The position numbers and the translations under genes are program-made. Of a stretch of 64,000 bases of DNA, positions 1 to 64,000 are shown piece after piece (the first letter of the stretch is position 1; the number at the start of each line of letters is the position of its first letter). The notes below the pieces were generated by a model. That model saw nothing but the letters and a program-made list of their open reading frames with translations. It made no database searches and was not told where the DNA came from. This DNA is from Shinisaurus crocodilurus. Taxonomy: Eukaryota; Chordata; Lepidosauria; Squamata; Shinisauridae. The stretch covers positions 285,953,744-286,017,743 of the forward strand of contig CM037878.1 of the NCBI GenBank assembly GCA_021292165.1. The letters run 5' to 3'.

Positions 1-2
1 GA

Positions 3-130
3 TCTAACCCGGTGTCCGCTAGAAGTTTTGGACTATGACGCCCATCAGCCCCAGCCAGTACGGCCAATGGTCATGGATTATGGGAATTGTCGTCCAAAAC
101 GTCTGGAGGACACCAGGTTGCCTCCCACTG
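3..130. mobile_element. Family D palindromic hAT-like MITE (partial)
   Basis: An imperfect palindrome built from a TTGGACTA..CCCATCAGCCCCAGCC arm and its complement, ending in GTCTGGAGGACACCAGG. It is the older, more diverged relative of family A and is cut by the window edge. The CTACAACTCCCAT core is decayed here. Confidence 0.65.
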
Positions 131-205
131 CAAGAGAGCATCGTGCAAGTGTCCGCTTCGTTGGAACAAAGACCAAATTAGATGCGACGGCAGGATTCTG
201 GTTTG

Positions 206-708
206 CCTTCAACGCCAACTTCAGTGGACCGGTCATGTTGTTCGAATGCCTGACTGCCGTCTCCCAAAGCAGTTACTTTACTCCCAACTCAAGGATGGAA
301 AGCGGAATATCGGTGGTCAATATAAGAGGTTTAAAGATGTTCATAAGGCTAATCTAAAAAAATGCAATATAAACATCGAAAACTGGGAAGCTCTGGCCCA
401 TGAACGATCTAACTGGAGGTTGGCCTTTCACAAAGGTTCCATGGACTTTGAAGAAGCCCGAGTGCAAGGCGAAAGGGAAAAACGTGCTAAGCGAAAAGCA
501 CGTCAAATGAATCCTTTACAGGACCATCTTCTACCTGGTAACCTGTGTCCTCACTGTGGGAAGCTGTGTGGATCTAGAATTGGCCTCCACAGTCACTTAT
601 GGACCCATCGCTAGAGTCTACACAATCTTCTTTAGAATTTCCTCCTTTTATCCCGGAAGACAATCTTACTCGGTCACGAGTGATCGCCTGATGATGATGA
701 TGATGATG
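206..708 (+). mobile_element. LINE-X copy 1, 3' end with (TGA)n tail
   Basis: A 5'-truncated non-LTR retrotransposon. Its frame, open to 614, encodes the C-terminal part of the reverse-transcriptase ORF, from QRQLQWTGHVVRMPD to a terminal C2H2-type finger (CPHCGKLC followed by HSHLWTHR). A short 3'UTR and a tail of repeated TGA/ATG triplets (689-708) follow. The first protein part of this frame (before 206) is chance read-through of flanking sequence. The clade is not assigned; the TGA tail is typical of RTE-like or related LINEs. Confidence 0.85.
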
Positions 709-879
709 GTTGTTTTTAAGAGGATAAATGCAACCACAGCCGTCCCTGCCCCAATTCGGATCAGCTTGGGGTGGGGCAGGAAGGAGGGTTTGTTCTTCCC
801 CCGCCTGGGCTGGTCTCCCAATCCTAATCACCTCCCCCAAGAGTTGCTGCTTGCCCCTTTCTCCTTTCTAGCACAGCAG

Positions 880-1010
880 CTACAAGGCCAAGAGCTACGA
901 ACCACAAAGTCCCCAGTTCGAATCTCGCCTTTGCCATAAACTTCATCAGGTGGCCTTAGCCAGGCCCTTCGCTCCCAGCCTCAGTCCTTCCACCTGCAAT
1001 ACGGGGGATG

Positions 1011-1059
<49 letters not shown>

Positions 1060-1110
1060 GCTTACTTTACAAGGCTGTTGTAAGGATCGCAACTAGAAAA
1101 TGCATGTGGA
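880..1110 (+). mobile_element. Old MIR/tRNA-like SINE split by (TAA)n
   Basis: A B-box-like GTTCGAATCTCGCC and a following CTTAGCCAGGCCCTTC..CTCAGTCCTTCCACCTGCAATACGGG resemble a MIR core. A perfect TAA microsatellite interrupts it at about 1013-1058. The 3' part (CAAGGCTGTTGTAAGGATCG) matches the MIR-like CORE end. Confidence 0.55.
1013..1058 (+). repeat. (TAA)n microsatellite
   Basis: About 15 uninterrupted TAA/ATA triplets lie within a decayed SINE. Confidence 0.95.
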
Positions 1111-1127
1111 GGAGCTATACAGTGTGG

Positions 1128-1362
1128 CGAGCCAGTGTAATATGATGGTTAGAGTTGGACTGGGACTCGGGAGATCCAGCTTCTAGTCCCCACTCGGCCA
1201 TGAACCTCACTAGGTGACGTTGGGCCAGGCACTGACTCTCAGGCAAGCCTACCTCACAGGGTTGTTTTGAGGATCAGATCGAGAGGCGGAAGACCATGTG
1301 AGCTGCCTTGGGTTCCTTGCAAGAAGGAAAAGGGCAGGATATAAATGTAATAATAAAAAAAT
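1128..1362 (+). mobile_element. MIR-type CORE SINE copy
   Basis: A tRNA-like head (weak A box, then a B-box region GCTTCTAGTCCCC) precedes a CORE segment with CTCACAGGGTTGTTTTGAGGA. The 3' end reads GCCTTGGGTTCCTTGCAAG, then GGATATAAATGTAATAATAAA. All full copies of this family in the window have the same layout. Confidence 0.85.
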
Positions 1363-1394
1363 GCAAATGCTAAGTGGTTTTATTAAGCTGGTGG

Positions 1395-1475
1395 TGGCCT
1401 GTGTTAGGGCAGCACTGATGGATCAGGCCAAGGGTCCATTTTAGGCCAGCACCCTCATCCGGGCAGCATCCCATC
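1395..1475 (-). mobile_element. CR1-like LINE 3' fragment
   Basis: Contains CTGATGGATCAGGCCAAGGGTCCA, the standard segment of the second CR1-like family in this window, but only about 80 bp. Confidence 0.55.
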
Positions 1476-1823
1476 AGGGCAGGATGGATGGCAATCGCCC
1501 TCCTCTCAATGCAGCCTCCATCAGCCATCCTACGGGAGATTCAGAGCACAAGACGCACTTCGTCACAGAGCGCCACCCCAAGGTGTCGTGAGGATCGTGA
1601 ACCTGGACAGCTTCACGCTCCCTCCAGTATAACTCGCCCTTCCCCAACCTGTGGGGAGAGGCTGCAGCTCAGGGGCAGAGCAAATGCTTTGCGGGTGGAA
1701 GGTCCCAGAGTCCCGGATGGGAAACAGAGGCTGCAGGAGCGGCCTGGGATGCATCACTCAATCCGGCGCAGGAAACGGGACGCATCAAATCCCCGAACAG
1801 GCCACATTCGCTTTGGCTTCGAA

Positions 1824-1958
1824 TAGTGTTCTCCAACCTTGGGTCCCCAGATGTTTTTGGCCTACAACTCCCAGCATGCCCCAGCCAGCATAGCTGGCTG
1901 GGGCATGCTGGGAGTTGTAGGCCAAAAACATCTGGGGACCCAAGGTTGGAGAACACTG
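1824..1958. mobile_element. Family A palindromic hAT MITE, copy 1
   Basis: A 135-bp near-perfect palindrome: arms of 66 bp around loop ATA. The left end TAGTGTTCTCC is decayed from CAGTGTTCTCC and the right end is GGAGAACACTG. Target duplications are GCTTCGAA (1816-1823) and GCTTAGAA (1959-1966). Confidence 0.93.
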
Positions 1959-1969
1959 GCTTAGAAAGA

Positions 1970-2590
1970 CCCTTTTTGTCATTCTGATCCCCAACTAACA
2001 GTTCTTTGCAACCCAAACCATGTGCCACGAATGGTCGGAGGGCAAAATTACTCCCGCCCCCACCTTCCCCGGGAATATTCCCTTCCAGCAGAAAAGCCCC
2101 CACACACATTTCATTCAATTAGATGCCTGCTGGCTCCTGTCAAATCACAGGTCGCAGAACAAGATGAACAGGGAGAGCACGGACGATATATTAAGTTTGC
2201 GATGCTCAGGAAAGCAGGTCTGTTTTTCATTACGGAGTCATGGCAGGACACAATAGAATCCTGTAGCGCCGCGGCCGAGCTGGACGGCCTGGGAGCAACA
2301 GAAATCAAGGCGCCCCCCCAAGGAGAGATGTTCCAATCTCAGGGCAGCTCAGCATCTCAGGCCGGAAAATTTGGTTCTGTTTAAAACTGCCCCCCTCTCC
2401 CTGCATCAGCAAGGGAGCAGGCATCTCTCCTAGACCCATGAATTATTCTGAATTTATTTAGTATGCTGCTGCCTTCTGAAGTGAGCATCCCATAGCACTT
2501 CCGAGTGTTCAAAGTGTTCTGCGCAACAGGGGTGCAGAACCCCCAACCTGTGGACCTAATCCACCAGGGGGTGGTTCCTCCCAAGGGCGG
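1970..2590. other. Unclassified stretch
   Basis: Mixed-composition sequence. I recognise no repeat and no gene; the reading frames here lack any family motif. Confidence 0.5.
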
Positions 2591-2593
2591 GGA

Positions 2594-3447
2594 TTATAGA
2601 ATCATAGAAAAGTAGAGTTGGAAGGGGCCTACAAGGCCATAGAGTCCAACCCTCCGCTCAGTGCAGGAATCCAAGTCAAAGCATCCCTGACAGATGGCCG
2701 TCCAGCTGCACCTTGAATGCCTCCAGTGTAGGAGAGCCCACCACCTCCCTAGGTAGTTGGTTCCATTGGCGTATTGCTCTGACAGTCAGGAAATGTTTCC
2801 TGATGTTTAGGTGGAATCTGGGTTCCTGTAACTTGAGCCCATTATTCCCTGTCCTGCAAGCTGGGATGATCGAGAAGAGATCCTGGCCCTCCTCTGTGTG
2901 ACAACCCTTCAAGTACTGGAAGAGTGCGATCATATCTCCCCTCAGTCTTCTCTTCTGAAGGCTAAACATGCCCAGGTCTTTCAGTCTCTCCTCACAGGGC
3001 CTTGTTTCCAGTCCCTTTATCATCTTTGTTGCCCTCCTCTGAACCCCCTCCAGTTTGTCTACGTTCTTCTTAAAGTGTGGTGCCCAGAACTGGACGCAGT
3101 ACTCAAGATGAGGCCTAACCAGTGCTGAGTAAAGGGGAATTATCACTTCATGCGATTTGGAAGCTATACTTCTATTAATGCAGCCCAAAATAGCATTTGC
3201 CTTCTTTGCAGCCACATCGCATTGCTGGCTCATATTCAGTTTGTGATCTACAACAATTCCAAGATCCCTTGTAGTATTGTTGAGCCAAGTGTCCCCCATT
3301 CTGTAACTGTGCATTTGGTTTCCTTTCCCTAGGTGCAGCACTTGGCATTTATCCCTATTAAATTTCATTCTGTTGTTTTTGGCCCAGTGCTCCAGCCTAT
3401 CGAGATCACTTTGAATTTTGTTTCTGTCTTCCGGAGTATTCGCTGAT
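2594..3447 (-). mobile_element. CR1 LINE, 3' part
   Basis: The minus-strand copy ends at about 2594 with the CR1 3' terminus (CTATGATTCTATA in element sense) and the usual GTTGGACTCTATGGCCTTG-type 3'UTR. It is 5'-truncated near 3447. It is the best-preserved CR1 coding segment in the window. Confidence 0.93.
2676..3368 (-). pseudogene. CR1 ORF2 C-terminal fragment (reverse transcriptase thumb/C-terminus)
   Basis: A frame of 230 codons without stops encodes the end of the CR1 endonuclease/reverse-transcriptase polyprotein. Seen: NRDKCQVLHLGKGN (palm-end segment), RDLGIVVDHKLNMSQQC, LVRPHLEYCVQFWAPHFKKN and LEGVQRRATKMIKGLE, with the C-terminal FSLQKRRLRGDMIALFQYLKG. These are standard CR1 blocks just downstream of the catalytic YADD motif, which is missing through 5' truncation. 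The copy is intact in frame but cannot act alone. It is a fragment of a mobile element, not a host gene. Confidence 0.9.
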
Positions 3448-4470
3448 TAGTCTTCAAGCTGATTAGTCTTCAAGCTCTGCCCCCTGGAAGAACTCCTACT
3501 GTTACCTCTGATTGCAGATCGGAGATATCACTGGGGACATGGGCGGCGGGCAGGGGACTCCAGGTGCCGCAGAAAGTCAGGGATTCGTCCGGCACTGGGA
3601 GAGCAGCCATACTTCCCAGTGCTGTCCACGTTGTTTCACGTGGTGTGCAGCAGCCCGACAGCAATGGGTAGGGTAGGGTGTTTGAAGGAGAGAGGAGAGC
3701 TGAAGGTGGTGGAATTGGGAGATCAATGATCACCGGCAGGGATGTACTGGGATAGGAGAGGGGAGAAAGAAGTGGCGGAAAGGCGATGGAAGGCTTTTCA
3801 GAGGTAAGGAAGAGGAGCTTGTGCTAGGTCCAGGAGAGGACAGGATGTCCATCTTAGGGACCCGCTCACGGCCCCAACCACGTTTCGCAAAAAGCAGGAA
3901 TTGAGCGACACAGACTAAGGAAATATCAGCAGACTGGCTCAGCCTACATAAATGGCAAGCGTCACCCCTTTTATTGCCACAGGATTTTTAAAACCTCAAC
4001 TTAAGCCGACGCAACCCGGAAAGCCAAAGAGGCAACGCGTCCCTCCGCCTGTGCCACTGTATAAGAGAGCTTGAATGCATTTGGCAAAAAAAAAGGCATC
4101 GGGTTTCCCGTAAAGGTTGATGCTTGGGCTCCTCCATTACTTAAAACTTGCTCCTGAAAACACTGTGCCTTTTCTTATCTTTTTTGTATCAGAAACATCC
4201 GCTAAAGTAATTACACATAGAAAAGATGCTAAAGGGTGTATGTGTGTCTCCACCAGTGACCGCATGGTTTAAAAATGAAGGAAAGAAGAGAAAAAAAGCA
4301 CTTTATCGAAGAGCCCACATTCTGGTTCCTCCTACAAAGCATCAAGGGATGCTCATCTGGGAGTCTATTAATCATCCGTGCCTGAAACTTTGAAGCCTCG
4401 ACCAAAGTAGAATAGAAACTGAAGAGAGCAGCTCCAAATGTGACCTATATACCCTGTCAGTGTATATACA
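3448..4470. other. Unclassified stretch
   Basis: About 1 kb without a recognised repeat. It contains a small duplication, GCTGATTAGTCTTCAA repeated twice at 3441-3475. No conserved coding signal seen. Confidence 0.5.
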
Positions 4471-5031
4471 AATGTCAGTGTACTGGAAGAAGCAAAGACT
4501 ACTAGCGTTGAAAAAATGATCCTTCAACGCCAACTTCAGTGGACCGGTCATGTTGTTCGAATGCCTGACTGCCGTCTCCCAAAGCAGTTACTTTATTCCC
4601 AACTCAAGGATGGAAAGCAGAATATCGGTGGTCAGCATAAGAGGTTTAAAGATGTTCTTAAGGCTAATCTAAAAAAATGCAATATAAACATCGAAAACTG
4701 GGAAGCTCTGGCCCATGAACGATCCAAATGGAGGTTGGCCTTTCACAAAGGTTCCATGGACTTTGAAGAAGCCTGAGCGCAAGGTGAAAGGGAGAAACGT
4801 GCTAAGCGAAAAGCACCTCAAACGAATTCTTTACAGGACCATCTTCCGTCTGGTAACCTGTGTCCTCACTGTGGGAAGCTGTGTGGATCTAGAATTGGCC
4901 TCCACAGTCACTTACGGACCCATCGCTAGAGTCTACACAACATTTTTCTTTAGAATTTCCCTTTAAAAAATTTTCTTTTTGTAATTTTTATCCTGGAAGA
5001 CAATCTTACTCAGTCACGAGTGATCGCCTAC
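4471..5031 (+). mobile_element. LINE-X copy 2, 3' end
   Basis: Same C-terminal ORF segment as copy 1, starting further upstream at AATGTCAGTG. The frame runs to 4776, where a CGA-to-TGA change makes a stop after MDFEEA. The finger region follows in 3' sequence. An AT-rich insertion sits in the 3'UTR. The tail after GATCGCCT is lost. Confidence 0.85.
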
Positions 5032-5064
5032 TATACTACTATATACCCTGTACCATTTTGACCA

Positions 5065-5425
5065 CAGGAGTCCTGCTGGATCAGGGATCGCTCGCATCTC
5101 ATGTCCAGCAATGCCCAGCCAAATGGGTCCAAAGAGGCCCAAGAGCATGGCATGAACGCAACAGCCCACTGCTCCTAGGAACTGGCCTTTAGAGCCATAC
5201 TGCCTCTGAACATGGAGGCTCTACTTTGTTATCATGGCAAATAGTCCTTGATAGATCTCTCCTCTGTGGATCTGCCCAATCACTTAAAAGAGAAAGAGAT
5301 CTAAGCTAGTGGGCCTCACCGCCATCTTGTGGCAGTGAGTTCCATAGGTTAACGATGTGTCACGCGTGAAGAAGGGCGTTCTTTTCTCTGTCCTGAACCT
5401 ACTCCCTATCAATTTAACTGATAAC
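5065..5425 (-). mobile_element. CR1-like LINE 3' fragment, diverged
   Basis: Recognised by CCTGCTGGATCAGGGATCGC, GCATACTGCCTCTGAACATGGAGGC and CATCTTGTGGCAGTGAGTTCC, which parallel the copies at 21.5 and 40.5 kb. Confidence 0.75.
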
Positions 5426-5940
5426 ATGAAGACTTACAAGTCAGACCACAGCTCCATCTAGTGCCGTACTGTCCAACTTGCACCAGCTTGCAGAAGTCTG
5501 AGATAAGAGGTCTTTCTCGAACATGCTACCTGGGATCCTTTTTACTGGAAATGGTGGGGACCATGGGAATTCACGGGGGGGGGGGTGGAGAAGGAGGGCA
5601 TCCCGCCGCCCTGGATTGAGTCAGGGAAATAGCCTCTCTTTTTAAAAAAAAAGAAAAGGAAAAAAAAGCAAAAATCAGTGGGTTGTTGTCACCAAAACTT
5701 GGCGGTGGGGAAAAGGAGCTATTTTGCATAAAGACAGCCACTTTCTGCTGCCACATCACCAAATTTTGGTGGTGAACCTCTGCCTTCAGCTTGCAAAAGG
5801 GGCCTATTTTTCTTACCACCGAACTTCAGTGGGACGGTGGGGTCGGCGCATGCGGCTCGTGGTCTGCGTGTCGCCCACCCCTGTGCCAGAGGTGCCGCTC
5901 TGTATCCGCGTGTGGGACGGAGCATGCACCTGCGTGAACG
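5426..5940. other. Unclassified stretch with poly-G and poly-A runs
   Basis: Contains a G-run at about 5575-5585 and an A-rich segment at 5641-5670. No gene recognised. Confidence 0.45.
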
Positions 5941-5942
5941 GA

Positions 5943-6000
5943 ATACGTGGCCCTCCAGAGGTTGTTGGAACGACAACTCCCATCAACCCTCACCACTGGC
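5943..6000. mobile_element. Family D palindrome, left half only
   Basis: GTGGCCCTCCAGAGGTTGTTGGAACGACAACTCCCATCAACCC is one arm. The other arm is replaced by the tail of LINE-X copy 3. Confidence 0.65.
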
Positions 6001-6376
6001 TCATCATCATCATCATCATAATCATCATCATCATCATCATCATCATCAGGCGATCACTCGTGACCGAGTAAGATTGTCTTCCGGGATAAAAGGAGGAAAT
6101 TCTAAAGAAGATTGTGTAGACTCTAGCGATGGGTCCGTAAGTGACTGTGGAGGCCAATTCTAGATCCACACAGCTTCCCACAGTGAGGACACAGGTTACC
6201 AGACGGAAGATGGTCCTGTAAAGAATTCGTTTGAGGTGCTTTTCGCTTAGCACGTTTCTCCCTTTCACCTTGCGCTCAGGCTTCTTCAAAGTCCATGGAA
6301 CCTTTGTGAAAGGCCAACCTCCATTTAGATCGTTCATGGGCCAGAGCTTCCCAGTTTCCGATGTTTATATTGCATT
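6001..6376 (-). mobile_element. LINE-X copy 3 with (ATG)n tail
   Basis: The minus-strand copy is read from about 6376 down to the CAT/ATG triplet tail at about 6002-6047. It encodes the end of the ORF but carries the same in-frame stop class as copy 2, and it is strongly 5'-truncated. Confidence 0.85.
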
Positions 6377-6633
6377 GATGGAAGTTGGGCGTCTGGCTAC
6401 ACCAGGAGGCCCACAGGTTCTCCCGGTCCTGGTGCTTTGCTATCCCTCGGCATGCCCTCTCTCACCATTGGCACAGTGACCTAACCGGAGGGTTGTAACG
6501 GCTGGTGGCGACCAAAGCTTATTCTCCAGCAGAGAATCAAGACGGAGAGCATGGAACCAAGATAAGGGACTATTCTTAAGTCCAGTTTGACTTAAAGTGT
6601 TAAGCAATAGGACTGCACTGCTTACGTCAGACG

Positions 6634-6742
6634 GACGTCCTCTAGATGTGTTGGCCTCCAACTCCCATAATCCCCCAGCCAGCATGGCTACGGGGGTTAT
6701 GGAGGTTGTACGCCAACACATCTGGAGGACACCAGGATATGG
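6634..6742. mobile_element. Family D palindrome
   Basis: Arms GTCCTCTAGATGTGTTGGCC and GCCAACACATCTGGAGGAC flank CCAACTCCCATAATCCCCCAGCC and its complement. Confidence 0.75.
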
Positions 6743-6945
6743 TAGGCGGACTGACGTGTTCAGTGTCATTGCGAGGGAGGAAGAAAATGGGGACAAAACC
6801 AGAATTAGTCGGCCGGCTCTGCCTACCGTTGGCCACCCTGCAAACCTTAGAGTTCCCCAGCAAGCCTGCTGATACTTTTTAAAGACACGGATGGTGCCGT
6901 TTTGGCTACAGAAGGATCCACACTCATCTCTGAACTTCGGAAGTA

Positions 6946-7200
6946 CAGTCCATGCCTTGGATTGAGAGCATAATTCGTTCCGGAAATGTGCTTGTAATCC
7001 AAAACACGCTTATATCAAAATGAAATCCCCCCCCCAAAAAAAATGTGTACAGAGATTTTTAATTTAAGCCATACTATAGTACTTGTATTGCAAGACGTCG
7101 CTTGTATATCAAGTCCAAAGAAATTAAATAAATATTTAAAAATTTGCTTGTCTTGCAAAACGCTCTCAAACCAAGTTACTTGCAATCCAACGTATTACTG
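6946..7200 (+). mobile_element. Mariner-type MITE (family E), copy 1
   Basis: A 255-bp element flanked by TA (6944-6945, 7201-7202). Termini are CAGTCCATGCCTTGGATTG and CAATCCAACGTATTACTG. The inside has GCATAATTCGTTCCGGAA and the subterminal CTTGTCTTGCAAAACGCTC. There is no coding capacity. The TA duplication and CAGT ends point to Tc1/mariner mobilisation. Confidence 0.85.
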
Positions 7201-7202
7201 TG

Positions 7203-8098
7203 TAGAGGGAATTATGGGACCATACCTATTTTCTGCTACTGGACATTAAGCCTTCCCTATTCTGCTTTAAGGGACGCTTCTTCAACCTGCTGTAACTCTG
7301 CTCCTCTGCCAGCCACCAAGTCACACGCACTGCGGGTGCGAACTCGGGAACGCATCTCGCTTCAAGCCCCTGAATCCTCTTATTCGTTTTCATCCATGCA
7401 TGAAACCACTCAAGTTAACACCCTGCACGGCCCTCCGCTCGGCTGAACCAGGCGGCTTTGTTGATAACGGCTGCTCCGCTTTCATGCTGGCAGAGCTAAC
7501 CTTGGCTTCTCTCTCTGGCGGGCAAAGCACGGCAAGCCGAAGAGCAAAAGAGCGCCCGGCGCACACGGATTAGCAGCAGCGTCTCTGCAGTGGTCGGGGC
7601 CCAACGGTACCTTAACGCTCAGACACACAGAGCTGATCTCGCCAGCTCCGGCTGCAGCGTTTTGAACCACAGCTGACCCGGTTTCGATCAGGTCCAAGCT
7701 GATAGGCTTGTGCATATTTGCATGTGGCAGAATCGCAGGCTTATCTTATTGGCAGCGCCGTGCGTATTCCGCTCTAAGATTTTTTAAAATAAAGAATTCA
7801 GCATACAGGCACTCCAAAATCTGCACTGAGAAAAGCTGAATTGGATGGATCTCTTAGAATTGCTCGATCTGAGCAACTTTGTACAGTTTATTCTAGCTCT
7901 TCGCTGCTTTGCATAACTCAAGAGACTTACATACCACGGGCAGCGCAATGCAACGATGCTACCTGTAATCCTCTGAACTTGGAGGAATACAGGCATCCTA
8001 TATGGAGGGAGGGAGGGAGCAGCATGGAGGCAAAGGTTGCCTCTGCACTTCTCCCACCCTGCAAAACGCTAAATAAATAAAGTGTGCTGTGGCCAAAG
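7203..8098. other. Unclassified stretch
   Basis: No repeat or exon recognised. It contains an octamer ATTTGCAT at about 7717-7724, which alone is weak evidence for a regulatory element. Confidence 0.4.
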
Positions 8099-8099
8099 G

Positions 8100-8186
8100 C
8101 ATAGATTTCATAGATTTCACAGATCACAGAGTTGGAAGGGGCCTACAAGGCCATAGAGTCCAGCCCCCTGCTCAGTGCAGGAAACT
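8100..8186 (-). mobile_element. CR1 3' end fragment
   Basis: CATAGATTTCATAG, then AGAGTTGGAAGGGGCCTACA and GGCCATAGAGTCCAGC, are the CR1 3' terminus and 3'UTR. Confidence 0.85.
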
Positions 8187-9330
8187 AGAGGAGGGGTCTC
8201 CCATCCAGGTAATAACCAGGCCTGACCCTGCTTAGCTTTCCACGCTCAGACAAGCTGAGCCAGCGTGAGCCACAGGCCTATACAGGCACAGGGGGCACGG
8301 CCCAATGACCAAAGGCAGTTCATCCATCCTGTTAGATCTGGGGCGGGGTGGGAGACACAAAATCTGGGGAACCACCAAATGATCACTGGTCGGGAGGCAG
8401 GGGAAGGGCCGGAGGGGGAGGGGGCGTGGCCACCGGGTTCCGGACTGGGACCCCAGGCGGGCTGGATTATGCTCACAGCCCTGGGGTTCTGCGCCCCTGT
8501 TGTAGGTGGAGCTTGAGAGGAGAGGCACCCCTAAAAGGCACACCGTGCCAGATTATTCACAGCACAGCATCGTGCCCCCGACTAGCACGGTGCCCCCCAA
8601 GTGATCCAAAGCAGCCCCGTTTGAGACTCCGACAAGACGCACGTTATTAACTGGTGGGGGCGGAAGAGAAGGAGAGAGAGAGAGGAGACCGCACAAAGAA
8701 AACCGGAGGCTCGGTGGGGAAATGGTGCTGCCTAGTTTACGGGATAAAATCTAAAAACGGTTTCAGAGGCCGTCTCCACGTGGCCTTTGAGTGAACCCCG
8801 TTATCTCCTCCCAGCCTCAAACGCAAGCCTGCACCCTGCCTTCGGCCGGGTAAACTAACCAGCTCCGTATGTACAGCAAGAGCTCTGCCAAACCGCTGCA
8901 GGGCAGAGTTCAGCCTGGCACCCCTCCTTGCATTCTCCTCCCCCCGCTTACCTCAAAGGGTGTTCTCAGTGTGGGAAAGCATCCAGAGGTCCAGCAGACA
9001 AATCCTACGCTCGGAGCCCAAAAGGAACGTGAAAGGTTCGGAGAGAAACGGAGATATTGTGATGTAAGCCGAAAGTCGAACTCCCGTCCCGTGTGTGGCA
9101 GGACTCCCAACGGGCGCGTAGGATGCGATACCGCAGAGATGGGCAGACGGCAAGTTTGGGGGGAGGGGGCACTCTTGTTTTTGGATCTGCAACCCTGAAG
9201 TCCATCATCCAGAGCCAGAGGCAAAATATGTGCTCCTTGAACCAACTGACTACTGCCCCGCTCAGGCACACACAGCGATAAGCTGAATACGCCAGCGCAC
9301 GTCGACATCCGAGGCTCAAAGTCCACGTTA
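8187..9330. other. Unclassified GC-richer stretch
   Basis: No known repeat or protein motif found in either strand. Two or three overlapping frames are open, but none has recognisable content. Confidence 0.4.
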
Positions 9331-9332
9331 AA

Positions 9333-9715
9333 TACAGATGGCGCATAACAGCAATTCCTGGGTTATTTAACCCGGGAATTGAAATGGCCGAGTGGGAGCG
9401 CGCCTGCACACGCTGACTCCCCATACGTTCATTGCTCCCGTTTTTAATCAACAACAGGTTATTATTGTGATGTCTGAACCCAGGAACCCTGGGTTGTTTA
9501 GGGGTTAAACAACCCAGAGTTGACCCGACAATCGCTGATGGTTTGTTGTTGGGTCAAATTCTGGGTTCGGACATCACGAGAACAACCCAGGGTTGTTGTT
9601 CCTGGGTTGTTGAGTGAAAGTGGCAGCAACAAGCACACAGGTAGCAGCATTCGCCTCAGCTCAGCCATGGCAATTCCTGGGTTAAACAACCCAGGAATTG
9701 CCGGTACATGCGAAC
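9333..9715. repeat. AACCC/GGGTT-rich nested palindromic repeat
   Basis: Several inverted pairs: GCAATTCCTGGGTTATTTAACCCGGGAATTG (9350-9380) and GGCAATTCCTGGGTTAAACAACCCAGGAATTGCC (9668-9701). More TGGGTTGTT units lie between. It resembles the repeats at 16.0, 16.4 and 38.7 kb in vocabulary. Probably a foldback DNA transposon, class unknown. Confidence 0.6.
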
Positions 9716-9976
9716 CGGATCATTATGGTATTACGCACAAATTTTAAAGCAGTACACTTAATGTTGGGCTCTTCTTTATCTGCATCAGGACCACGGTATG
9801 TGTGGAGTGGGTTTTTAAACTCTCCCCTCCAATCCCACCCCCATAGCCATCTGCCCCCAAGTGTACCAGCTTGGTTATTCCTTATTGCCCTCTCTGAATG
9901 ACTTCACACCCTGAGCTCTGTACTTCCCAGGAATGTGCTGTTAGAGCAGCTTCCCCCGCTTGGGTCCCTCCAGATG

Positions 9977-10320
9977 TCTATTTATTTATTTATTATTATA
10001 TTTTTGAATCGCCCATCTGGCCAGTCATCCAGCCACTCTGAGCGATGTACAGTCCAATAAAATACAAGAAAAAACAGAGTGTAAAACACAATTGAAAAAA
10101 CAAACAAACAAACAAAACTTTAAAATCCGAACCCACCTGATATTCCCACCTGAAAAGCCATGTTTTTAATGCACGGCGGAAGCTAATCAAGGAAGGGGCA
10201 TGGCGGAGGTCACTGGGGAGAGAGTTCCATAAATTGGGGGCTGCCACAGAAAAGGCCCTCCTCCTAGTCCCCACCAGCCTGATGGGACAGGGAGAAGGCC
10301 GTCCGTGGCAGATTTTGTTG
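9977..10320 (-). mobile_element. L2-like LINE 3' fragment
   Basis: In element sense it encodes GTRRRAFSVAAPNLWNSLPS, then DLRHAPSLISFRRALKTWLF, the L2 ORF2 C-terminus. An AT-rich tail of TTTATTTATTA type follows at 9977-10000. Confidence 0.85.
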
Positions 10321-10443
10321 TTGTTGTCTTGGACTACAACTCCCATCAGCCCCAACTAGCACAGCCAATGGTCAGGGGCTCAGGGGGTGATGGGGGTTCT
10401 AGGCGAAAAATACCTGGAGGGGGCCAGGTTGGAAAAGGCTGTG
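10320..10443. mobile_element. Family D palindrome
   Basis: TTGGACTACAACTCCCATCA, then CCAATGGTCAGGGG, the complementary arm, and a GGCCAGGTTGGAAAAGGCTG end. Confidence 0.8.
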
Positions 10444-10486
10444 ACAGAGGAGGGTAACTTAAATAATATTTCAATCACTCTTTTCG

Positions 10487-10578
10487 GCTGCAATCCTATG
10501 CAGCCCGCTTACCTGGGAGTAAGCCCCCGCTGAACTCAATGGGAGTTACTTCTGAGTAGACATGCAGAGGACTGCACA
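10487..10578. mobile_element. Family C palindromic MITE
   Basis: GCTGCAATCCTATGCAGCCC, then TTACCTGGGAGTAAGCCC, AATGGGAGTTACTTCTGAGT and AGACATGCAGAGGACTGC. It is an inverted repeat whose ends match those of family B. Confidence 0.8.
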
Positions 10579-10584
10579 GTTATT

Positions 10585-10950
10585 AAATTATAGATCCTCA
10601 CTTTTTGTTGTGCCTCCAGTCGGTCAGACAGAGACCAGCCGTGCCGGAGTGTGTTTGGGGTGGGGTCAGGTTAAGTGCAGCCTGACCCGGCTGGGCAGCC
10701 TTACCAATCAGCGCCTGCTCAAAAGGCAGGCCCCAAACACACTCAGATGCTGGGAGCAATTGTTTGTTACAGCTACCGCCAGACGCTCCTGATATTCCTG
10801 ACCTCGGACCTCTGTACCTTTGATCCTCCGAACGACCCTGACTACGCCTGTGCCTGACCCCTAACTGGTTTACGTTTGCTCGATTTTGGACTAATATATT
10901 CTAGCTCCGACACTTGGACTGTTATAACGACGAGGGCTTATCTTGACACT
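10585..10950. other. Unclassified, possible LTR-element remnant
   Basis: Pyrimidine-rich phrases such as GACCTCGGACCTCTGTACC recall leader regions of vertebrate LTR elements, but no terminal repeat or primer site was found. Left unassigned. Confidence 0.3.
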
Positions 10951-10960
10951 GGGCGGATTT

Positions 10961-11655
10961 CAGGGATGGGGACTCGGACTCGAGGACTCGACTCGTGAGT
11001 CGGACTGAGTCCCCCCTCTGACTCGACTCGGACTCGAGTCCCAATATTTTTAAGGGGACTCGAGACTCGACTCGGGACTCGAGACCAAGGACTCGTCAAC
11101 ATCCCTGGGCTGTTGACGAGCCTTCTGGCTGTGCCAGAAGGAGCGCGATCACCGGTGAAGAGCGCATGGAAGCGAGGCGCGCCGCTGCTCGGCCACTATG
11201 GACAGCTACCAGGGGAGCAGCCCCAACGATGTGTTGAGATTTATTTTGATTGATGTGTTGTTGTGGGGGGTTTGGGTTAGGGTCAGACATTTTGGGTTTG
11301 GCTGCCTCTGCCTGCCTGTTTGGGGTTCCCTGCCTCCTCTGCCTGCCTGGTTATTTTGGGTTTGTCTGCCTGGTCTGTTCTTGCCAAAATCAGTTGCAGA
11401 GTTTTGAAATAAAAAGGCACACTTGTGCCTAGAATTTATTTAAGCCACACATCTGAAGTAGCCTTATTTTGTTGGGGGGAAAACCCCCCATTGATTTTAA
11501 TAGGGACTCGTGGAGTCAGTTTTGGGAGTGACTCAGGACTCATGACTCGTGAGTCACCATTTTGGACCAAGGACTCGGACTCGGACTCGAGACTCGGGTC
11601 CAAAGACTCGTGACTCGACTCGTGACTCGAGACCAAGGACTCTTCAACATCCCTG
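10961..11655. mobile_element. hAT-type element with GACTCG-rich subterminal arrays
   Basis: Termini CAGGGATG and CATCCCTG are flanked by a perfect 8-bp duplication GCGGATTT (10953-10960 and 11656-11663). About 12 GACTCG hexamers lie within the first 150 bp and about 10 within the last 160 bp, in mixed spacing. An internal copy of the right end (GTCAACATCCCTG) finishes at 11107, so an inner 147-bp unit is also delimited. No transposase is encoded. Arrays like these may be transposase-binding subterminal repeats. Confidence 0.85.
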
Positions 11656-11663
11656 GCGGATTT

Positions 11664-12170
11664 ACGACAGGAAGGAGCCAGATGTCTCCTGCCCCCAGCT
11701 CTCCACTAATAAAATTGGGCAGAGGATCACTTTTGAGGCAACATAAGTTGTTGTTGTTGTTGTTGTTGTTATTATTATTATTACAGAGGCTGGGCATGCC
11801 CACTCCAGCCTCTGGCCAAGAGATTAGGGACAAGCATGAAATGTCCTGGCAGGCAGGGTCCCCCATGGCCACAAACTGTGACTTGGCTACCAAGGCCAAA
11901 CGCTGTGGACCTCTGTTTGTCTGGTGCCGTATCGCCAACAGTGGGGTCACAGGGACTAGAAGGCTGATGAGAGATTTCCATTCTGGTATTAATCTACCCA
12001 CTGGGCCATGCTGCCATTCACTCTTAAATATTTCAGTGCCAATTTTCTCCATCCTCTGGACTGAGCAACAGATTCCAGGCCAGACTTTGCTAATCTACTT
12101 TCGCTCAGTGGAGACTAGAGTGAGCACAAATCCAGGCATCTGCATTACATAAGAACGTAAGAAGAGCCAT
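11664..12170. other. Unclassified stretch with (TTG)n/(TTA)n
   Basis: A TTG-to-TTA triplet run lies at about 11746-11783. The rest is not recognised. The glutamine/asparagine or leucine runs in its frames come from the microsatellite. Confidence 0.45.
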
Positions 12171-12171
12171 C

Positions 12172-12413
12172 CTGAGAACCAGTGTGGCGTAGTGGTTAGA
12201 GTGTTAGATTGGGACTGGGAAGACCAGGGTTCAAATCCCCACTCGGCCATGAAGCTCACTGGGTAACTTTGGGCCAGTCACGGACTCTCAGCCTAACCTA
12301 CCTCACAGGGTTGTTGTGAGGAGAAAATGGAGAGGAGGAGGAGGATTATGTAAGCCGCCTTGGGTTCCTTGCAGGCAAAAAGGCGGGATACAAATATAAT
12401 ATAATAAATACAT
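12172..12413 (+). mobile_element. MIR-type CORE SINE copy
   Basis: A full-length-looking head (GTGTGGCGTAGTGGTTAGAG, B box GGGTTCAAATCCCC), CORE (CTCACAGGGTTGTTGTGAGGA) and tail ending ATATAATAAATACAT. Confidence 0.92.
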
Positions 12414-12693
12414 AAACAGCACCCTCCCACCCATGTTCCCCAGCAACCAGTATACAGAGGCCCCTTAAGTTCAGTTTTAGAAAGGAGAGAACAAAAACAA
12501 AAACGCTCTGGGCTGAGCAGCAAAGGAGCCATCATATTCTCACCGAACACATTTGTTCAAGAATTTGCCACCCATCAACCTCCAATATGGATCAGAGATG
12601 CTGGGGCAAACCATTAAAGAAGTTGCGACCAAATTTAAACTGTTATTCTTCCTGTAAAACCTTCTATAAGAAAACCACCCTTCCTCTGGTGTG

Positions 12694-12860
12694 CTGACCG
12701 CAGCTGAGTGGTACAGCCCCTGCTTTGTTCGCCAAAGGTCCTGGGTTCGATCCCCGACACATCGCCAGCTAAAAAAGATCAGCTAGCTGATGCTGGGAAA
12801 ACGAGACAAGACTGGGCTAGACACAGACAGACAAACTGACCTTGGATAAAGCTTCTCTCT
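12694..12860 (+). mobile_element. tRNA-headed SINE
   Basis: An A-box-like GCAGCTGAGTGGTACAGCCC and a B box GGGTTCGATCCCC spaced as in a tRNA, followed by a non-tRNA body (AGCTAGCTGATGCTGGGAAA). Not a functional tRNA: no acceptor pairing seen. Confidence 0.6.
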
Positions 12861-12864
12861 TTGT

Positions 12865-13375
12865 GGATGGTACTGATGAAATAAAGATGAAGGCTACAAA
12901 GATGACACACAAAGGCCACAAATATGTTACCTGTGTGAGAATGCGGCATGATGCAGCTCCCCAACGGTCAGTTTTATCAGCCCACTCTTTGTCTGCACTA
13001 TCTTAGTACAGGTCTAAGGGGATTTTCAGCATACCTGAGAGGACAGAGCCTATGGAATTCTGGGAAACTCAGCTGATTAAAACACGGGTGCGCGCGCACA
13101 CACACACACAACCCCCAAAACCTGTTTTCACCCTGTGGCAAGGAACAAAAGCACTCCCCATAGCTCAAGTCTCTGAAGCTGTTTGAGGAAGGATGACTCC
13201 CTAGGAACCAGAGCAAAAGTGGGCAGTCAGGTTCGTTTGCAGGATCTACTTTGTTGTCTGCTTTTTAATTTCCAGAGGGCAGCCCTGTTAGTCTATTAAA
13301 GCAATCACAAGAAAGAGTCTTGTGGCACTTTAAAGACAAATGCTGGAATACGGGTTGTTTTTTTTATTTGTTTGT
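12865..13375. other. Unclassified stretch
   Basis: Contains a short (CA)n run at about 13096-13110. No gene recognised. Confidence 0.4.
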
Positions 13376-13379
13376 TTGT

Positions 13380-13778
13380 TTATTTATTTTTCAATCCTTC
13401 CTTCCTTCTATTTTTATCCCGCCTTCTTTTCCTGCAAGGAACCCAAGGCAACTTACACAATCCTCCTCTCCATTTTTATCCTCACAACAACCCTGTGAGG
13501 TAGGTTAGGCTGAGAGTCAGTGACTGGCCCAGAGTCACCCAGTGAGCTTCATGGCCAAATGGGGACTAGAACCCGGGTCTCCCCAGTCCCAGTCCAACAC
13601 TCTAACCCAGGGCTTTCCAACCTTGGGTCCCCAGACATTGCTGGACTACAACTCCCAGAATCCCTTGCCATTAGCCATACTGGCTGGGTGTGCTGGGAGC
13701 TGTAGGCCAGCAACATCTGGGGACCCAAGGTTGGAGAGCCCTGCTCTAACCACTATGCAACACTGGTTCTCAGACTAA
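13380..13778 (-). mobile_element. MIR-type CORE SINE split by a family A element
   Basis: The reverse-oriented SINE runs from its AT-rich tail (13380-13420) to its head (CACTATGCAACACTGG) near 13770. The palindrome at 13608-13743 is inserted in the A-box region with an 8-bp duplication. Confidence 0.9.
13608..13743. mobile_element. Family A palindromic hAT MITE, older copy
   Basis: CAGGGCTTTCCAACC start and GGTTGGAGAGCCCTG end, with perfect duplications CTCTAACC (13600-13607, 13744-13751). The central core has diverged (CCCAGAATCCCTTGCC against GGCTGGGTGTGCTGGG), making this the least symmetric two-armed copy. Confidence 0.9.
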
Positions 13779-13875
13779 ATTTGTTAGTCTTTAAGGTGCT
13801 TTGGGTTTTGCTTTGGTATTTTTTTTTACTACAACTCTGATGACGAAAAAAGACATTCACTCAAGGATTAAAGAA

Positions 13876-14503
13876 TTCTTATTTATTTATTATTATATTT
13901 ATCAATCGCCCATCTGGCCGGCCACCCGGCCACCCTGGGCGATGTACAATTAAAATACAGCAAAACAACACAATAAAATATAATAATTAAAACAATATAA
14001 AAAATTCTCATTAAAAACCTAACCCACCCCATATTCCCGCCTGAACAGCCATGTTTTTAATGCACGGCGGAAGCTCATCACGGAGGGGGCATGGCCAAGG
14101 TCACTAGGGAGGGAGTTCCATAATGTGGGGGCCGCCACAGAGAAGGCCCTCTTCCTAGTCCCCACCAGCCTGGCTGCTCTGGCTGATGGGATAAGGAGAA
14201 GGCTGTCCGTGGCAGACCTTGTTGAGCGGCCTACTTGATGTTGCTGGAGGCGCTCCTTGAGATAAGCTGGGCCGGAGCCGTGTAGGGTTTTAAAGGTCAA
14301 AACCAACACCTTGAATTCGGCTCGGCAAGCAACTGGTAGCCAGTGCAACTCATTAAGCACTGGCGTGATATGATCATGATATGATCACGCCGGCGGCTGC
14401 CCTTAATCAGACGAGCCGCCGCGTTCTGTACCAGCTGAAGCTTCCGGACCGTCTTCAAGGGTAACCCCACGTAGAGCGCATTACAGTAGTCTAGGTAATT
14501 CTG
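13876..14503 (-). mobile_element. L2-like LINE 3' part with ORF remnant
   Basis: The minus-strand frame 14019-14360 has 113 codons: LNELHWLPVACRAEFKVLVL, then FKTLHGSGPAYLKERLQ and RAFSVAAPTLWNSLPSDLG. This is the C-terminus of the L2 reverse-transcriptase ORF. Further upstream coding extends to about 14503. The AT-rich tail lies at 13876-13900. Confidence 0.9.
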
Positions 14504-14504
14504 A

Positions 14505-15090
14505 ACCCAGGACTTTGTTTTGGGTACCAGGAGTGAACATCATCTCCACGGCCCAACCTCTGCAGCCTCTCCAAGACTTTGCTGGCACCTGCTTTGGCCG
14601 GGGGGGGGGGGACCCCAAAGCCAACATGGTAGAACTTCTCCTGAAGGAGAAGCTGCCGTTGAGAATGGAAGATGAGTCTTTCTCCCCAGCTATGCTGCAA
14701 AAATGAATCCGTTCTGTCAGGGCCTTCTCTTGGCACTCGGCTTCCCCTCCTCCTCCCTTCCTTGACCAAATCAGACAATTGCTTCATTATCCTTCTTGAA
14801 ATTCAAGAGCTTTTTTGTCTGGAGGAACTGCAGCTGAGGAAGGGCAAGTGAGGGAGAGGAGGGGGTGAAGAGGAGATTCCTCTTCAGAAATACACTATTA
14901 TACAGTTCTCCAGAAAGAGCAGGAACCCGGAGATTAAAATGAATGCATTATGATTGTTTGAGACACACATGTGGTGACAAATGGCCCATCTTAGGAAGAT
15001 GGAATGTGGCAAACGGGAAGTCCTGGTTTGCCCTTCGGACGGTTTAAGAGGCTGCCTGGATATGTGAGAAGTGACTTTCTATGGTTACGG
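14505..15090. other. Unclassified stretch
   Basis: No repeat or coding motif recognised. Confidence 0.4.
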
Positions 15091-15092
15091 CT

Positions 15093-15745
15093 GTGCAGGA
15101 GCTGCAGCTCCTGCTAAATGCGGCAGTCAGATTAATAACTGGGACGAAAAGGTCTGAACGTATAAGACTACTTCTGGCCCGCTTGCACTGGCTGCCTGTA
15201 TGCTTCCCAGCCTGATTCAAGGTGCTGCTTTTAACCTATAAAGTCCTACACAGCTTGGGACCGCACTACCTGACCTGAATCTCCTGGCCTGAATCTCCCC
15301 AGACACTAAGATCAACATCTGAGGCTTTCTTCTGAGTGCCACCTCTGAGGGAGGCTCAGAGGGTGGTAACAAGGGAGAGGGCCTTCTCAGTGGTGGCCCC
15401 CCCGATTTTGATCTCCCCACTGAGGCCCACCTGGTGCCAACACTGTTATCTTTTCGGCACCAGGATAAGACCACCCTGTACTCCCAGGCATTTAATGGCA
15501 TGCGATGCAACATGTCAGCTGTTTTAATGGGTGTAGTTTGTTTGTTGTTTTTTTAAAAATTGAAATTGTTTTAGCTGTTTTAACTGCTTTAAATTTTGCA
15601 TATTGAAATTTGATGCTGTATTTTTATTGTACCGGTATTTTATTACTGTATCTGCGTTTTGTCTTTTGTGGATTGCTGTGAACCGCTCAGAGAGCTTCAG
15701 CTATTGGGCGGTATAGAAATGAAACAAACAAACAAACAAACAAAC
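15093..15745 (+). mobile_element. L2-like LINE 3' part
   Basis: In the plus sense it encodes fragments such as LARLHWLPV, then FKVLLLTYKVLHSLGPHYL, with shifts between frames. The 3'UTR ends TTGGGCGGTATAGAAATGAA followed by (ACAA)n at about 15722-15745. Confidence 0.85.
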
Positions 15746-15968
15746 ATGATCCATTATCATACCCACATCATAGATGGGCAGGATACCTGGAGCAGCTCCC
15801 CAAAACATAACGCTACAGTGTGGCATATGCTCAGGTTCAGAGGTTCTCTTAAAATATATTGTCAGTACGTGTGTATATATTCAAATTTCTCATAAAATCA
15901 GATGCCATCATAGAGCAAGCTTAATACTTCACTCTCAATATGGGTGATGCAGAATTCTTTCTCAGAAA

Positions 15969-16308
15969 CGCTGACCGGGTTCAGACAACACAATAACCCA
16001 CACGCAAGGGTTCAGTATGGATTAAGTGTAGGTTGCTGCTGTTGAACTGTGGGTTGTTGTGTTGTCTCTGAACCCAGCCAAGATTACACACCATGGTGAA
16101 CAACCCACTGTTCACAACCCAACAACAAACCACGGGTTCTCTTCATGGGTTGTTCGTGGTTAATAAGCCATGGCTTGTTAGCACATCTGGGTTCAGACAA
16201 CACAGTAACCCATGTTTCAACAACAACCTACGGTTCAATGACAACCCACACTCAACCCATACTCAACCCTTTTGTGTAGGTTATCATGTTGTCTGAACCC
16301 GGTCACAG
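15969..16308. repeat. AACCC-type foldback repeat
   Basis: GGGTTCAGACAACACAATAAC at the left and GGTTATCATGTTGTCTGAAC at the right form long inverted termini. The inside is rich in CAACAACCCAC and GGGTTGTTG units, with a further pair of inverted ends near 16070 and 16188. Probably a non-autonomous DNA transposon. Confidence 0.65.
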
Positions 16309-16367
16309 ACAGATCACAGTGAGTACTTTCCAGGTGAGCATAATTTCACACACACTCTCCTTCTCCA

Positions 16368-16488
16368 GCTGGATTCAGACAACACGCTAACCCACGGTTC
16401 AACAACAACCCGCGGGTTCAACGGCAACCCACACTCAACCCACACTCAATCCTTGAATGTAGGTTATCGTGTTGTCTGAACCCAATCA
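16368..16488. repeat. AACCC-type foldback repeat, short copy
   Basis: GGATTCAGACAACACGCTAAC and GTTATCGTGTTGTCTGAACC are inverted termini 120 bp apart. The body is ACAACCCRC-rich. No convincing target duplication found. Confidence 0.7.
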
Positions 16489-17132
16489 TTCTCTCAGACA
16501 AGATTTGTCTTTTACGACAAAAGTGCCAGCATAACAGTGCAAAATGCAAAACTTCTGCACGCATACATTCAAACACATGAAACATTCAACGTCACCGTGA
16601 ACAAGGCTTCTAAGCAGCGTCCGGTACAATTGTTAGTTCTCAAGGAAAATCAATATTAAGCTTATCAGGCTGATTCTACAGGCAACACGCCGGGAAAGCT
16701 GATCCAAGAGGAGAGCTCCCACTGTTGTGTGTTCTGAGTCCCTTTATATACTTTTTGGATATACGGTAATCTATTTTTACTACTTATATTTATGTTACTT
16801 ATCTAACAATTCCAAGGATGCACTTCTACCTTCCATCTTTGTATGTCTACAGTGCCTTGCAGAAGAATTCACACACCCCATTGACTTTTCCACATTTTGT
16901 TGTGTTACAACAACCTGGAATCGAAATGGATTCAGTTGGCATTGCTACCACTTGATGTACACAAGATGCCCAACACTGTGACGGTGCAAAATATTTTTTA
17001 CTGTGGCCCAAAATTTAAGTAAACAGAAACAAACAGGCACTTGTTGGTTGCAGAAGTATTCACCCCCTTTGCTGTGACATGCCTGAATAAGGCTCTGGGG
17101 CAAGCCACTGCCTCCAGAAGTCACATACTGTA

Positions 17133-17789
17133 TGTTGGAGCGTGTGCAGAGTGTGTGCGGGTTGGGAGATTTAAAATCCTGTCTGTGTGCTAGCAGAGGC
17201 CTGTTATTCCACACACAGATCTTCCAGATCTCAGCTCCCCGCTTTACGCAGCGTGCAGCGTGTTGTGAAGATGCCAGCCCAGCCTGCCTGTAATCCAACT
17301 TGCTTCCAGCTTCCCCGTTTGCAGATTAATCCATGGAGTCAGGAAACACTCTGTAACACCACAGGTCTAATTCTACCTGTTTATTCACTTAGCAAGTAAA
17401 GTTCTACAGAGTATACATTTCCTAGTTACAGTCCATGTGCAGAGTATAAATGCATAGCAAGCATTACATCCAGTGGAGTAAGTTGAGCTTCACTCCACCT
17501 CAGCAAAGAAGTTACATTGTTGCAGTGACAAAAGCCCAGCAAGAAGAACCCAGAAGAAGAGAGAAAGCAGTCCAGCTTCTCTCTAAGATGGCTTCAGACA
17601 GAAAACAAGTTAGCATGTCATCAGAACATACAAACCATGTGACTAGCTCATAATGCTCCCACGGTCTAGGCTTCCCATGCGAAAAACACGAGAACCCAGA
17701 AAGACATAATAAACTTGTTTACAGCCATTCTGTTCCTTTCCATGTGTAAACAGTGTGCTACAGCTGGTGAAGTGATACATATCACAACA
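17133..17789 (+). mobile_element. Solo LTR of an endogenous retrovirus-like element
   Basis: It begins TGTTGGAG and ends ATCACAACA (TG...CA with a 5-bp inverted end TGTTG/CAACA). Perfect 5-bp duplications CTGTA lie at 17128-17132 and 17790-17794. A TATAAA at 17445-17450 and an AATAAA at 17708-17713 fit U3 and R signals. No internal viral genes are present, so it arose by LTR-LTR recombination. A 5-bp duplication is usual for spumavirus-like/ERV-L-type and some gypsy-type elements, so the class stays open. Orientation is chosen from the TATAAA and AATAAA order. Confidence 0.85.
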
Positions 17790-17930
17790 CTGTAATGTAA
17801 CTGTAAGTAGCTGAATGGAGTCCACCTATGAGCAATTCCAGTGCCAGATGACCTCAGATATGAAATGATCTCAGATTAAATACACCTGTTTCTGGAAGGC
17901 ACCAGAGAGCATATCTAAACAAACAGCATC

Positions 17931-18930
17931 CTGAAGACCAAGGAGCTATCAAAACAACTCCAGGATAAAGTTGTGCAGAAGCACCAATCAGGGTTGGGTT
18001 ATAAAAAAATATCCCAAACTATGAACTGCAGCACTGCTAAATCGGTTACCGTATTACAAAATGGAATGAATATGGCTCAGCCATGTCTCTGCCTAGAGAA
18101 GGCCATCCACCCAAAACTCAGTGACTGGGTAAGGAGGGCATTAGTCAGAGAAGCAACCAAGAAGCCAATGGTAACTCTGAAGGAGCTGGAGAGATCCGCA
18201 GCTGAGATGGAAGAAACTGAGATGCGACAACTATCACCAGGATGCTGCACAAAGCTGGGCTTGATGGAAGAGTGGTGAGAAGAAAGCCATTGCTGAAACA
18301 AACCAATATCAAAGCCCGTTTGGAGTTTGCAAAAAAGGCATGTGGGAGACACAGGAAACGTGTGGGGGAAAGGTTCTCTGGTCTGATGAGACCAACATTG
18401 CACTTTTTGGCCTTTCCGCAAAATGCTACGTGTGGCGCAAAGCCAACAGTGCTCACTGCCCTGAGAACACCTTCCCCACGGTGAAGCATGGTGGCGGCAG
18501 CATCATGTTGTGGGGATGCTCTTCCTTGGCAGGGACTGAGAAACTGGTCAGGATTGAGAGAAAGATGGATGGAGCCAAATACAGGGCAATCCTAGAGGAA
18601 AACCGGTTTCAGTCTGCAAGGGACCTGGGACTGGGGCGAAGGTTCACCTTCCGGCAGGACAATGAGGCTAAACACACAGCCAAAGTAACACTGGAGTGGT
18701 TTAAAAACAAGAACCTGAAAGTCTCAGAGTGGCCCAGTCAAAGCCCAGACCTCAACCCCGTGGAGAATCTGCGGCAAGACTTGAAAATTGCTGTTCACCA
18801 TTGGTCCCCATCCAACCTGACAGAGCTGGAGCAATTTTGCCAAGAAGAATGGGCAAACATTGCAGGATCCCAGATGCACAAAGCTGATGGAGACTTACCC
18901 AAGAAGACTTGCAGCTGTAGTTCCTGCTAA
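17931..18930 (+). pseudogene. Tc1 transposase pseudogene (DD34E residues retained)
   Basis: The DDE-type transposase binds the Tc1 inverted repeats through an N-terminal paired-like HTH and cuts and pastes at TA. Seen: the likely start codon has become CTG (17931). Frame 1 gives the HTH segment GLGYKKISQTMN and continues to about 18278. A second frame carries KPLLKQTNIKARLEFAKKAC (18242 onward). The catalytic part lies in a third frame, 18340-18930. There, WSDETN (Asp at 18385), RQDNEAKHTA (Asp at 18658) and NPVENLRQDLK (Glu at 18763) give exactly 34 residues between the second Asp and the Glu. The PDLNP motif is also present. At least two frameshifts and the lost start make it non-functional. 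Identification is very safe; autonomy is ruled out for this copy. Confidence 0.95.
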
Positions 18931-19225
18931 AGATGCTTCTACCAAGTATTGACTCAGGGGGGTGAATACTTGTGCAAGCAACAAGTACCAGTTTGGTTTT
19001 GTTTACTTAACTTTTGTGCCACGATAAAACTATTTTGCACCTTCAGTGTTGAGTATCTTGTGCCCATCAAGTGATAACAATGCCAACTGAATCCATTTCA
19101 ATTCCAGGTTGTAACACAACAAAATGTGGAAAAGTCAAAGGTGGGTGAATACTTCTGCAAGGCACTGTAAATAAGATTACTGAATTTCCAAGCTTCTTAT
19201 CAAGATAAATTACCATAACTACATA

Positions 19226-19483
19226 CAGTAATACCTTGGATTGCAAGCATAATTCGTTCCGGAACCGTGCTTGTAATCCAAAACACTCTTATATCAAAGC
19301 GAGTCTCTGGCGGGCGTGAGCGGGGCCGATTTCGGCCCGCTACGCCCACTCGAGGCGAGTAGTTACATCCCTACCTTGTATTGCAAGACCTTGCTCGTTT
19401 ATCAAGTCAAAATTTATTTTAAAAAATTGCTTGTCTTGCAAAACGCTCTCAGACCAAGTTACTTGCAATCCAAGGTATTACTG
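19226..19483 (+). mobile_element. Mariner-type MITE (family E), copy 2
   Basis: Termini CAGTAATACCTTGGATTGC and GCAATCCAAGGTATTACTG, TA on both sides (19224-19225, 19484-19485). The internal segment 19310-19370 (CGGGCGTGAGCGGGGCCGA) is unlike the other copies. Confidence 0.9.
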
Positions 19484-19489
19484 TACTTA

Positions 19490-20290
19490 TATAAACATTT
19501 TAGCCTCCCTTGACATTGTACAGATGTGTTTGTGATACAAAAGTATTTCCTTGACAGCATCCTCTCTTGTAGCTTGCTTTCTTATTACATATCTGTTGTA
19601 TTTACAATCTGGGATGAGTTTTCTGGTTACTTTATCTGATGACCTACCTGGCCTTGTTAGGTAGCTAATTGTTTTATAGTACCCTTTTTTTTTTTTAATC
19701 ATGCTAAGAGGAAGACTGTAACTATAAATTTAACACAGGGGCCCTCTTGGTCTGGATTCCTTTCTTATCAGTAAAGGGTGCCAATGATCAATCTCAGATG
19801 GCCTGGTACTGCTGTTTCTCATCTGGCAAACATCAGAGATGAGACCCCTGTATTACTCCCAAGTCAGGAGGTCAAGCTGTGTCACACTAGCCATTGGAGT
19901 CCCGTTGTTAATTCCAGAATTCTCCTGGAGGCATTTGATTATAGGATTTCCTAACTGGGAAGCCGCGGTTAGATGAAGCAAATTTGAAAGATTGAGCTGA
20001 TCTGCCACAACAGCATGTTGCAAAAGTCTGAAAAAGATTCACAGACCTTCTTCAGTCATCCTTACAACAAGGTCAGTATTGCACCCACATTGCAGGTTGC
20101 AGGACTGAGGCTGAGAGAATGAAGGCTTGCCTAAAGCTACTATTGCAGTTCCAAGTTGGAACAACTTGTCCAAGGATGGAATTTGGCCTCGTGAGGGTTC
20201 CACCCCTCAATTTTGAGGTCCAGATGTCTCACAAATATAATAAAATAAATAAATAAATAAATAAATCAGAAAAAGCAGAAAATTATCCCG
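19490..20290. other. Mostly unclassified; possible old MIR
   Basis: Around 20040-20170 phrases such as CAGGACTGAGGCTGAGAGA look like a decayed SINE. The rest is not recognised. An AAATAAAT run lies at 20240-20265. Confidence 0.35.
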
Positions 20291-20294
20291 TAAG

Positions 20295-20412
20295 GCAGGT
20301 TTCTCCAACCTGAGGCCCTTCAGACATGTTGGACTGCAAATCCCATCAGTCCCTGTGCTGAGGTGATGGGAGTTGTGGTTCAAAACTGCCCTCATCAGGC
20401 TGGGGAAGGCTG
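20295..20412. mobile_element. Family D palindrome with target duplications
   Basis: Starts CAGGTTTCTCCAACCTGAGG and ends CAGGCTGGGGAAGGCTG. Flanks CCGTAAGG (20287-20294) and CCATAAGC (20413-20420) match at 6 of 8, with TA central. Confidence 0.75.
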
Positions 20413-20420
20413 CCATAAGC

Positions 20421-21520
20421 CATGGCAAGAAAAAGAAAGAAAGCAGAGAAGCTCATGCTATATCTAGCTTGTCACCTAACCACAGCGTATTAAATTTGAA
20501 TGCCAGTGAAGGGAAGAGGCCGTAGGATTGGAATGAATGTACGTTTACTAGTTATAACATGTCTTGATAAGGACAAGATGCGAGCCTCAAAAGAGGGCTC
20601 ACAGAACTTAAGGTACAGCAGACAGTCATAAAAACCACCACCGTGACACGCAGCAGAGCAAAGCAGGAAGCAAGTCAATTTAACTCCTAGCTCAAGTAGA
20701 AACAATAACACCCAGGGTTGCCAACTGGACCAGAAAAAGTGGCCTGAGGTTTGCCCCCCCCCCCACACATTCTGACCAGTTGCCAAAAAACAACAACTGT
20801 CCTTTTCCAGCCTCTGCTGCAGCAAAGGTAGGCCCAGGGTATGCGCCTCTGCCGTGCGCGTATGCAATTCTAATTCTATGTCTGTTTGTGCTTAGAATTA
20901 ATGGACAAATTTGTGCTTTGGGGCTGCCCTGAAGGCTTACGTCAGACAGTTATTCTCCAGAAAACAGCTGGACTAATAAAATGGAACAAAAAAGAAGAAA
21001 GAATGGGTCTGTTACTCAGAATTTTCTGCCATGCATGCACTGAGCAGCCCTCAGCCATCCCCACCTGTGAAATGGGGACGCACGCCTTCTGGAATCTTTA
21101 ACCACTTGTTCAGTATGTACTTTAGTTCCCGCTTGGCGCACTTAAAATCCAGATGGTCTTTGCTCTGCTGCTGGGGGCCCCAGGACATTTGAATGCAAGG
21201 GCTGGAATTGCTAGAGAATGCTGCAGAATTATCCCCAACATCTTAATCCACCAAAGTGGCAAATGGGACTGAGTTATGTGCAGTCACGATAGAGACGGGA
21301 ATAACACCCTTGGATAACTGGTGATATCAAATCAATACTTCACAGGAGAGCTTCTGATTGTTTACATCAGGGGTGCAGAAGCTCAGGCCCAGGGGCCAAA
21401 TCTGGGCATCCCCAGAAAGCCACACCCCTTCCCTTGGCTCCATACCCTTCCCCAAACAACCATTCTTTTAGTGGTTTCCCAGCTTCCATGCCATTTTCCC
21501 CGTTCTAAAGGATTGAAACA
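20421..21520. other. Unclassified stretch
   Basis: No recognised repeat or exon. A short poly-C lies at about 20753-20763. Confidence 0.4.
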
Positions 21521-21523
21521 CCT

Positions 21524-22020
21524 CTCATAAGAACATCAGAAGAGCCCTGCTGGATCAGGCCAAGGGTCCATCTAGTCCAGCATTCTGTTCACACAGTGGC
21601 CAACCAGCTGCCCATGGTATCCCACAAGCAGGACATGAATGCAACAGCACCTTCCCACCCATGTTCCCCAGCAACTGGTGTAGACAAGTATGCTGCCTCT
21701 GATAATGGAGGCAGCATATAGCCCATCAGGACCAGTAGCCATGGATAGCCTTCTTTGAAAGCCATCCATATTGGTGGCCATCACGACATCTTGTGGAAGT
21801 GAATTCCATAATTTAACCACACGCTGTGTGAAGGAGGACTCCCTTTGGTCTGTCCTGAATCTCCCCCCTCCAATCAGCTTCATGGGATGACCCCACTGGG
21901 TTCTAGCATTATGAGACAGGGAGAAAAATGTCTCCCAATCCACTTTCTCCACAGCATGCATAATTCTGTATACATCTGTCATGTCTCCCTTTACTCTCCT
22001 CTTTTCTAAGCTCTCCTAAG
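21524..22020 (-). mobile_element. CR1-like LINE (second subfamily) 3' part
   Basis: The minus-strand frame 21572-21982 includes NARTQWGHPMKLIGGGRFRT, then DQRESSFTQRVVKLWNSLPQ, the C-terminal end of the ORF. The 3'UTR includes CTAGATGGACCCTTGGCCTG and ends near 21524 with TTCTTATG-type sequence. Confidence 0.88.
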
Positions 22021-22024
22021 GCTT

Positions 22025-22860
22025 AGTTACTGGCAGTGAGAGCTTTCAGCTAAAAGATGCTGGTATTTTGGACCTACCCATCTTACCTGTGGCCCTGCCC
22101 ACCACTGGAATGCAGCCCACGAGAGCTTTTCTGAAACAGAATTTGGCCGTTTCAGACTGAAAGAGGTTCTGCACGCCTAGTCTACATTATGGACTAACCA
22201 TTCCTCCTCCTTGCAGTTGAAAACTGGGTCTTAGGGGAGCACACGAACTTCCTGCATTTAAAGAACCTTTTCCACGTCATCAATTGGAGGAAATATCCCT
22301 GGACATTTGGAAAACAGCAGCAGATTTGGAGAGGGCTGGGACATGTTCCAAGAAGCTCACACAAGTTCACACGGAACGTCTGCCGAGCATCTGGGTGTTC
22401 CACACGAACAAAGTTGCACCCTGGGAAGATATTCAACGCTCCATCGCAGCTGTACAGTGTTGGTACCGGGCTGGACGAGCTGTCTTTCATAGAGTTTGTG
22501 CTGGTTCTGGGAGTGGACAAGAAGCCGGCGGAGGGATTTCAAGGAGAAATGTCGTACGGTTAGAGCAGGATTGGGATGCGTACGAAATCCACTCCGTCGG
22601 ATATGTTTTGTGGATTTCTCCAATCCGCACCACTCGGAAACAGGCCAGACGCAATTTGCACCTGGAAAGCCGTACATTTCCAGACTTGAGATGCATTCTG
22701 CGGACCAGGAAAAACACATCCAAAAAACCCGCGTACATTTGAAAAGTGTGCGTGTTTTAAAAAAATGCATAAAAACAAGCTTTAGTCAATGGGTGGTTGC
22801 ATACCAAAGAATGCACACAAAAATGTGATCATTTTTTTAAAGTACGCTTAAAAAATCCAT
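22025..22860. other. Unclassified; open frames on both strands, no family motif
   Basis: Frames of 137-152 codons run on opposite strands over 22284-22770 and overlap each other heavily, which is typical of a repeat rather than a gene. No motif recognised. It could be an unclassified transposon fragment. Confidence 0.35.
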
Positions 22861-23362
22861 ATGGATTCATCTGCATGGAACCGGCATGGATCCACTGCAT
22901 CAGACATGATCCATGCCAATGGATGATCCAACATCAGCATGGATCATCATCCATGCTGGTCCATCATCCATGCCGGTCCACCATCCGTCCACCATCCATC
23001 CACCATCTGCATGGATCATCATCCATGCCGGTCCATCATCCCAGTCCACCATCCATGCCAGTCCACCATCTATCCATCATGATCATGGACCATCATGATC
23101 ATGGACCATCATCCATGCTGGTCCACCATCCATCCACCATCTGCATGGATCATCATGATCATCATCTGCATGGATCATCATCCATGCCGGTCCATCATCC
23201 CAGTCCACCACCCATCCATCATGATCATGGACCATCTTCCATGCCGGTCCATCATCCATCCATCATCTGCATGGATCATCTGCATCAGGGAACCAGCATG
23301 GATCGTTCATCTGCATGGTATCCATCAAGGCGGTATCCATTCATTTGCATGGAACCAGCATG
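22861..23362 (+). repeat. CATCCATG-type degenerate minisatellite
   Basis: About 500 bp built from CCATCCATG, GGATCATCATCCATGC, GGTCCACCATC and CTGCATGG blocks in irregular order. It contains several self-complementary pieces such as CATGATCATG. The His/Pro/Ser-rich open frames here are a by-product. Confidence 0.9.
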
Positions 23363-23534
23363 GAACAGAATTGAAGGAGGAAAAAGAAGGAAGTCCATGG
23401 AAACAAGACTTAACAGATTCGCCCATCACTAGAGCAGGAGAAAGTCCAAGACAGAGGAGCTCCTGGTGAAGATAAGCTCAAGACTGCCCATGGCACTACC
23501 ACCACCTACCACAGCACAGGCCAGCCTTGCCCAA

Positions 23535-23632
23535 GTGGCCATGCTGGCTTAGCGACGATGGGAGTTATAGTCCAAGTGGCCAGGCTGGCTGGGGATTATG
23601 GGGGTTGTAGTCTAACTCATCTGGGAGGCCCA
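23535..23632. mobile_element. Family D palindrome, decayed
   Basis: GATGGGAGTTATAGTCCAAG and GATTATGGGGGTTGTAGTC are both in the same orientation, so this looks like two right arms joined. Confidence 0.5.
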
Positions 23633-23692
23633 CCAAATTGAGGGGGGGGGAAGGCTGGCCAATGCTTTCAAGTTCATCTCCAGTCACCATAA

Positions 23693-23710
23693 CAACAACA
23701 ACAACAACAA
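23693..23710 (+). repeat. (CAA)n microsatellite
   Basis: Six AAC/CAA triplets lie 34 bp downstream (minus sense) of the CAPN5 donor. Confidence 0.9.
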
Positions 23711-23743
23711 AGCATCACCACAATTCACAATCCATCCACTCAC

Positions 23744-23920
23744 CTTCGGCCGCTTCCACTGCACGCCCTGAATCCGTGACTTGTAGAAGAGGGAATCGTC
23801 ATTGGCAGGGAACAGCGGGTCCTCGAAGAGCACTTTTTTCCGCTGGCACTCCTTCTTCAAGGCAGAGTAGTTCTGGTTTTCATATGGCTTCACGGACGAG
23901 AACATCCTGCCTGGCAGCAA
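23744..23920 (-). CDS. CAPN5: Calpain-5 (CAPN5) first coding exon; CDS 23905 down to 23744
   Basis: Calpain-5 is a classical-domain intracellular cysteine protease without a penta-EF-hand domain. This exon encodes only its N-terminus, ahead of the protease core. Seen: on the minus strand an ATG (A at 23905, with A at -3) opens a 54-codon frame beginning [20 protein letters not shown] and ending in WKRPK. The block [10 protein letters not shown] followed by DDSLFYK is the hallmark of calpain N-termini. Known: as I recall it, human CAPN5 has a near-identical 55-residue segment ending in WKRPK; CAPN6 is clearly more distant. A pyrimidine tract ending CTTCTAG precedes the exon (AG at 23922-23921), and AAG|GTGAGTG follows it (GT at 23743-23742). 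The exon ends in phase 0. The first 15 exonic bases are 5'UTR. The next exon, which should carry the catalytic Cys region, is not visible at lower coordinates, so the gene runs off the window. No frameshift or stop is seen, so it looks functional. Confidence 0.93.
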
Positions 23921-23995
23921 CTAGAAGGACAGAAGGAAGAGGGGCGCCGCCCTTCAGTTAAAGAGTCAGATCAGAAGCTCGGCACAAGATCCGAG

Positions 23996-24058
23996 CGGTC
24001 ACAGCTCAGCGGCAGAGCACCCGCTTAGCACACGCGCGCGGTCTGGCCCCCCGGGTCC
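23996..24058 (+). mobile_element. tRNA-headed SINE fragment
   Basis: CACAGCTCAGCGGCAGAGCACCCGCTTAGC resembles an A-box region of a tRNA-derived SINE and stops at the family A arm. Confidence 0.5.
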
Positions 24059-24065
24059 GTTAGAG

Positions 24066-24117
24066 CAGTGTTCTCCAACCTTGGGTCCCCAGAGGTTTTT
24101 GCCCTACAACTCCCAGT
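24066..24117. mobile_element. Family A single arm
   Basis: CAGTGTTCTCCAACCTTGGG to CTACAACTCCCAG, then directly TGTTGTCGTTGGG of the composite body. Confidence 0.9.
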
Positions 24118-24529
24118 GTTGTCGTTGGGTTGAGCATCCTGTTCTGAAGGCTCTTTTCTTCTCGGGGCTTAGCAGACACGTATAGAATTTGTCAAAGATG
24201 CCTTAAACCACAGAAGGCGAATAATATGACCCCCAAGTGAGATCACCCACCAAGTGAGGGGTGGAGGAATGGGGCATGATTAAGCTCAAGTAACACGCTT
24301 TTCATGTCATCGTTCCCAGTTCTTAAGTACATGCTGAAATGGACACGCTGGGGCCCATCCAGGTTGCTGCTGTGCTGGTTGCTGTAGCATCCTTTCACAC
24401 TGTTTTCTCTCTCTTTTTAAAAATAGTCCGGGAGCAGCCGGCTGGGCATGTAGATGGTTACAGATGCTCATCTTTTTAATTTTTTAAAATATTTAAAACT
24501 ATGTATTTATTTATTTACTTAGTTTAGAG

Positions 24530-24664
24530 CAGTGTTCTCCAACCTTGGGTCCCCAGAGGTTTTTGGCCTACAACTCCCAGCATGCCCCAGCCAGCGGAGC
24601 TGGCTGGGGCATGCTGGGAGTTGTAGGCCAAAAACCTCTGGGGACCCAAGGTTGGAGAACATTG
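24530..24664. mobile_element. Family A palindromic hAT MITE
   Basis: 135 bp, loop GGA. Both arms carry the same private change (CAGAGGTTTTT and AAAAACCTCTG). Flanks GTTTAGAG and GTCCAGAG. Confidence 0.95.
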
Positions 24665-25209
24665 GTCCAGAGGCATTCGGGAGCTGCTGCCACTCAGCAT
24701 ACGGCCCCCAAGTGGCGCAGCTAGGTAATTTTAGTCCCCCAGACTTCGTGGTCTTATGGGAGCCTTGTTCAGACAACCACGTGCACGACTGCGCCGTGTC
24801 ATGCTTTACAGCGGCTTCCACAAAGCTTCCGGCCTCGCTCTCACTGAGGTGGCAGGCCCGTGTCTGGAACGTACCGATCAAGGCTCTGGCTGGAGGCGGA
24901 TGGGATATGGGATGCTCTTGCTAAACATGGATGGGATGGGATGCTCTTGCTAGACAGGTCAGGGAGAAGGCTAGGCCTCAACCCTTCCCCCCTGACATGC
25001 TAGCTTTCTATGTGTGGGGACTGCCATCCATCTGGAAGGGCTGCAGAATCCTGGACTGAACAGTGGGCTGGACTGGATTACCTCCCGCCCGGCTCTAAAA
25101 AAAATCCAATGATTCTCTGTTATGTTGTTTTTTTCAGGAAGAGCATTCCAGCATGTGATCCGCTCACTGCAGTCTGAATGGCACAGCCCAGGCACGGGTT
25201 TTTATCATG

Positions 25210-25693
25210 TTGGTCGACGCTGGCTCAAGGTTTGCAAGGGCCCTTGGGCAAGGCACCCTCGATGGGCCCTCTGCCTTCTCACTTGCATTGTCACCAGCTG
25301 CTCTTCCTCTTTCTCCTCCTCCTCTTTCCCATCACTGCTCCCACTCGCTTGCTTGACAGGCAGAGGGCCAGGGAGCAAGCAGGCCGCGGCACTTCCTGCT
25401 CCTCCTCCTCACCAGCGCCGTTGTCTGGGCCAGAGCGAGAGGCAGGTGAACGAGCAGGTGGCAACGGGGAAGAGGAGGAGGAACTCCGGGGGACTCTTTT
25501 GTCAGTGGGCTGCCCCACCATGCCTACCCTCTGGACCAGTGTCCTCCAACCTTGGGTCCCCCGATGTTTTTGGCCTACAACTCCCAGCATGCCCCAGCCA
25601 GCGGAGCTGGCTGGGGCATGCTGGGAGTTGTAGCCAAAAACATCGGGGGACCCAAGGTTGGAGGACACTGCTCTGGACAATCAAGGCCTGACG
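25210..25693 (-). mobile_element. Family F hAT-like repeat, split by family A
   Basis: The reverse copy contains GCAAGGGCCCTTGGGCAAGG, then CACCAGCTGCTCTTCCTC, CCAGAGCGAGAGGCAGGTGA and GGGCTGCCCCACCATGCCTACC. It matches 37919 and 56909. The family A palindrome sits near its 5' end. Confidence 0.75.
25537..25670. mobile_element. Family A palindromic hAT MITE
   Basis: 134 bp, loop GGA. Perfect duplications CTCTGGAC (25529-25536, 25671-25678). Private changes GTCCTCC/GGAGGAC and CCCCCGATG/CATCGGGGG are mirrored in both arms. One base is missing in the right arm (TAGCC). Confidence 0.97.
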
Positions 25694-25699
25694 ATACAA

Positions 25700-26590
25700 A
25701 GAGACGGGAAAAGCGGCCCAGATTTAGATATTCTGCCCTGCACAGAAGACATCAGGATTGAGTTGTGGTTCTTGAACATGCCGGTCTTTGTCGTCTTCTT
25801 TTCTAATTAAAAAGGATCCCTGGATGCGAGCCAAGGACTTCCTGATTAATTGCTTTCTCTCAATAGCAGCTGGCAGTACAGCCGGAGACATGACTTTATC
25901 CAGCCCAGAGGAAATCAATTCCACACCATCACAGGGAATGGGGGTGGGAGAAATATCGGGAGCCCCGGTGCTTTCTCCACCCGTCCAAGGCAGTTCAGAC
26001 TTCGCCTGGCCTCACTGTTGCTTCTCTTCTACGCTTACACACACAGTCATTCCCTCCAGTCCAAATTGGGGGTGCAGGGACGGGACGGTATTCTACAGAG
26101 CAGGGCCACACTGCAATCTGCTGTATCGTTTTGGTGCAAGTTTACCGGAGTGGGCTTCCTCAAAAGGATCCAGGCAAATGTAGTTTGGTGAAGGGCCGGA
26201 GGCGGAGATCACCAGCCCCTCTCACAGAACTACAGTTCCTGGAATCTGCTGCAGGGAATGGATGCAAAGAGGGTTGCCGCCATACCGTTTGGAGGTCTGA
26301 CTCTGAGACGGGAAGGCCAGAGACTGGAAGCTAAAGGGAGGTGTTTGGCAGAGCGCAGGAGGGAGCCTGGTGGGGGCAGAAGATCCCCCCCCCCCAACGG
26401 CCAGGTGCCAACTAGCTGTGTCTGGTGCCTGAGAGGTGGACACCTGTTCAACAAGGGTGGTGGTGGTGGTGTACTTACATGTATTTTCTGCATGCGTGCA
26501 GCTGTGCACACGCACTCCTCTCTAGGCATGCACAGCTGCAAACAGGGCAGTGTGCGGCCTGCATTAAGGAACTGGAATTCTGTATCAAGA
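25700..26590. other. Unclassified stretch
   Basis: Short poly-C (26388-26396) and GGTGGT runs (26457-26471). No gene or repeat recognised. Confidence 0.4.
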
Positions 26591-26601
26591 AAACCCTAAA
26601 C

Positions 26602-26751
26602 CAGTGTTCTCCAACCTTGGGTCCCCAGATGTTTTTGGCCTACAACTCCCAGCATGCCCCAGCCAGCTACGTTTATATAAGCTACGCTGGCTGGGGCATG
26701 CTGGGAGTTGTAGGCCAGAAACATCTGGGGACCCAAGGTTGGAGAACACTG
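26602..26751. mobile_element. Family A palindromic hAT MITE with enlarged loop
   Basis: 150 bp. Perfect duplications CCCTAAAC (26594-26601, 26752-26759). The centre is expanded to CTACGTTTATATAAGCTACG instead of a 3-nt loop. Confidence 0.97.
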
Positions 26752-27084
26752 CCCTAAACCTTTCACCCTTAAAGGTGTCCTAAAAATAATTTTAAATAAA
26801 CAGTAAATATAATTGTGGAGAAACCCTGAGCACACACAGTAAAAAAAATAAGCCAATGTGCTTCTTCCCCCCACCCCCTTCCCACCAGGTTGTAAGCTCC
26901 GTGGGGCAGAGACTTACCCTCTTATACTTCGTAATGCACCACACCAGAATGACCGCACTATATTTTGCTTATTCTGAGTACCGTAAGTTATCGTGCTGCT
27001 GCAAATCGCATGGGGTTGGGCGGGATGTTACCCACACAGGGCCCTGAAGTTCTGCCTCCCAGCTCCACCAGGTATCGCCTTAAG

Positions 27085-27213
27085 GGAGGGTGGGCAACTT
27101 GTGGCCTACAACTCCCATCAGCCCTAGCCAGCTTAGGCAATGGTCGGTGAAGGATCATGGGAGATGCAGGCCAAAACATCTGGAGGGCCACAAGTTGCCC
27201 AACCCCTGCCTAG
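27085..27213. mobile_element. Family D palindrome
   Basis: GGGCAACTTGTGGCCTACAA, CTCCCATCAGCCC, then CAATGGTCGG and a complementary arm ending GGCCACAAGTTGCCC. Confidence 0.8.
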
Positions 27214-27296
27214 GCCCTTCCTCCCAACTTCTTGAAGTTTTACACTCAGTCATTTGGGGTTAAACCAGGGGTCGTGGAACCTCCAGTGTGCATTAG

Positions 27297-27575
27297 GCAG
27301 GCTGTGAGTGTCGTTGCACAAATCAAGGGGTACATACTGCAGGCATGAGAGCCATTGCACACACAATCGAGGTGTACTTTTTTTGGCAGGTACGAGAGCC
27401 ACTGCAAGGAATCAAGGGGTACATATTACGGGCATGAAAGCCGTTGCACAGAACGAAGGGTACTTTTGGCAGGCACGAGAGCCGTTGCACATAGTCGAGG
27501 TGTACATTTGGCAGGCATGAGGGCCGGTTCACACAATCGAGGGGTACCTTTGGCAGGCATGAAAGCCACAGCACT
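27297..27575 (+). repeat. 42-bp tandem minisatellite, about 7 units
   Basis: The unit is roughly GGCAGGCATGAGAGCCGTTG, CACA, then ATCGAGGGGTACATTT. GAGAGCC-type anchors at about 27351, 27398, 27440, 27481, 27523 and 27565 give spacings of 47, 42, 41, 42 and 42. Because 42 is divisible by 3, the frame RGVHLAGMRA repeats in translation. Confidence 0.92.
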
Positions 27576-27579
27576 GGGG

Positions 27580-28405
27580 CTAAACAAATGTCAGATATGT
27601 AGCATCCACAAAATGAGGCATTAAGTGTTGTGTAAACATACACGGCTCCTTAAAAACCATCCAGACTGCCGCACGGATTGGCACAGCGCCAATATAGTCG
27701 CCATGCCACTTGCAAGTCTCTGGTGCAAAGATAAAAATCCTCCATCTTGAAGCACCCATTACAGCCCAAAGGGGTTGGGTGGGCAGGATACAGGGCTGAG
27801 AAGCACTGGCCTAAGAGGAAAAAAGCAGGAGGTGGTACACAAAGAGGTTTGGGGCCAGCCTTTGAGCAAGAAAGCCGAAGGGGCTTTGTTAGTTGTGGGG
27901 TGACAATGTGGATGAAATCTGAAATTCAAGTATCGATCAGAACCAAACCAGCCAACTGAATATCCAGTCTAAGAATTAGATCCCCTCTATCAAGAACTGA
28001 GTATATGGAGTGCTAAAAGCTATTCACTTTCTATCCATTTCCATAGAAATAAGCTGCAGTTTTCATTAGTCTTCCATTTCCAAACCTGAAAAGGGCTTAT
28101 TGTATGACTCTCCACTTCACAAAGAGATAAATAAATGAATTGCACATTTGAAAGAAGGCAGGAGGGAGCAGAAACCATGCAGCTAATCCAAGAGTTCACA
28201 GCATAGAAAGAGAAAGGGGGAAGCACTCCCCACAGCAGAAACAGTTGTGCTTGGAAAACCCTTTGGAAGCTTTCTTATTTATTTATTTAAGTAGTACTTT
28301 GCACAGGGCTTAAGTGAATACAACTGGAAAAATAAAAAATCCTGGCCAGATTCGTTTCCCTGTCTATTAGCTAATTTGACCCCACTGTTTATATTTTTTC
28401 CCTCT
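27580..28405. other. Unclassified AT-richer stretch
   Basis: No exon or family recognised. Confidence 0.4.
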
Positions 28406-28409
28406 ATAC

Positions 28410-28476
28410 CAGTGTTCTCCAACCTTGGGTCCCCAGATGTTTTTGGCCTACAACTCCCAGCATGCCCCAGCCAGCA
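28410..28476. mobile_element. Family A left arm only
   Basis: CAGTGTTCTCC to GCCCCAGCCAGCA, then it joins CR1 sequence. The right arm is absent. Confidence 0.92.
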
Positions 28477-29535
28477 TTAAGTCTCCTGATCATTTGAAAA
28501 CGGCACTGCCAAGCAGAAAACCGTGTTAGAAAGAACTCCGAAGTTGCAAATTATATACATGTAATAAAATGTATAATCCGCAACCATAACGGTTAGCCTG
28601 TTAAATTGGTTGAAAGCATTATTAAAGATAAAATCAGTAAGCATATAGAAGGACAAGCCCTGCTGAGAAAGAATCAACATGGCTTCCACAAAGCTAAGTC
28701 CTGTCTCACTAACCTTTTGAGAGTGTCAAAAAAAACATGTGGACAGGGGTGATCCAGTAGACATTGTTTATTTGGACTTCCAAAAGGCTTGACAAAGTCC
28801 CTCACCAAAGACTCCTGAGTCAACTTAGCAGTCACGGAATAAGAGGAGAGGCCCTCTTATGGCTCAGTAACTGGTTAAAGAAATGAGTGAGTAGGAATAA
28901 ATGGTAAATTCTCCCAATGGAGGGATGTACCGTAAACAGGGGGGTTCCACGAAGAACTTATTGGGACCGATGCTTTTCAACTTGTTCATAAATGGTCTGG
29001 AATTAGAGGTGAACTGTGAGGTGGCCAAGTTTGTTGTTGACACCAAATTATTTAGGGTGGTTAAAACAAAGAGGGATTGCAATGAGTTCCAAAAGGATCT
29101 CTCTCTCCACACGGGAAGAACAATCAGTAAAATAGAAAATGCAGTTCCATGTAAGCAAGTGTAAAGTGATGCACGTTGAGGCAAAAAAACCCCCACCCAA
29201 CTTCATGTATACGTTGCTGGGATCTGAGCTGCCAGTGACTGACCAAGAAAGAGATCTTGGGGTTGTGGTGGACAGCTCGATGACAACGTCAATTCAGTGT
29301 GTGGCAAATTCCATGTTAGGCATAATTAGGAGAGGAATTGAAAATAAAACTGCCAAGATCATACTCCCCTTGTACAAATCGATGGTGCAACCCACACTTT
29401 GAATACTGTGTACAGTTCTGGTCACTGCACTTAAAAAAGGATATTGTCGAGTTGGAAAAAAATGCAGAAAAGGGCAACTAAAAGGATCAAGGGGCTGGAG
29501 CAACTCCCCTGTAAGGAAAGGTTACAATGCTGGCA
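28477..29535 (+). mobile_element. CR1-like LINE (second subfamily), coding part, degraded
   Basis: Translating in shifting frames gives reverse-transcriptase pieces: KAKSCLTNLL (28690), VYLDFQK.FDKVPHQ (motif A, 28765-28810), GPMLFNLFINGLE (motif B end, 28967), VAKFVVDTKLF (motif C with the usual FADD replaced by FVVD, 29020), SKCKVMHVEAKK (29145) and TDQERDLGVVVDSSM (29239). Multiple stops and frameshifts make it a dead copy. It ends near 29535 after KGLEQLPCKERLQ. Confidence 0.9.
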
Positions 29536-29539
29536 CTCC

Positions 29540-29900
29540 ATTCTAGGGTTACCAACTTCCCATCTTCAAAATATTGAGTCATGGGGTGGAGCTGGTTCAG
29601 GGCGCATTGGCGTGGCCAACAAAAAAATCCTACTAATCGTAGCATTTCTAGTTTTCTTAGTGGAAAACTGGCATTTGAGTGTGAAGTACACCGCCACTCC
29701 ACATCCGTCCTATGTGTCTCTTTCAGCACCTTGCACTATGTTTGCGCTAAATCCTTGATGCGCATGCCCCGTTTCTGCTCACCCCGCCCAATGGCTAACA
29801 GCCCAAGAGACGCTACTTCTGAGCACAAAAGGCCCCATCCAGCAACGGCTATTAGCCACAATAGCAAGACGGAACCACCATGGCCAGAAGCAGTAGTACT
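29540..29900. other. Unclassified stretch
   Basis: No family recognised. A TTATTATTA run (29904-29922) starts the next element. Confidence 0.4.
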
Positions 29901-29904
29901 CCCC

Positions 29905-30115
29905 ATTATTATTATTATTATTAACATTTATTTATTGATCTTAGCCCACCCCATATTCCCGCCTGAACAGCCAAGTTTTTAGTGAGCGGCGGAAGCTCAG
30001 CAGAGAGGGGGCATGGCAGAGGTCACTCGGGAGAGAGTTCCACAGTACGGGGGCCGCCACAGAAAAGGCCCTCTTCCTAGTCCCCACCAGTCTAGCTGCT
30101 CTTAGCCAACTCAGA
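29905..30115 (-). mobile_element. L2-like LINE 3' end
   Basis: In element sense it encodes AARLVGTRKRAFSVAAPVLW, then NSLPSDLCHAPSLLSFRRSLKTWLF. It ends with an AATAAATAAATG tail. Confidence 0.88.
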
Positions 30116-30119
30116 TGGC

Positions 30120-30735
30120 GAGTGCAAACAGGGTAAGAATCCAAAGAAGCGCCAGCTGAAGAATAAGAGGGAGGTGTGTCGGCATACTTTGGGGGGACCT
30201 CAAGGCTTGCAGAAGTACATAAAACATATTTTAAAAATGAAAGCTAAGGGGGCAAACCCGCCCGTCCCCTCCAATGAAGACCGTGCACAGAAGGTTGAGT
30301 GTTAATTGGAGAAGAACAATAGAAAACCAGGGGGGAGGGCAGAGAATGGGGCATGCTGCTTGAGTTCCTTAAAACTTATAGTATCTTTCAGGAGGGCACG
30401 GCCGGCAGAGTACAATGTGACACGTGGCTGGCGCACTCCCGTTAGGAGGCTTTCACTTCCAAACAGTTGCTGGGAGACAAATAGGACATGGCTGTTGCCT
30501 TCATGCTCCGCTTAGGAACTTTCTAAGAGCACTTTTGGTGACGGAACGCAGGAACTTTGGCCTGATCGAGGCGGCCACACAAGCGGAAACGCATCACGCC
30601 CCAAGTTATGCGCGCAGAGCTAAGGCCACGCTGGCACAAAGATCCTCGGCTTGCTTCCCCGCTGGAACCGCCTTCCTTCGTTCGCTCACTTTTTACGGGA
30701 TGCCGACACAACCACTGCAAAGTCACTGCATTCTA
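30120..30735. other. Unclassified stretch
   Basis: No family or exon recognised. Confidence 0.4.
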
Positions 30736-30738
30736 GCA

Positions 30739-30823
30739 TAACCTTCCCCAGCTATGCTGGCTGGGGGATGCTGGGAGTTGGGAGTCCAACACATCTGGAA
30801 GGCACCAGGTCGTGGGAAACTGC
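30739..30823. mobile_element. Family D half palindrome
   Basis: CCCCAGCTATGCTGGCTGGGG and a right arm with AGTCCAACACATCTGGAAGG. Confidence 0.65.
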
Positions 30824-30824
30824 A

Positions 30825-31425
30825 CTTGCACCTTCTGTACTATCTTCCTTTCCCTCCCACCAACTTGATTTGTGGCTATTTTGTGTGTGTGTTGTTATAT
30901 AGAACACAATTGCGATAAGAGCATATCCATCCCAGATAGGCGGAAGTGCTTGCCCGGCATTTAAGTGGAACTGTTCCTGTAAAAACTGAAAGCTCCGTTT
31001 TCAGTTTCAGAATCAAGTCAACCCATTTTATTGCTTCTGTGGTCAGCTGACTGGAGGATTAGGATCATTCGTTTTTTCCATCTTCTCTTTCCTTTCCATG
31101 ACAGAAAAAAAGAACCCACCCAGCCCCGCCCCAAAATGGAAACAAACAAGTAATACCTCCCTCTTCCCACGGGGACAAATGCTTTTTAAATAAGGAGGCA
31201 ATTCAGAACTAATCCTCACCCCACCCCACCCCACCCAGGAAACAAAAATGGGCCGAATCTGCAAACAAGAAGCTTTCAATTAACTTTGCAAGGGATCTTT
31301 GCTACTGAAAGTTACCCGGGTGTAGATACAGAAAGATCTTAGCCATGGGGGAAAGGGCATGGCTAGTGCTAACATAGATGCAGGTGAGGGTCTTCGCCAT
31401 GTCCCAACAGTGAAGGAGGCACACA
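30825..31425. other. Unclassified stretch
   Basis: C-rich CCCCACC repeats at 31219-31238. No gene recognised. Confidence 0.4.
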
Positions 31426-31429
31426 ACCA

Positions 31430-31640
31430 GTTAAGATGTACGGAGGAGCCTTTTCTGTGGCTGCACCCAGATTGTGGAACTCTGTATCTCAGAGATCTGT
31501 TTTTTTTGTTTTGTTCAACTTCAGCTGGTTCAAAGAGCTGCTGCCAGAGGTCCAACCCTAACTGTACCACTGGGTTTTGTACCTGCTGCACATCACCCGG
31601 AGCAATGCGTTGCACATTGGAAGGACTGGGTATACATTTT
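31430..31640 (+). mobile_element. L2-like LINE fragment
   Basis: In one frame GAGGAGCCTTTTCTGTGGCTG..CAGATTGTGGAACTCTGT encodes AFSVAAPRLWNSV, the L2 C-terminal block. Confidence 0.6.
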
Positions 31641-31644
31641 CTTA

Positions 31645-32125
31645 AATGGGGGGGTGGGGGGAGAGTTACGTGCCATTTCCAGCTAACTGCAGGAAAGCAA
31701 CGGCGGAGCCAGCGCTGACGGGCTCTAGTGAGGAAGCAACATTTTCATGGATCTCAAAGTATGGGCAGAGCGGTGAACTGCAATGCAAACTGGACTGCAA
31801 TGCAAAGAACACTGTGTTTGCAGAGGTTACTGTCAAACAAAGCAAGATGAGACGTTGTTACGATGAGAGAGAAAGAGAGGCAGGCACGGAATCGCCACAA
31901 TCATTACAATTATCGAATCTGCAAGGGTTTCTCTACCCCTGCCCACCCCAACTTAGGTTGCACTTACCTAACAGCTTTTTTTGTTAAAGACCATGAACAA
32001 CAAGTTTTAAGAATTTGAAATAAAGCATGTTACGGGTAAATGTGAAATCAGGCATCAAGGGAGGCTCGGAACTAAGACTTTAGTTACGATATTTGTATGC
32101 TGGTACCACCACCCCCATAACAAAC
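31645..32125. other. Unclassified stretch
   Basis: Nothing recognised on either strand. Confidence 0.4.
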
Positions 32126-32129
32126 TTCT

Positions 32130-32445
32130 CTGGGCTGCTTGCAAAAAAGCAAACGTAAAAACAATTCAAATATAAAACATAACAGATAACAAAAGAAAAC
32201 TCACAGCAGCCAAACATTAAAGCACAGAGATGGTATAAGTGAGAGGCCCAGACTACATGAGTCAGTTCAAAAGGCCGGGGTGAACAGAAAGGTCTTCATT
32301 TGGCACCAGAAAGGCCACAGGGATGGCACCAGGCGAACCTCTTTGGGAAGGCTCTTCCAAAACTGAGGTGCCACCAGCAAAAAGGCCCTTGCAATTATGA
32401 CAGATGCTACCATCGCACTCCAAAAGATGCATTTGCCCAGTTCTC
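32130..32445 (-). mobile_element. L2-like LINE 3' fragment
   Basis: Contains TTTGGCACCAGAAAGGCCAC, then GGCGAACCTCTTTGGGAAGG and AAAACTGAGGTGCCACCAGC, phrases of the L2-like 3' coding region. Confidence 0.6.
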
Positions 32446-32579
32446 ATAGACAGTGTTGGCTCCTGGACAATCTTACTGGTGGGGTGGACAGTAGGTCAGC
32501 AGGGGAGGAGTTAAGGGAGGTCACAGGGGTGGAGTCAACCATACCTAGTCTGTGACATAGTGCTCTCTCTTGCAAACCC

Positions 32580-32750
32580 CAGGACTGCAGCCGTAACTTT
32601 TTCCTCATTCCTCCCTATTCCTTTTTCCTTGTGTGTCATGTCTTTTTGGATTGTAAGCCTGTGGGCAGGAAACCACCTTCTTTTACTGATTATTTGTAAG
32701 CTGCCCCAGGAGCCTTTTTGGCTGAGGAGTGGGATAATAATACTCTAAAC
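32580..32750 (+). mobile_element. L2-like LINE 3'UTR/tail
   Basis: TTTTTCCTTGTGTGTCATGTC, then GGATTGTAAGCCTGTGGGCAG and GCTGAGGAGTGGGATAATAA. The palindrome at 32751 is inserted in its tail. Confidence 0.75.
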
Positions 32751-32885
32751 CAGTGTTCTCTAACCTTGGGTCCCCAGATGTTTTTGGCCTACAACTCCCA
32801 GCATGCCCCAGCCAGCATAGCTGGCTGGGGCATGCTGGGAGTTGTAGGCCAAAAACATCTGGGGACCCAAGGTTGGAGAACACTG
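32751..32885. mobile_element. Family A palindromic hAT MITE
   Basis: 135 bp, loop ATA. Perfect duplications CTCTAAAC (32743-32750, 32886-32893). Confidence 0.97.
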
Positions 32886-33295
32886 CTCTAAACTAAGTAA
32901 ATAAATAAATACATAGTTTTAAATATTTTAAAAAATAAAAAAGATGGGCATCTGTAACCTTCTACATGCCCAGCCGGCTGCTCCCAGACTATTTTTAAAA
33001 AGAGAGAGAAAACAGTGTGAAAGGATGCTACAGCAACCAGCACAGCAGCAACCTTGATGGGCCCCAGTGTGTCCATTTCAGCATGTACTTAAGAACTGAG
33101 AATGATGACATGAAAAGCGTGTTACTTTAGCTTAATCATGCCCCATTCCTCCACCCCTCACTTGGTGGGTGATCTCACTTGGGTCATATATTCGCCTTCT
33201 GTGGTTTAAGGCATCTTTGACAAATTCTATACATGTCTGCTAAGCCCGAGAAGAAAAGAGCCTTCAGAACAGGATGCTCAACCCAACGACAACAC

Positions 33296-33346
33296 TGGGA
33301 GTTGTAGGCCAAAAACATCTGGGGACCCAAGGTTGGAGAACACTGC
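33296..33346. mobile_element. Family A single arm (right half)
   Basis: CTGGGAGTTGTAGGCC to GGAGAACACTG, at the end of composite U. Confidence 0.92.
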
Positions 33347-33419
33347 TCTAAACTAAGTAAATAAATAAATAAATACATAGTTTTAAATATTTTAAAAATA
33401 TTTAAAGTGACAGCACTTT

Positions 33420-34105
33420 CTCACTTCCAGACAACAGCCCTGGCTGGTGGGCAAGTCTTGAGGCCACGTAAAGATCCCTGTCTGATGCAGCCGTCACAGC
33501 ACTCCCCGCTTCCATGGGGATTGGGTTAAGCTACACACGCTTCATGGATCTGAGAAGCGACATAAATAATCACCCCAAGCACATATCATTCAACAAGTGT
33601 GTCTTTCTCTGTTTCTCGCCCTTCTCTTCTTCTCTTCTGCAAACAATTAGTCTGTCCAGACACTTTATGTACACAGTGGAACAGAGAGAAACTGCTCCTG
33701 CTCTCTGTGACTGTCTGTGATCTCCTTGCCCCCTTGCATTGCGCAGGCTCCCGTCATGTGGTATAGTGTAAGTGAGATGGGGTCATTTATTTTGCAAATG
33801 TCTGGTTGGCTTCGGGCTGGATCCCCTTTGCCCCTATAGCCATGAGACAGATGAAGGGTGCGAGGGAGGGAGAACAACCAATCAGTTTTCACTCTCCGGC
33901 TCACAGCCAGAGGGCACTCTTGAGCAATCCACGCTTTTGGCTGGCAAAGGAACAGGCAGCCCTGGCCCCTCCCTGAAAAGCCTTCTCTTCCCCTACGGTC
34001 ATTTGCATAGGGGGAAAAAAACCAGTAGTTCCTGGGGGAATGTTCTGAGCATGTTACTGCATGTGCCAGTGTTCCACCTGGCCAAAGCAGGAAGTAAAGA
34101 AGATT
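33420..34105. other. Unclassified stretch
   Basis: No family or exon recognised. An octamer-like ATTTGCAT lies near 34001. Confidence 0.4.
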
Positions 34106-34109
34106 CCTG

Positions 34110-34178
34110 CATTGAGCAGGGGGTTGGACTCGATGGCCTGGTAGGCCCCTCCCAACTCTACTTTTCTATGATTCTAAG
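34110..34178 (+). mobile_element. CR1 3' end fragment
   Basis: TTGAGCAGGGGGTTGGACTC, GATGGCCTGGTAGGCCCC and the terminal TCTATGATTCTA. Confidence 0.88.
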
Positions 34179-34270
34179 AACAAATAGAGCGTGGCACTGC
34201 TGTTGCCGGCCACTTTGCATTGCGTCCTACGGAGGGAAACCAAGGTCTGGGTCTGGGACACAAGCAATGA

Positions 34271-34345
34271 GAGGCAGGTTAGGCAGGACAGGATAGGTGG
34301 GAGGCAGGTTAGGCAGGACAGGATAGGCAGGTTAGGCAGGACAGC
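34271..34345 (+). repeat. Short GGCAGGTTAGGCAGGACAGGAT tandem repeat
   Basis: Three copies of GCAGGTTAGGCAGGACAG at about 34273, 34311 and 34328. Confidence 0.85.
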
Positions 34346-34389
34346 GCAGATCCTTTGCGCTGTATGACGAGCCTCCACTGCTCCTAGGA

Positions 34390-34496
34390 CGTGTCCTCCA
34401 GATGTGTTGGACTGCAACTCCCGCTGGTCACGCTGGCTGGGAATTATGGGAGTTGCAACCTAACACAAATGGAGGACACCCGGTTGGAGAAGACTG
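34390..34496. mobile_element. Family D palindrome with target duplications
   Basis: CGTGTCCTCCAGATGTGTTG arm and CAACACA..TGGAGGACAC arm. Flanks TCCTAGGA (34382-34389) and TCCTGGGG (34497-34504) match at 6 of 8. Confidence 0.75.
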
Positions 34497-34638
34497 TCCT
34501 GGGGGAACCAGGGGGAGAGATGAGGAAGATGCTGGCACCACTGATCAATGGGACTCCAGAACCGTAAACTGGCCACAGGTTGAATGCAACCATGTCCAGG
34601 GAGCCTCTGTCTCACCAACCTCTACGATACTCCTAGCT

Positions 34639-34774
34639 CAGTGTTTCTCAACCTTGGGTCCCCAGATGTTTTTGGCCTACAACTCCCAGCATGCCCCAGC
34701 CAGCTATGCTGGCTGGGGCATGCTGGGAGTTGTAGGCCAAAGACATCTGGGGACCCCAAGGTTGAGAAACACTG
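34639..34774. mobile_element. Family A palindromic hAT MITE
   Basis: 136 bp, loop TAT. The variant end CAGTGTTTCTCAACC is mirrored by GGTTGAGAAACACTG. The left flank TCCTAGCT has central TA. The right flank CCAACGCT agrees only in part. Confidence 0.93.
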
Positions 34775-34848
34775 CCAACGCTAGGGGTGCTGGAGAGATA
34801 ATGGAGCGGTAGATGGAACACAGTAGCTCCTTCTTACCATTACCTATA

Positions 34849-35105
34849 CAAGTCATGCCTTGGATTGAGAGCATAATTCGTTCCGGAAACGTGCTTGTAA
34901 TCCAAAACACTCTTATATCAAAACGAAATCCCCCCCCCCCAAAAAAAATTTGTACAGAGATTTTTAATTTAAGCCGTACTACAGTACTTGTATTGCAAGA
35001 CGTCGCTTGTATATCAAGTCAATTTTTTAAAAATAAATATTTAAAAATTTGCTTGTCTTGCAAAACGCTCTCAAACCAAGTTACTTGCAATCCAAGGTAT
35101 TACTG
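34849..35105 (+). mobile_element. Mariner-type MITE (family E), copy 3
   Basis: TA at 34847-34848 and 35106-35107. Very like 6946-7200 and the inverted copy at 35919-36171. Confidence 0.9.
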
Positions 35106-35116
35106 TATTATATTTA

Positions 35117-35234
35117 AGGCGCAATCCTATGCATGTTTAGACAAAAAGTCCTACAACTCCCAGCATGCCCCAGCCAGCCATGCTGCAGGACTTGCAGGAC
35201 TTTTTTCCGTCTAAACTTGCATAGGATTGCACCC
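35117..35234. mobile_element. Family B palindrome (Harbinger-like ends), partly deleted
   Basis: TTA duplications (35114-35116, 35235-35237) flank AGGCGCAATCC and GGATTGCACCC. The core CTACAACTCCCAGCATGCC is present on the left only; the right arm lost about 25 bp of core. Confidence 0.8.
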
Positions 35235-35239
35235 TTAGA

Positions 35240-35915
35240 GACACACTTCCCTCTGGTACGCTAGATTTCAGTGGGAAATTGCAGGAGCCAGAAGTGTGCA
35301 TTACTTATAGCTTTGCCCTATCCCACTCCCCAGACATCTCTGGGATTACACGGTGCCTGCAATCCAGGCACACAAAAAGAAGAAGAAATCTTTCGCAAGT
35401 TCACTCTGCAATTTGCCAAGGCAATTTTGTTTTGCTGGAGTGTGCGTGTGTGGGGGGAAAACTCTGAACATGTTCTGAGGCACTTGGGGAGGGAGGGAGG
35501 GGGCAGAACTTTCCAGCACAGAAGTTGGCAAGCTAGGGTTTTTCACGGACATCCGCAGACAGGCGTTTCTCGGGGTGGGTGGGGGTGATTTAGGAACAGG
35601 TCTGTGGGCTGGCTCCAGACTAACTCATCACATTGATTTTGTGCAGAAAAAGCGTCAGTTTCCTGCACCACACACACACACACGCACCTGCACGAGTGTA
35701 AACAAGTATAATCCCAGCTGGGGGCTGGGAAATGCAAAATGTACATAGTTTCTCTGATGGCTCCTGACACCGCAGAGTCTCCCATGGCCGGTGCCACAGC
35801 TGTTTGCATGCAAATGTGGCAAAGAGCCACCCCTCCCCTGCCTGGCCCAGATGAAGTCCATCCTGATTGGCTAAAGACACCTGGGCTACTGAAAGGAGGG
35901 GTGGGGGGGAAGAAT
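35240..35915. other. Unclassified stretch
   Basis: A (CA)n run lies at about 35669-35684. An octamer ATGCAAAT lies at about 35808-35815, with a GATTGGCT CCAAT-type site at about 35864-35871, about 50 bp away. That hints at a regulatory element but proves nothing. Confidence 0.35.
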
Positions 35916-35918
35916 CTA

Positions 35919-36171
35919 CAGTAATACCTTGGATTGCAAGTAACTTGGTTTGAGAGCGTTTTGCAAGACAAGCAAATTTTTAAATATTTAATTTTTTTTG
36001 GACTTGATATACAAGCGACGTCTTGCAACACAAGTACTGTAGCACGGCTTAAAATTAAAAATCTCTGTACAAATTTTTTTTTGGGGGGGGATTTCGTTTT
36101 GATAATAAGAGTGTTTTGGATTACAAGCACGTTTCCGGAACGAATTATGCTCTCAATCTAAGGCATGACTG
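35919..36171 (-). mobile_element. Mariner-type MITE (family E), copy 4
   Basis: TA at 35917-35918 and 36172-36173. CAGTAATACCTTGG start, CCTAAGGCATGACTG-like end. Opposite orientation to copy 3, 813 bp away. Confidence 0.9.
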
Positions 36172-36176
36172 TATAC

Positions 36177-36595
36177 TGTTGCTGTGGCTTTTGGGTTTTG
36201 TTGTTGTCTGCACGCTTTCGCGGCAGTAGGGCTTTTGGCCGAGGCAGGCTCTAAAGAAGAGCCTCCAGGTAAAAGGAGTAAGGGCCTGGGTATTTATATA
36301 GTAAAGGAACTAGCTTTTGTTATTTTGTAGCTCTACTGTGTATGTACCAAAGTGTCTCCCCACCTTCCTTATTCCCCACCTTTTATTGTAATCTGTTTAC
36401 CTTAAATAAACTTTCCTGGTTTCACCCCACACGGTGTGTGTGTGTGTTTCCTCTGTGGTTCAGTGCTAAATCCAGTGTATAGACGAAGGGCAAGGCCCTG
36501 AGAGAATCAGGTCAAGACGGCAGAGCGAAGGCTGGCAGTTCTGCACCTTTGATCTCGGGTCTTGAGAAAAGGACCGGTTGGCAGTCCTTCACAGA
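36177..36595 (+). mobile_element. Possible LTR remnant
   Basis: GGGTATTTATATAG (TATA-like, about 36288), then AATAAACTTTCCTGG (about 36404) and a GT-rich segment resemble a U3-R-U5 order. No inverted termini or target duplication were established. Confidence 0.3.
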
Positions 36596-36599
36596 TTTC

Positions 36600-37240
36600 A
36601 ATGGAAACTAAGTGCCACTAAGTGAATCAGGATCCAACCCCTCTGTGACTTGATGACGGGAAGTATCTGTGCATCCCTTCCCCCACGTAGGTGGATTTTT
36701 CTCCCCCTTGTGCAATCAATGTCGCCGAGCCGCAGCTGCAAATATCTCTGTTCCAATCTACTGGTCCGGGGCTGTTGAAACCACACGGCTCTGTTACCTC
36801 CTCCAAGTCAAACACATGTCAACAAAGGCAGGGACGTACTGGAGGGATTTGCTCTCTGTTGCGTGTCGTTCCCCCCCCCTCCCGCGCCGCCGCCGCCCTT
36901 AAAACACAGGACAATGAAAAAGAGGTGAGTCACTGCATTTGTCCACCTGTTCATGGGAAACCTTTTTCAAAAATAAATAAGTACACACAGAGTTCAGGGT
37001 AGATCCAGATCAATTAAAAAACAACTCCACTGAACAAACCCAGATCACCCTGTTTCCAAACAAACCAAAGCTCGCACACAGACAAGGGATTCCCTTGGTT
37101 CTCAGAAGCCGATAGCCAAGGCTTCCCAGTGGCTCTTGGACCACTCCCAGGCTCTGGAACGACACTGCCGAGGGAGGTTGGCTTTAGCCCCCTTTCTGTT
37201 GCCCTTCTGCTGGCAGGCAAAGACATTTTCATTCAGGCAG
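36600..37240. other. Unclassified stretch
   Basis: CGCCGCCGCC at 36884-36895. No gene recognised. Confidence 0.4.
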
Positions 37241-37245
37241 GCCAT

Positions 37246-37464
37246 CCTTGATTATATTTATAGCCCACCATTTTTTCCTGCAAGGAACCCAAGGCGGCTT
37301 ACATAATCCTCCTCCTCTCCATTTCATCCTCACAACAACCCTGTGAGGTAGGACAGGCTGGCCCAAAGTCACCCAGTGAGCTTCATGGCCGAGGGGGGGG
37401 GGCTAGAAGAACCCAGACCTCCCAAGTCCCAGTCCGACACTCTCACCACTACGCCACACTGGCC
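37246..37464 (-). mobile_element. MIR-type CORE SINE copy
   Basis: TATATTTATAGCCCACC tail, CAAGGAACCCAAGGCGGC, CTCACAACAACCCTGTGAG and the head CACTACGCCACACTGG. Confidence 0.9.
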
Positions 37465-37539
37465 TTTTGGCACAGAAGCTGGTGTTTCAGGAGGACTTTT
37501 TTTTAATGGGTTGGGCGCAGTTTATTTCTTTTATAGTGA

Positions 37540-37625
37540 TTTTGTTCTTAATCTGGATTTTACGGTCGAGTGCCTTTTGGGACGGGGACGGGACAGAAAG
37601 GCAGGATAGAAAATAAGTAAATATT
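37540..37625 (+). mobile_element. L2-like 3' tail (weak)
   Basis: AAAGGCAGGATAGAAAATAAG with a TAAAT tail resembles L2 3' ends. Confidence 0.4.
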
Positions 37626-37831
37626 GTAAAAAAGCAGCGATGGGAGAACTCGGGATTCATGAGCTCCGTCAAGAAAAAGCTCACCTCAGAAAACGCTCAA
37701 AGAGTTCTTTCCCTTGCCTCGTAATGTCGGCACAACCTCTCCCGTTTGGCTTCTGCTTCTGCTTTTAATCAAAAGGCACCTCCGTTTTTTCACGACGTTG
37801 TTGCTGTTTTTAATTGCCCTTCAAAACGCCA

Positions 37832-37849
37832 TATATATATATATATATC
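37832..37849. repeat. (TA)n microsatellite
   Basis: About nine TA dinucleotides. Confidence 0.9.
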
Positions 37850-37918
37850 CAAGCCCTGGACGAAAATACTAATTGCAACCCATCATGAACTTCAGCATCG
37901 TCTCTGGATGTAAGGGAA

Positions 37919-38365
37919 CAGGGCCGGCGTCAAGGGTAGGCACGGTCGGGCACCTGCCAAGGGCCCGCCGCACCCCAGTGGGGGCCCACTGAGAAGAGCT
38001 CCCCCTTTTCACCACGGCAGCCTCCTCGTTCCCCGGCCTCTCGCTCGGGTCCAGACAACGGCGGTGGTGAGGAGGTGGAGCGGGAGATGCCACGGCCCGC
38101 TTGCCCCCCTGGCTCTCTGCCTGGCAAGCAAGCGAGTGGGAGGAATGATGGGAAGGAGGAGGAGGAGGAGGAGGAGGAGGAAGAGCAGCTGGTGGCAATG
38201 CGTAGACCAGTGTTCTCCAACCTTGGGTCCCCAGATGTTTTTGGCCTACAACTCCCAGCATGCCCCAGCCAGCTACGCTGGCTGGGGCATGCTGGGAGTT
38301 GTAGGCCAAAAACATCTGGGGACCCAAGGTTGGAGAACACTGCTGTAGACCCACTGAGGGAGGGG
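37919..38365 (+). mobile_element. Family F hAT-like repeat, split by family A
   Basis: CAGGGCCGGCGTCAAGGGTA, then GGGCCCACTGAGAAGAGC, CTCGGGTCCAGACAACGGCG, a (GGA)n run (38156-38182) and CCCACTGAGGGAGG after the palindrome. Homologous to 56909-57287 and to the reverse copy at 25.2 kb. Confidence 0.8.
38208..38342. mobile_element. Family A palindromic hAT MITE
   Basis: 135 bp, loop TAC. Flanks GCGTAGAC and CTGTAGAC (6 of 8). Confidence 0.96.
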
Positions 38366-38690
38366 GGAGGCGTACAGGTTGCCGTGCTGGCTTATCCCAG
38401 GGCTTAATTTGGATCCGAACTCTGTTTCACATATTGATTTGAGCCTTGAAAGGACACACTAACTATCCACTATATACCACCCTGGCTCTCTGTGCATGCT
38501 CAGAAGCACTCATTTAAAAAAAAAAGAAAGAAAAAAAAAAAGCACTCGTCGTGCTCCAAACCTGAACCCAGGATTTGAGACGGAGAGTCTCTCTGTCAAC
38601 AAAGTGGGAAGGACTCTCCTCCAGAAACAGACATGAAAAATACACCCTGCAGTGGCAAGTACCGTTTCCCAAAGTACAAATGAGAAACGA
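38366..38690. other. Unclassified with poly-A
   Basis: A-rich run at 38514-38542. Nothing else recognised. Confidence 0.4.
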
Positions 38691-38696
38691 CCCACG

Positions 38697-39005
38697 AACT
38701 GGGTTCAGGCAACGCGATAACCCACACTCGAGGGTCGAGCGCGGGCTGTCGCTAAAATGTGGGTTGCTGTTGAAACGTGGGTTGTGTCGGGTTGCCTGAA
38801 CCCAGCCAAGGGAACAAGCCGCTGTGAACAACCAACCCACGGTTCACAACCAAACCGCAAACCAGGGATTCTCTTCATGGGTTGTCCGTGGTTAAGGCAG
38901 CTGGGTGTTCAGACAACACGATAACCCGCAGTTCAACGAGAACCCGCACTCAACCCTTTGCGTGTGGGTTATATCGTGTTATCCGTATCGACTGGGGTTC
39001 AGACA
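38697..39005. repeat. AACCC-type foldback repeat
   Basis: CTGGGTTCAGGCAACGCGATAA at the left and GTTGCCTGAACCCAGC near 38790 form one inverted pair. TTCAGACAACACGATAACC (38910) and GGTTATATCGTGTT form a second. Confidence 0.65.
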
Positions 39006-39202
39006 AGCACCACACGATCAAGACCCAGAGGCACAGAGGTCAACAGAGGCTCCGGGCCTACGTTAGGGCAGCTGCAAACAAACACACTGGAAAGTCGTTT
39101 GCAGAAAAGGGAGGCACGAAGGACTCGGGAGAGCTGCGATTAGGATGTCTCCTGCACTGTGTGTAGACTTGCATGAAAATAATGTTTAACACAATGGCTC
39201 AT

Positions 39203-39337
39203 CAGTGTTCTCCAACCTTGGGTCCCCAGGTGTTTTTGGCCTACAACTCCCAGCATGCCCCAGCCAGCGTAGCTGGCTGGGGCATGCTGGGAGTTGTAGG
39301 CCAAAAACATCTGGGGACCCAAGGTTGGAGAACACTG
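39203..39337. mobile_element. Family A palindromic hAT MITE
   Basis: 135 bp, loop GTA. One arm has CAGGTG, the other CATCTG, so this copy is an exception to mirrored changes. The right flank is GGCTAAAT. Confidence 0.95.
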
Positions 39338-39370
39338 GGCTAAATGAGATCTGTGAAACGGCATAAGGCA

Positions 39371-39483
39371 GCCGCCCCCAACTGTGTTGGACTACAACAC
39401 CTATCATCCCCCAGCCAAGCTGGTTGGGTATGATGGGCGCCATAGTCCAACGTATCTGAAGGCCGCCGGGTTGGGGGAGGATG
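39371..39483. mobile_element. Family D palindrome
   Basis: GCCCCCAACTGTGTTGGACTA, CATCCCCCAGCC, a complementary arm and the end GGGTTGGGGGAGG. Confidence 0.75.
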
Positions 39484-39589
39484 GTGTGTAAGGTCTGTGG
39501 TACAGTTCCCCACCCCGCCCTGATGGGAAGCTTGCTTCTGAGCATGAGGAGAATTTAAAAGTGAGCATTTGCTCTGCAAAGTCAGTGTT

Positions 39590-40235
39590 CCATTCTTATT
39601 CTTCTTACTAAATTTATATCCTGCCTTTCCACCAAAAAAAAAAAAAAATGGTGCTCAAGACAGCTAACTATAAAATACAGATTGAAGATGAACTTAAAAC
39701 ATAACATAAAATCAAAAATAAAATAAAAAACACACGATAAAAGAAATAAACAGCAACCGATCCATTAAAAAGGCCTTCTTCAAAAGGCCTGCTTATAGGC
39801 CAAAGGCCCGCCTGAGTGAAAATGTCTTTGCCTGCTGGCGGAAGGGGAGCAGAAGGGGTCCAACCGAGCCTCCCTCAGCGGGGAGTTCCAGAACCTGGGA
39901 GCGGCCACCAAGAAGGCCCCGCCTTGCGTCCCCACCAAGCGTGCCCCCCCCCCGATGGACCAAGAGAACAGGACAAAGAGAAGAGCCTACCCGAAAAATC
40001 TTAAAACCCGGGCAGGCTCATATGGGAGAAGGCGGTCTTTCAGGTAGCCTGGTCCCAAGCTGTATAGGTCATCACCACCAGCACTTTGAATTGTGGCCAG
40101 AAACAGTGATGCTTCTGTAAATCCCTTCCATGGGTTAGCGTTAAGTCCCTTCCACAAACCTAAATAGCTCCGGATCCAAGTGCCCAGAACCTTCCACATG
40201 CAAGGACGGGCAAGAACAGTGTCCTCTCACAAGAT
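39590..40235 (-). mobile_element. L2-like LINE 3' part
   Basis: The AAATTTATATCCTGCC tail is at the left. The coding remnant includes GGCCACCAAGAAGGCCCCGC and AGGTAGCCTGGTCCCAAGCT. Frames are broken. Confidence 0.7.
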
Positions 40236-40239
40236 GGAA

Positions 40240-40495
40240 GGTTGCCAGAGTCTTAAATATTAATCGCTTGCCATAATAATAAAACACGGTACGTGACCTG
40301 TTGTGTCATAGTTGCAAGACTTCAAGTCAGATATCCCCCCCGCTGCCGCCTGCCGCCATGTAGTTCAATCTCTTTCACGGGAAAGTAGGCTTTAGCTTAA
40401 CCCATTTGATAGCGGAGTCTTCTACTCAATTCCTAAGTGTACACTCTAAAATGAAGTCCGGATACAATGCAGACACCTTTTAAAAAACACCAAAC
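40240..40495. other. Unclassified stretch
   Basis: Nothing recognised. Confidence 0.4.
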
Positions 40496-40497
40496 TT

Positions 40498-41430
40498 AAG
40501 AACATCAGAGGAGCCCTGCTGGATCAGACCCAGGGTCCATCTAGTCCCGCATTCTGTTCACACAGTGGCCAACCGGCTGCCCACAGGATCCCACAAGCAG
40601 GACACGAGTCCAGCAGCACCCTCCCACCCATGTTCCCCAGCAACTGGACTACCCAGGCATACTGCCTCTGATACTGGAGGGAGCATGTAGCCAAGTAGGA
40701 CTAGTAGCCACATGGATAGCCTTCTCCTCCATGAATTTGTCCGATCCCCTTTTAAAGCCCTCCTGTGGAAGTGAGTTCCATAGTTTAACTATGTGCTGTG
40801 TGAAGAAGGACTTCCTTTGATCTGTCCTAAATCTCCCACCAATCAGCTTCATGGGATGACTCCACTGGGTTCTTGTATTATGAGAAAGGAAGAGTCCCCC
40901 TATCCACTTTCTCCAAACCATGCATAATTCTGTACACATCTGTCATCATGTCTCCCCTTACTCTCCTTTTTTCCTAAGCTAAACAAGCCCAGCTGCTGTA
41001 ACCTTTCCTCATACGGCAACTGCTCCAGCCCCTTGATCATTTTAGTTGCCCTTTTCTGCCCTTTCCCCAACTCGACAATATCCTTTTATAGGTGCGGTGA
41101 CCAGAACTTTACACAGTATTTTAATTTGGTCGCTCTATAGGTTTGTATAAGGGCAGTAGGATCTCTTGGCAGCTTTATTTTCAATTCCTTTCCTAATTAT
41201 GCCTAACATGGAGCTTGCCTTTTTCATAGCAGCTGCACACTGGGTCAACATTATCATCGAGCTGTCCACCACAACCCCAAGATCTCTTTCTTGGTCAGTC
41301 ACCGCTAGCTCAGAGCCCATCAGATTATACATGAAGTTGGGATTTTTCACCCGGACATGCATTAATGGTACTGTACACTTGCTTACACTGAAAACTTGAT
41401 AAACTTGATTTATAAAGAGAAACATTTAAT
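40498..41430 (-). mobile_element. CR1-like LINE (second subfamily), 3' 0.9 kb
   Basis: In element sense, from 41430 downward: KNPNFMYNLMGSELAVTDQE, then RDLGVVVDSSM and KKASSMLGIIRKGIENKAAK. After frame shifts come ARTQWSHPMKLIGG and FFTQHIVKLWNSLPQE. The 3'UTR ends at 40498. Broken by several shifts. It is the same subfamily as 21.5 and 28.5 kb. Confidence 0.9.
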
Positions 41431-41434
41431 GTAA

Positions 41435-42280
41435 CTAACTGGAATTTAAAGTGTAACAGATAAAAATGTGTTGCTTTCTATCCACCCTACAATAAACCTA
41501 GGAGCTTTTCTACGCAAGGCATCTATTGTGCGCTTCTGACTTTAGTCACCGTGGTTTATGGGCTCTTTAAACAATGTTGTGATCCTGAGTTTTGCTTCTG
41601 TTTTTTCATCACACATTCCTGGGGGGGGGGGGGTGTTTTGGAACGGGGAAAATAGGGTATTATATTAGAACAGGGGAAATGGCGCTGCTTGTCCTTGTGT
41701 ATTTGAGCTATTCTGCTATAGCACAGCGCCACCTAGAGATTATGTAATGGAAAAAGCAGGAAAGGAAGAGCCCTAGCTCGGATCGCAGTGCGGCAACGAA
41801 ACCAAAGGTAGATACAGCGATCGACAGCCTCACGTAGAAAAGCCCGTAGACTGAAAGATACTTGCACCAATAGCCTATGGGTCTAATTCATCAGGAAGCC
41901 TCGCTGACTTTAAAAAAAGTTCACTGAAGTGTACTCTACCTTTTAGAAACACAGCCGCCCCAATGATCCCAGATTGGCTGAGGCAGAACAAGTCACAAAG
42001 TGATTGATTTCTATTTTACATCATATTTCTTAAAAGCTGAACACACCACCTTTGGCCAAAGGTCAGAGTACATAATTTTAAATAAATGAGCCAAGATCAA
42101 TACATTACTGAACTATCTAGATAAGTAAACATGCTGTGGATGGCCCACCTTCACCAAACAACTCGCTCATTTGGCAAGGCTGAAGCTATGCCTATAAACA
42201 GAAATGTAACAGGAAAACCTGTTTCCCAGCATATCAGTGCAGAGATAATGGAGAGCGTTTCACTTATTGATTACTACCAG
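41435..42280. other. Unclassified stretch
   Basis: A poly-G run at 41620-41632. No family recognised. Confidence 0.4.
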
Positions 42281-42284
42281 TTAG

Positions 42285-42325
42285 GCCAGCTGGGGATGAT
42301 GGGAGTTGTGGTCCAACATACCTTC
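42285..42325. mobile_element. Family D half palindrome
   Basis: CCAGCTGGGGATGATGGGAG, then TTGTGGTCCAACATACC: right arm only, adjoining family B. Confidence 0.55.
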
Positions 42326-42349
42326 CCTATGTTGGGGAAGCTTGAGTTA

Positions 42350-42491
42350 AGGCACAATCCTATAGCATGTTTAGGCGGGGGGGGGGGGGAAGGCCTACAG
42401 CTCCCAGCATGCCTCAGCCAGCTCTGTTGACTGGGGCATGCTGGGAGTTGCAGGCCTTTTCTTCTGTCTAAACATGCATGGGATTGCGCCC
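42350..42491. mobile_element. Family B palindrome (Harbinger-like ends)
   Basis: TTA on both sides (42347-42349, 42492-42494). Ends AGGCACAATCCTATAGCATG and CATGCATGGGATTGCGCCC. The core is CTACAGCTCCCAGCATGCC and its complement. The left arm carries a poly-G run. Confidence 0.85.
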
Positions 42492-42569
42492 TTAGCCTGT
42501 TATTATCGGTGAGACAGAGCTTTTAATTCATAAAACAGGGGTCAACTTTAAAAAGTCTCCAGCCTAGAC

Positions 42570-42855
42570 CACAATTGTCAGGGACAGAACCGGCAGTCCA
42601 AGGATGTGGATCTTAAAACACCAGTGCATTTGGGGGGGGGGGCGCATCACGGGTCCCGCCGCAGTGAGCCCGTTCGGATGTCGCACACACGGGACAGGGG
42701 AGGAGTTTGGAGGCTTGGACGTACATTCGTGACAAGCTGCAGTCTGCCGTGTCATCTGAACCTGACAAACCATGGTTCAACCTAAACTACGGTTTGTTTG
42801 AAACAAGCCAACTTCACAACCCACGGTGTGGCAAAGCCGTTAAGTGTGTAAGCAG
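42570..42855. repeat. Diverged foldback repeat with CAACCCACGG units
   Basis: GTCATCTGAACCTGACAAACC, GGTTCAACCTAAACTACGG and CACAACCCACGG recall the AACCC repeats. Boundaries not found. Confidence 0.4.
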
Positions 42856-42860
42856 TAGAG

Positions 42861-42995
42861 CAATGGTCTCCAACCTTGGGTCCCCAGGTGTTTTTGGCCT
42901 ACAACTCCCAGCATGCCCCAGCCAGCTATGCTGGCTGGGGCATGCTGGGAGTTGTAGGCCAAAAACACCTGGGGACCCAAGGTTGGAGAACACTG
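42861..42995. mobile_element. Family A palindromic hAT MITE
   Basis: 135 bp, loop TAT. Perfect duplications CAGTAGAG (42853-42860, 42996-43003). CAGGTGTTTTT and AAAAACACCTG are mirrored. The left terminus is decayed to CAATGG. Confidence 0.97.
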
Positions 42996-43049
42996 CAGTA
43001 GAGGGACCTAGAGGGAGCATGGTTTCTACGCCTTTTAACAGCAGCCCAT

Positions 43050-43131
43050 ACCGTTTCTCGTTGTAAACCGCCAGGGAGCCTTTCGGCTGATGGGCGGTGA
43101 ACAAATATATTAAACAAATACTAAATAAATA
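43050..43131 (+). mobile_element. L2-like 3' tail
   Basis: TTGTAAACCGCCAGGGAGCC, then GCTGATGGGCGGTGAACAAA and TAAATAAATAG. Confidence 0.75.
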
Positions 43132-43134
43132 GCC

Positions 43135-43480
43135 ACACAGGAGGACACAGATCGGAACGCCCACCCCAAAATAATAATAATAAAAAAACTTCCAAGAGCA
43201 GACACAGGCATTTTTGCCGATCAAAATTCAAGGCACGCTTGTGCTTAAGATCGATCAGAGAGGGGCGTACCCAGAACAGCGACTCCGACAGAGATCCAGC
43301 AGGGGACCTCCTCGGGGAGTAGGTAACCCCAGCATGCCCCAGCTGCCAACTAAATTCATCTCTCGCCATGCACAGACCCCGGCACGACTGCTTGCACTCC
43401 TAGGAGACTGAGCGGAAGGCGGCATGCCTGCTTCGAATCTCCCAGGAGCCCAATTAATTAAGTTCTCCCAGCATGCTAAC
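43135..43480. other. Unclassified stretch
   Basis: Nothing recognised. Confidence 0.4.
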
Positions 43481-43483
43481 GCA

Positions 43484-43563
43484 ATCTTCCCCAACCTGCT
43501 GGTCCTCCAGATGTGTTGGGCTACTTGGGAGCTGGGGATGATGGGAGCTGAAGTTGCACCAGT
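43484..43563. mobile_element. Family D palindrome, decayed
   Basis: CTTCCCCAACCTGCTGGTCC, TCCAGATGTGTTGGGCTAC and the arm GGGGATGATGGGAGCTG. Confidence 0.65.
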
Positions 43564-43854
43564 TGGCAGTGACCGGCATAGGGGTTCTACGTTGTGGCAG
43601 CAGGATGCAGGAATAGCCCCATGGAGGTTTGCACACACCCCATATTTACAGATACACACTGAATGTCTAGGGAAGCAGGGCCTTTCCACGCACAGCACAA
43701 ACATGAAATGCGCTGTGGGGGCGGGGTAAGGTGGAGGAGGGAGGTGGCGCACCAGCCCGAGTATTGCTCCCACATCCTACTATTAATCACGATCCGCAAC
43801 AGTGTGAACAAAGCCCTGTTCGGCACTTAAAACATTTCACTTTGCAACGGAGCA

Positions 43855-44440
43855 TTTTTGCAAATGCAGAGCACCAGCAGCGCTAGGATACTTGAGAACG
43901 CGCGCCTTCTCCCTTATCAACCTGCCCGGTCACTGCGGTCATCAGATGGGCATGCACCTGCTGGCTCCGCATGGACCTACTGCCTGACTGGAGTCCACCC
44001 AGAGAAGAGCCTTCCATGTGGTGGCTCCCTCCCTGTGGAACTCCCTGCCTCTGGAGGTCAGGCAGGCACCAGCATTGTGTTCTTTCCAGCGCCTCCTGAA
44101 AACATCTTCATTTCAGAAAGACTTCCTTAGTTGACCAGCCACAGTTTCTATTGATATTCTGTTTTAATATAGTGTTTTATACTTTTTGCCTTTTTAATCT
44201 TTTTTTTAAATGGTGTTTTAAATCAGTGTTCTCCAACCTTGGGTCCCCAGGTGTTTTTGGCCTACAACTCCCAGCATGCCCCAGCCAGCTACGCTGGCTG
44301 GGGCATGCTGGGAGTTGTAGGCCAAAAACACCTGGGGACCCAAGGTTGGAGAACACTGATTTTAATTGTTGTACACCACCTTGATGGCTCTTCAGCAGAT
44401 AAGGCGGTATATAAATATTAAAAATAAATAAAATAAAATA
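43855..44440 (+). mobile_element. L2-like LINE 3' part, split by family A
   Basis: CTAGGATACTTGAGAACGCG, then CCCTTATCAACCTGCCCGGT and the AFHVVAPSLWNSLPLEV-type segment (44010-44060). The 3'UTR resumes after 44358 and ends GGCGGTATATAAATATTAAA. Confidence 0.85.
44224..44358. mobile_element. Family A palindromic hAT MITE
   Basis: 135 bp, loop TAC. Flanks TTTTAAAT and ATTTTAAT (6 of 8). CAGGTG/CACCTG are mirrored. Arms are perfectly complementary by eye. Confidence 0.97.
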
Positions 44441-44444
44441 TAGA

Positions 44445-44585
44445 AAGCTGCCGAGTGCCAGATCCGGCTACTTGTCCATCTCCTCAGGGTCCAGGGCAGA
44501 GGACTTTGCCATTAGCTGCTACCTGGAGATGCCGGGGATCGAACCTGGGACCTTCTGCGCTGAGCAGTGTTCCTGTTGCTGTGAC
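44445..44585 (-). mobile_element. tRNA-headed SINE, reverse
   Basis: CTGGAGATGCCGGGGATCGA, then ACCTGGGACCTTCTGC, is the complement of a tRNA-like B-box region. The preceding GAAAGCTGCCGAGTGCCAGA is the SINE body. Confidence 0.65.
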
Positions 44586-44682
44586 TCTGAGGAGGGCTGT
44601 TCTCAAAATGGGGTTGGTGGATAAGTTAATATTTAGTGCCACGGAGAGGTCCCTTTTCTTGCTTCTGCGATGGTACCGGGTT

Positions 44683-44858
44683 TATTTATTATATTTATAC
44701 CCCGCCTTTTTTCCAGCAAGGAACCCAAGGCGGCTTACATAATCCTCCTCCTCCTCTCCATGTTACCCTCACAACAACCCTGTGAGGTAGGTAAGGCTGA
44801 GAGTCAGTGACTGGCCCAAATTCACCCAGTGAGTTTCATGGCCGAGCGGGGACTAGTG
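44683..44858 (-). mobile_element. MIR-type CORE SINE, left arm of a SINE palindrome
   Basis: Reverse copy from TTTATTTATTATATTTATAC to CATGGCCGAGCGGGGACTA. It stops at the B box and joins a forward copy head-on. Confidence 0.92.
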
Positions 44859-45085
44859 TGGCGTAGTGGTGAGAGTGTTGGACTGGTACTCGGGAGATCC
44901 GGGTTCTAGTCCCCGTTCGGCCATGAAACTCACTGGGTGACTTTGGGCCAGTCACTGACTCTCAGCCTAACCTACCTCACAGGGTTGTTGTGAGGGTAAC
45001 ATGGAGAGGAGGAGGATTATGTAAGCCGCCTTGGGTTCCTTGCAGGAAAAAAGGCGGGGTATAAATATAGTAAATAAATAAATAT
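44858..45085 (+). mobile_element. MIR-type CORE SINE, right arm
   Basis: GTGTGGCGTAGTGGTGAGAG head, B box GGGTTCTAGTCCCC, CORE and tail GGGGTATAAATATAGTAAAT. Confidence 0.95.
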
Positions 45086-45144
45086 ACCTTCCCTCCTTAA
45101 GAGATAACAGGGCAGGCATCATATTAGAAACCACACTTTATGAC

Positions 45145-45264
45145 AGCCTTCTCCAACCTCATTCCCTCCAGATGTGTCTAGACTACAACTCCCAGCATCC
45201 CCCAGCTCATGCTGGTTGGGGGAGGACGCTGAGGGTTGTCGCCGACACACCTCCAGAGGGCACG
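45145..45264. mobile_element. Family D palindrome
   Basis: CAGCCTTCTCCAACCTCATTC, GACTACAACTCCCAGCATCC, the complementary arm and CCTCCAGAGGGCA. Confidence 0.75.
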
Positions 45265-45427
45265 GCATCGGGGAAGGGCTGTCTTATGAACTGGATGCCA
45301 AGGCCTGTTCCCACCAACTATGGGAACTCTTTGCGATGGCTCAGTGGCAAGGGAATGCACTCTGTACCTGCTCAGAGGCACGTTCATCTGTTCTTACTTC
45401 ATGTCTTCCAGGGCTGAATCCCGGCAA

Positions 45428-45555
45428 TTTATTTATTTATTATATTTATACCCCACCTTTTTTTCGGCAAGGAACCCAAGGCGGCTTACATAATCCTCTT
45501 CCTCCTCCTCTCCATTTTATCCTCACAACAACCCTGTGAGGCAGGTTAGGCAATG
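45428..45555 (-). mobile_element. MIR-type CORE SINE, truncated
   Basis: TTTATTTATTATATTTATAC through CTCACAACAACCCTGTGAG to GGTTAGGCAATGAG. The head is missing. Confidence 0.88.
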
Positions 45556-45559
45556 AGAA

Positions 45560-46250
45560 TAAATGCTAAATACAAAACCTGTCTCAACTGGGGGGAGGGG
45601 GGGGAATTACTGGATTATGGAAATGGTTTCGTCTTAAGAGCATCCAGTCTGCATTCAATGCAGACCAGAAAGAGGGAAGAGGGAAAGCAGCTGGAGAATG
45701 ACAAAGGATAAAGTAGAACAGATAAAGTAAAAGAATGTAGACAAGCAAGAAAAAGCCAGCTTGTATAGGAAACAAGATCTGCGGGATACTAAAGCCATGC
45801 CAAGTGACAGGAAATAGATTAATAATAATAAAAAAATCATTTTTAGAGGAAAACATGGAGAAAGCTCAAAGACCCGGGAGCAGGGAGAGAAAGGAAACAA
45901 CGGACTGATAATAAATCAAGATGGTTTGGAATAGAGGAACTAAGTAGCTGTTAAGTAGAAAGACACATTAAATGCGAGGGGAGAAGGCCTCCACATACGC
46001 TTGAAAGGTATTTGCCTTTACAATTTCTTCCAATGTCCAGCAACTGAACCTCAGAATTAAAGAACAGGTCCTGGAGTTCAGTTTTCACACACACCCACCC
46101 CCACTGAAAACAATCCCTATTCAGGGCAAAAAAGTGGACACCTTTATCACAAGGACTAGAAACTTGCAGACACACATTACTGCAGAGAACAGCAGGGAGG
46201 CTGTTCCGTTGGCTTAATCCATGGGAGGCATGCAACAGAGAGGATAAGAA
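45560..46250. other. Unclassified stretch
   Basis: A G-run at 45591-45604. AT-rich in the middle. No family recognised. Confidence 0.4.
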
Positions 46251-46256
46251 CAAAGG

Positions 46257-46350
46257 AAAATAAGAAGAGCCCTGCTGGATCAGGCCAAGGGTCCATCTAG
46301 TCCAGCATTCTGTTTGCACAGAGGCCAACCAGCTGCCCACGGGATCACAT
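46257..46350 (-). mobile_element. CR1-like LINE 3' fragment
   Basis: AAGAAGAGCCCTGCTGGATC, then CCATCTAGTCCAGCATTCTG and CCAACCAGCTGCCCACGGGA. Confidence 0.88.
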
Positions 46351-46431
46351 CTGCAGGGTCTGGATTCCTGTTGCCAGCGCATGTTGTTTGCTTGGTCATG
46401 CAAAAAGTGATCCACTCTCTCACGGGTAGGC

Positions 46432-46545
46432 AACCCAGGGTCTCTTCGGATGCTATGCACTATGACTCCCAGCAGCCCCAGGCAGCACGCCAACGGTCAG
46501 GCATTATGGGAGTTGTAGTCCAAAACACCCAGAAGGAACTGGGCT
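46432..46545. mobile_element. Family D palindrome, decayed
   Basis: GGCAACCCAGGGTCTCTTCG, CTCCCAGCAGCCCC, CCAACGGTCAGG and TTATGGGAGTTGTAGTCC. Confidence 0.75.
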
Positions 46546-46549
46546 GTTG

Positions 46550-47005
46550 CCTTACCCCTGTTCTAAGTTTTTATATACCTTGGCACTTGGTAGGGGATGA
46601 CGGGGTCACAATCGCCTATGATGGCTGGTGGCTACCGCAGTTTGGTTCACACCCCTGAAAAAGTACGCACCCCCACCCACCTCAATTTTTTTGCAAATGT
46701 ACAGAAGATGCCCAGCATAATCTGCAGTTTAGAGCTTGGACAGAATACCGGGAATCTGAAGCAAGCTGCAGCCCGGGTGCCATTTGCCTCTGTGTGTGTG
46801 CTTGCTACCCACCTGCCCATTTAAAAAATAAACCCAACATTTTTACATAATCCAGGGCAGCACAGAGCATCTAACCGCCCCAGGGCTGAAAGAAAGCTAA
46901 AAAGGAACAGAGAAGGGATCCCTACGCAAGCAGCATCAACAACAGAACGCCAATCCCAATCGCCACCCCACTCACCCCGCTCTTCCCCCTCTTAAGGCTC
47001 AGCAC
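46550..47005. other. Unclassified stretch
   Basis: Nothing recognised. Confidence 0.4.
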
Positions 47006-47009
47006 ACCA

Positions 47010-47112
47010 CACAGTCTCAGGCTGCGAGCTGATGCACAACTTACCGGGGAGCAAGCCCCATGGAGCACAATGGGACTTACTTCCAAGTAAACACGCAGAG
47101 CACTGCGCTGCC
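47010..47112. mobile_element. Family C MITE, decayed
   Basis: CTTACCGGGGAGCAAGCCCC, then CAATGGGACTTACTTCCAAG and TAAACACGCAGAGCACTGCGC. Confidence 0.7.
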
Positions 47113-47269
47113 TGCCAACGGCGGGCCCCCCCAAACAGAGAAAGGCAAAACACAGCCTGGTCACAACAAGACGGAAAAAGGAAGAGCGCGTCGCGTGTAT
47201 GTGTGTGAGTGTGCGTGCGCGCTCGCGCGCGCGGTCAGCGGGAAGCCCCTCCGCCGCCTCTGCTTGCAC

Positions 47270-47404
47270 GCAGCCTTCTCCACGTTGGCCCTCCAGGTGT
47301 GTCGGGTCTACAACGCCCATCATCTCCCGCCAGGCTGGGGAGGGGGTGGGGGTTATGGGAGTTGCAGCCCAACACATCTGCAAGGCGCCCGGTTGGAGAA
47401 GGCT
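47270..47404. mobile_element. Family D palindrome within the CpG island
   Basis: CAGCCTTCTCCACGTTGGCC start and CGGTTGGAGAAGGCTG end form inverted termini. The core is CTACAACGCCCATCATCTCC and its complement. Confidence 0.85.
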
Positions 47405-47756
47405 GAAAAATCCTCCGCCCCCGCTTCGAAATAACCGAAAATGAAAGCCAAACAGCAGCCCTCCGCCGCATTATTTTGGGGTTGTGTTTTTTTTTTGTGT
47501 GTGTTCAAATCGCTTCCTCTACGGCGCGTACACACATGCGCCGCGTTTTGCGTGCGGGAGATGCGTGTATGCCGGAGGGCAGGGCTGCAAAGGGCAGCCT
47601 TTTGAGCTACCTCTCCAGCTGCAGGGCATCCTCCGGGGCTAACACCCACTCCCACCCCCTTGGCTCGGGAGCTCTGCAAAGCTCTCCATAGGAACGAGAG
47701 AGAGAGAGAAAGAAACCGGATTCACGCCGATCTGCCTGGCCAGTTCCGCATCTCAC

Positions 47757-47905
47757 CTTCCCTGCAAGGCACCCGGCGCCGCTGGCGGAGACTTGCTCGC
47801 TTTTTCTGTCTTCAGCACTTTGCTTGCGCGGGGGCGGGGCTTCGCAAGGTAATCGGGGCGGGGCTTAGGCCAAGGGGTGGGGCGAGAGCTGGCGCAGGCG
47901 CCTAA
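47757..47905 (-). other. Candidate untranslated exon 1 of CAPN5 (upstream limit uncertain)
   Basis: On the minus strand a splice donor reads GGGAAG|GTGAGA, with the last exonic base at 47757. It lies just downstream (in minus orientation) of a GC-box cluster. CAPN5 in other vertebrates is generally described with a noncoding first exon far upstream of the ATG exon, so this is the natural partner of the acceptor at 23921. The implied intron is about 23.8 kb. The transcription start is a guess placed at the GC boxes. It could instead be an unrelated minus-strand transcript, or the promoter could serve a plus-strand gene. Confidence 0.45.
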
Positions 47906-47998
47906 GGCGCAGTGGCGGCCGCGGGAGTATCGTCATTCATAGAATCCTTTCATTCATTCATTCGCTCTCCGGGGAGCGGCAGGTGGAAGGCGTGATGA

Positions 47999-48105
47999 AA
48001 GTTTCTGCCTGCAATCCCCCGACGCCCGCTTACCTGGGAGTAAGCCCCGCTGAACTCTATAGGGTTCACTTCTGAGGAGACACGTCTGGGGGATTGGGCC
48101 CCGAG
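47999..48105. mobile_element. Family C MITE
   Basis: CTGCAATCCCCCGACGCCC, TTACCTGGGAGTAAGCCCC, TTCACTTCTGAGGAGACACG and GGGGGATTGGGCC. Confidence 0.75.
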
Positions 48106-48119
48106 CGAATCCCGTAACC

Positions 48120-48285
48120 CGATCTTACTATATTTATTTTATTTATTCACAGCATTTTTACCCAGCTCTTCAGCCAAAAAAAAAAAAAGCTCCAAAGAGT
48201 GGCTTCCAGAGATTAATATTTAGACAGTCCCTGCCCTCAGGCTTACAATCTAAAAGACATGACACAAGAGGAAAAGGGGTTGGGA
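48120..48285 (-). mobile_element. L2-like 3' tail
   Basis: TTTATTTTATTTATTCACAG, TTTTTACCCAGCTCTTCAGC, CCTGCCCTCAGGCTTACAAT. Confidence 0.65.
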
Positions 48286-48443
48286 GGGAGGAGGAGGAAG
48301 AAAGCAAAACTCAGACACCACTCCCCAGGCAGCACAGGGAGGGTGTGTTGGACTTTGTCTGTGTGCTAAAGACTATCAAAGGCCGGGAAGGCCGCAGTGA
48401 TGTGTTCATCTCATATCCGATATCAATCTATATTTATATCCTA

Positions 48444-48650
48444 ATAGGAACATCGGAAAGATGCCTTATCCCGAGTATGACGCTTGGTCTATCTGGTCCA
48501 GTATTGTTGACGCTGACCGGCAGCAACAGCTCTCCGGGGGTTTCAGGCAGGAGTTTTTCTTGCCCCCACCTGGAGATGCCCGGGATTGAACAGGGGACCT
48601 TTTGTATGCACAATAGGGGCTCTACCACTGACCTAAGGCCTCTTCTCTTA
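48444..48650 (-). mobile_element. tRNA-headed SINE, reverse
   Basis: GGAACATCGGAAAGATGCCT body, CCTGGAGATGCCCGGGATTG and GGGGCTCTACCACTGACCTA give the complement of a tRNA-like head (A box TAGGTCAGTGGTAGAGC, B box GTTCAATCCC). Confidence 0.75.
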
Positions 48651-48671
48651 TTATCATCATAATAAGGTAAC

Positions 48672-48810
48672 AAGGATCCAATCCGGTGCATGTTTAGACA
48701 GAAAAAAAGTCCTACAACTCCCAGCATGCCCCAGCCAGCATAGCTGGCTGGGGCATGCTGGGAGTTGTAGGACTTTTTTTTCTGTCTAAACATGCACCGG
48801 ATTGTGCCTT
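48672..48810. mobile_element. Family B palindrome
   Basis: Ends AAGGATCCAATCCGGTGCATG and CATGCACCGGATTGTGCCTT. The family A-type core has loop ATA. The private change CCGGTGCA/TGCACCGG is mirrored in both arms. No clear TTA duplication. Confidence 0.88.
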
Positions 48811-48814
48811 CAGG

Positions 48815-49130
48815 GACTTATTGCCTCCTTCGTGGGACAATGGCCTATTTGCCTGACTCCAAAAGTTCAGTTGGAAATAAGAAAAGCTGATCAAAATTGC
48901 ATCGGGCCCATAATTGCATCGGGCCCGTATTGAGCCATGTTCCTTAGCTTGACACAAAGTGCAGCTTGACGGCCCATCACAGAGAAGTCACCCCTCTAAG
49001 AAACATCACTTTGTACTGCATAATCAAAGAGCAGATTTCTAATATCGGGGCCTGCTCCAGTTGGACTCCCCACCCCCTGGGGAGATGAGAGGGGAAGCAG
49101 CGCCATTCCACCAACCCAGCTGGAAGTCTA
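48815..49130. other. Unclassified stretch
   Basis: A direct repeat AATTGCATCGGGCCC lies at 48895 and 48913. Otherwise nothing recognised. Confidence 0.4.
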
Positions 49131-49134
49131 CTTC

Positions 49135-49232
49135 AGGGACCGCCTTGTTTTACTGATTGGTTGTAAGCTGTTCTGGGAGCCTTTTTTTCGACTGAGGAGC
49201 AGGATAAAAATACTTTAAATAAATAAATAACA
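49135..49232 (+). mobile_element. L2-like 3' tail
   Basis: GGACCGCCTTGTTTTACTGA, TTGTAAGCTGTTCTGGGAGC, ACTTTAAATAAATAAATAAC. Confidence 0.75.
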
Positions 49233-49234
49233 CA

Positions 49235-50285
49235 ATTTTTAAGTCAACCAAATCCTCTAAGAATCCATTAAAACCCCATTGATCAAGAGAACCAAGCTGG
49301 TTTCAGTTTGTTTCCACTCAAGGAGTATCGAAAGATATCAATAAATTGATCCTGAAAAAGTCAAATTTCTTTCACCTGCTCCATATAACATCAGCATAAT
49401 ATCAGTCATCCACAATTTCCCTGGGGGGTATATCTCTTCAAATCTGGGCAATGTGCACGGGTTGTTGAAATCTTAAATGTTTTAGGATCTAAGAGTACAA
49501 TGTTGGCTGGACCACCAAACCACTTAAACTGGAATGTTTCTACATCATCAATTTTGGCAGTACCAAACCTGCTTATGTTGCACTATATAGCATCTCTCAC
49601 GCGGTTTGCAGATTGCTTTGTTTGTGCGGGCAAAACGAGAGGCATAAAGATGTACCTGGACCCCTCAAAGACCAAGACAGCCTGGCGATATGGTGGTTTA
49701 AAGAAGGATCAAGCTGCAAACCAGTTAAGGTAGATAAGTATGATAGGCTTTGCAAGACATGTACGATTAGGATTTGCAAACAGTACCGGAACTGAGTAGA
49801 ATTCCAAAACACAGGCAGGAATACCAAAACACATATCTTGGACAACTGAAATTCTTCTCATCTTTTCAATCATTGGTACCTACATTCAAATCTAATGGTT
49901 AGTTTTGGGGTGCTTGTCTGTTTTTGTTCCGGTCAATTGGCTGGGATGTGTTTTATTTGTGTGCCAAGCTTCCTATGTATTGCTCTTATTTAGGTTAGGC
50001 AAGATAAGGATTGCAAGATGCCCAGCTGCAAATCTAATTCAGGTAAGGGAGGGAGGCACTGCAAGAGTTCTTCTGCAAGTCAATTCATGGTGCAGATGAG
50101 AGCAAACTCAATTCTGAGCAGACGCGCTTACAATCGCAAGGCACGAACTTGCAGAGAGAGCAGGAGATGGCTTGGACAGCTGCAAACCAGGAAATTCTCT
50201 GTTCAAATCTTGGGGCTGTGAACTGACAAGCTGGCCTAAGGTAAGCCCCTACTCTCTCAGTCACACACACACGATCTACTTAATA
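49235..50285. other. Unclassified, AT-rich, 1 kb
   Basis: Short cysteine-containing frames overlap at 49500-49795 (CFVCAG in one frame, LCKTCTIRIC in another). They are faintly like the zinc-rich tail of some transposases, but they lie in different frames and I do not assign a family. Confidence 0.35.
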
Positions 50286-50291
50286 AATTTA

Positions 50292-50425
50292 GGACACAAT
50301 CTTATGCAAGTTTGAATAGAAAAAAGGCCTACAACTCCCAGCATGCCCCAGCCAGCTATGCTGGCTGGGGCATGCTGGGAGTTGTAGGCCTTTCTTTCTG
50401 TCTAAACTTGCATAGGATTGTTCCT
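50292..50425. mobile_element. Family B palindrome
   Basis: TTA on both sides (50289-50291, 50426-50428). Ends GGACACAATCTTATGCAAG and CTTGCATAGGATTGTTCC. Core as in family A, with loop TAT. Confidence 0.88.
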
Positions 50426-50500
50426 TTAATTCCATTTCTATGCCACCCATTAGCTGAAGCTCTCTGGGCAGTTAATAAGGATAACAACACAGCCCGTCTT
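50426..50500 (-). mobile_element. L2-like 3' tail fragment
   Basis: CATTTCTATGCCACCCATTAG, then CTGAAGCTCTCTGGGCAGTT. Confidence 0.6.
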
Positions 50501-50592
50501 AAGTGAAGCGCTTTGAACACTCCCAAAGTGCTATATGAATGCTTATCTGTACATATCGCTACGAAAAACCAAACCTACTGGACTTTCAGACT

Positions 50593-51413
50593 GCAGTCAG
50601 TCAGTCAGGCGATCACTCGTGACCGAGTAAGATTGTCTTCCAGGATAAATTTTTTTTTTACAAAAAGGAGATTTTAAAAGGAGGAAAATTCTAAAGAAAA
50701 TTGTGTAGACTCTAGCGATGGGTCCGTAAGTGACTGTGGAGGCCAATTCTAGATCCACACAGCTTCCCACAGTGAGGACACAGGTTACCGGATGGAAGAT
50801 GGTCCTGTAAAGGATTCATTTGACGTGTTTTTCGCTTAGCACGTTTCTCCCTTTCACCTTGCACTCGGGCTTCTTCAAAGTCCATGGAACCTTTGTGAAA
50901 GGCCAACCTCCAGTTAGATCGTTCATGGGCCAGAGCTTCCCAGTTTTTGATGTTTATGTTGCATTTTTTTAGATTAGCCTTAAGAACATCTTTAAACCTC
51001 TTATATTGACCACCGATATTCCGCTTTCCATCCTTGAGTTGGGAATAAAGTAACTGCTTTGGGGGACGGCAGTCAGGCATTCGAACAACATGACCGGTCC
51101 ACTGAAGTTGGCGTTGAAGGATCATTTTTTCAACGCTAGTAGTCTTGGCTTCTTCCAGTACCAGGGCCGGTGCTACCATTAGGCCAACTAGGCGGCTGCC
51201 TAGGGCGCAGGGCTAAAGGGGGCGCCAGGAGCATAGGGCTGGAGGGAGGGAGGGCTCAAGTGGGAAGGGGGGGCGCCAGATATCTGATCTTGCCTAGGGC
51301 ACCAAACTGCCTTGCACCGGCCCTGTCCAGTACACTGACATTTGTTCGCCTATCTTCCCAAGTAATTCGCAGGATTTTCCGGAGGCAACGTTGATGAAAT
51401 CTTTCAAGGAGTT
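50593..51413 (-). mobile_element. LINE-X copy 4, split by a small hAT
   Basis: The minus-strand frame 50712-51179 encodes the complete C-terminal part, from EEAKTTSVEKMILQRQLQ to the finger CPHCGKLC and HSHLRTHR, without a stop. Upstream coding resumes beyond the 164-bp insertion (51334-51413: the segment encoding RFHQRCLRKILRITW-like sequence). The 3' tail at 50593-50612 is (CAGT)n rather than (TGA)n in plus-strand reading. Confidence 0.9.
51162..51325. mobile_element. Small hAT MITE inserted in LINE-X
   Basis: Ends CAGGGCCGGTGC and GCACCGGCCCTG. Perfect duplications TCCAGTAC (51154-51161, 51326-51333). Internal TAGGCGGCTGCCTAGGGCGC and GCCTAGGGCACC are partly complementary. Confidence 0.95.
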
Positions 51414-51644
51414 GGAGGTGAATACTCCCTTGGATACCCCAGGCAGTCTCAGGTTAATATAAATCCTGTGCAGCGCAGTATCTTTCTTTTGTTTGCAGTA
51501 CACCAGGAAGTGGTTTCTTTCTTGCATTAATTCGAAGGACCATTAGCTTAACAATTCCTGAAGCAGACCGGCACAGCAGGAAGTAAGTTTATTGTGTGCG
51601 GGGACAGGTATTGAAGAATGCTCCTGCAACACGCATACATGTTT

Positions 51645-52213
51645 TATTTATTTATTATATTTTTAAATCGCCCATCTGGCCGGTCACCCGGCCACCCTGG
51701 GGGGCGATGTACAGCAGAATAAAATACAATAAAACACCATTAAAACACAATTAAAACAGACACAATTAAAACAATATCAAAGGGTTTTTTTTAAAAAAAA
51801 TTCTAACCCACCCCATATTTCCGCCTGAAAAAACATGTTTTTAAAGCACGGTGGAAGCTCATCAAGGAGGGGGCATGGCGAAGGTCACTGGGGAGGGAGT
51901 TCCATAACTTGGGGGCCGCCACAGAGAAGGCCCTCTTCCTAGTCCCCACCAGCCTGGCTGCTCTGGCTGATGGGATAAGGAGAAGGCCGTCCGTGGCAGA
52001 CCTTGTTGAGCGGCCTACTTGATGTTGCTGGAGGCGCTCCTTGAGATAGACTGGACCGGAGCCGTGTAGGGTTTTAAAGGTCAAAAACAACACCTTGAAT
52101 TCGGCCCGGCAAGCAACTGGTAGCCAGTGTAGCTCCTTGAGCACTGGAGTGATGCGATCTCGCTGGCGGCTGCCTTTAACCAGGCGAGTCGCCGCGTTCT
52201 GTACCAGCTATTA
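51645..52213 (-). mobile_element. L2-like LINE 3' part with ORF remnant
   Basis: The minus frame 51803-52144 (113 codons) reads LKELHWLPVACRAEFKVLFL and RAFSVAAPKLWNSLPSDLRH. It is nearly the same sequence as the copy at 14.0 kb. Confidence 0.92.
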
Positions 52214-52271
52214 AGCACGCTAAAGACTTTCCTGGCATAGCAGGTGAAGGGAGAAAGCCTTCACAGTACAG

Positions 52272-52402
52272 CAGTGTTTCTCAACCTTGGGTCCCCAGAT
52301 GTTTTTGGCCTACAACTCCCAGCATGCCCCAGCCAGCTATGCTGGGGCATGCTGGGAGTTGTAGGCCAAAAACATCTGGGGACCCAAGGTTGAGAAACAC
52401 TG
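52272..52402. mobile_element. Family A palindromic hAT MITE
   Basis: 131 bp, the right side of the core shortened by 4. Perfect duplications CAGTACAG (52264-52271, 52403-52410). Variant ends CAGTGTTTCTCAACC/GGTTGAGAAACACTG are mirrored, as at 34.6 kb. Confidence 0.97.
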
Positions 52403-52414
52403 CAGTACAGGGAC

Positions 52415-53130
52415 CTGCTTAGAGCTGTGGGGCCCCAACGTGGCGCCCGAGGGCACCGTTACGCCCACAGACACTTCCATTAGATAAATTTTATTTCGGT
52501 CACAGACCAGAGATTAGACACTTCCATTGGTGCCCGCCGGGCTCCCTGTCCCTCCTGACTTTTTAAACGTTCAATTGATTTTAAACTGGGAGGCTGGCAT
52601 TCTGCAAAGCAAAACCCATCTTTCGTTCCCAGAATGCCTCTGGGGACCCCATGGGTGTGCTTAGAACACAAAAATGGGGCGGGTGGGAGTGGCTGCAGCC
52701 CATCGCTTCGTTTGCAAACCTGCCCAGCCAGCCAGCAGAAAAAGGAAACAAAAAGGTGAGGTGTTCTGCCTGGGCTCTATGTTCGTGGTTTGCCTGTTTG
52801 TGCCTGGTGTGTGTGTGTGAGCTGGCTTGTTTGTTTGCTTGTTTGGGTGTGGTGTGTGTTTAGCCTTTTTGTGCATGTTTTGCCTTGGGGGTGGGGTTGC
52901 GGGTTTGTTGGTACGGCTGTGTGTGTGTGTTTCTCTGAGCATCACAAGTTTGCTATCAATGAAATGGGTATCTTCCTGTGCTTTGCAGGGGGCAACTATG
53001 TGATTTGGCATTTGGGGCTCAGACCCCCACCTCTGCCGTGTACCCAGTTTCTTGGCCAAATTACTTGTCTCTGAGCCTCATCAGTTTGCTTTCTGTGAAA
53101 CGGGTGATGGAGCAGAGAACGGTGGGTTCA
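52415..53130. other. Unclassified with GT-rich runs
   Basis: GT and TTTG runs at 52790-52935. No exon recognised. Confidence 0.4.
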
Positions 53131-53139
53131 AAAGACTGT

Positions 53140-53368
53140 TTATTTATTATATTTATACCCCACCTTTTTTCCTGCAAGGAACCCAAGAGGGCTTACATAA
53201 TCCTCCTCCTCCTCTCCATTTTACCCTCACAACAACCCTGTGAGGTAGGTTAGGCTGAGAGCCAGTGACTGGCCCAAAGTCACCCAGTGAGTTTCATGGC
53301 CGAGCGGGGACTAGAACCCGGGTCTCCCGAGTCCCAGTCCAACACTCTCACCACTACGCCACACCACT
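53140..53368 (-). mobile_element. MIR-type CORE SINE copy
   Basis: Complete from TTTATTTATTATATTTATAC to CACTACGCCACACCAC. Confidence 0.93.
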
Positions 53369-53437
53369 TCTGCCTTGTATGAGCCGGGTCGGTGCTTGGA
53401 TGGGTGACTGCCTGGGCTGCCCACATCTGTTCTCCTG

Positions 53438-53505
53438 CATTGAGCAGGGGGTTGGACTTGATGGCCTTACAGGCCCCTTCCAACTCTACGATTCTATTCT
53501 ATTCT
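53438..53505 (+). mobile_element. CR1 3' end fragment
   Basis: CATTGAGCAGGGGGTTGGAC, GGCCCCTTCCAACTCTACG and the terminal ATTCTATTCTATTCT. Confidence 0.88.
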
Positions 53506-53696
53506 ACTTAGTTTCTTCGGCTTTTCTTTTCACCTCACCAGTTTGCCTTCTGGGAAATGCATGTTTTGTGACTGGTCACGCCTATCATGGCAGCCATTTT
53601 GGGAATGGGCAAGCCGCCCCCATGGCAGACATGTTGTCCGGGTGCCCACAACACTTTCAGACATGCCCACCGTCCCAAAAACGTTCAGGACCCGTG

Positions 53697-53870
53697 GGTT
53701 AGAGTGCCAGACTAGGACCAGACTCAGTTATGAATCTCCCTGGGTGACCTTGGGCCAGTCACTTATCTCTTGACCTAACCTACCTCACAGGGTTGTTGTG
53801 AGGATAACGTTGGGTGGGTAGCTGTTGGGAACTTATGTAGACTGCCCCAAGCTCCTTGTCATAAATTTAA
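53697..53870 (+). mobile_element. MIR-type CORE SINE, diverged
   Basis: GGGTTAGAGTGCCAGACTAGG, GGGTGACCTTGGGCCAGTCAC, CTCACAGGGTTGTTGTGAGG. Confidence 0.85.
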
Positions 53871-53874
53871 AAAA

Positions 53875-54410
53875 ATGCACATGAAAGAGGTGTGTGTATC
53901 GAGCTCCTCTTAAACGCACAGGAGCTTTTGCCAGGCACAAAGTTGGAAACCCTACTTGTAGGATACCCGGCTTCTTGTTTTCTGTTTTGACCTGCCCTGC
54001 TTCTGTGCCTTGAACAGCAGCTCGATCGGCAGACGTTAGCCAGGGTTCATACTTATTTCCATGCTGTGGAAAAGATTTACCGGCTTAGTTTTGCAGTATT
54101 AGCTGCTGTTAAAGGCACAGGAGCACTCTGACCCAGACCTATGGCAACCCTATGGCAACCCTTCTTACTAGGAAAGTAATGCCTCTCAACACAGAATCTT
54201 TTTGTCTGAACTTTCGGAGGCTAAGGATGACCTTTTTCAGGTTTTGTGTGTGTTTCCCCGCCCCCTGAATTCATAGCTGTGAGCTGGATTTTGTTATGCC
54301 TGGTTTGTAATCCCTCTGAAAAGGCAGCAGCAGCAGCAGGCAAAAGTCCTTGGGGTGAGGCCAGCTGGTCATGGGTGGGATGCGATAGATCCCTTTCTAG
54401 GCCCTCTCCC
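53875..54410. other. Unclassified stretch
   Basis: (GCA)n at 54326-54338 and a direct repeat CTATGGCAACCC at 54140 and 54150. Otherwise nothing recognised. Confidence 0.4.
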
Positions 54411-54411
54411 C

Positions 54412-54488
54412 ATCTTGGCGGACAACTCCCATTGAGGAATGGTGGGAGTTGTGTGTTTGGCCACATCTGGAGGGCCCCAGGTTGGGGG
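54412..54488. mobile_element. Family D palindrome, short
   Basis: GGCGGACAACTCCCATTGAG, GAATGGTGGGAGTTGTGTG, ACATCTGGAGGGCCCCAGG. Confidence 0.65.
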
Positions 54489-54628
54489 GCGGGGATTGTT
54501 TTAAAAGAGCTGCGAATCACAGCATGGGCCAATGTGCAATTGTGGTTTTGCAGCCAAGGGATTCCTTCCACAAATGCAAAACAGTTTTACTATCGCTGTA
54601 GGGAATGAGATTACACAACCTTGCCATT

Positions 54629-54629
54629 T

Positions 54630-54672
<43 letters not shown>
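54629..54672. repeat. (TA)n(CA)n microsatellite
   Basis: TATATATATATA followed by about 16 AC units. Confidence 0.95.
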
Positions 54673-54674
<2 letters not shown>

Positions 54675-54915
54675 CTTGGATTGCAAGTAACTTGGTTTGA
54701 GAGCGTTTTGCAAGACAAGCAAATTTTAAAATATTTATTTTTTAAAAAATTGACTTGATATACAAGCGACGTCTTGCAATACAAGTACTGTAGTACGGCT
54801 TAAATTAAAAATCTCTGTACAAATTTTTTTGGGGGGAATGTCGTTTTGATATAAGAGTGTTTTGGATTACAAGCATGTTTCCAGAACGAATTATGCTCTC
54901 AATCCAAGGCATGAC
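54673..54915 (-). mobile_element. Mariner-type MITE (family E), copy 5, in a microsatellite
   Basis: CCTTGGATTGCAAGTAACTT start, GCTCTCAATCCAAGGCATGA end. The terminal CAGTAATA is merged with (CA)n on the left, and (CT)n(TA)n (54916-54943) follows on the right. Confidence 0.88.
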
Positions 54916-55032
54916 TCTCTCTCTCTATATATATATATATATATCGGGTGTTTCTTTGAGTATGATTGTCAACTAACCAGAAAAAGATGACCTGGCCTGC
55001 TCCTGAACATGGAAGAATAGCTTGATCTGGAG

Positions 55033-55138
55033 CAGTGTTCTCCAACCTTGGGTCCCCAGATGTTTTTGGCCTACAGCTCCCAGCATGCTGGGAGTTGTAG
55101 GCCAAAAACATCTGGGGACCCAAGGTTGGAGAACACTG
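55033..55138. mobile_element. Family A palindrome, 106-bp core-deleted form
   Basis: Centre CCCAGCATGCTGGG has no loop. Perfect duplications ATCTGGAG (55025-55032, 55139-55146). Confidence 0.97.
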
Positions 55139-55327
55139 ATCTGGAGGAATCAACGAGTGAAGTTCTGTTTGTTTTTCCAGAAAATAAGTGTTATTGTTTG
55201 ATGAGAATTTGCAGACAAAGTTAATGTTAAGCGCCCAGGAGCGGGGCTGGTACGTAGAGAGATTGTCAGCCCTGCAAATAACTCTTGGGCAGTTCTGGCT
55301 GGGGGAGGCCTGTGTCCTCATTTCAGC

Positions 55328-55420
55328 CCATCCAGCCCTGTCTGTGTTTACTCAGAAGGAAGTCCCACCGTTCCACGATGGGGGCTTACTCCCAAGTAAG
55401 CAGGCACCGGATTGGAGCCA
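55328..55420 (-). mobile_element. Family C MITE, reverse
   Basis: GTTTACTCAGAAGGAAGTCCC, GGGGGCTTACTCCCAAGTAAG, CACCGGATTGGAGCC. Confidence 0.75.
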
Positions 55421-55597
55421 CTATTTGACAAGATGCAAAGGAGTGCATCTCCCAACTCTCTTTTAGCACAGAAGGGAGAATTCCGCAAAGTGCACCTTTC
55501 CCCCATCAGAAATTCTGCAGTGATGGGGGGAAAACTACCCGAAGTGGCATTTCCCCTTCCCTGCAACTTTTAAAGGCGTCGGAGAGACCCCCTAGGC

Positions 55598-56517
55598 CAG
55601 TGATGGCGAACCTATGGCACGGGTGCCACAGCTGGCACGCAGGGACCTCTCTGTGGGCACTCGAGCCATTGGTCACCAGATTGCAAAAAGACCGTCCCCT
55701 TCTGCAAAACACTAATGATCTTGTTCTTTCTCACAGTGTGGAACAGAATGATTTTATTCTAGAATTCCTGTTACAGAATTCTTTTCTACACTGTTATCAC
55801 ATTTAAAAGATTTTGAAGAATGATGCACAGAGCATGGCTTGGATGTAAAGCCCTAACAGTTGACCTGAGTGCTGCATGTGCTGCTCTCAAACTAACCGAG
55901 TATGAGCCAAGGTTTGACAAATTCTCAGCATGCATGCAAGAGCAAAAATCACATTAATTGTGCAAAAGCATGCCCAATGCAAACTTTTACCTAATGCAGT
56001 GTTTGCAGTCCAAGACATAAAGTGTTTAAAATGTGTTAAGCACGTTTAGTTTTCTTGTTTATCTTGCTCATCCCAGTACAGGTTGACTTTTACTTTTACT
56101 AATCCGACACCTGTAGAAGCAGGGAAAGGACCCGGGGTAAAGCTTGCCCCATACAATTTCAGCTGGCATATAATCATATTACAAGTTGAGAATCCCTTAT
56201 CCAATAATACATGTGCCTAATTATTTAAAAAGTTTGTATAAATTCCCTTCAGGCTATGTGTACAATGTAGTACTATAATAATTTTTTGAGTTGATTTTTT
56301 CCCCAACAAAAAACTGTTTGTATCATTGAAAGCTCTGTTACTGTGTTTTTCTTTAAAGACAAAAGGTGTTAATTAGTTCGGACAACTGTATGAGTTGTTT
56401 TTCTAAAACTAAAACCTCGGCATTCAGGTTTAATTGCAGTGTTGGCACTTTGAAATAAATAAGTTGGTTTTGTGTTGCAGTTTGGGCACTCGGGCTCAAA
56501 AAGGTTCGCCATCACTG
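55598..56517. mobile_element. 920-bp non-autonomous hAT transposon
   Basis: Ends CAGTGATGGCGAACCTATGG and AAAAGGTTCGCCATCACTG, inverted for about 15 bp. Flanks CCCTAGGC (55590-55597) and CCCTAGGG (56518-56525) match at 7 of 8. The interior has no transposase frame and is AT-rich. The right end (AAACCTCGGCATTCAGGTTT, then GTTTGGGCACTCGGGCTC) looks to me like the OposCharlie/SPIN-type hATs that spread horizontally among tetrapods, but I cannot name the family firmly. Confidence 0.9.
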
Positions 56518-56525
56518 CCCTAGGG

Positions 56526-56905
56526 GATCCAGCCCTGGCAGCAAGCCTTCCTCCTCCACCCCTCTGCAGCAGCTCTCCAAACAAAGAATGAAATTATATG
56601 ACCAGCTTCTTCCGGGACCTCTGCACACTGTTCTCTCGGGCTTGAGTCCGTTGTGATCGGCGAGCCAGCTCAGAAACTTGGCACCCAGACGCTTCACGAG
56701 GGCCTCCCTGACTAGATCTCTGGGCAATTATTGGTAAGAGGAGGCGGTCGACCCTTTCAAGGTTTGGAGGACGCTCAGGAGCGGATTCCTGGAAGCAGAC
56801 AAAATTGGTTGGATGGTAAATGCCAAGTAATGAGTTCTTCCTATTTTTCTTTTTTTTTTAATGTTCAAATGTTCCATGCCTTAAAGTAACACTAGCTGCC
56901 ACTAA
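56526..56905. other. Unclassified stretch
   Basis: Nothing recognised beyond a T-run at 56850-56860. Confidence 0.4.
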
Positions 56906-56908
56906 TGT

Positions 56909-57287
56909 CAGGGCCGGCATCAAGGGTAGGCCTGGTCGGGCAGTTGCCGAGGGCCCACAAACCAGCAGGGGCCCACTGACAGGCGCCCCCTGGAGTTGCT
57001 CCTCTGCCATTGCAACCTGCTTGTTCACCTGCCTCTTGCTCTGGCCCAGACAACGGTGGTGGTGAGAAGGAAGGAGGAACAGGAGATGCCGCGGCCTGCT
57101 TGCTCCCTGGATCTCTGCCTGCCAAGCCGGCAAGTGGGAGTGAGGAGGAGGAGGAGGAGGAGGAGGAGGAGGAGGAGGAGGAAGAGCAGCTGGTGATGGT
57201 GGCAGTGAGAAGGCAGATCTACTGAGGGAAGGGGGCCCATTGTAGGTGTCTTGCTCAAGGGCCCTCAAACACCTGGAGCCAGCACTG
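56909..57287 (+). mobile_element. Family F hAT-like repeat, uninterrupted copy
   Basis: Starts CAGGGCCGGCATCAAGGGTA and ends GGAGCCAGCACTG. Weak duplications ACTAATGT/ACCAACAT (5 of 8). Contains CTCTTGCTCTGGCCCAGACA and a (GGA)n run at 57139-57182 that produces Glu-rich or Leu-rich frames. Confidence 0.7.
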
Positions 57288-57384
57288 ACCAACATGATAA
57301 AACCTGTGTCTGCCTGGGCTGTACTGCTGAAACCGCACATAGACATTCACATGATGCAATACTCTCCCATCCAAAAATAGGAAA

Positions 57385-57480
57385 CCATAGGGTGTTAGAG
57401 CAGGGAAGGACCTCAGAGGTCATCTAGTCCAAACCCTTGCTGAATGCAGGATGCAACGACAGCCTCCCTGACAGATGGTT
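57385..57480 (-). mobile_element. CR1 3' fragment, diverged
   Basis: AAACCATAGGGTGTTAGAGC, CCTCAGAGGTCATCTAGTCC, CCTCCCTGACAGATGGTTG. Confidence 0.75.
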
Positions 57481-57481
57481 G

Positions 57482-57834
57482 TCCCTGCACATAGAAAACC
57501 AGTGTGTCAGGGAGCAGGCCTAGTCTTTTCCCTGGCATGCTAGTTTTCTATGTGCAGGGATTATTTATTTATTTATTTCTTTAGCAAGAGCATCCCATCC
57601 CACCCGCCTCCACCCGGCGTCTCAATTGGTACAGCCCAGACACAGGTTTGCCACCTGGGTAAGAACTAGGCCGAAAGCTTTGCCCCTCTGCACCTCCATG
57701 TAGGAAGAAAAGCTTGCCGTGTTTATTTCTGCTTTTTGTGTGGTAGTTGCAGGCATGTTGCCTCTGCCCGTAAACAAAGTTGGCAACCCTGCAACTAGGG
57801 TTGCCAACTTTTCAACCAGGCCCTGCAGCTGTGC
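57482..57834. other. Unclassified with an inverted pair
   Basis: CCCTGCACATAGAAAACCAG (57482) and its approximate complement GCTAGTTTTCTATGTGCAGGG (57539) form a hairpin with a loop of about 38 bp. A second short inverted pair is GTTGGCAACCCTGCAACTAG and GGGTTGCCAAC (57778-57810). Confidence 0.5.
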
Positions 57835-57835
57835 C

Positions 57836-57880
<45 letters not shown>

Positions 57881-57882
57881 TT
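57836..57882. repeat. (TAA)n microsatellite
   Basis: About 15 AAT triplets, the tail of the adjacent reverse L2-like copy. Confidence 0.95.
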
Positions 57883-58070
57883 ATTTATTACCCGCCTCTC
57901 CATCTAGATCGAGGCGGGGAACAACAGAAAATATAAAATACCTAAACTAAAACAACACAATATATACTATTAAACATCTTAAAACATCCTAAAAACATCT
58001 TAAAACATCTTTAAAACATCTTTAAAACATCCTAAAATTCCTGCTAATTAATAGCCTGCTAATAATTCCT
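57883..58070 (-). mobile_element. L2-like 3' end
   Basis: TTTATTACCCGCCTCTCCAT, GATCGAGGCGGGGAACAACA, then repeated ACATCTTAAAACATCCTAAA units (58005-58040). Confidence 0.6.
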
Positions 58071-58189
58071 GCAGCAGTTAAAGTCGCAGTTTCAGCGGGA
58101 GGATGAAAAGCTGATTTACAACCCACTGTGCACCTCTCACAGAAGTCGCTCCAGTCCTACCCCAGTTTGTACGGTGCTGTGGATCATTC

Positions 58190-58285
58190 AGTGCAGTCCC
58201 GTTCAAGGCTTTAAGGTTGCTTTCTTGAGAGTCACTCCCATCGAACTCAGACTTACTGCTGAGTAAATGTGCATCAGATCCACAG
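58190..58285. mobile_element. Family C MITE, diverged
   Basis: AGTGCAGTCCCGTTCAAGGC, GAACTCAGACTTACTGCTGAG, TAAATGTGCATCAGATC. Confidence 0.5.
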
Positions 58286-58526
58286 CTGTTAGATCTCAAT
58301 TGTTTAAAGGTCAATGCATAGCATACAGCTGATCTTATGCTCTTTTTTGTTTTGTTTTACTTTAGTGTACGCACATGGGCCCCCAGTCCAGATTGGGACC
58401 ACCATACATGGGGGTGGGTAACCTCCCTCCCCTAAATTTGTCCCCCCACCATGTGGGGACTGAAGAAAAAGCAACTTCCTTAGTGTTTACAATAAAGTAA
58501 TTTTCTTTAGTACTTTTGCTTTAGTG

Positions 58527-58632
58527 CAGTGTTCTCCAACCTTGGGTCCCCAGATGTTTTTGGCCTACAACTCCCAGCATGCTGGGAGTTGTAGGCCAAA
58601 AACATCTGGGGACCCAAGGTTGGAGAACACTG
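58527..58632. mobile_element. Family A palindrome, 106-bp core-deleted form
   Basis: Perfect duplications CTTTAGTG (58519-58526, 58633-58640). Centre CCCAGCATGCTGGG. Confidence 0.97.
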
Positions 58633-58704
58633 CTTTAGTGCTTCCACTAAAGTAAAAAAAGAAAGAAAAAAGGTAGGACCAGCTACATGTAATGCATTTA
58701 ACAC
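58571..58704 (+). repeat. Left arm of a local inverted duplication
   Basis: Complementary to 59075-59209. Covers the right half of the palindrome, its target duplication and 72 bp of flank (AGTAAAAAAAGAAAGAAAAA, GGACCAGCTACATGTAATGC). Confidence 0.92.
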
Positions 58705-58844
58705 AGCGTGTCCTTTAAGCCCTTAGGTAGGACTTGATCCCCCCTAAAATTTTGTACAACTACCTTGCCCAGGCCTGCGCTTTCCAGATGGGTTGGGAAA
58801 GGCTGTTGTTTACCAAATATTGAACCTGATCCGTATTTACTGAA

Positions 58845-58950
58845 AACTAAATCCCAAGTAAATTTGCATAGGATGTGTGGCTCCCGTTGCATTCCCAAAT
58901 AAACCTCTGGGTGAGTAAATCTCCTTGAAATCAATGGGGCAAACCGTACA
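58845..58950 (-). mobile_element. Family C MITE, reverse, diverged
   Basis: CCCAAGTAAATTTGCATAGG, GGGTGAGTAAATCTCCTTG, AAATCAATGGGGC. Confidence 0.5.
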
Positions 58951-58994
58951 TCTTTTATTTAGCGTCCAATATACAAAACTACAAAAGAGGTATG

Positions 58995-59068
58995 CCTCAG
59001 TAAATTATGTGAGGAGCAATAACAGCTGGTGACCATGGCGGTGAGAAGGTAGACCCACTGAGGGACGG
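58995..59068 (+). mobile_element. Family F fragment
   Basis: CAGCTGGTGACCATGGCGGT, then GAGAAGGTAGACCCACTGAG, as at 57187-57230. Confidence 0.7.
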
Positions 59069-59074
59069 AGCCCA

Positions 59075-59209
59075 TGTTAAATGCATTACATGTAGCTGGT
59101 CCTACCTTTTTTCTTTCTTTTTTTACTTTAGTGGAAGCACTAAAGCAGTGTTCTCCAACCTTGGGTCCCCAGATGTTTTTGGCCTACAACTCCCAGCATG
59201 CCCCAGCTA
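59075..59209 (-). repeat. Right arm of the local inverted duplication
   Basis: The complement of 58571-58704. Includes the single palindrome arm at 59147-59208. Confidence 0.92.
59147..59208. mobile_element. Family A single arm
   Basis: CAGTGTTCTCC to GCATGCCCCAGC. It retains core bases that the 58.5-kb copy lacks. Confidence 0.93.
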
Positions 59210-59212
59210 AGC

Positions 59213-59451
59213 CAGTGGTTCTCAACCTTTTTTGCCCCATGCACCCCTTTCACCATATGTCAGAATCTCATTTCCCACCTTTCCAAGATTGTCTGACTTA
59301 ATCTGTGCCATACAATAAGGTGTGATGTCCTGTAGATTATGTACAATCTGTAGAATTGTAATTTGTAGAAAGATCAGCCTTCCAACAGTTTGAGTCTGTG
59401 GTCCCAATCCCCCCCCAAACCCTAAAATTCCCCCCTGGTTGAGAACCCCTT
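59213..59451. mobile_element. hAT-type MITE (CAGTGGTTCTCAACC end)
   Basis: Inverted CAGTGGTTCTCAACC and GGTTGAGAACC. Flanks AGCTAAGC and GGCTAAAC (6 of 8), TA central. It truncates the family A arm on its left. Confidence 0.8.
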
Positions 59452-59569
59452 GGCTAAACGGACCAAAAGTCTGCCCTGATGTAGGGCAGCTCCTTAGGTA
59501 ACTCCTTTGCTGGGGGAACTGAACTGGCTGCCTGTTTGCTACCAGGCCAGGTTTAACGTTCTGGTAACT

Positions 59570-60001
59570 CAGGGGTCTTCAAACTAAGGCCCGCGGGCCA
59601 CATCCGGCCCGCCTTGCCTTTTTATCTGGCCCAGCGGCCAATCGGAGTATTCATTAATGCCAGGAGTATTCATTAATATTCCCCCTTCTTCCCTCCCCAT
59701 TCCTTTTTCCTTGTGTGTCGTGTCTTTTTAGATTGTAAACCTGCGGGCCGGGACTGTCTTGTTAATTGCTGTAAACCGCCCAGAGAGCTTTGGCTATTGG
59801 GCGGTATAAAAATGAAATAAATAAATTAACTTTCCATTTAAGGGGGGGAAAATCCACCCCTATCAAGTAAAAAAAAAAGGACCCGGGTCCTTTTTTTTAC
59901 TTGATCCATTCGTTCATATTTTTTTCAAACTATAGTCCGGCCCCCCAACAGTCTGAGGGACAATGAACTGGCCCCCTGTTTAAAAAGTTTGAGGACCCCT
60001 G
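59570..60001. mobile_element. hAT transposon (CAGGGGTCTTCAAAC end), nested
   Basis: Ends CAGGGGTCTTCAAACTAAGG and AAAGTTTGAGGACCCCTG. Perfect duplications TGGTAACT (59562-59569, 60002-60009). Contains CCCGCGGGCCACATCCGGCC. Confidence 0.96.
59660..59828 (+). mobile_element. L2-like 3' tail nested in the hAT
   Basis: TTTTTCCTTGTGTGTCGTGTC, then GGGCCGGGACTGTCTTG and TTGGGCGGTATAAAAATGAA. AGGAGTATTCATTAAT is duplicated just before it (59645, 59663). Confidence 0.85.
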
Positions 60002-60599
60002 TGGTAACTAGTGTACAAAGCCCTGAACAACTTGGGACCAGGATACTTGAGAGAGTGCCTCCTCCCTTACCAACCTGCCCGGTCACTGAGGTCATCAGAG
60101 GACATTCTCCCGGTGGTTCCACATGGACCTATGGCCCAATCGGAGTCCACCCGGAGAAGAGCCTTCAGTGTGGTGGCCCCACTTCTCTGGAACTCCCTGC
60201 CTCTGGCGTTCAGGCAAGCGCCAACGTTGTGTTGTTTTCGGCGCCTCCTGAAATCATCTTTATTTCAAGAACCTTCCTTGATTGACCAGCCACGGTTTTT
60301 ATTAATATTCTATGTGGGTTTTTTAAAATAAACTTTTAATATAGTGTTTTATTCTTTTATCTTGTTATTGTTCACCGCTGTGGAATCTGTTTAGATGTGG
60401 AACAGTATATAAACGTTGTAAATCATTTAAAAAACAATGTTGCCTGTTTAGAGGGCTTCTCCCCCATATAGTTACTTTTCTCTTTCCCACCCCCAAGAAT
60501 AAAGCCAACTGTTCTTTGCATCCAGCTGGAGTCCTGCTATGTCACAAGCAGGGAAGTGTCACCTTCCAAGGCATTCAGTTAAGAATTATCTAGAGGGAC

Positions 60600-62079
60600 A
60601 GTAGACATGATTTTTACTGCACGTCAGCTCCAAGAAAAATGCTGGGAGCAAAATCAACCCCTTTATATGGCATTTATCGATTTGGCTAAGGCCTTTGATA
60701 CTGTAGACCGTACAGCTCTCTGGACTATCCTTATGAAAATTGGATGCCCCAATAAATTTGTGAATATCTTGCGACTTCTCCATGACAACATGACGGCAAC
60801 GGTTTTGGACAACAACGGCTCTCATGGTGCTCCATTTAAAGTGGGATCAGGTGTTAAACAGGGATGTGTTATCGCCCCAACATTATTTGCTATTTTCATC
60901 ACCATGATTTTACATCTTGTCAAGGGGAAACTTCCCACTAGTGTGGAAATTATATATCGAACAGATGGAAAGCTTTTTAATCTCAGCAGGCTGAAAGCAA
61001 AAAGTAAGATAATTATAACCTCCGTTGTGGAACGTCAGTATGCTGATGATAATGTGGTCTCCGCACATTCAGAGGATGATCTCCAAGCTATCCTAAATGC
61101 TTTTGCAGAAGCATACAGAAAACTTGGTCTCTCACTTAACATCAAAAAAACCAAAGTGCTTCATCAGCAAGTGCAAGTTAACCCTTTGGTGATGCCATCT
61201 ATCCAGCTTGGCGGGACAATACTGGAAAATGTCGATCATTTTCCCTATCTTGGCAGCTATCTTTCTGTTACAGCTAACATCGACAGTGAAATCCAGCATC
61301 GTCGGAGCTCCGCAAGTGCCGCGTTTTCTCGAATGAAACATAAGAGTGTTCGAGGATCGGGATATTTGTAAGAAGACCAAAACACTGGTTTATGAAGCCA
61401 TTGTACTGCCAACTTTATTGTATGCCTGCGAAACATGGACTATCTATAAACGTCACTTCCACCTCCTTGAAAGATTTCATCAACGTTGCCTCAGGAAAAT
61501 CCTGCGAATTACTTGGGAGGATAGGCAAACAAATGTCAGTGTACCGGAAGAAGCAAAGACTACTAGCGTTGAAAAAATGATCCTTCAACGCCAACTTCAG
61601 TGGACCGGTCATGTTGTTCGAATGCCTGACTGCCGTCTCCCAAAGCAGTTACTTTATTCCCAACTCAAGGATGGAAAGCGGAATATCGGTGGTCAATATA
61701 AGAGGTTTAAAGATGTTCATAAGGCTAATCTTAAAAAATGCAATATAAACATCGAAAACTGGGAAGCTTTGGCCCATGAACGATCTAACTGGAGGTTGGC
61801 CTTTCACAAGGGTTCTATGGACTTTGAAGAAGCCCGAGTGCAAGGTGAAAGGGAGAAACGTGCTAAGCGAAAAGCACGTCAAACGAATCCTTTACAAGAC
61901 CATCTTCCATCTGGTAACCTGTGTCCTCACTGTGAGAAGCTGTGTGGATCTAGAATTGGCCTCCACAGTCACTTACGGACCTATCGCTAGAGTCTACACA
62001 ATCTTCTTTAGAATTTCCTCCTTTTATCCTGGAAGACAATCTTACTCGGTCACGAGTGATCGCCTGATCATGATGATCT
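60600..62079 (+). mobile_element. LINE-X copy 5, longest copy with RT domain
   Basis: A non-LTR retrotransposon truncated at its 5' end within the reverse transcriptase. It runs through the finger domain, 3'UTR (TCTTTAGAATTTCCTCC, CACGAGTGATCGCCTGA) to a short TGATGATG-type tail. No clear target duplication seen. Confidence 0.93.
60607..61990 (+). pseudogene. LINE-X reverse transcriptase ORF, one frameshift
   Basis: The reverse transcriptase copies LINE RNA at a nicked target. Seen in frame 60607-61371: motif A FIDLAKAFDTV (Asp about residue 25), motif B SGVKQGCVIAPTLF (about 81-94), motif C QYADDN (about 144-149) and LNIKKTKVLHQ. Near 61346-61371 the frame shifts. The second frame (61346-61990) continues TLLYACETWTIYKRH, RFHQRCLRKILRITWEDR, LQRQLQWTGHVVRMPD and finishes in a C2H2-type finger (CPHCEKLC plus HSHLRTYR, last His to Tyr change). 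The endonuclease domain is missing. The palm motifs are intact, so this copy is young but dead. Clade undecided among the RTE/CR1/I-like groups. Confidence 0.93.
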
Positions 62080-62165
62080 AGATGTGCAGCTTCTTGGGTG
62101 GGAGCTCCTGCCAAAGTGGATTAACAACCTAACCCTTATTTCTGCCACAGCTGTCCTTAGGGCGG

Positions 62166-62412
62166 CTACAGTGTGGCACAGTGGTGAGAGTGTTGGACTG
62201 GGACTCGGGAGATCCGGGTTCTAGTCCCCGCTCGGCCATGAAGCTCACTGGGTGACTTTGGGCCAGTCACTGGCTCTTAGCCTAACCTACCTCACAGGGT
62301 TGTTGTGAGGATAAAATGGAGAGGAGGAGGAGGATTATGTAAGCCGCCTTGGGTTCCTTGCAGGAAAAAAGGCGGGATATAAATATAATAAATAAATAAA
62401 TAAATAAATAAA
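62166..62412 (+). mobile_element. MIR-type CORE SINE, near full length
   Basis: Head CAGTGTGGCACAGTGGTGAG, B box GGGTTCTAGTCCCC, CORE CTCACAGGGTTGTTGTGAGG, tail GGCGGGATATAAATATAATA with (AAAT)n. Confidence 0.96.
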
Positions 62413-62414
62413 TG

Positions 62415-64000
62415 TCCTCTGATATAGAGGACAGTCCTCTATTTGAAGGGCTCTCAGAGTGACATGTCCTCTACTCGAAGGAGGTAAGGATTGGGTAAGT
62501 CCATAAAAACACACACTAAAAAAAACATACCATTTGACAGAACAAATTTCTCAACCATTCCTAGCAGGGGCGGTGCTAGGTACTGAAAAGATCAGGCCCA
62601 GAGGACCCAAAAAAAAAAAAAAAGGGGGGGAAAAGCACAAATTTGCATATGCTAATCTACATATGCTCTGTCTGAAGCCTCTCTCTCTGTTTGTTGGTCT
62701 GTCTGTAAAGGACCCTGACTCCTAAGGACACCCCTATTTGTAAAAAGGGATGCATGGACGGGGGAGAGGAGGGCATTTGATTTCAGAAAAAATCCTCAGG
62801 CGGAAAGATTCAAGGGGGGAGCACATGTGGGCAAAAATCCAGCAAATGCAGCGGGGGGGTCAGATGCAGCAGAGATCAGGGCCACTGTGCCTTTATTTCA
62901 GCAAGTACCCATGGACAGCAGGGTGGTGGGGCAGCTGGCCTCCCAGAGATTCGGGGCTCCAAATGAAAGGTTCAGGGCTCCAGCCCTAGTGGGCCGCCCC
63001 CTAACACTGCCTCTGGCTCCTAGGCAAAGCCAGCTTGAGGCAGTGTGGGAAGGATTTATGCAGATGTCTTTAGATTAGCCTCACTGGGTGCCAGCCAGGT
63101 AGGTTTTAAGATGCATCCAGGACTACTGGAATAATAATAATAATTTAAAAAGCCATAATGGTTGTTCCCCCCCGTTTTATTTTATGAAATTAAGAAATCA
63201 AATAGTTACTTAGTTCTATCTCTTCGGCAATAATCCAAACATGGAGATCCCTTGGGAGGGAGAAAGTGGCCATAAATAGAATCGTGGCTGGTTTTGCATT
63301 AGAAAAGCTGGGCGTAGTTCATGCCCTGGGTAAAGATAGGAACCCAACTGGGTAGCATAACCAAATGATTAACCCCACAAAGCTAAATCCAGTCTTCAGC
63401 CTCAGGTAGTAGATTCTCTTCCTCCAGTTTTAATTTCACTCTCCTGGACGGCCAGGTTCGGAATAATCGTAAGAAGCACACACAAATCAGGTATAGCCGG
63501 ATTTGTCCAGAAGGAAAGAAAAATGATAAGAATTATCCAAAGCCAGCTATGGAGAGTAACTTCTGGACATCTGCTGCCCCCTTCTGGCCACTGGACATCA
63601 TGACTTGCTGGATGCTTGTACTGCAAATAACCACGAGGATACAGATGATAGTACAGGAATAATAACCAGGCTGAAAGTGACAACAGAAATTTTGCTCAAA
63701 GCCAGTCTCAAGCAGACACACCCTGGCATCAGACCGGATATGGTCCAGCAGAAATCTGACCCGTATTATCCAGCAATCCTTGATATAGTTATACTAGGTC
63801 ATTAAAATGATCCAATTGTTCATATATAGGGTGATCAGATCAAGTCCACAGGAGAACGTTTTAAACAGTTGAATAGTAGGAGATTTCAGCCAGTGCACTT
63901 TTTCTATCTATTTTTCTGTTGTATATTTTGGATTGTAGATGTATTGTTTTTAAGCTGTTTTTTTTTTTTTTTTTAACGTGTGTGTTTGTGTTGTTTAAAA
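62415..64000. other. Unclassified right end of the window
   Basis: Poly-A at 62610-62623, a TAA run at 63132-63143 and poly-T at 63959-63974. No exon or repeat family recognised. The short open frames have no motif. Confidence 0.4.

Follow-up and report, generated by a model that had tools for sequence, protein, structure and literature searches.

The stretch of DNA analysed here, a 64-kb segment referred to below as the window, carries multiple copies of a palindromic MITE, family A. The element is about 135 bp long and consists of two ~66-nt arms flanking a 3-nt centre, whose sequence varies among copies. The palindromes of the window and the pieces related to them are as follows.

1824..1958, + strand: family A palindrome lying outside 24530..52402; one-sided C1T.
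13608..13743, + strand: older relative of family A with more diverged arms; duplication CTCTAACC.
24066..24117, + strand: family A half arm, likewise with T29G, forming the outer end of a composite unit that is paralogous (inverted) to 32743-33351.
24530..24664, + strand: family A palindrome with T29G (CAGAGG/CCTCTG) in both arms and centre GGA; G3A is present in the right arm only.
25537..25670, + strand: family A palindrome in which T7C and A26C are mirrored and del38C is one-sided; 8-bp duplication CTCTGGAC.
26602..26751, + strand: family A palindrome whose centre exceeds the usual length by 15 nt; one-sided T34C; duplication CCCTAAAC.
32751..32885, + strand: family A palindrome of the paralogous unit, with consensus T29 in both arms; one-sided C11T; 8-bp duplication CTCTAAAC.
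33294..33345, - strand: half arm of the paralogous unit, with consensus T29.
34639..34774, + strand: family A palindrome with TTCTCC changed to TTTCTC, mirrored; one-sided ins17G and T32C.
38208..38342, + strand: family A palindrome, both arms matching the consensus; as a single strand it folds into a full hairpin (-92.5 kcal/mol).
39203..39337, + strand: family A palindrome with A28G in the left arm only.
42861..42995, + strand: family A palindrome with A28G (CAGGTG/CACCTG) mirrored; one-sided G3A and T6G; duplication CAGTAGAG.
44224..44358, + strand: family A palindrome with A28G (CAGGTG/CACCTG) mirrored.
48670..48813, + strand: family B palindrome, which shares the core but has other ends; both arms read CCGGTG, most other B arms having CCTATG.
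52272..52402, + strand: family A palindrome with TTTCTC mirrored and a centre 4 nt shorter; duplication CAGTACAG.
55033..55138, + strand: short (106-bp) family A palindrome with centre GCATGC; one-sided A44G.
58527..58632, + strand: short family A palindrome, its two arms identical; duplication CTTTAGTG.
58577..58703, + strand: right arm, target duplication and flanking DNA; the same 127 nt recur in inverted orientation at 59075-59201 (100%).
59075..59201, - strand: inverted copy of 58577-58703, a duplication of the snap-back type.

Judged from its letters, family A is a hAT-like palindromic MITE. Short terminal inverted repeats starting CAG-G and lack of coding capacity are hallmarks of hAT MITEs, along with 8-bp target-site duplications. 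The ends of family A read CAGTG...CACTG, and its ~135 bp are too short for a transposase; it presumably has no coding capacity. Identical 8-mers lie on both sides of 54 of 99 young two-arm copies, and 70 of the 99 have flanking 8-mers with at most one mismatch; many of these target duplications have TA in the middle (e.g. CTCTAGAG). In all six copies folded (five of family A, one of family B), the hairpin energy was far below that of shuffled sequences. No tRNA was found in the window, which also gave no match to a known RNA family of Rfam at gathering scores; the core of the element had no exact match in viral or prokaryote contigs, as expected for animal DNA. A total of 80,014 exact consensus arm 32-mers of family A are present in the whole host genome (2.19 Gb), and the copy number lies in the tens of thousands, with up to about 40,000 palindromes.

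The original prediction was that sequence changes in these palindromes are mirrored in both arms. Every pair of variants that it quoted is present in the window, including CCGGTGCA/TGCACCGG at 48.7 kb, where the copy belongs to family B. Unmirrored changes, said to be few, are in fact the larger class: the 13 two-arm family A copies of the window contain 11 one-sided and 7 mirrored events. The arms within a copy differ by 0.85 events on average, as opposed to 1.83 between copies, and the observed sharing was reached in 2 of 200,000 random re-pairings of the arms. In the set of 99 copies, too, arms of the same copy are more alike (0.97 events) than arms of different copies (1.68), the opposite of the outcome that had been named as a refutation. 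Mirroring there is above chance: 40 mirrored events were counted, against a mean of 5.0 and a maximum of 14 in 20,000 shuffles, which leave shared ancestry in place. Setting aside the TTTCTC subfamily leaves 22 mirrored events versus 1.2 expected (shuffle maximum 7); setting aside C14G and A13G as well leaves 14 versus 0.56 (shuffle maximum 5).

The 99-copy set comprises the 13 copies from the window, the rest coming from the first 3 Mb of C1. Many were found by exact arm match, and several are duplicates of one another. Five of an initial 104 copies, belonging to the older family, were excluded. Approximate matching was done with nhmmer.

The T29G change was followed through the whole genome. 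It is found in 685 exact arms, corresponding to 0.85% of arms when set against the exact consensus arms, and yet 30 of the first 100 listed T29G arms face an identical partner (15 opposed pairs, counted by eye). Forty-five of the 70 unpaired arms were fetched and tallied by eye: 18 had T29G in both arms, 17 in one arm, and in 10 the other arm was mostly or wholly lost. T29G is the one variant whose mirroring was measured genome-wide; the figures draw on the first 100 of its 685 places and include no control variant. In different copies, mirrored T29G is joined with mirrored A13C, C14G, C10G, A12G, A12C or T4G/T6C; mirroring on such varied mirrored backgrounds must therefore have occurred repeatedly. 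So frequent a pairing of so rare a variant already contradicts independent mutation of the two arms, in agreement with what had been argued from the window. One could envisage that certain sites are hot, since one-sided G3A, A44G and insertions into the GGG run at 18-20 are seen repeatedly. However, the window contains 3 private mirrored events where 0.01 to 0.07 coincidences are expected, and chance reaches P = 0.17 only if a twentyfold hot-site factor is allowed and every event is counted. We give this explanation practically no credit.

Mirrored variants could alternatively have arisen once each in a source copy, all mirrored copies being descendants of it and resident copies never undergoing correction. 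Inheritance does account for part of the data. In the 99-copy set, TTTCTC occupies both arms in 18 of the 21 copies that have it (C14G in 4 of 5), so that much of its mirroring reflects one old event followed by copying. Some mirrored variants, TTTCTC being the example, are inherited subfamily marks, and to this extent the initial reading of the mirrored private variants as products of correction has to be amended. Furthermore, of the 40 copies that carry mirrored events when TTTCTC is left uncollapsed, 23 have identical flanking 8-mers, and 16 of these 23 have no one-sided change, as expected if they were inserted already mirrored. A separate point against correction is that mismatches between target duplications (16/560) are only in twofold excess over arm differences (36/2,450) in the 99-copy set (P = 0.03; P = 0.07 in an earlier sample and 0.12 in the window alone), making this clock, at no more than one mismatch, only suggestive. 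A version admitting up to 3 mismatches (P = 1e-13) was discarded because unrelated 8-mers of the preferred target resemble each other.

Loci descended from one insertion bear directly on whether resident copies change. Loci L069 and L089 share 1.9 kb and are 96.7% alike. Compared with L069, L089 has a transversion, A12C, in both arms; 62G is present in both arms of L089 and in one arm of L069; and the centre is flipped, reading GTA in L089 and TAC in L069. In a second pair, L122/L123, both members have the one-sided marks G19A and A43G, and T29G occupies both arms in one member and one arm in the other. Since one-sided marks are kept on both sides of position 29, a copied tract would be shorter than 24 nt. 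This is a weaker, less certain case of arm copying, as reversion could have occurred in L123. The centre is inverted in 3 of 16 pairs (L069/L089, L017/L157 and L053/L155), the call in L053/L155 additionally requiring CpG changes. Window loci 24 and 32 have one palindrome and 408 nt of neighbouring DNA in common; T29G is found in three arms of the former and in none of three arms of the latter. The centre of locus 24 is now GGA and its outer 8-mers are unmatched, so exchange with another copy is possible there. Altogether, loci of one insertion differ by a change in both arms, by variants present in one arm here and both arms there (two candidates) and by centre inversion, none of which is expected if mirrored copies are simply inherited. 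Although 6 of the 11 pairs first compared had no element change and 3 had one-sided changes only, we consider inheritance improbable as the sole explanation.

Across the full set the element is unchanged in 8 of the 16 pairs, and one-sided changes only are seen in L090/L091, L006/L031, L052/L156 and the older-family palindrome of L013/L026. About 15 one-sided variants are unchanged in both members of a pair (leaving out the centre-deleted part of L014/L068), and two look corrected, at position 29 in L122/L123 and position 62 in L069/L089. Most one-sided marks thus persist, and correction must be slow. In the 15 young pairs, whose flanks have diverged by 1.65%, arm differences affect 9 of 1,798 sites and flank differences 37 of 2,236 (P = 0.0005), a deficit that is partly ascertainment because many members were found by exact arm match. 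Flanks can also hold CpG sites that are missing from the arm consensus, which bears on the same comparison. Two candidates were not counted as evidence: L011/L023, where ins17G is in one arm versus both but the G run may slip, and L014/L015, which have one flank only in common. One-flank matches were also seen for L005/L030, L007/L032, L012/L066, L047/L065 and L048/L148. L086/L087 and L095/L096 were excluded from the pairs, an arm being truncated or lost.

We propose that these patterns reflect template switching between hairpin arms in resident copies, an explanation to which, taken as a whole, we assign a probability of roughly three in four. A single strand of family A would fold into one hairpin, and DNA synthesis through the element would now and then switch template between the arms, staying on its strand or crossing to the opposite one. 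The outcome would vary with the positions of the switches: a short tract of one arm would be overwritten by the complement of the other, yielding mirrored variants; the centre would be inverted; or synthesis would run out of the element, leaving an inverted copy of arm and flank. Correction would take place in copies already inserted, and corrected copies may later transpose, allowing a mirrored state to found a subfamily. Arms made alike by copying (in L069/L089 and, less certainly, L122/L123) and centres inverted in place are both found, as are inverted copies of arm and flank, at 2 of 62 tested copies (58.6-59.2 kb of the window and L023). The idea of arm-to-arm correction is supported, with mirroring far above chance, both arms of L069/L089 changed together and a second, weaker case; its placement in source elements or during transposition has to be revised, as the duplicated loci point to resident copies. 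Replication template switching is probably the route; recombination, repair of mismatches in the hairpin and exchange between copies are less favoured alternatives. The direction of change is presumptive where the consensus alone tells it, as is the frequency of correction in source elements.

Exchange with other copies is nevertheless the most serious competitor, if an unlikely one. Gene conversion or template switching with another element would replace arms or centre, giving mirrored haplotypes and centres of opposite orientation. Pairs in which only one flank is common up to the element edge (L011/L023, L014/L015, L017/L021, L045/L049 and window loci 24/32) do reflect exchange or mobilisation between copies; in addition, L052 and L156 differ in one arm by C14G, a common variant, and L090/L091 has an arm with A13C and T29G opposite an arm without either. 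Other copies could serve as donors, and reverse-complement copying without one is argued for by the L122/L123 tract alone: there, an outside donor would have had to deliver less than 24 nt from among the 0.85% of arms with T29G instead of from the opposite arm. A donor that was already mirrored would itself require the same explanation.

Identical arms would need no later correction if palindromes were repeatedly reborn, a lone arm being doubled by snap-back. Lone arms are common, as the 10 of 45 fetched above illustrate, snap-back copies with flank exist, and centres vary. However, rebirth in place leaves inverted flanks, which were counted at only the 2 of 62 copies; direct 8-mers with at most one mismatch surround 30 of 40 mirrored copies; and in L122 older one-sided marks seemingly lie beside the mirrored mark. 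We regard repeated rebirth as quite unlikely. Still less probable is an artefact, in which reads of one arm polish the other during assembly or library synthesis snaps back. Palindromes are difficult to sequence, and the block of C1 that recurs at an offset of about +0.76 Mb may represent an unmerged haplotype and not a duplication; yet many copies retain one-sided variants, both members of pairs have such variants in common, and mirrored T29G alone occurs at more than 30 of the fetched loci.

A broader suggestion, which we advance tentatively and hold to be possible rather than probable, is that family A may be a self-mending hairpin transposon, whose resident palindromes keep exchanging arm sequence and flipping centres at a rate per element perhaps ten times that of mutation at a single base (an estimate from no more than 3 inversions among 16 pairs, relative to the flank divergence of 15 of them), so that mutation bias, as opposed to selection acting on the ends, would uphold the palindrome. 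If so, each copy would keep a natural record of hairpin template switching in the germline, and palindromic MITE ends might stay alike without selection for that reason. One genome offers tens of thousands of hairpins of known consensus, together with duplicated loci and, in the target duplications, a rough clock of age. Existing assemblies and trios could be used to measure the rate, the tract length and the strand preference of the process in the animal germline, along with the inversion of centres. The process itself is already known from yeast and RNA genes; its occurrence in such a transposon was not found in the literature searched. In the publications consulted, hairpin template switching concerns laboratory assays, genes, or RNA genes under selection.

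Y-chromosome palindromes have much longer arms and undergo homologous recombination, unlike family A with its 66-nt arms and, in one possible case, a tract of less than 24 nt. Gene conversion between their arms was reportedly described by Rozen in 2003. In both systems the arms of one palindrome stay alike. Made1 has a palindromic form and is, like family A, a short palindromic MITE, but it is mariner-derived, whereas the 8-bp duplications of family A point to hAT. Made1 is a human element (PMC1784062). In the work on RNA hairpins (Monttinen and Loytynoja 2022, PMC8794818), these are created and maintained by template switching, one copying event giving compensatory changes on both sides of the stem, as in family A; RNA hairpins are, however, also under selection on RNA structure, while family A copies have no demonstrated RNA function. 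Quasi-palindrome mutations in E. coli and yeast extend the identity between imperfect inverted arms (PMC7202029, PMC3820800); in these studies they were obtained in laboratory assays, in contrast to the natural set of copies formed by family A. The closest likeness is with short inverted repeats of yeast, where template switching homogenises arms and inverts the spacer (Abraham and Hazkani-Covo 2021, PMC8604942), the same two marks as in family A; earlier work of these authors on proteobacteria, as cited there, found inverted-repeat regions to be more conserved than their surroundings. The yeast repeats are short and lie in coding genes of strains, whereas family A has ~66-nt transposon arms, in tens of thousands of copies of an animal genome's element, and inverted copies that include flanking DNA.

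Besides lone arms, older relatives and family B elements, the window (C3:285953744-286017743, in a 2.19-Gb genome), which has the look of animal DNA, holds 13 two-arm copies of the young palindromic family A. This element, about 135 bp long, consists of two arms of about 66 nt, starting with CAGTG and free of CpG in their consensus, which flank a centre of 3 nt that frequently reads TAC/GTA or TAT/ATA. Identical 8-mers, often with TA in the middle, lie on both sides in 54 of the 99 young copies sampled below, and these duplications fit a hAT-type MITE. Exact consensus arm 32-mers number 80,014 genome-wide; two-arm copies may number up to about 40,000, fewer if many arms stand alone. In single-strand folding, hairpins spanned nearly the entire length of six copies (five of family A, one of family B), at -67 to -92.5 kcal/mol versus shuffle means of -15 to -23. 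Family B has other ends (AATCCTATGCATGTTTAGAC...) and the palindromic core of family A, as though that core had been passed from one transposon family to another. Each family A copy may bring two putative ZNF143/Staf-like sites, as this core, CTACAACTCCCAGCATGC (arm positions 39-56), presumably resembles the ZNF143/Staf binding motif.

Features of the window (variants named by consensus base, arm position and variant base)
35.1, 42.4, 48.7 and 50.3 kb: family B
24066-24664 and 32751-33345: the two mutually inverted copies of a composite unit
24.6 kb: private mirrored change T29G
25.6 kb: private mirrored changes T7C and A26C

The mirrored variants (same change in both arms of one copy) from which arm-to-arm correction had been predicted are all present where reported. 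Scored against the arm consensus, the 13 window copies carry 7 mirrored and 11 one-sided events. Random left/right re-pairing matched the observed sharing in 2 of 200,000 shuffles, and independent mutation is unlikely, as originally argued, with 0.01 to 0.07 identical private changes expected by chance versus 3 observed. The excess extends to a larger sample, drawn from the window together with the first 3 Mb of another contig (C1): of its 104 two-arm copies, five of the older family were dropped and 99 kept. Many of these were located because one arm matched exactly, and several duplicate each other. Among the 99, 40 mirrored events were counted; 20,000 re-pairings averaged 5.0 and never exceeded 14. 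Without the TTTCTC subfamily the figures are 22 versus 1.2 (maximum 7), and without TTTCTC, C14G and A13G, 14 versus 0.56 (maximum 5). Mirrored events occur in 37 of the 99 copies (19 if TTTCTC is not counted); among 55 substitution-type variants, 13 have one or more mirrored occurrences, and among the 33 confined to a single copy, 4 are mirrored. A13G, in both arms of four copies and one arm of five, is perhaps a one-arm state that transposes too.

Of 21 copies with TTTCTC, 18 have it mirrored, and it behaves as an inherited subfamily mark. T29G (CAGAGG), in contrast, has 685 exact arms genome-wide, 0.85% of the total when exact T29 arms are counted with them. Among the first 100 T29G arms listed, 30 sit in 15 opposed pairs; independent arms would predict such a partner for about 1 arm in 118. 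Forty-five of the 70 unpaired arms were fetched and read by eye: 18 belong to copies with T29G in both arms and some other difference, 17 are one-arm cases, and 10 have a partner mostly or wholly lost. This tally includes flank-sharing loci (L090/L091, L095/L096, L086/L087, L122/L123), a truncated arm (L087), a partner with T29A (L098), an incomplete partner scored as one-arm (L116), a fragment scored as lost (L118), and L089, which aligned differently yet has CAGAGG in both arms. Mirrored T29G accompanies mirrored A13C (L071), C14G (L083), C10G (L086), A12G (L104), A12C (L089) or T4G/T6C (L069, L073). Mirroring has therefore taken place many times over and does not go back to a single old accident.

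The original prediction placed correction in source elements or during transposition. The best test of where it occurs is offered by 16 pairs of loci, each pair sharing both flanks and going back to one insertion (11, one of them older-family, plus five more). The element is unchanged between members in eight. In L069/L089, a 1.9-kb repeat of 96.7% identity (28 mismatches), both arms of L089 carry the transversion A12C, which L069 lacks, 62G is in one arm of L069 and both of L089, and the centre is GTA in L089 versus TAC in L069. In L122/L123, one-sided G19A and A43G are common to both members, and T29G, lying between them, occupies both arms in L122 and one in L123; since these flanking marks were kept, any copied tract would span less than 24 nt, barring a reversion in L123. 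Three of the 16 pairs differ by an inverted centre (L069/L089, L017/L157 and, allowing for CpG decay, L053/L155). Across 15 young pairs, arms differ at 9/1,798 sites versus 37/2,236 in flanks (P = 0.0005), a gap that is partly ascertainment and involves a CpG-free arm consensus. Judging from positions, about 0.76 Mb of C1 separates the two members in 12 of the 16 pairs; they may be duplications or unmerged haplotypes, and the inference is the same either way. A large C1 block at about 2.15-2.7 Mb seems to recur, diverged by a few percent, some 0.76 Mb farther along, seemingly as a segmental duplication or unmerged haplotype.

Other results weigh against correction. Only one-sided differences separate L090/L091, L006/L031, L052/L156 and the older-family palindrome of L013/L026, where one of two changes also makes one member's arms agree, as CpG mutation explains. 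Both members of the pairs retain about 15 one-sided marks (read by eye, omitting the centre-deleted part of L014/L068), versus two that look corrected; correction is thus slow relative to the age of the pairs. Target duplications mismatch only twice as often as arms in the 99 copies (16/560 versus 36/2,450, P = 0.03; P = 0.07 in an earlier sample, 0.12 in the window alone). Identical 8-mers flank 23 of 40 mirrored copies, and because 16 of these 23 show no one-sided change, mirroring probably predates insertion in many copies.

The 24.6-kb and 32.8-kb palindromes belong to one composite unit, repeated inverted (95.9% over 613 nt): a full palindrome and a half arm sharing its outer end, separated by 408 nt of captured DNA. 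All three arms of the 24.6-kb unit carry T29G, and none of those in the 32.8-kb unit does. We rank this case below L069/L089, because the centres differ and the outer 8-mers of the 24.6-kb unit do not match. A smaller composite (palindrome, CTCTAGAG, 21 nt, half arm) occurs at L011:1610-1835 and L023:5928-6164 with different outer flanks; the outer 8-mers at L011, CTTGAGAG/CTTTAGAG, differ by one base, so it may have moved as a unit. Four half arms form a tandem array of 79-bp period at C1:2304546-2304813 (L016:8591-8828), with the same flank at L142, and a 41-nt repeat has five copies, four in tandem, at window 27321-27575.

At window 58.6-59.2 kb, an inverted copy (127 nt, 100%) takes in a palindrome's right arm, target duplication and flank, and L023 has a similar inverted copy (128 nt, 97.7%). 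Inverted flanks of this kind were counted at 2 of 62 copies tested, leaving out an 87% inverted match at the older copy at 13.6 kb and inverted matches between the two neighbouring copies of L028. In another repeat family, a 111-nt inverted repeat, 97% complementary, at window 44746-44856 and 44906-45016 is possibly another snap-back product.

Template switching across the hairpin predicts three kinds of change: copying of one arm onto the other, inversion of the centre, and inverted copies that take in flank. The first would also result from hairpin mismatch repair or from recombination between arms, and recombination would invert the centre as well. We favour template switching as the likely step, since the possible tract of less than 24 nt and the snap-back copies are short-range marks. 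Pairs sharing only one flank make it seem that exchange with other copies occurs too. A multi-copy transposon recording hairpin correction in its resident copies was not found in the portion of the open-licence full-text literature searched. The process itself is already known. In PMC8794818, template switching is invoked for compensatory stem changes.
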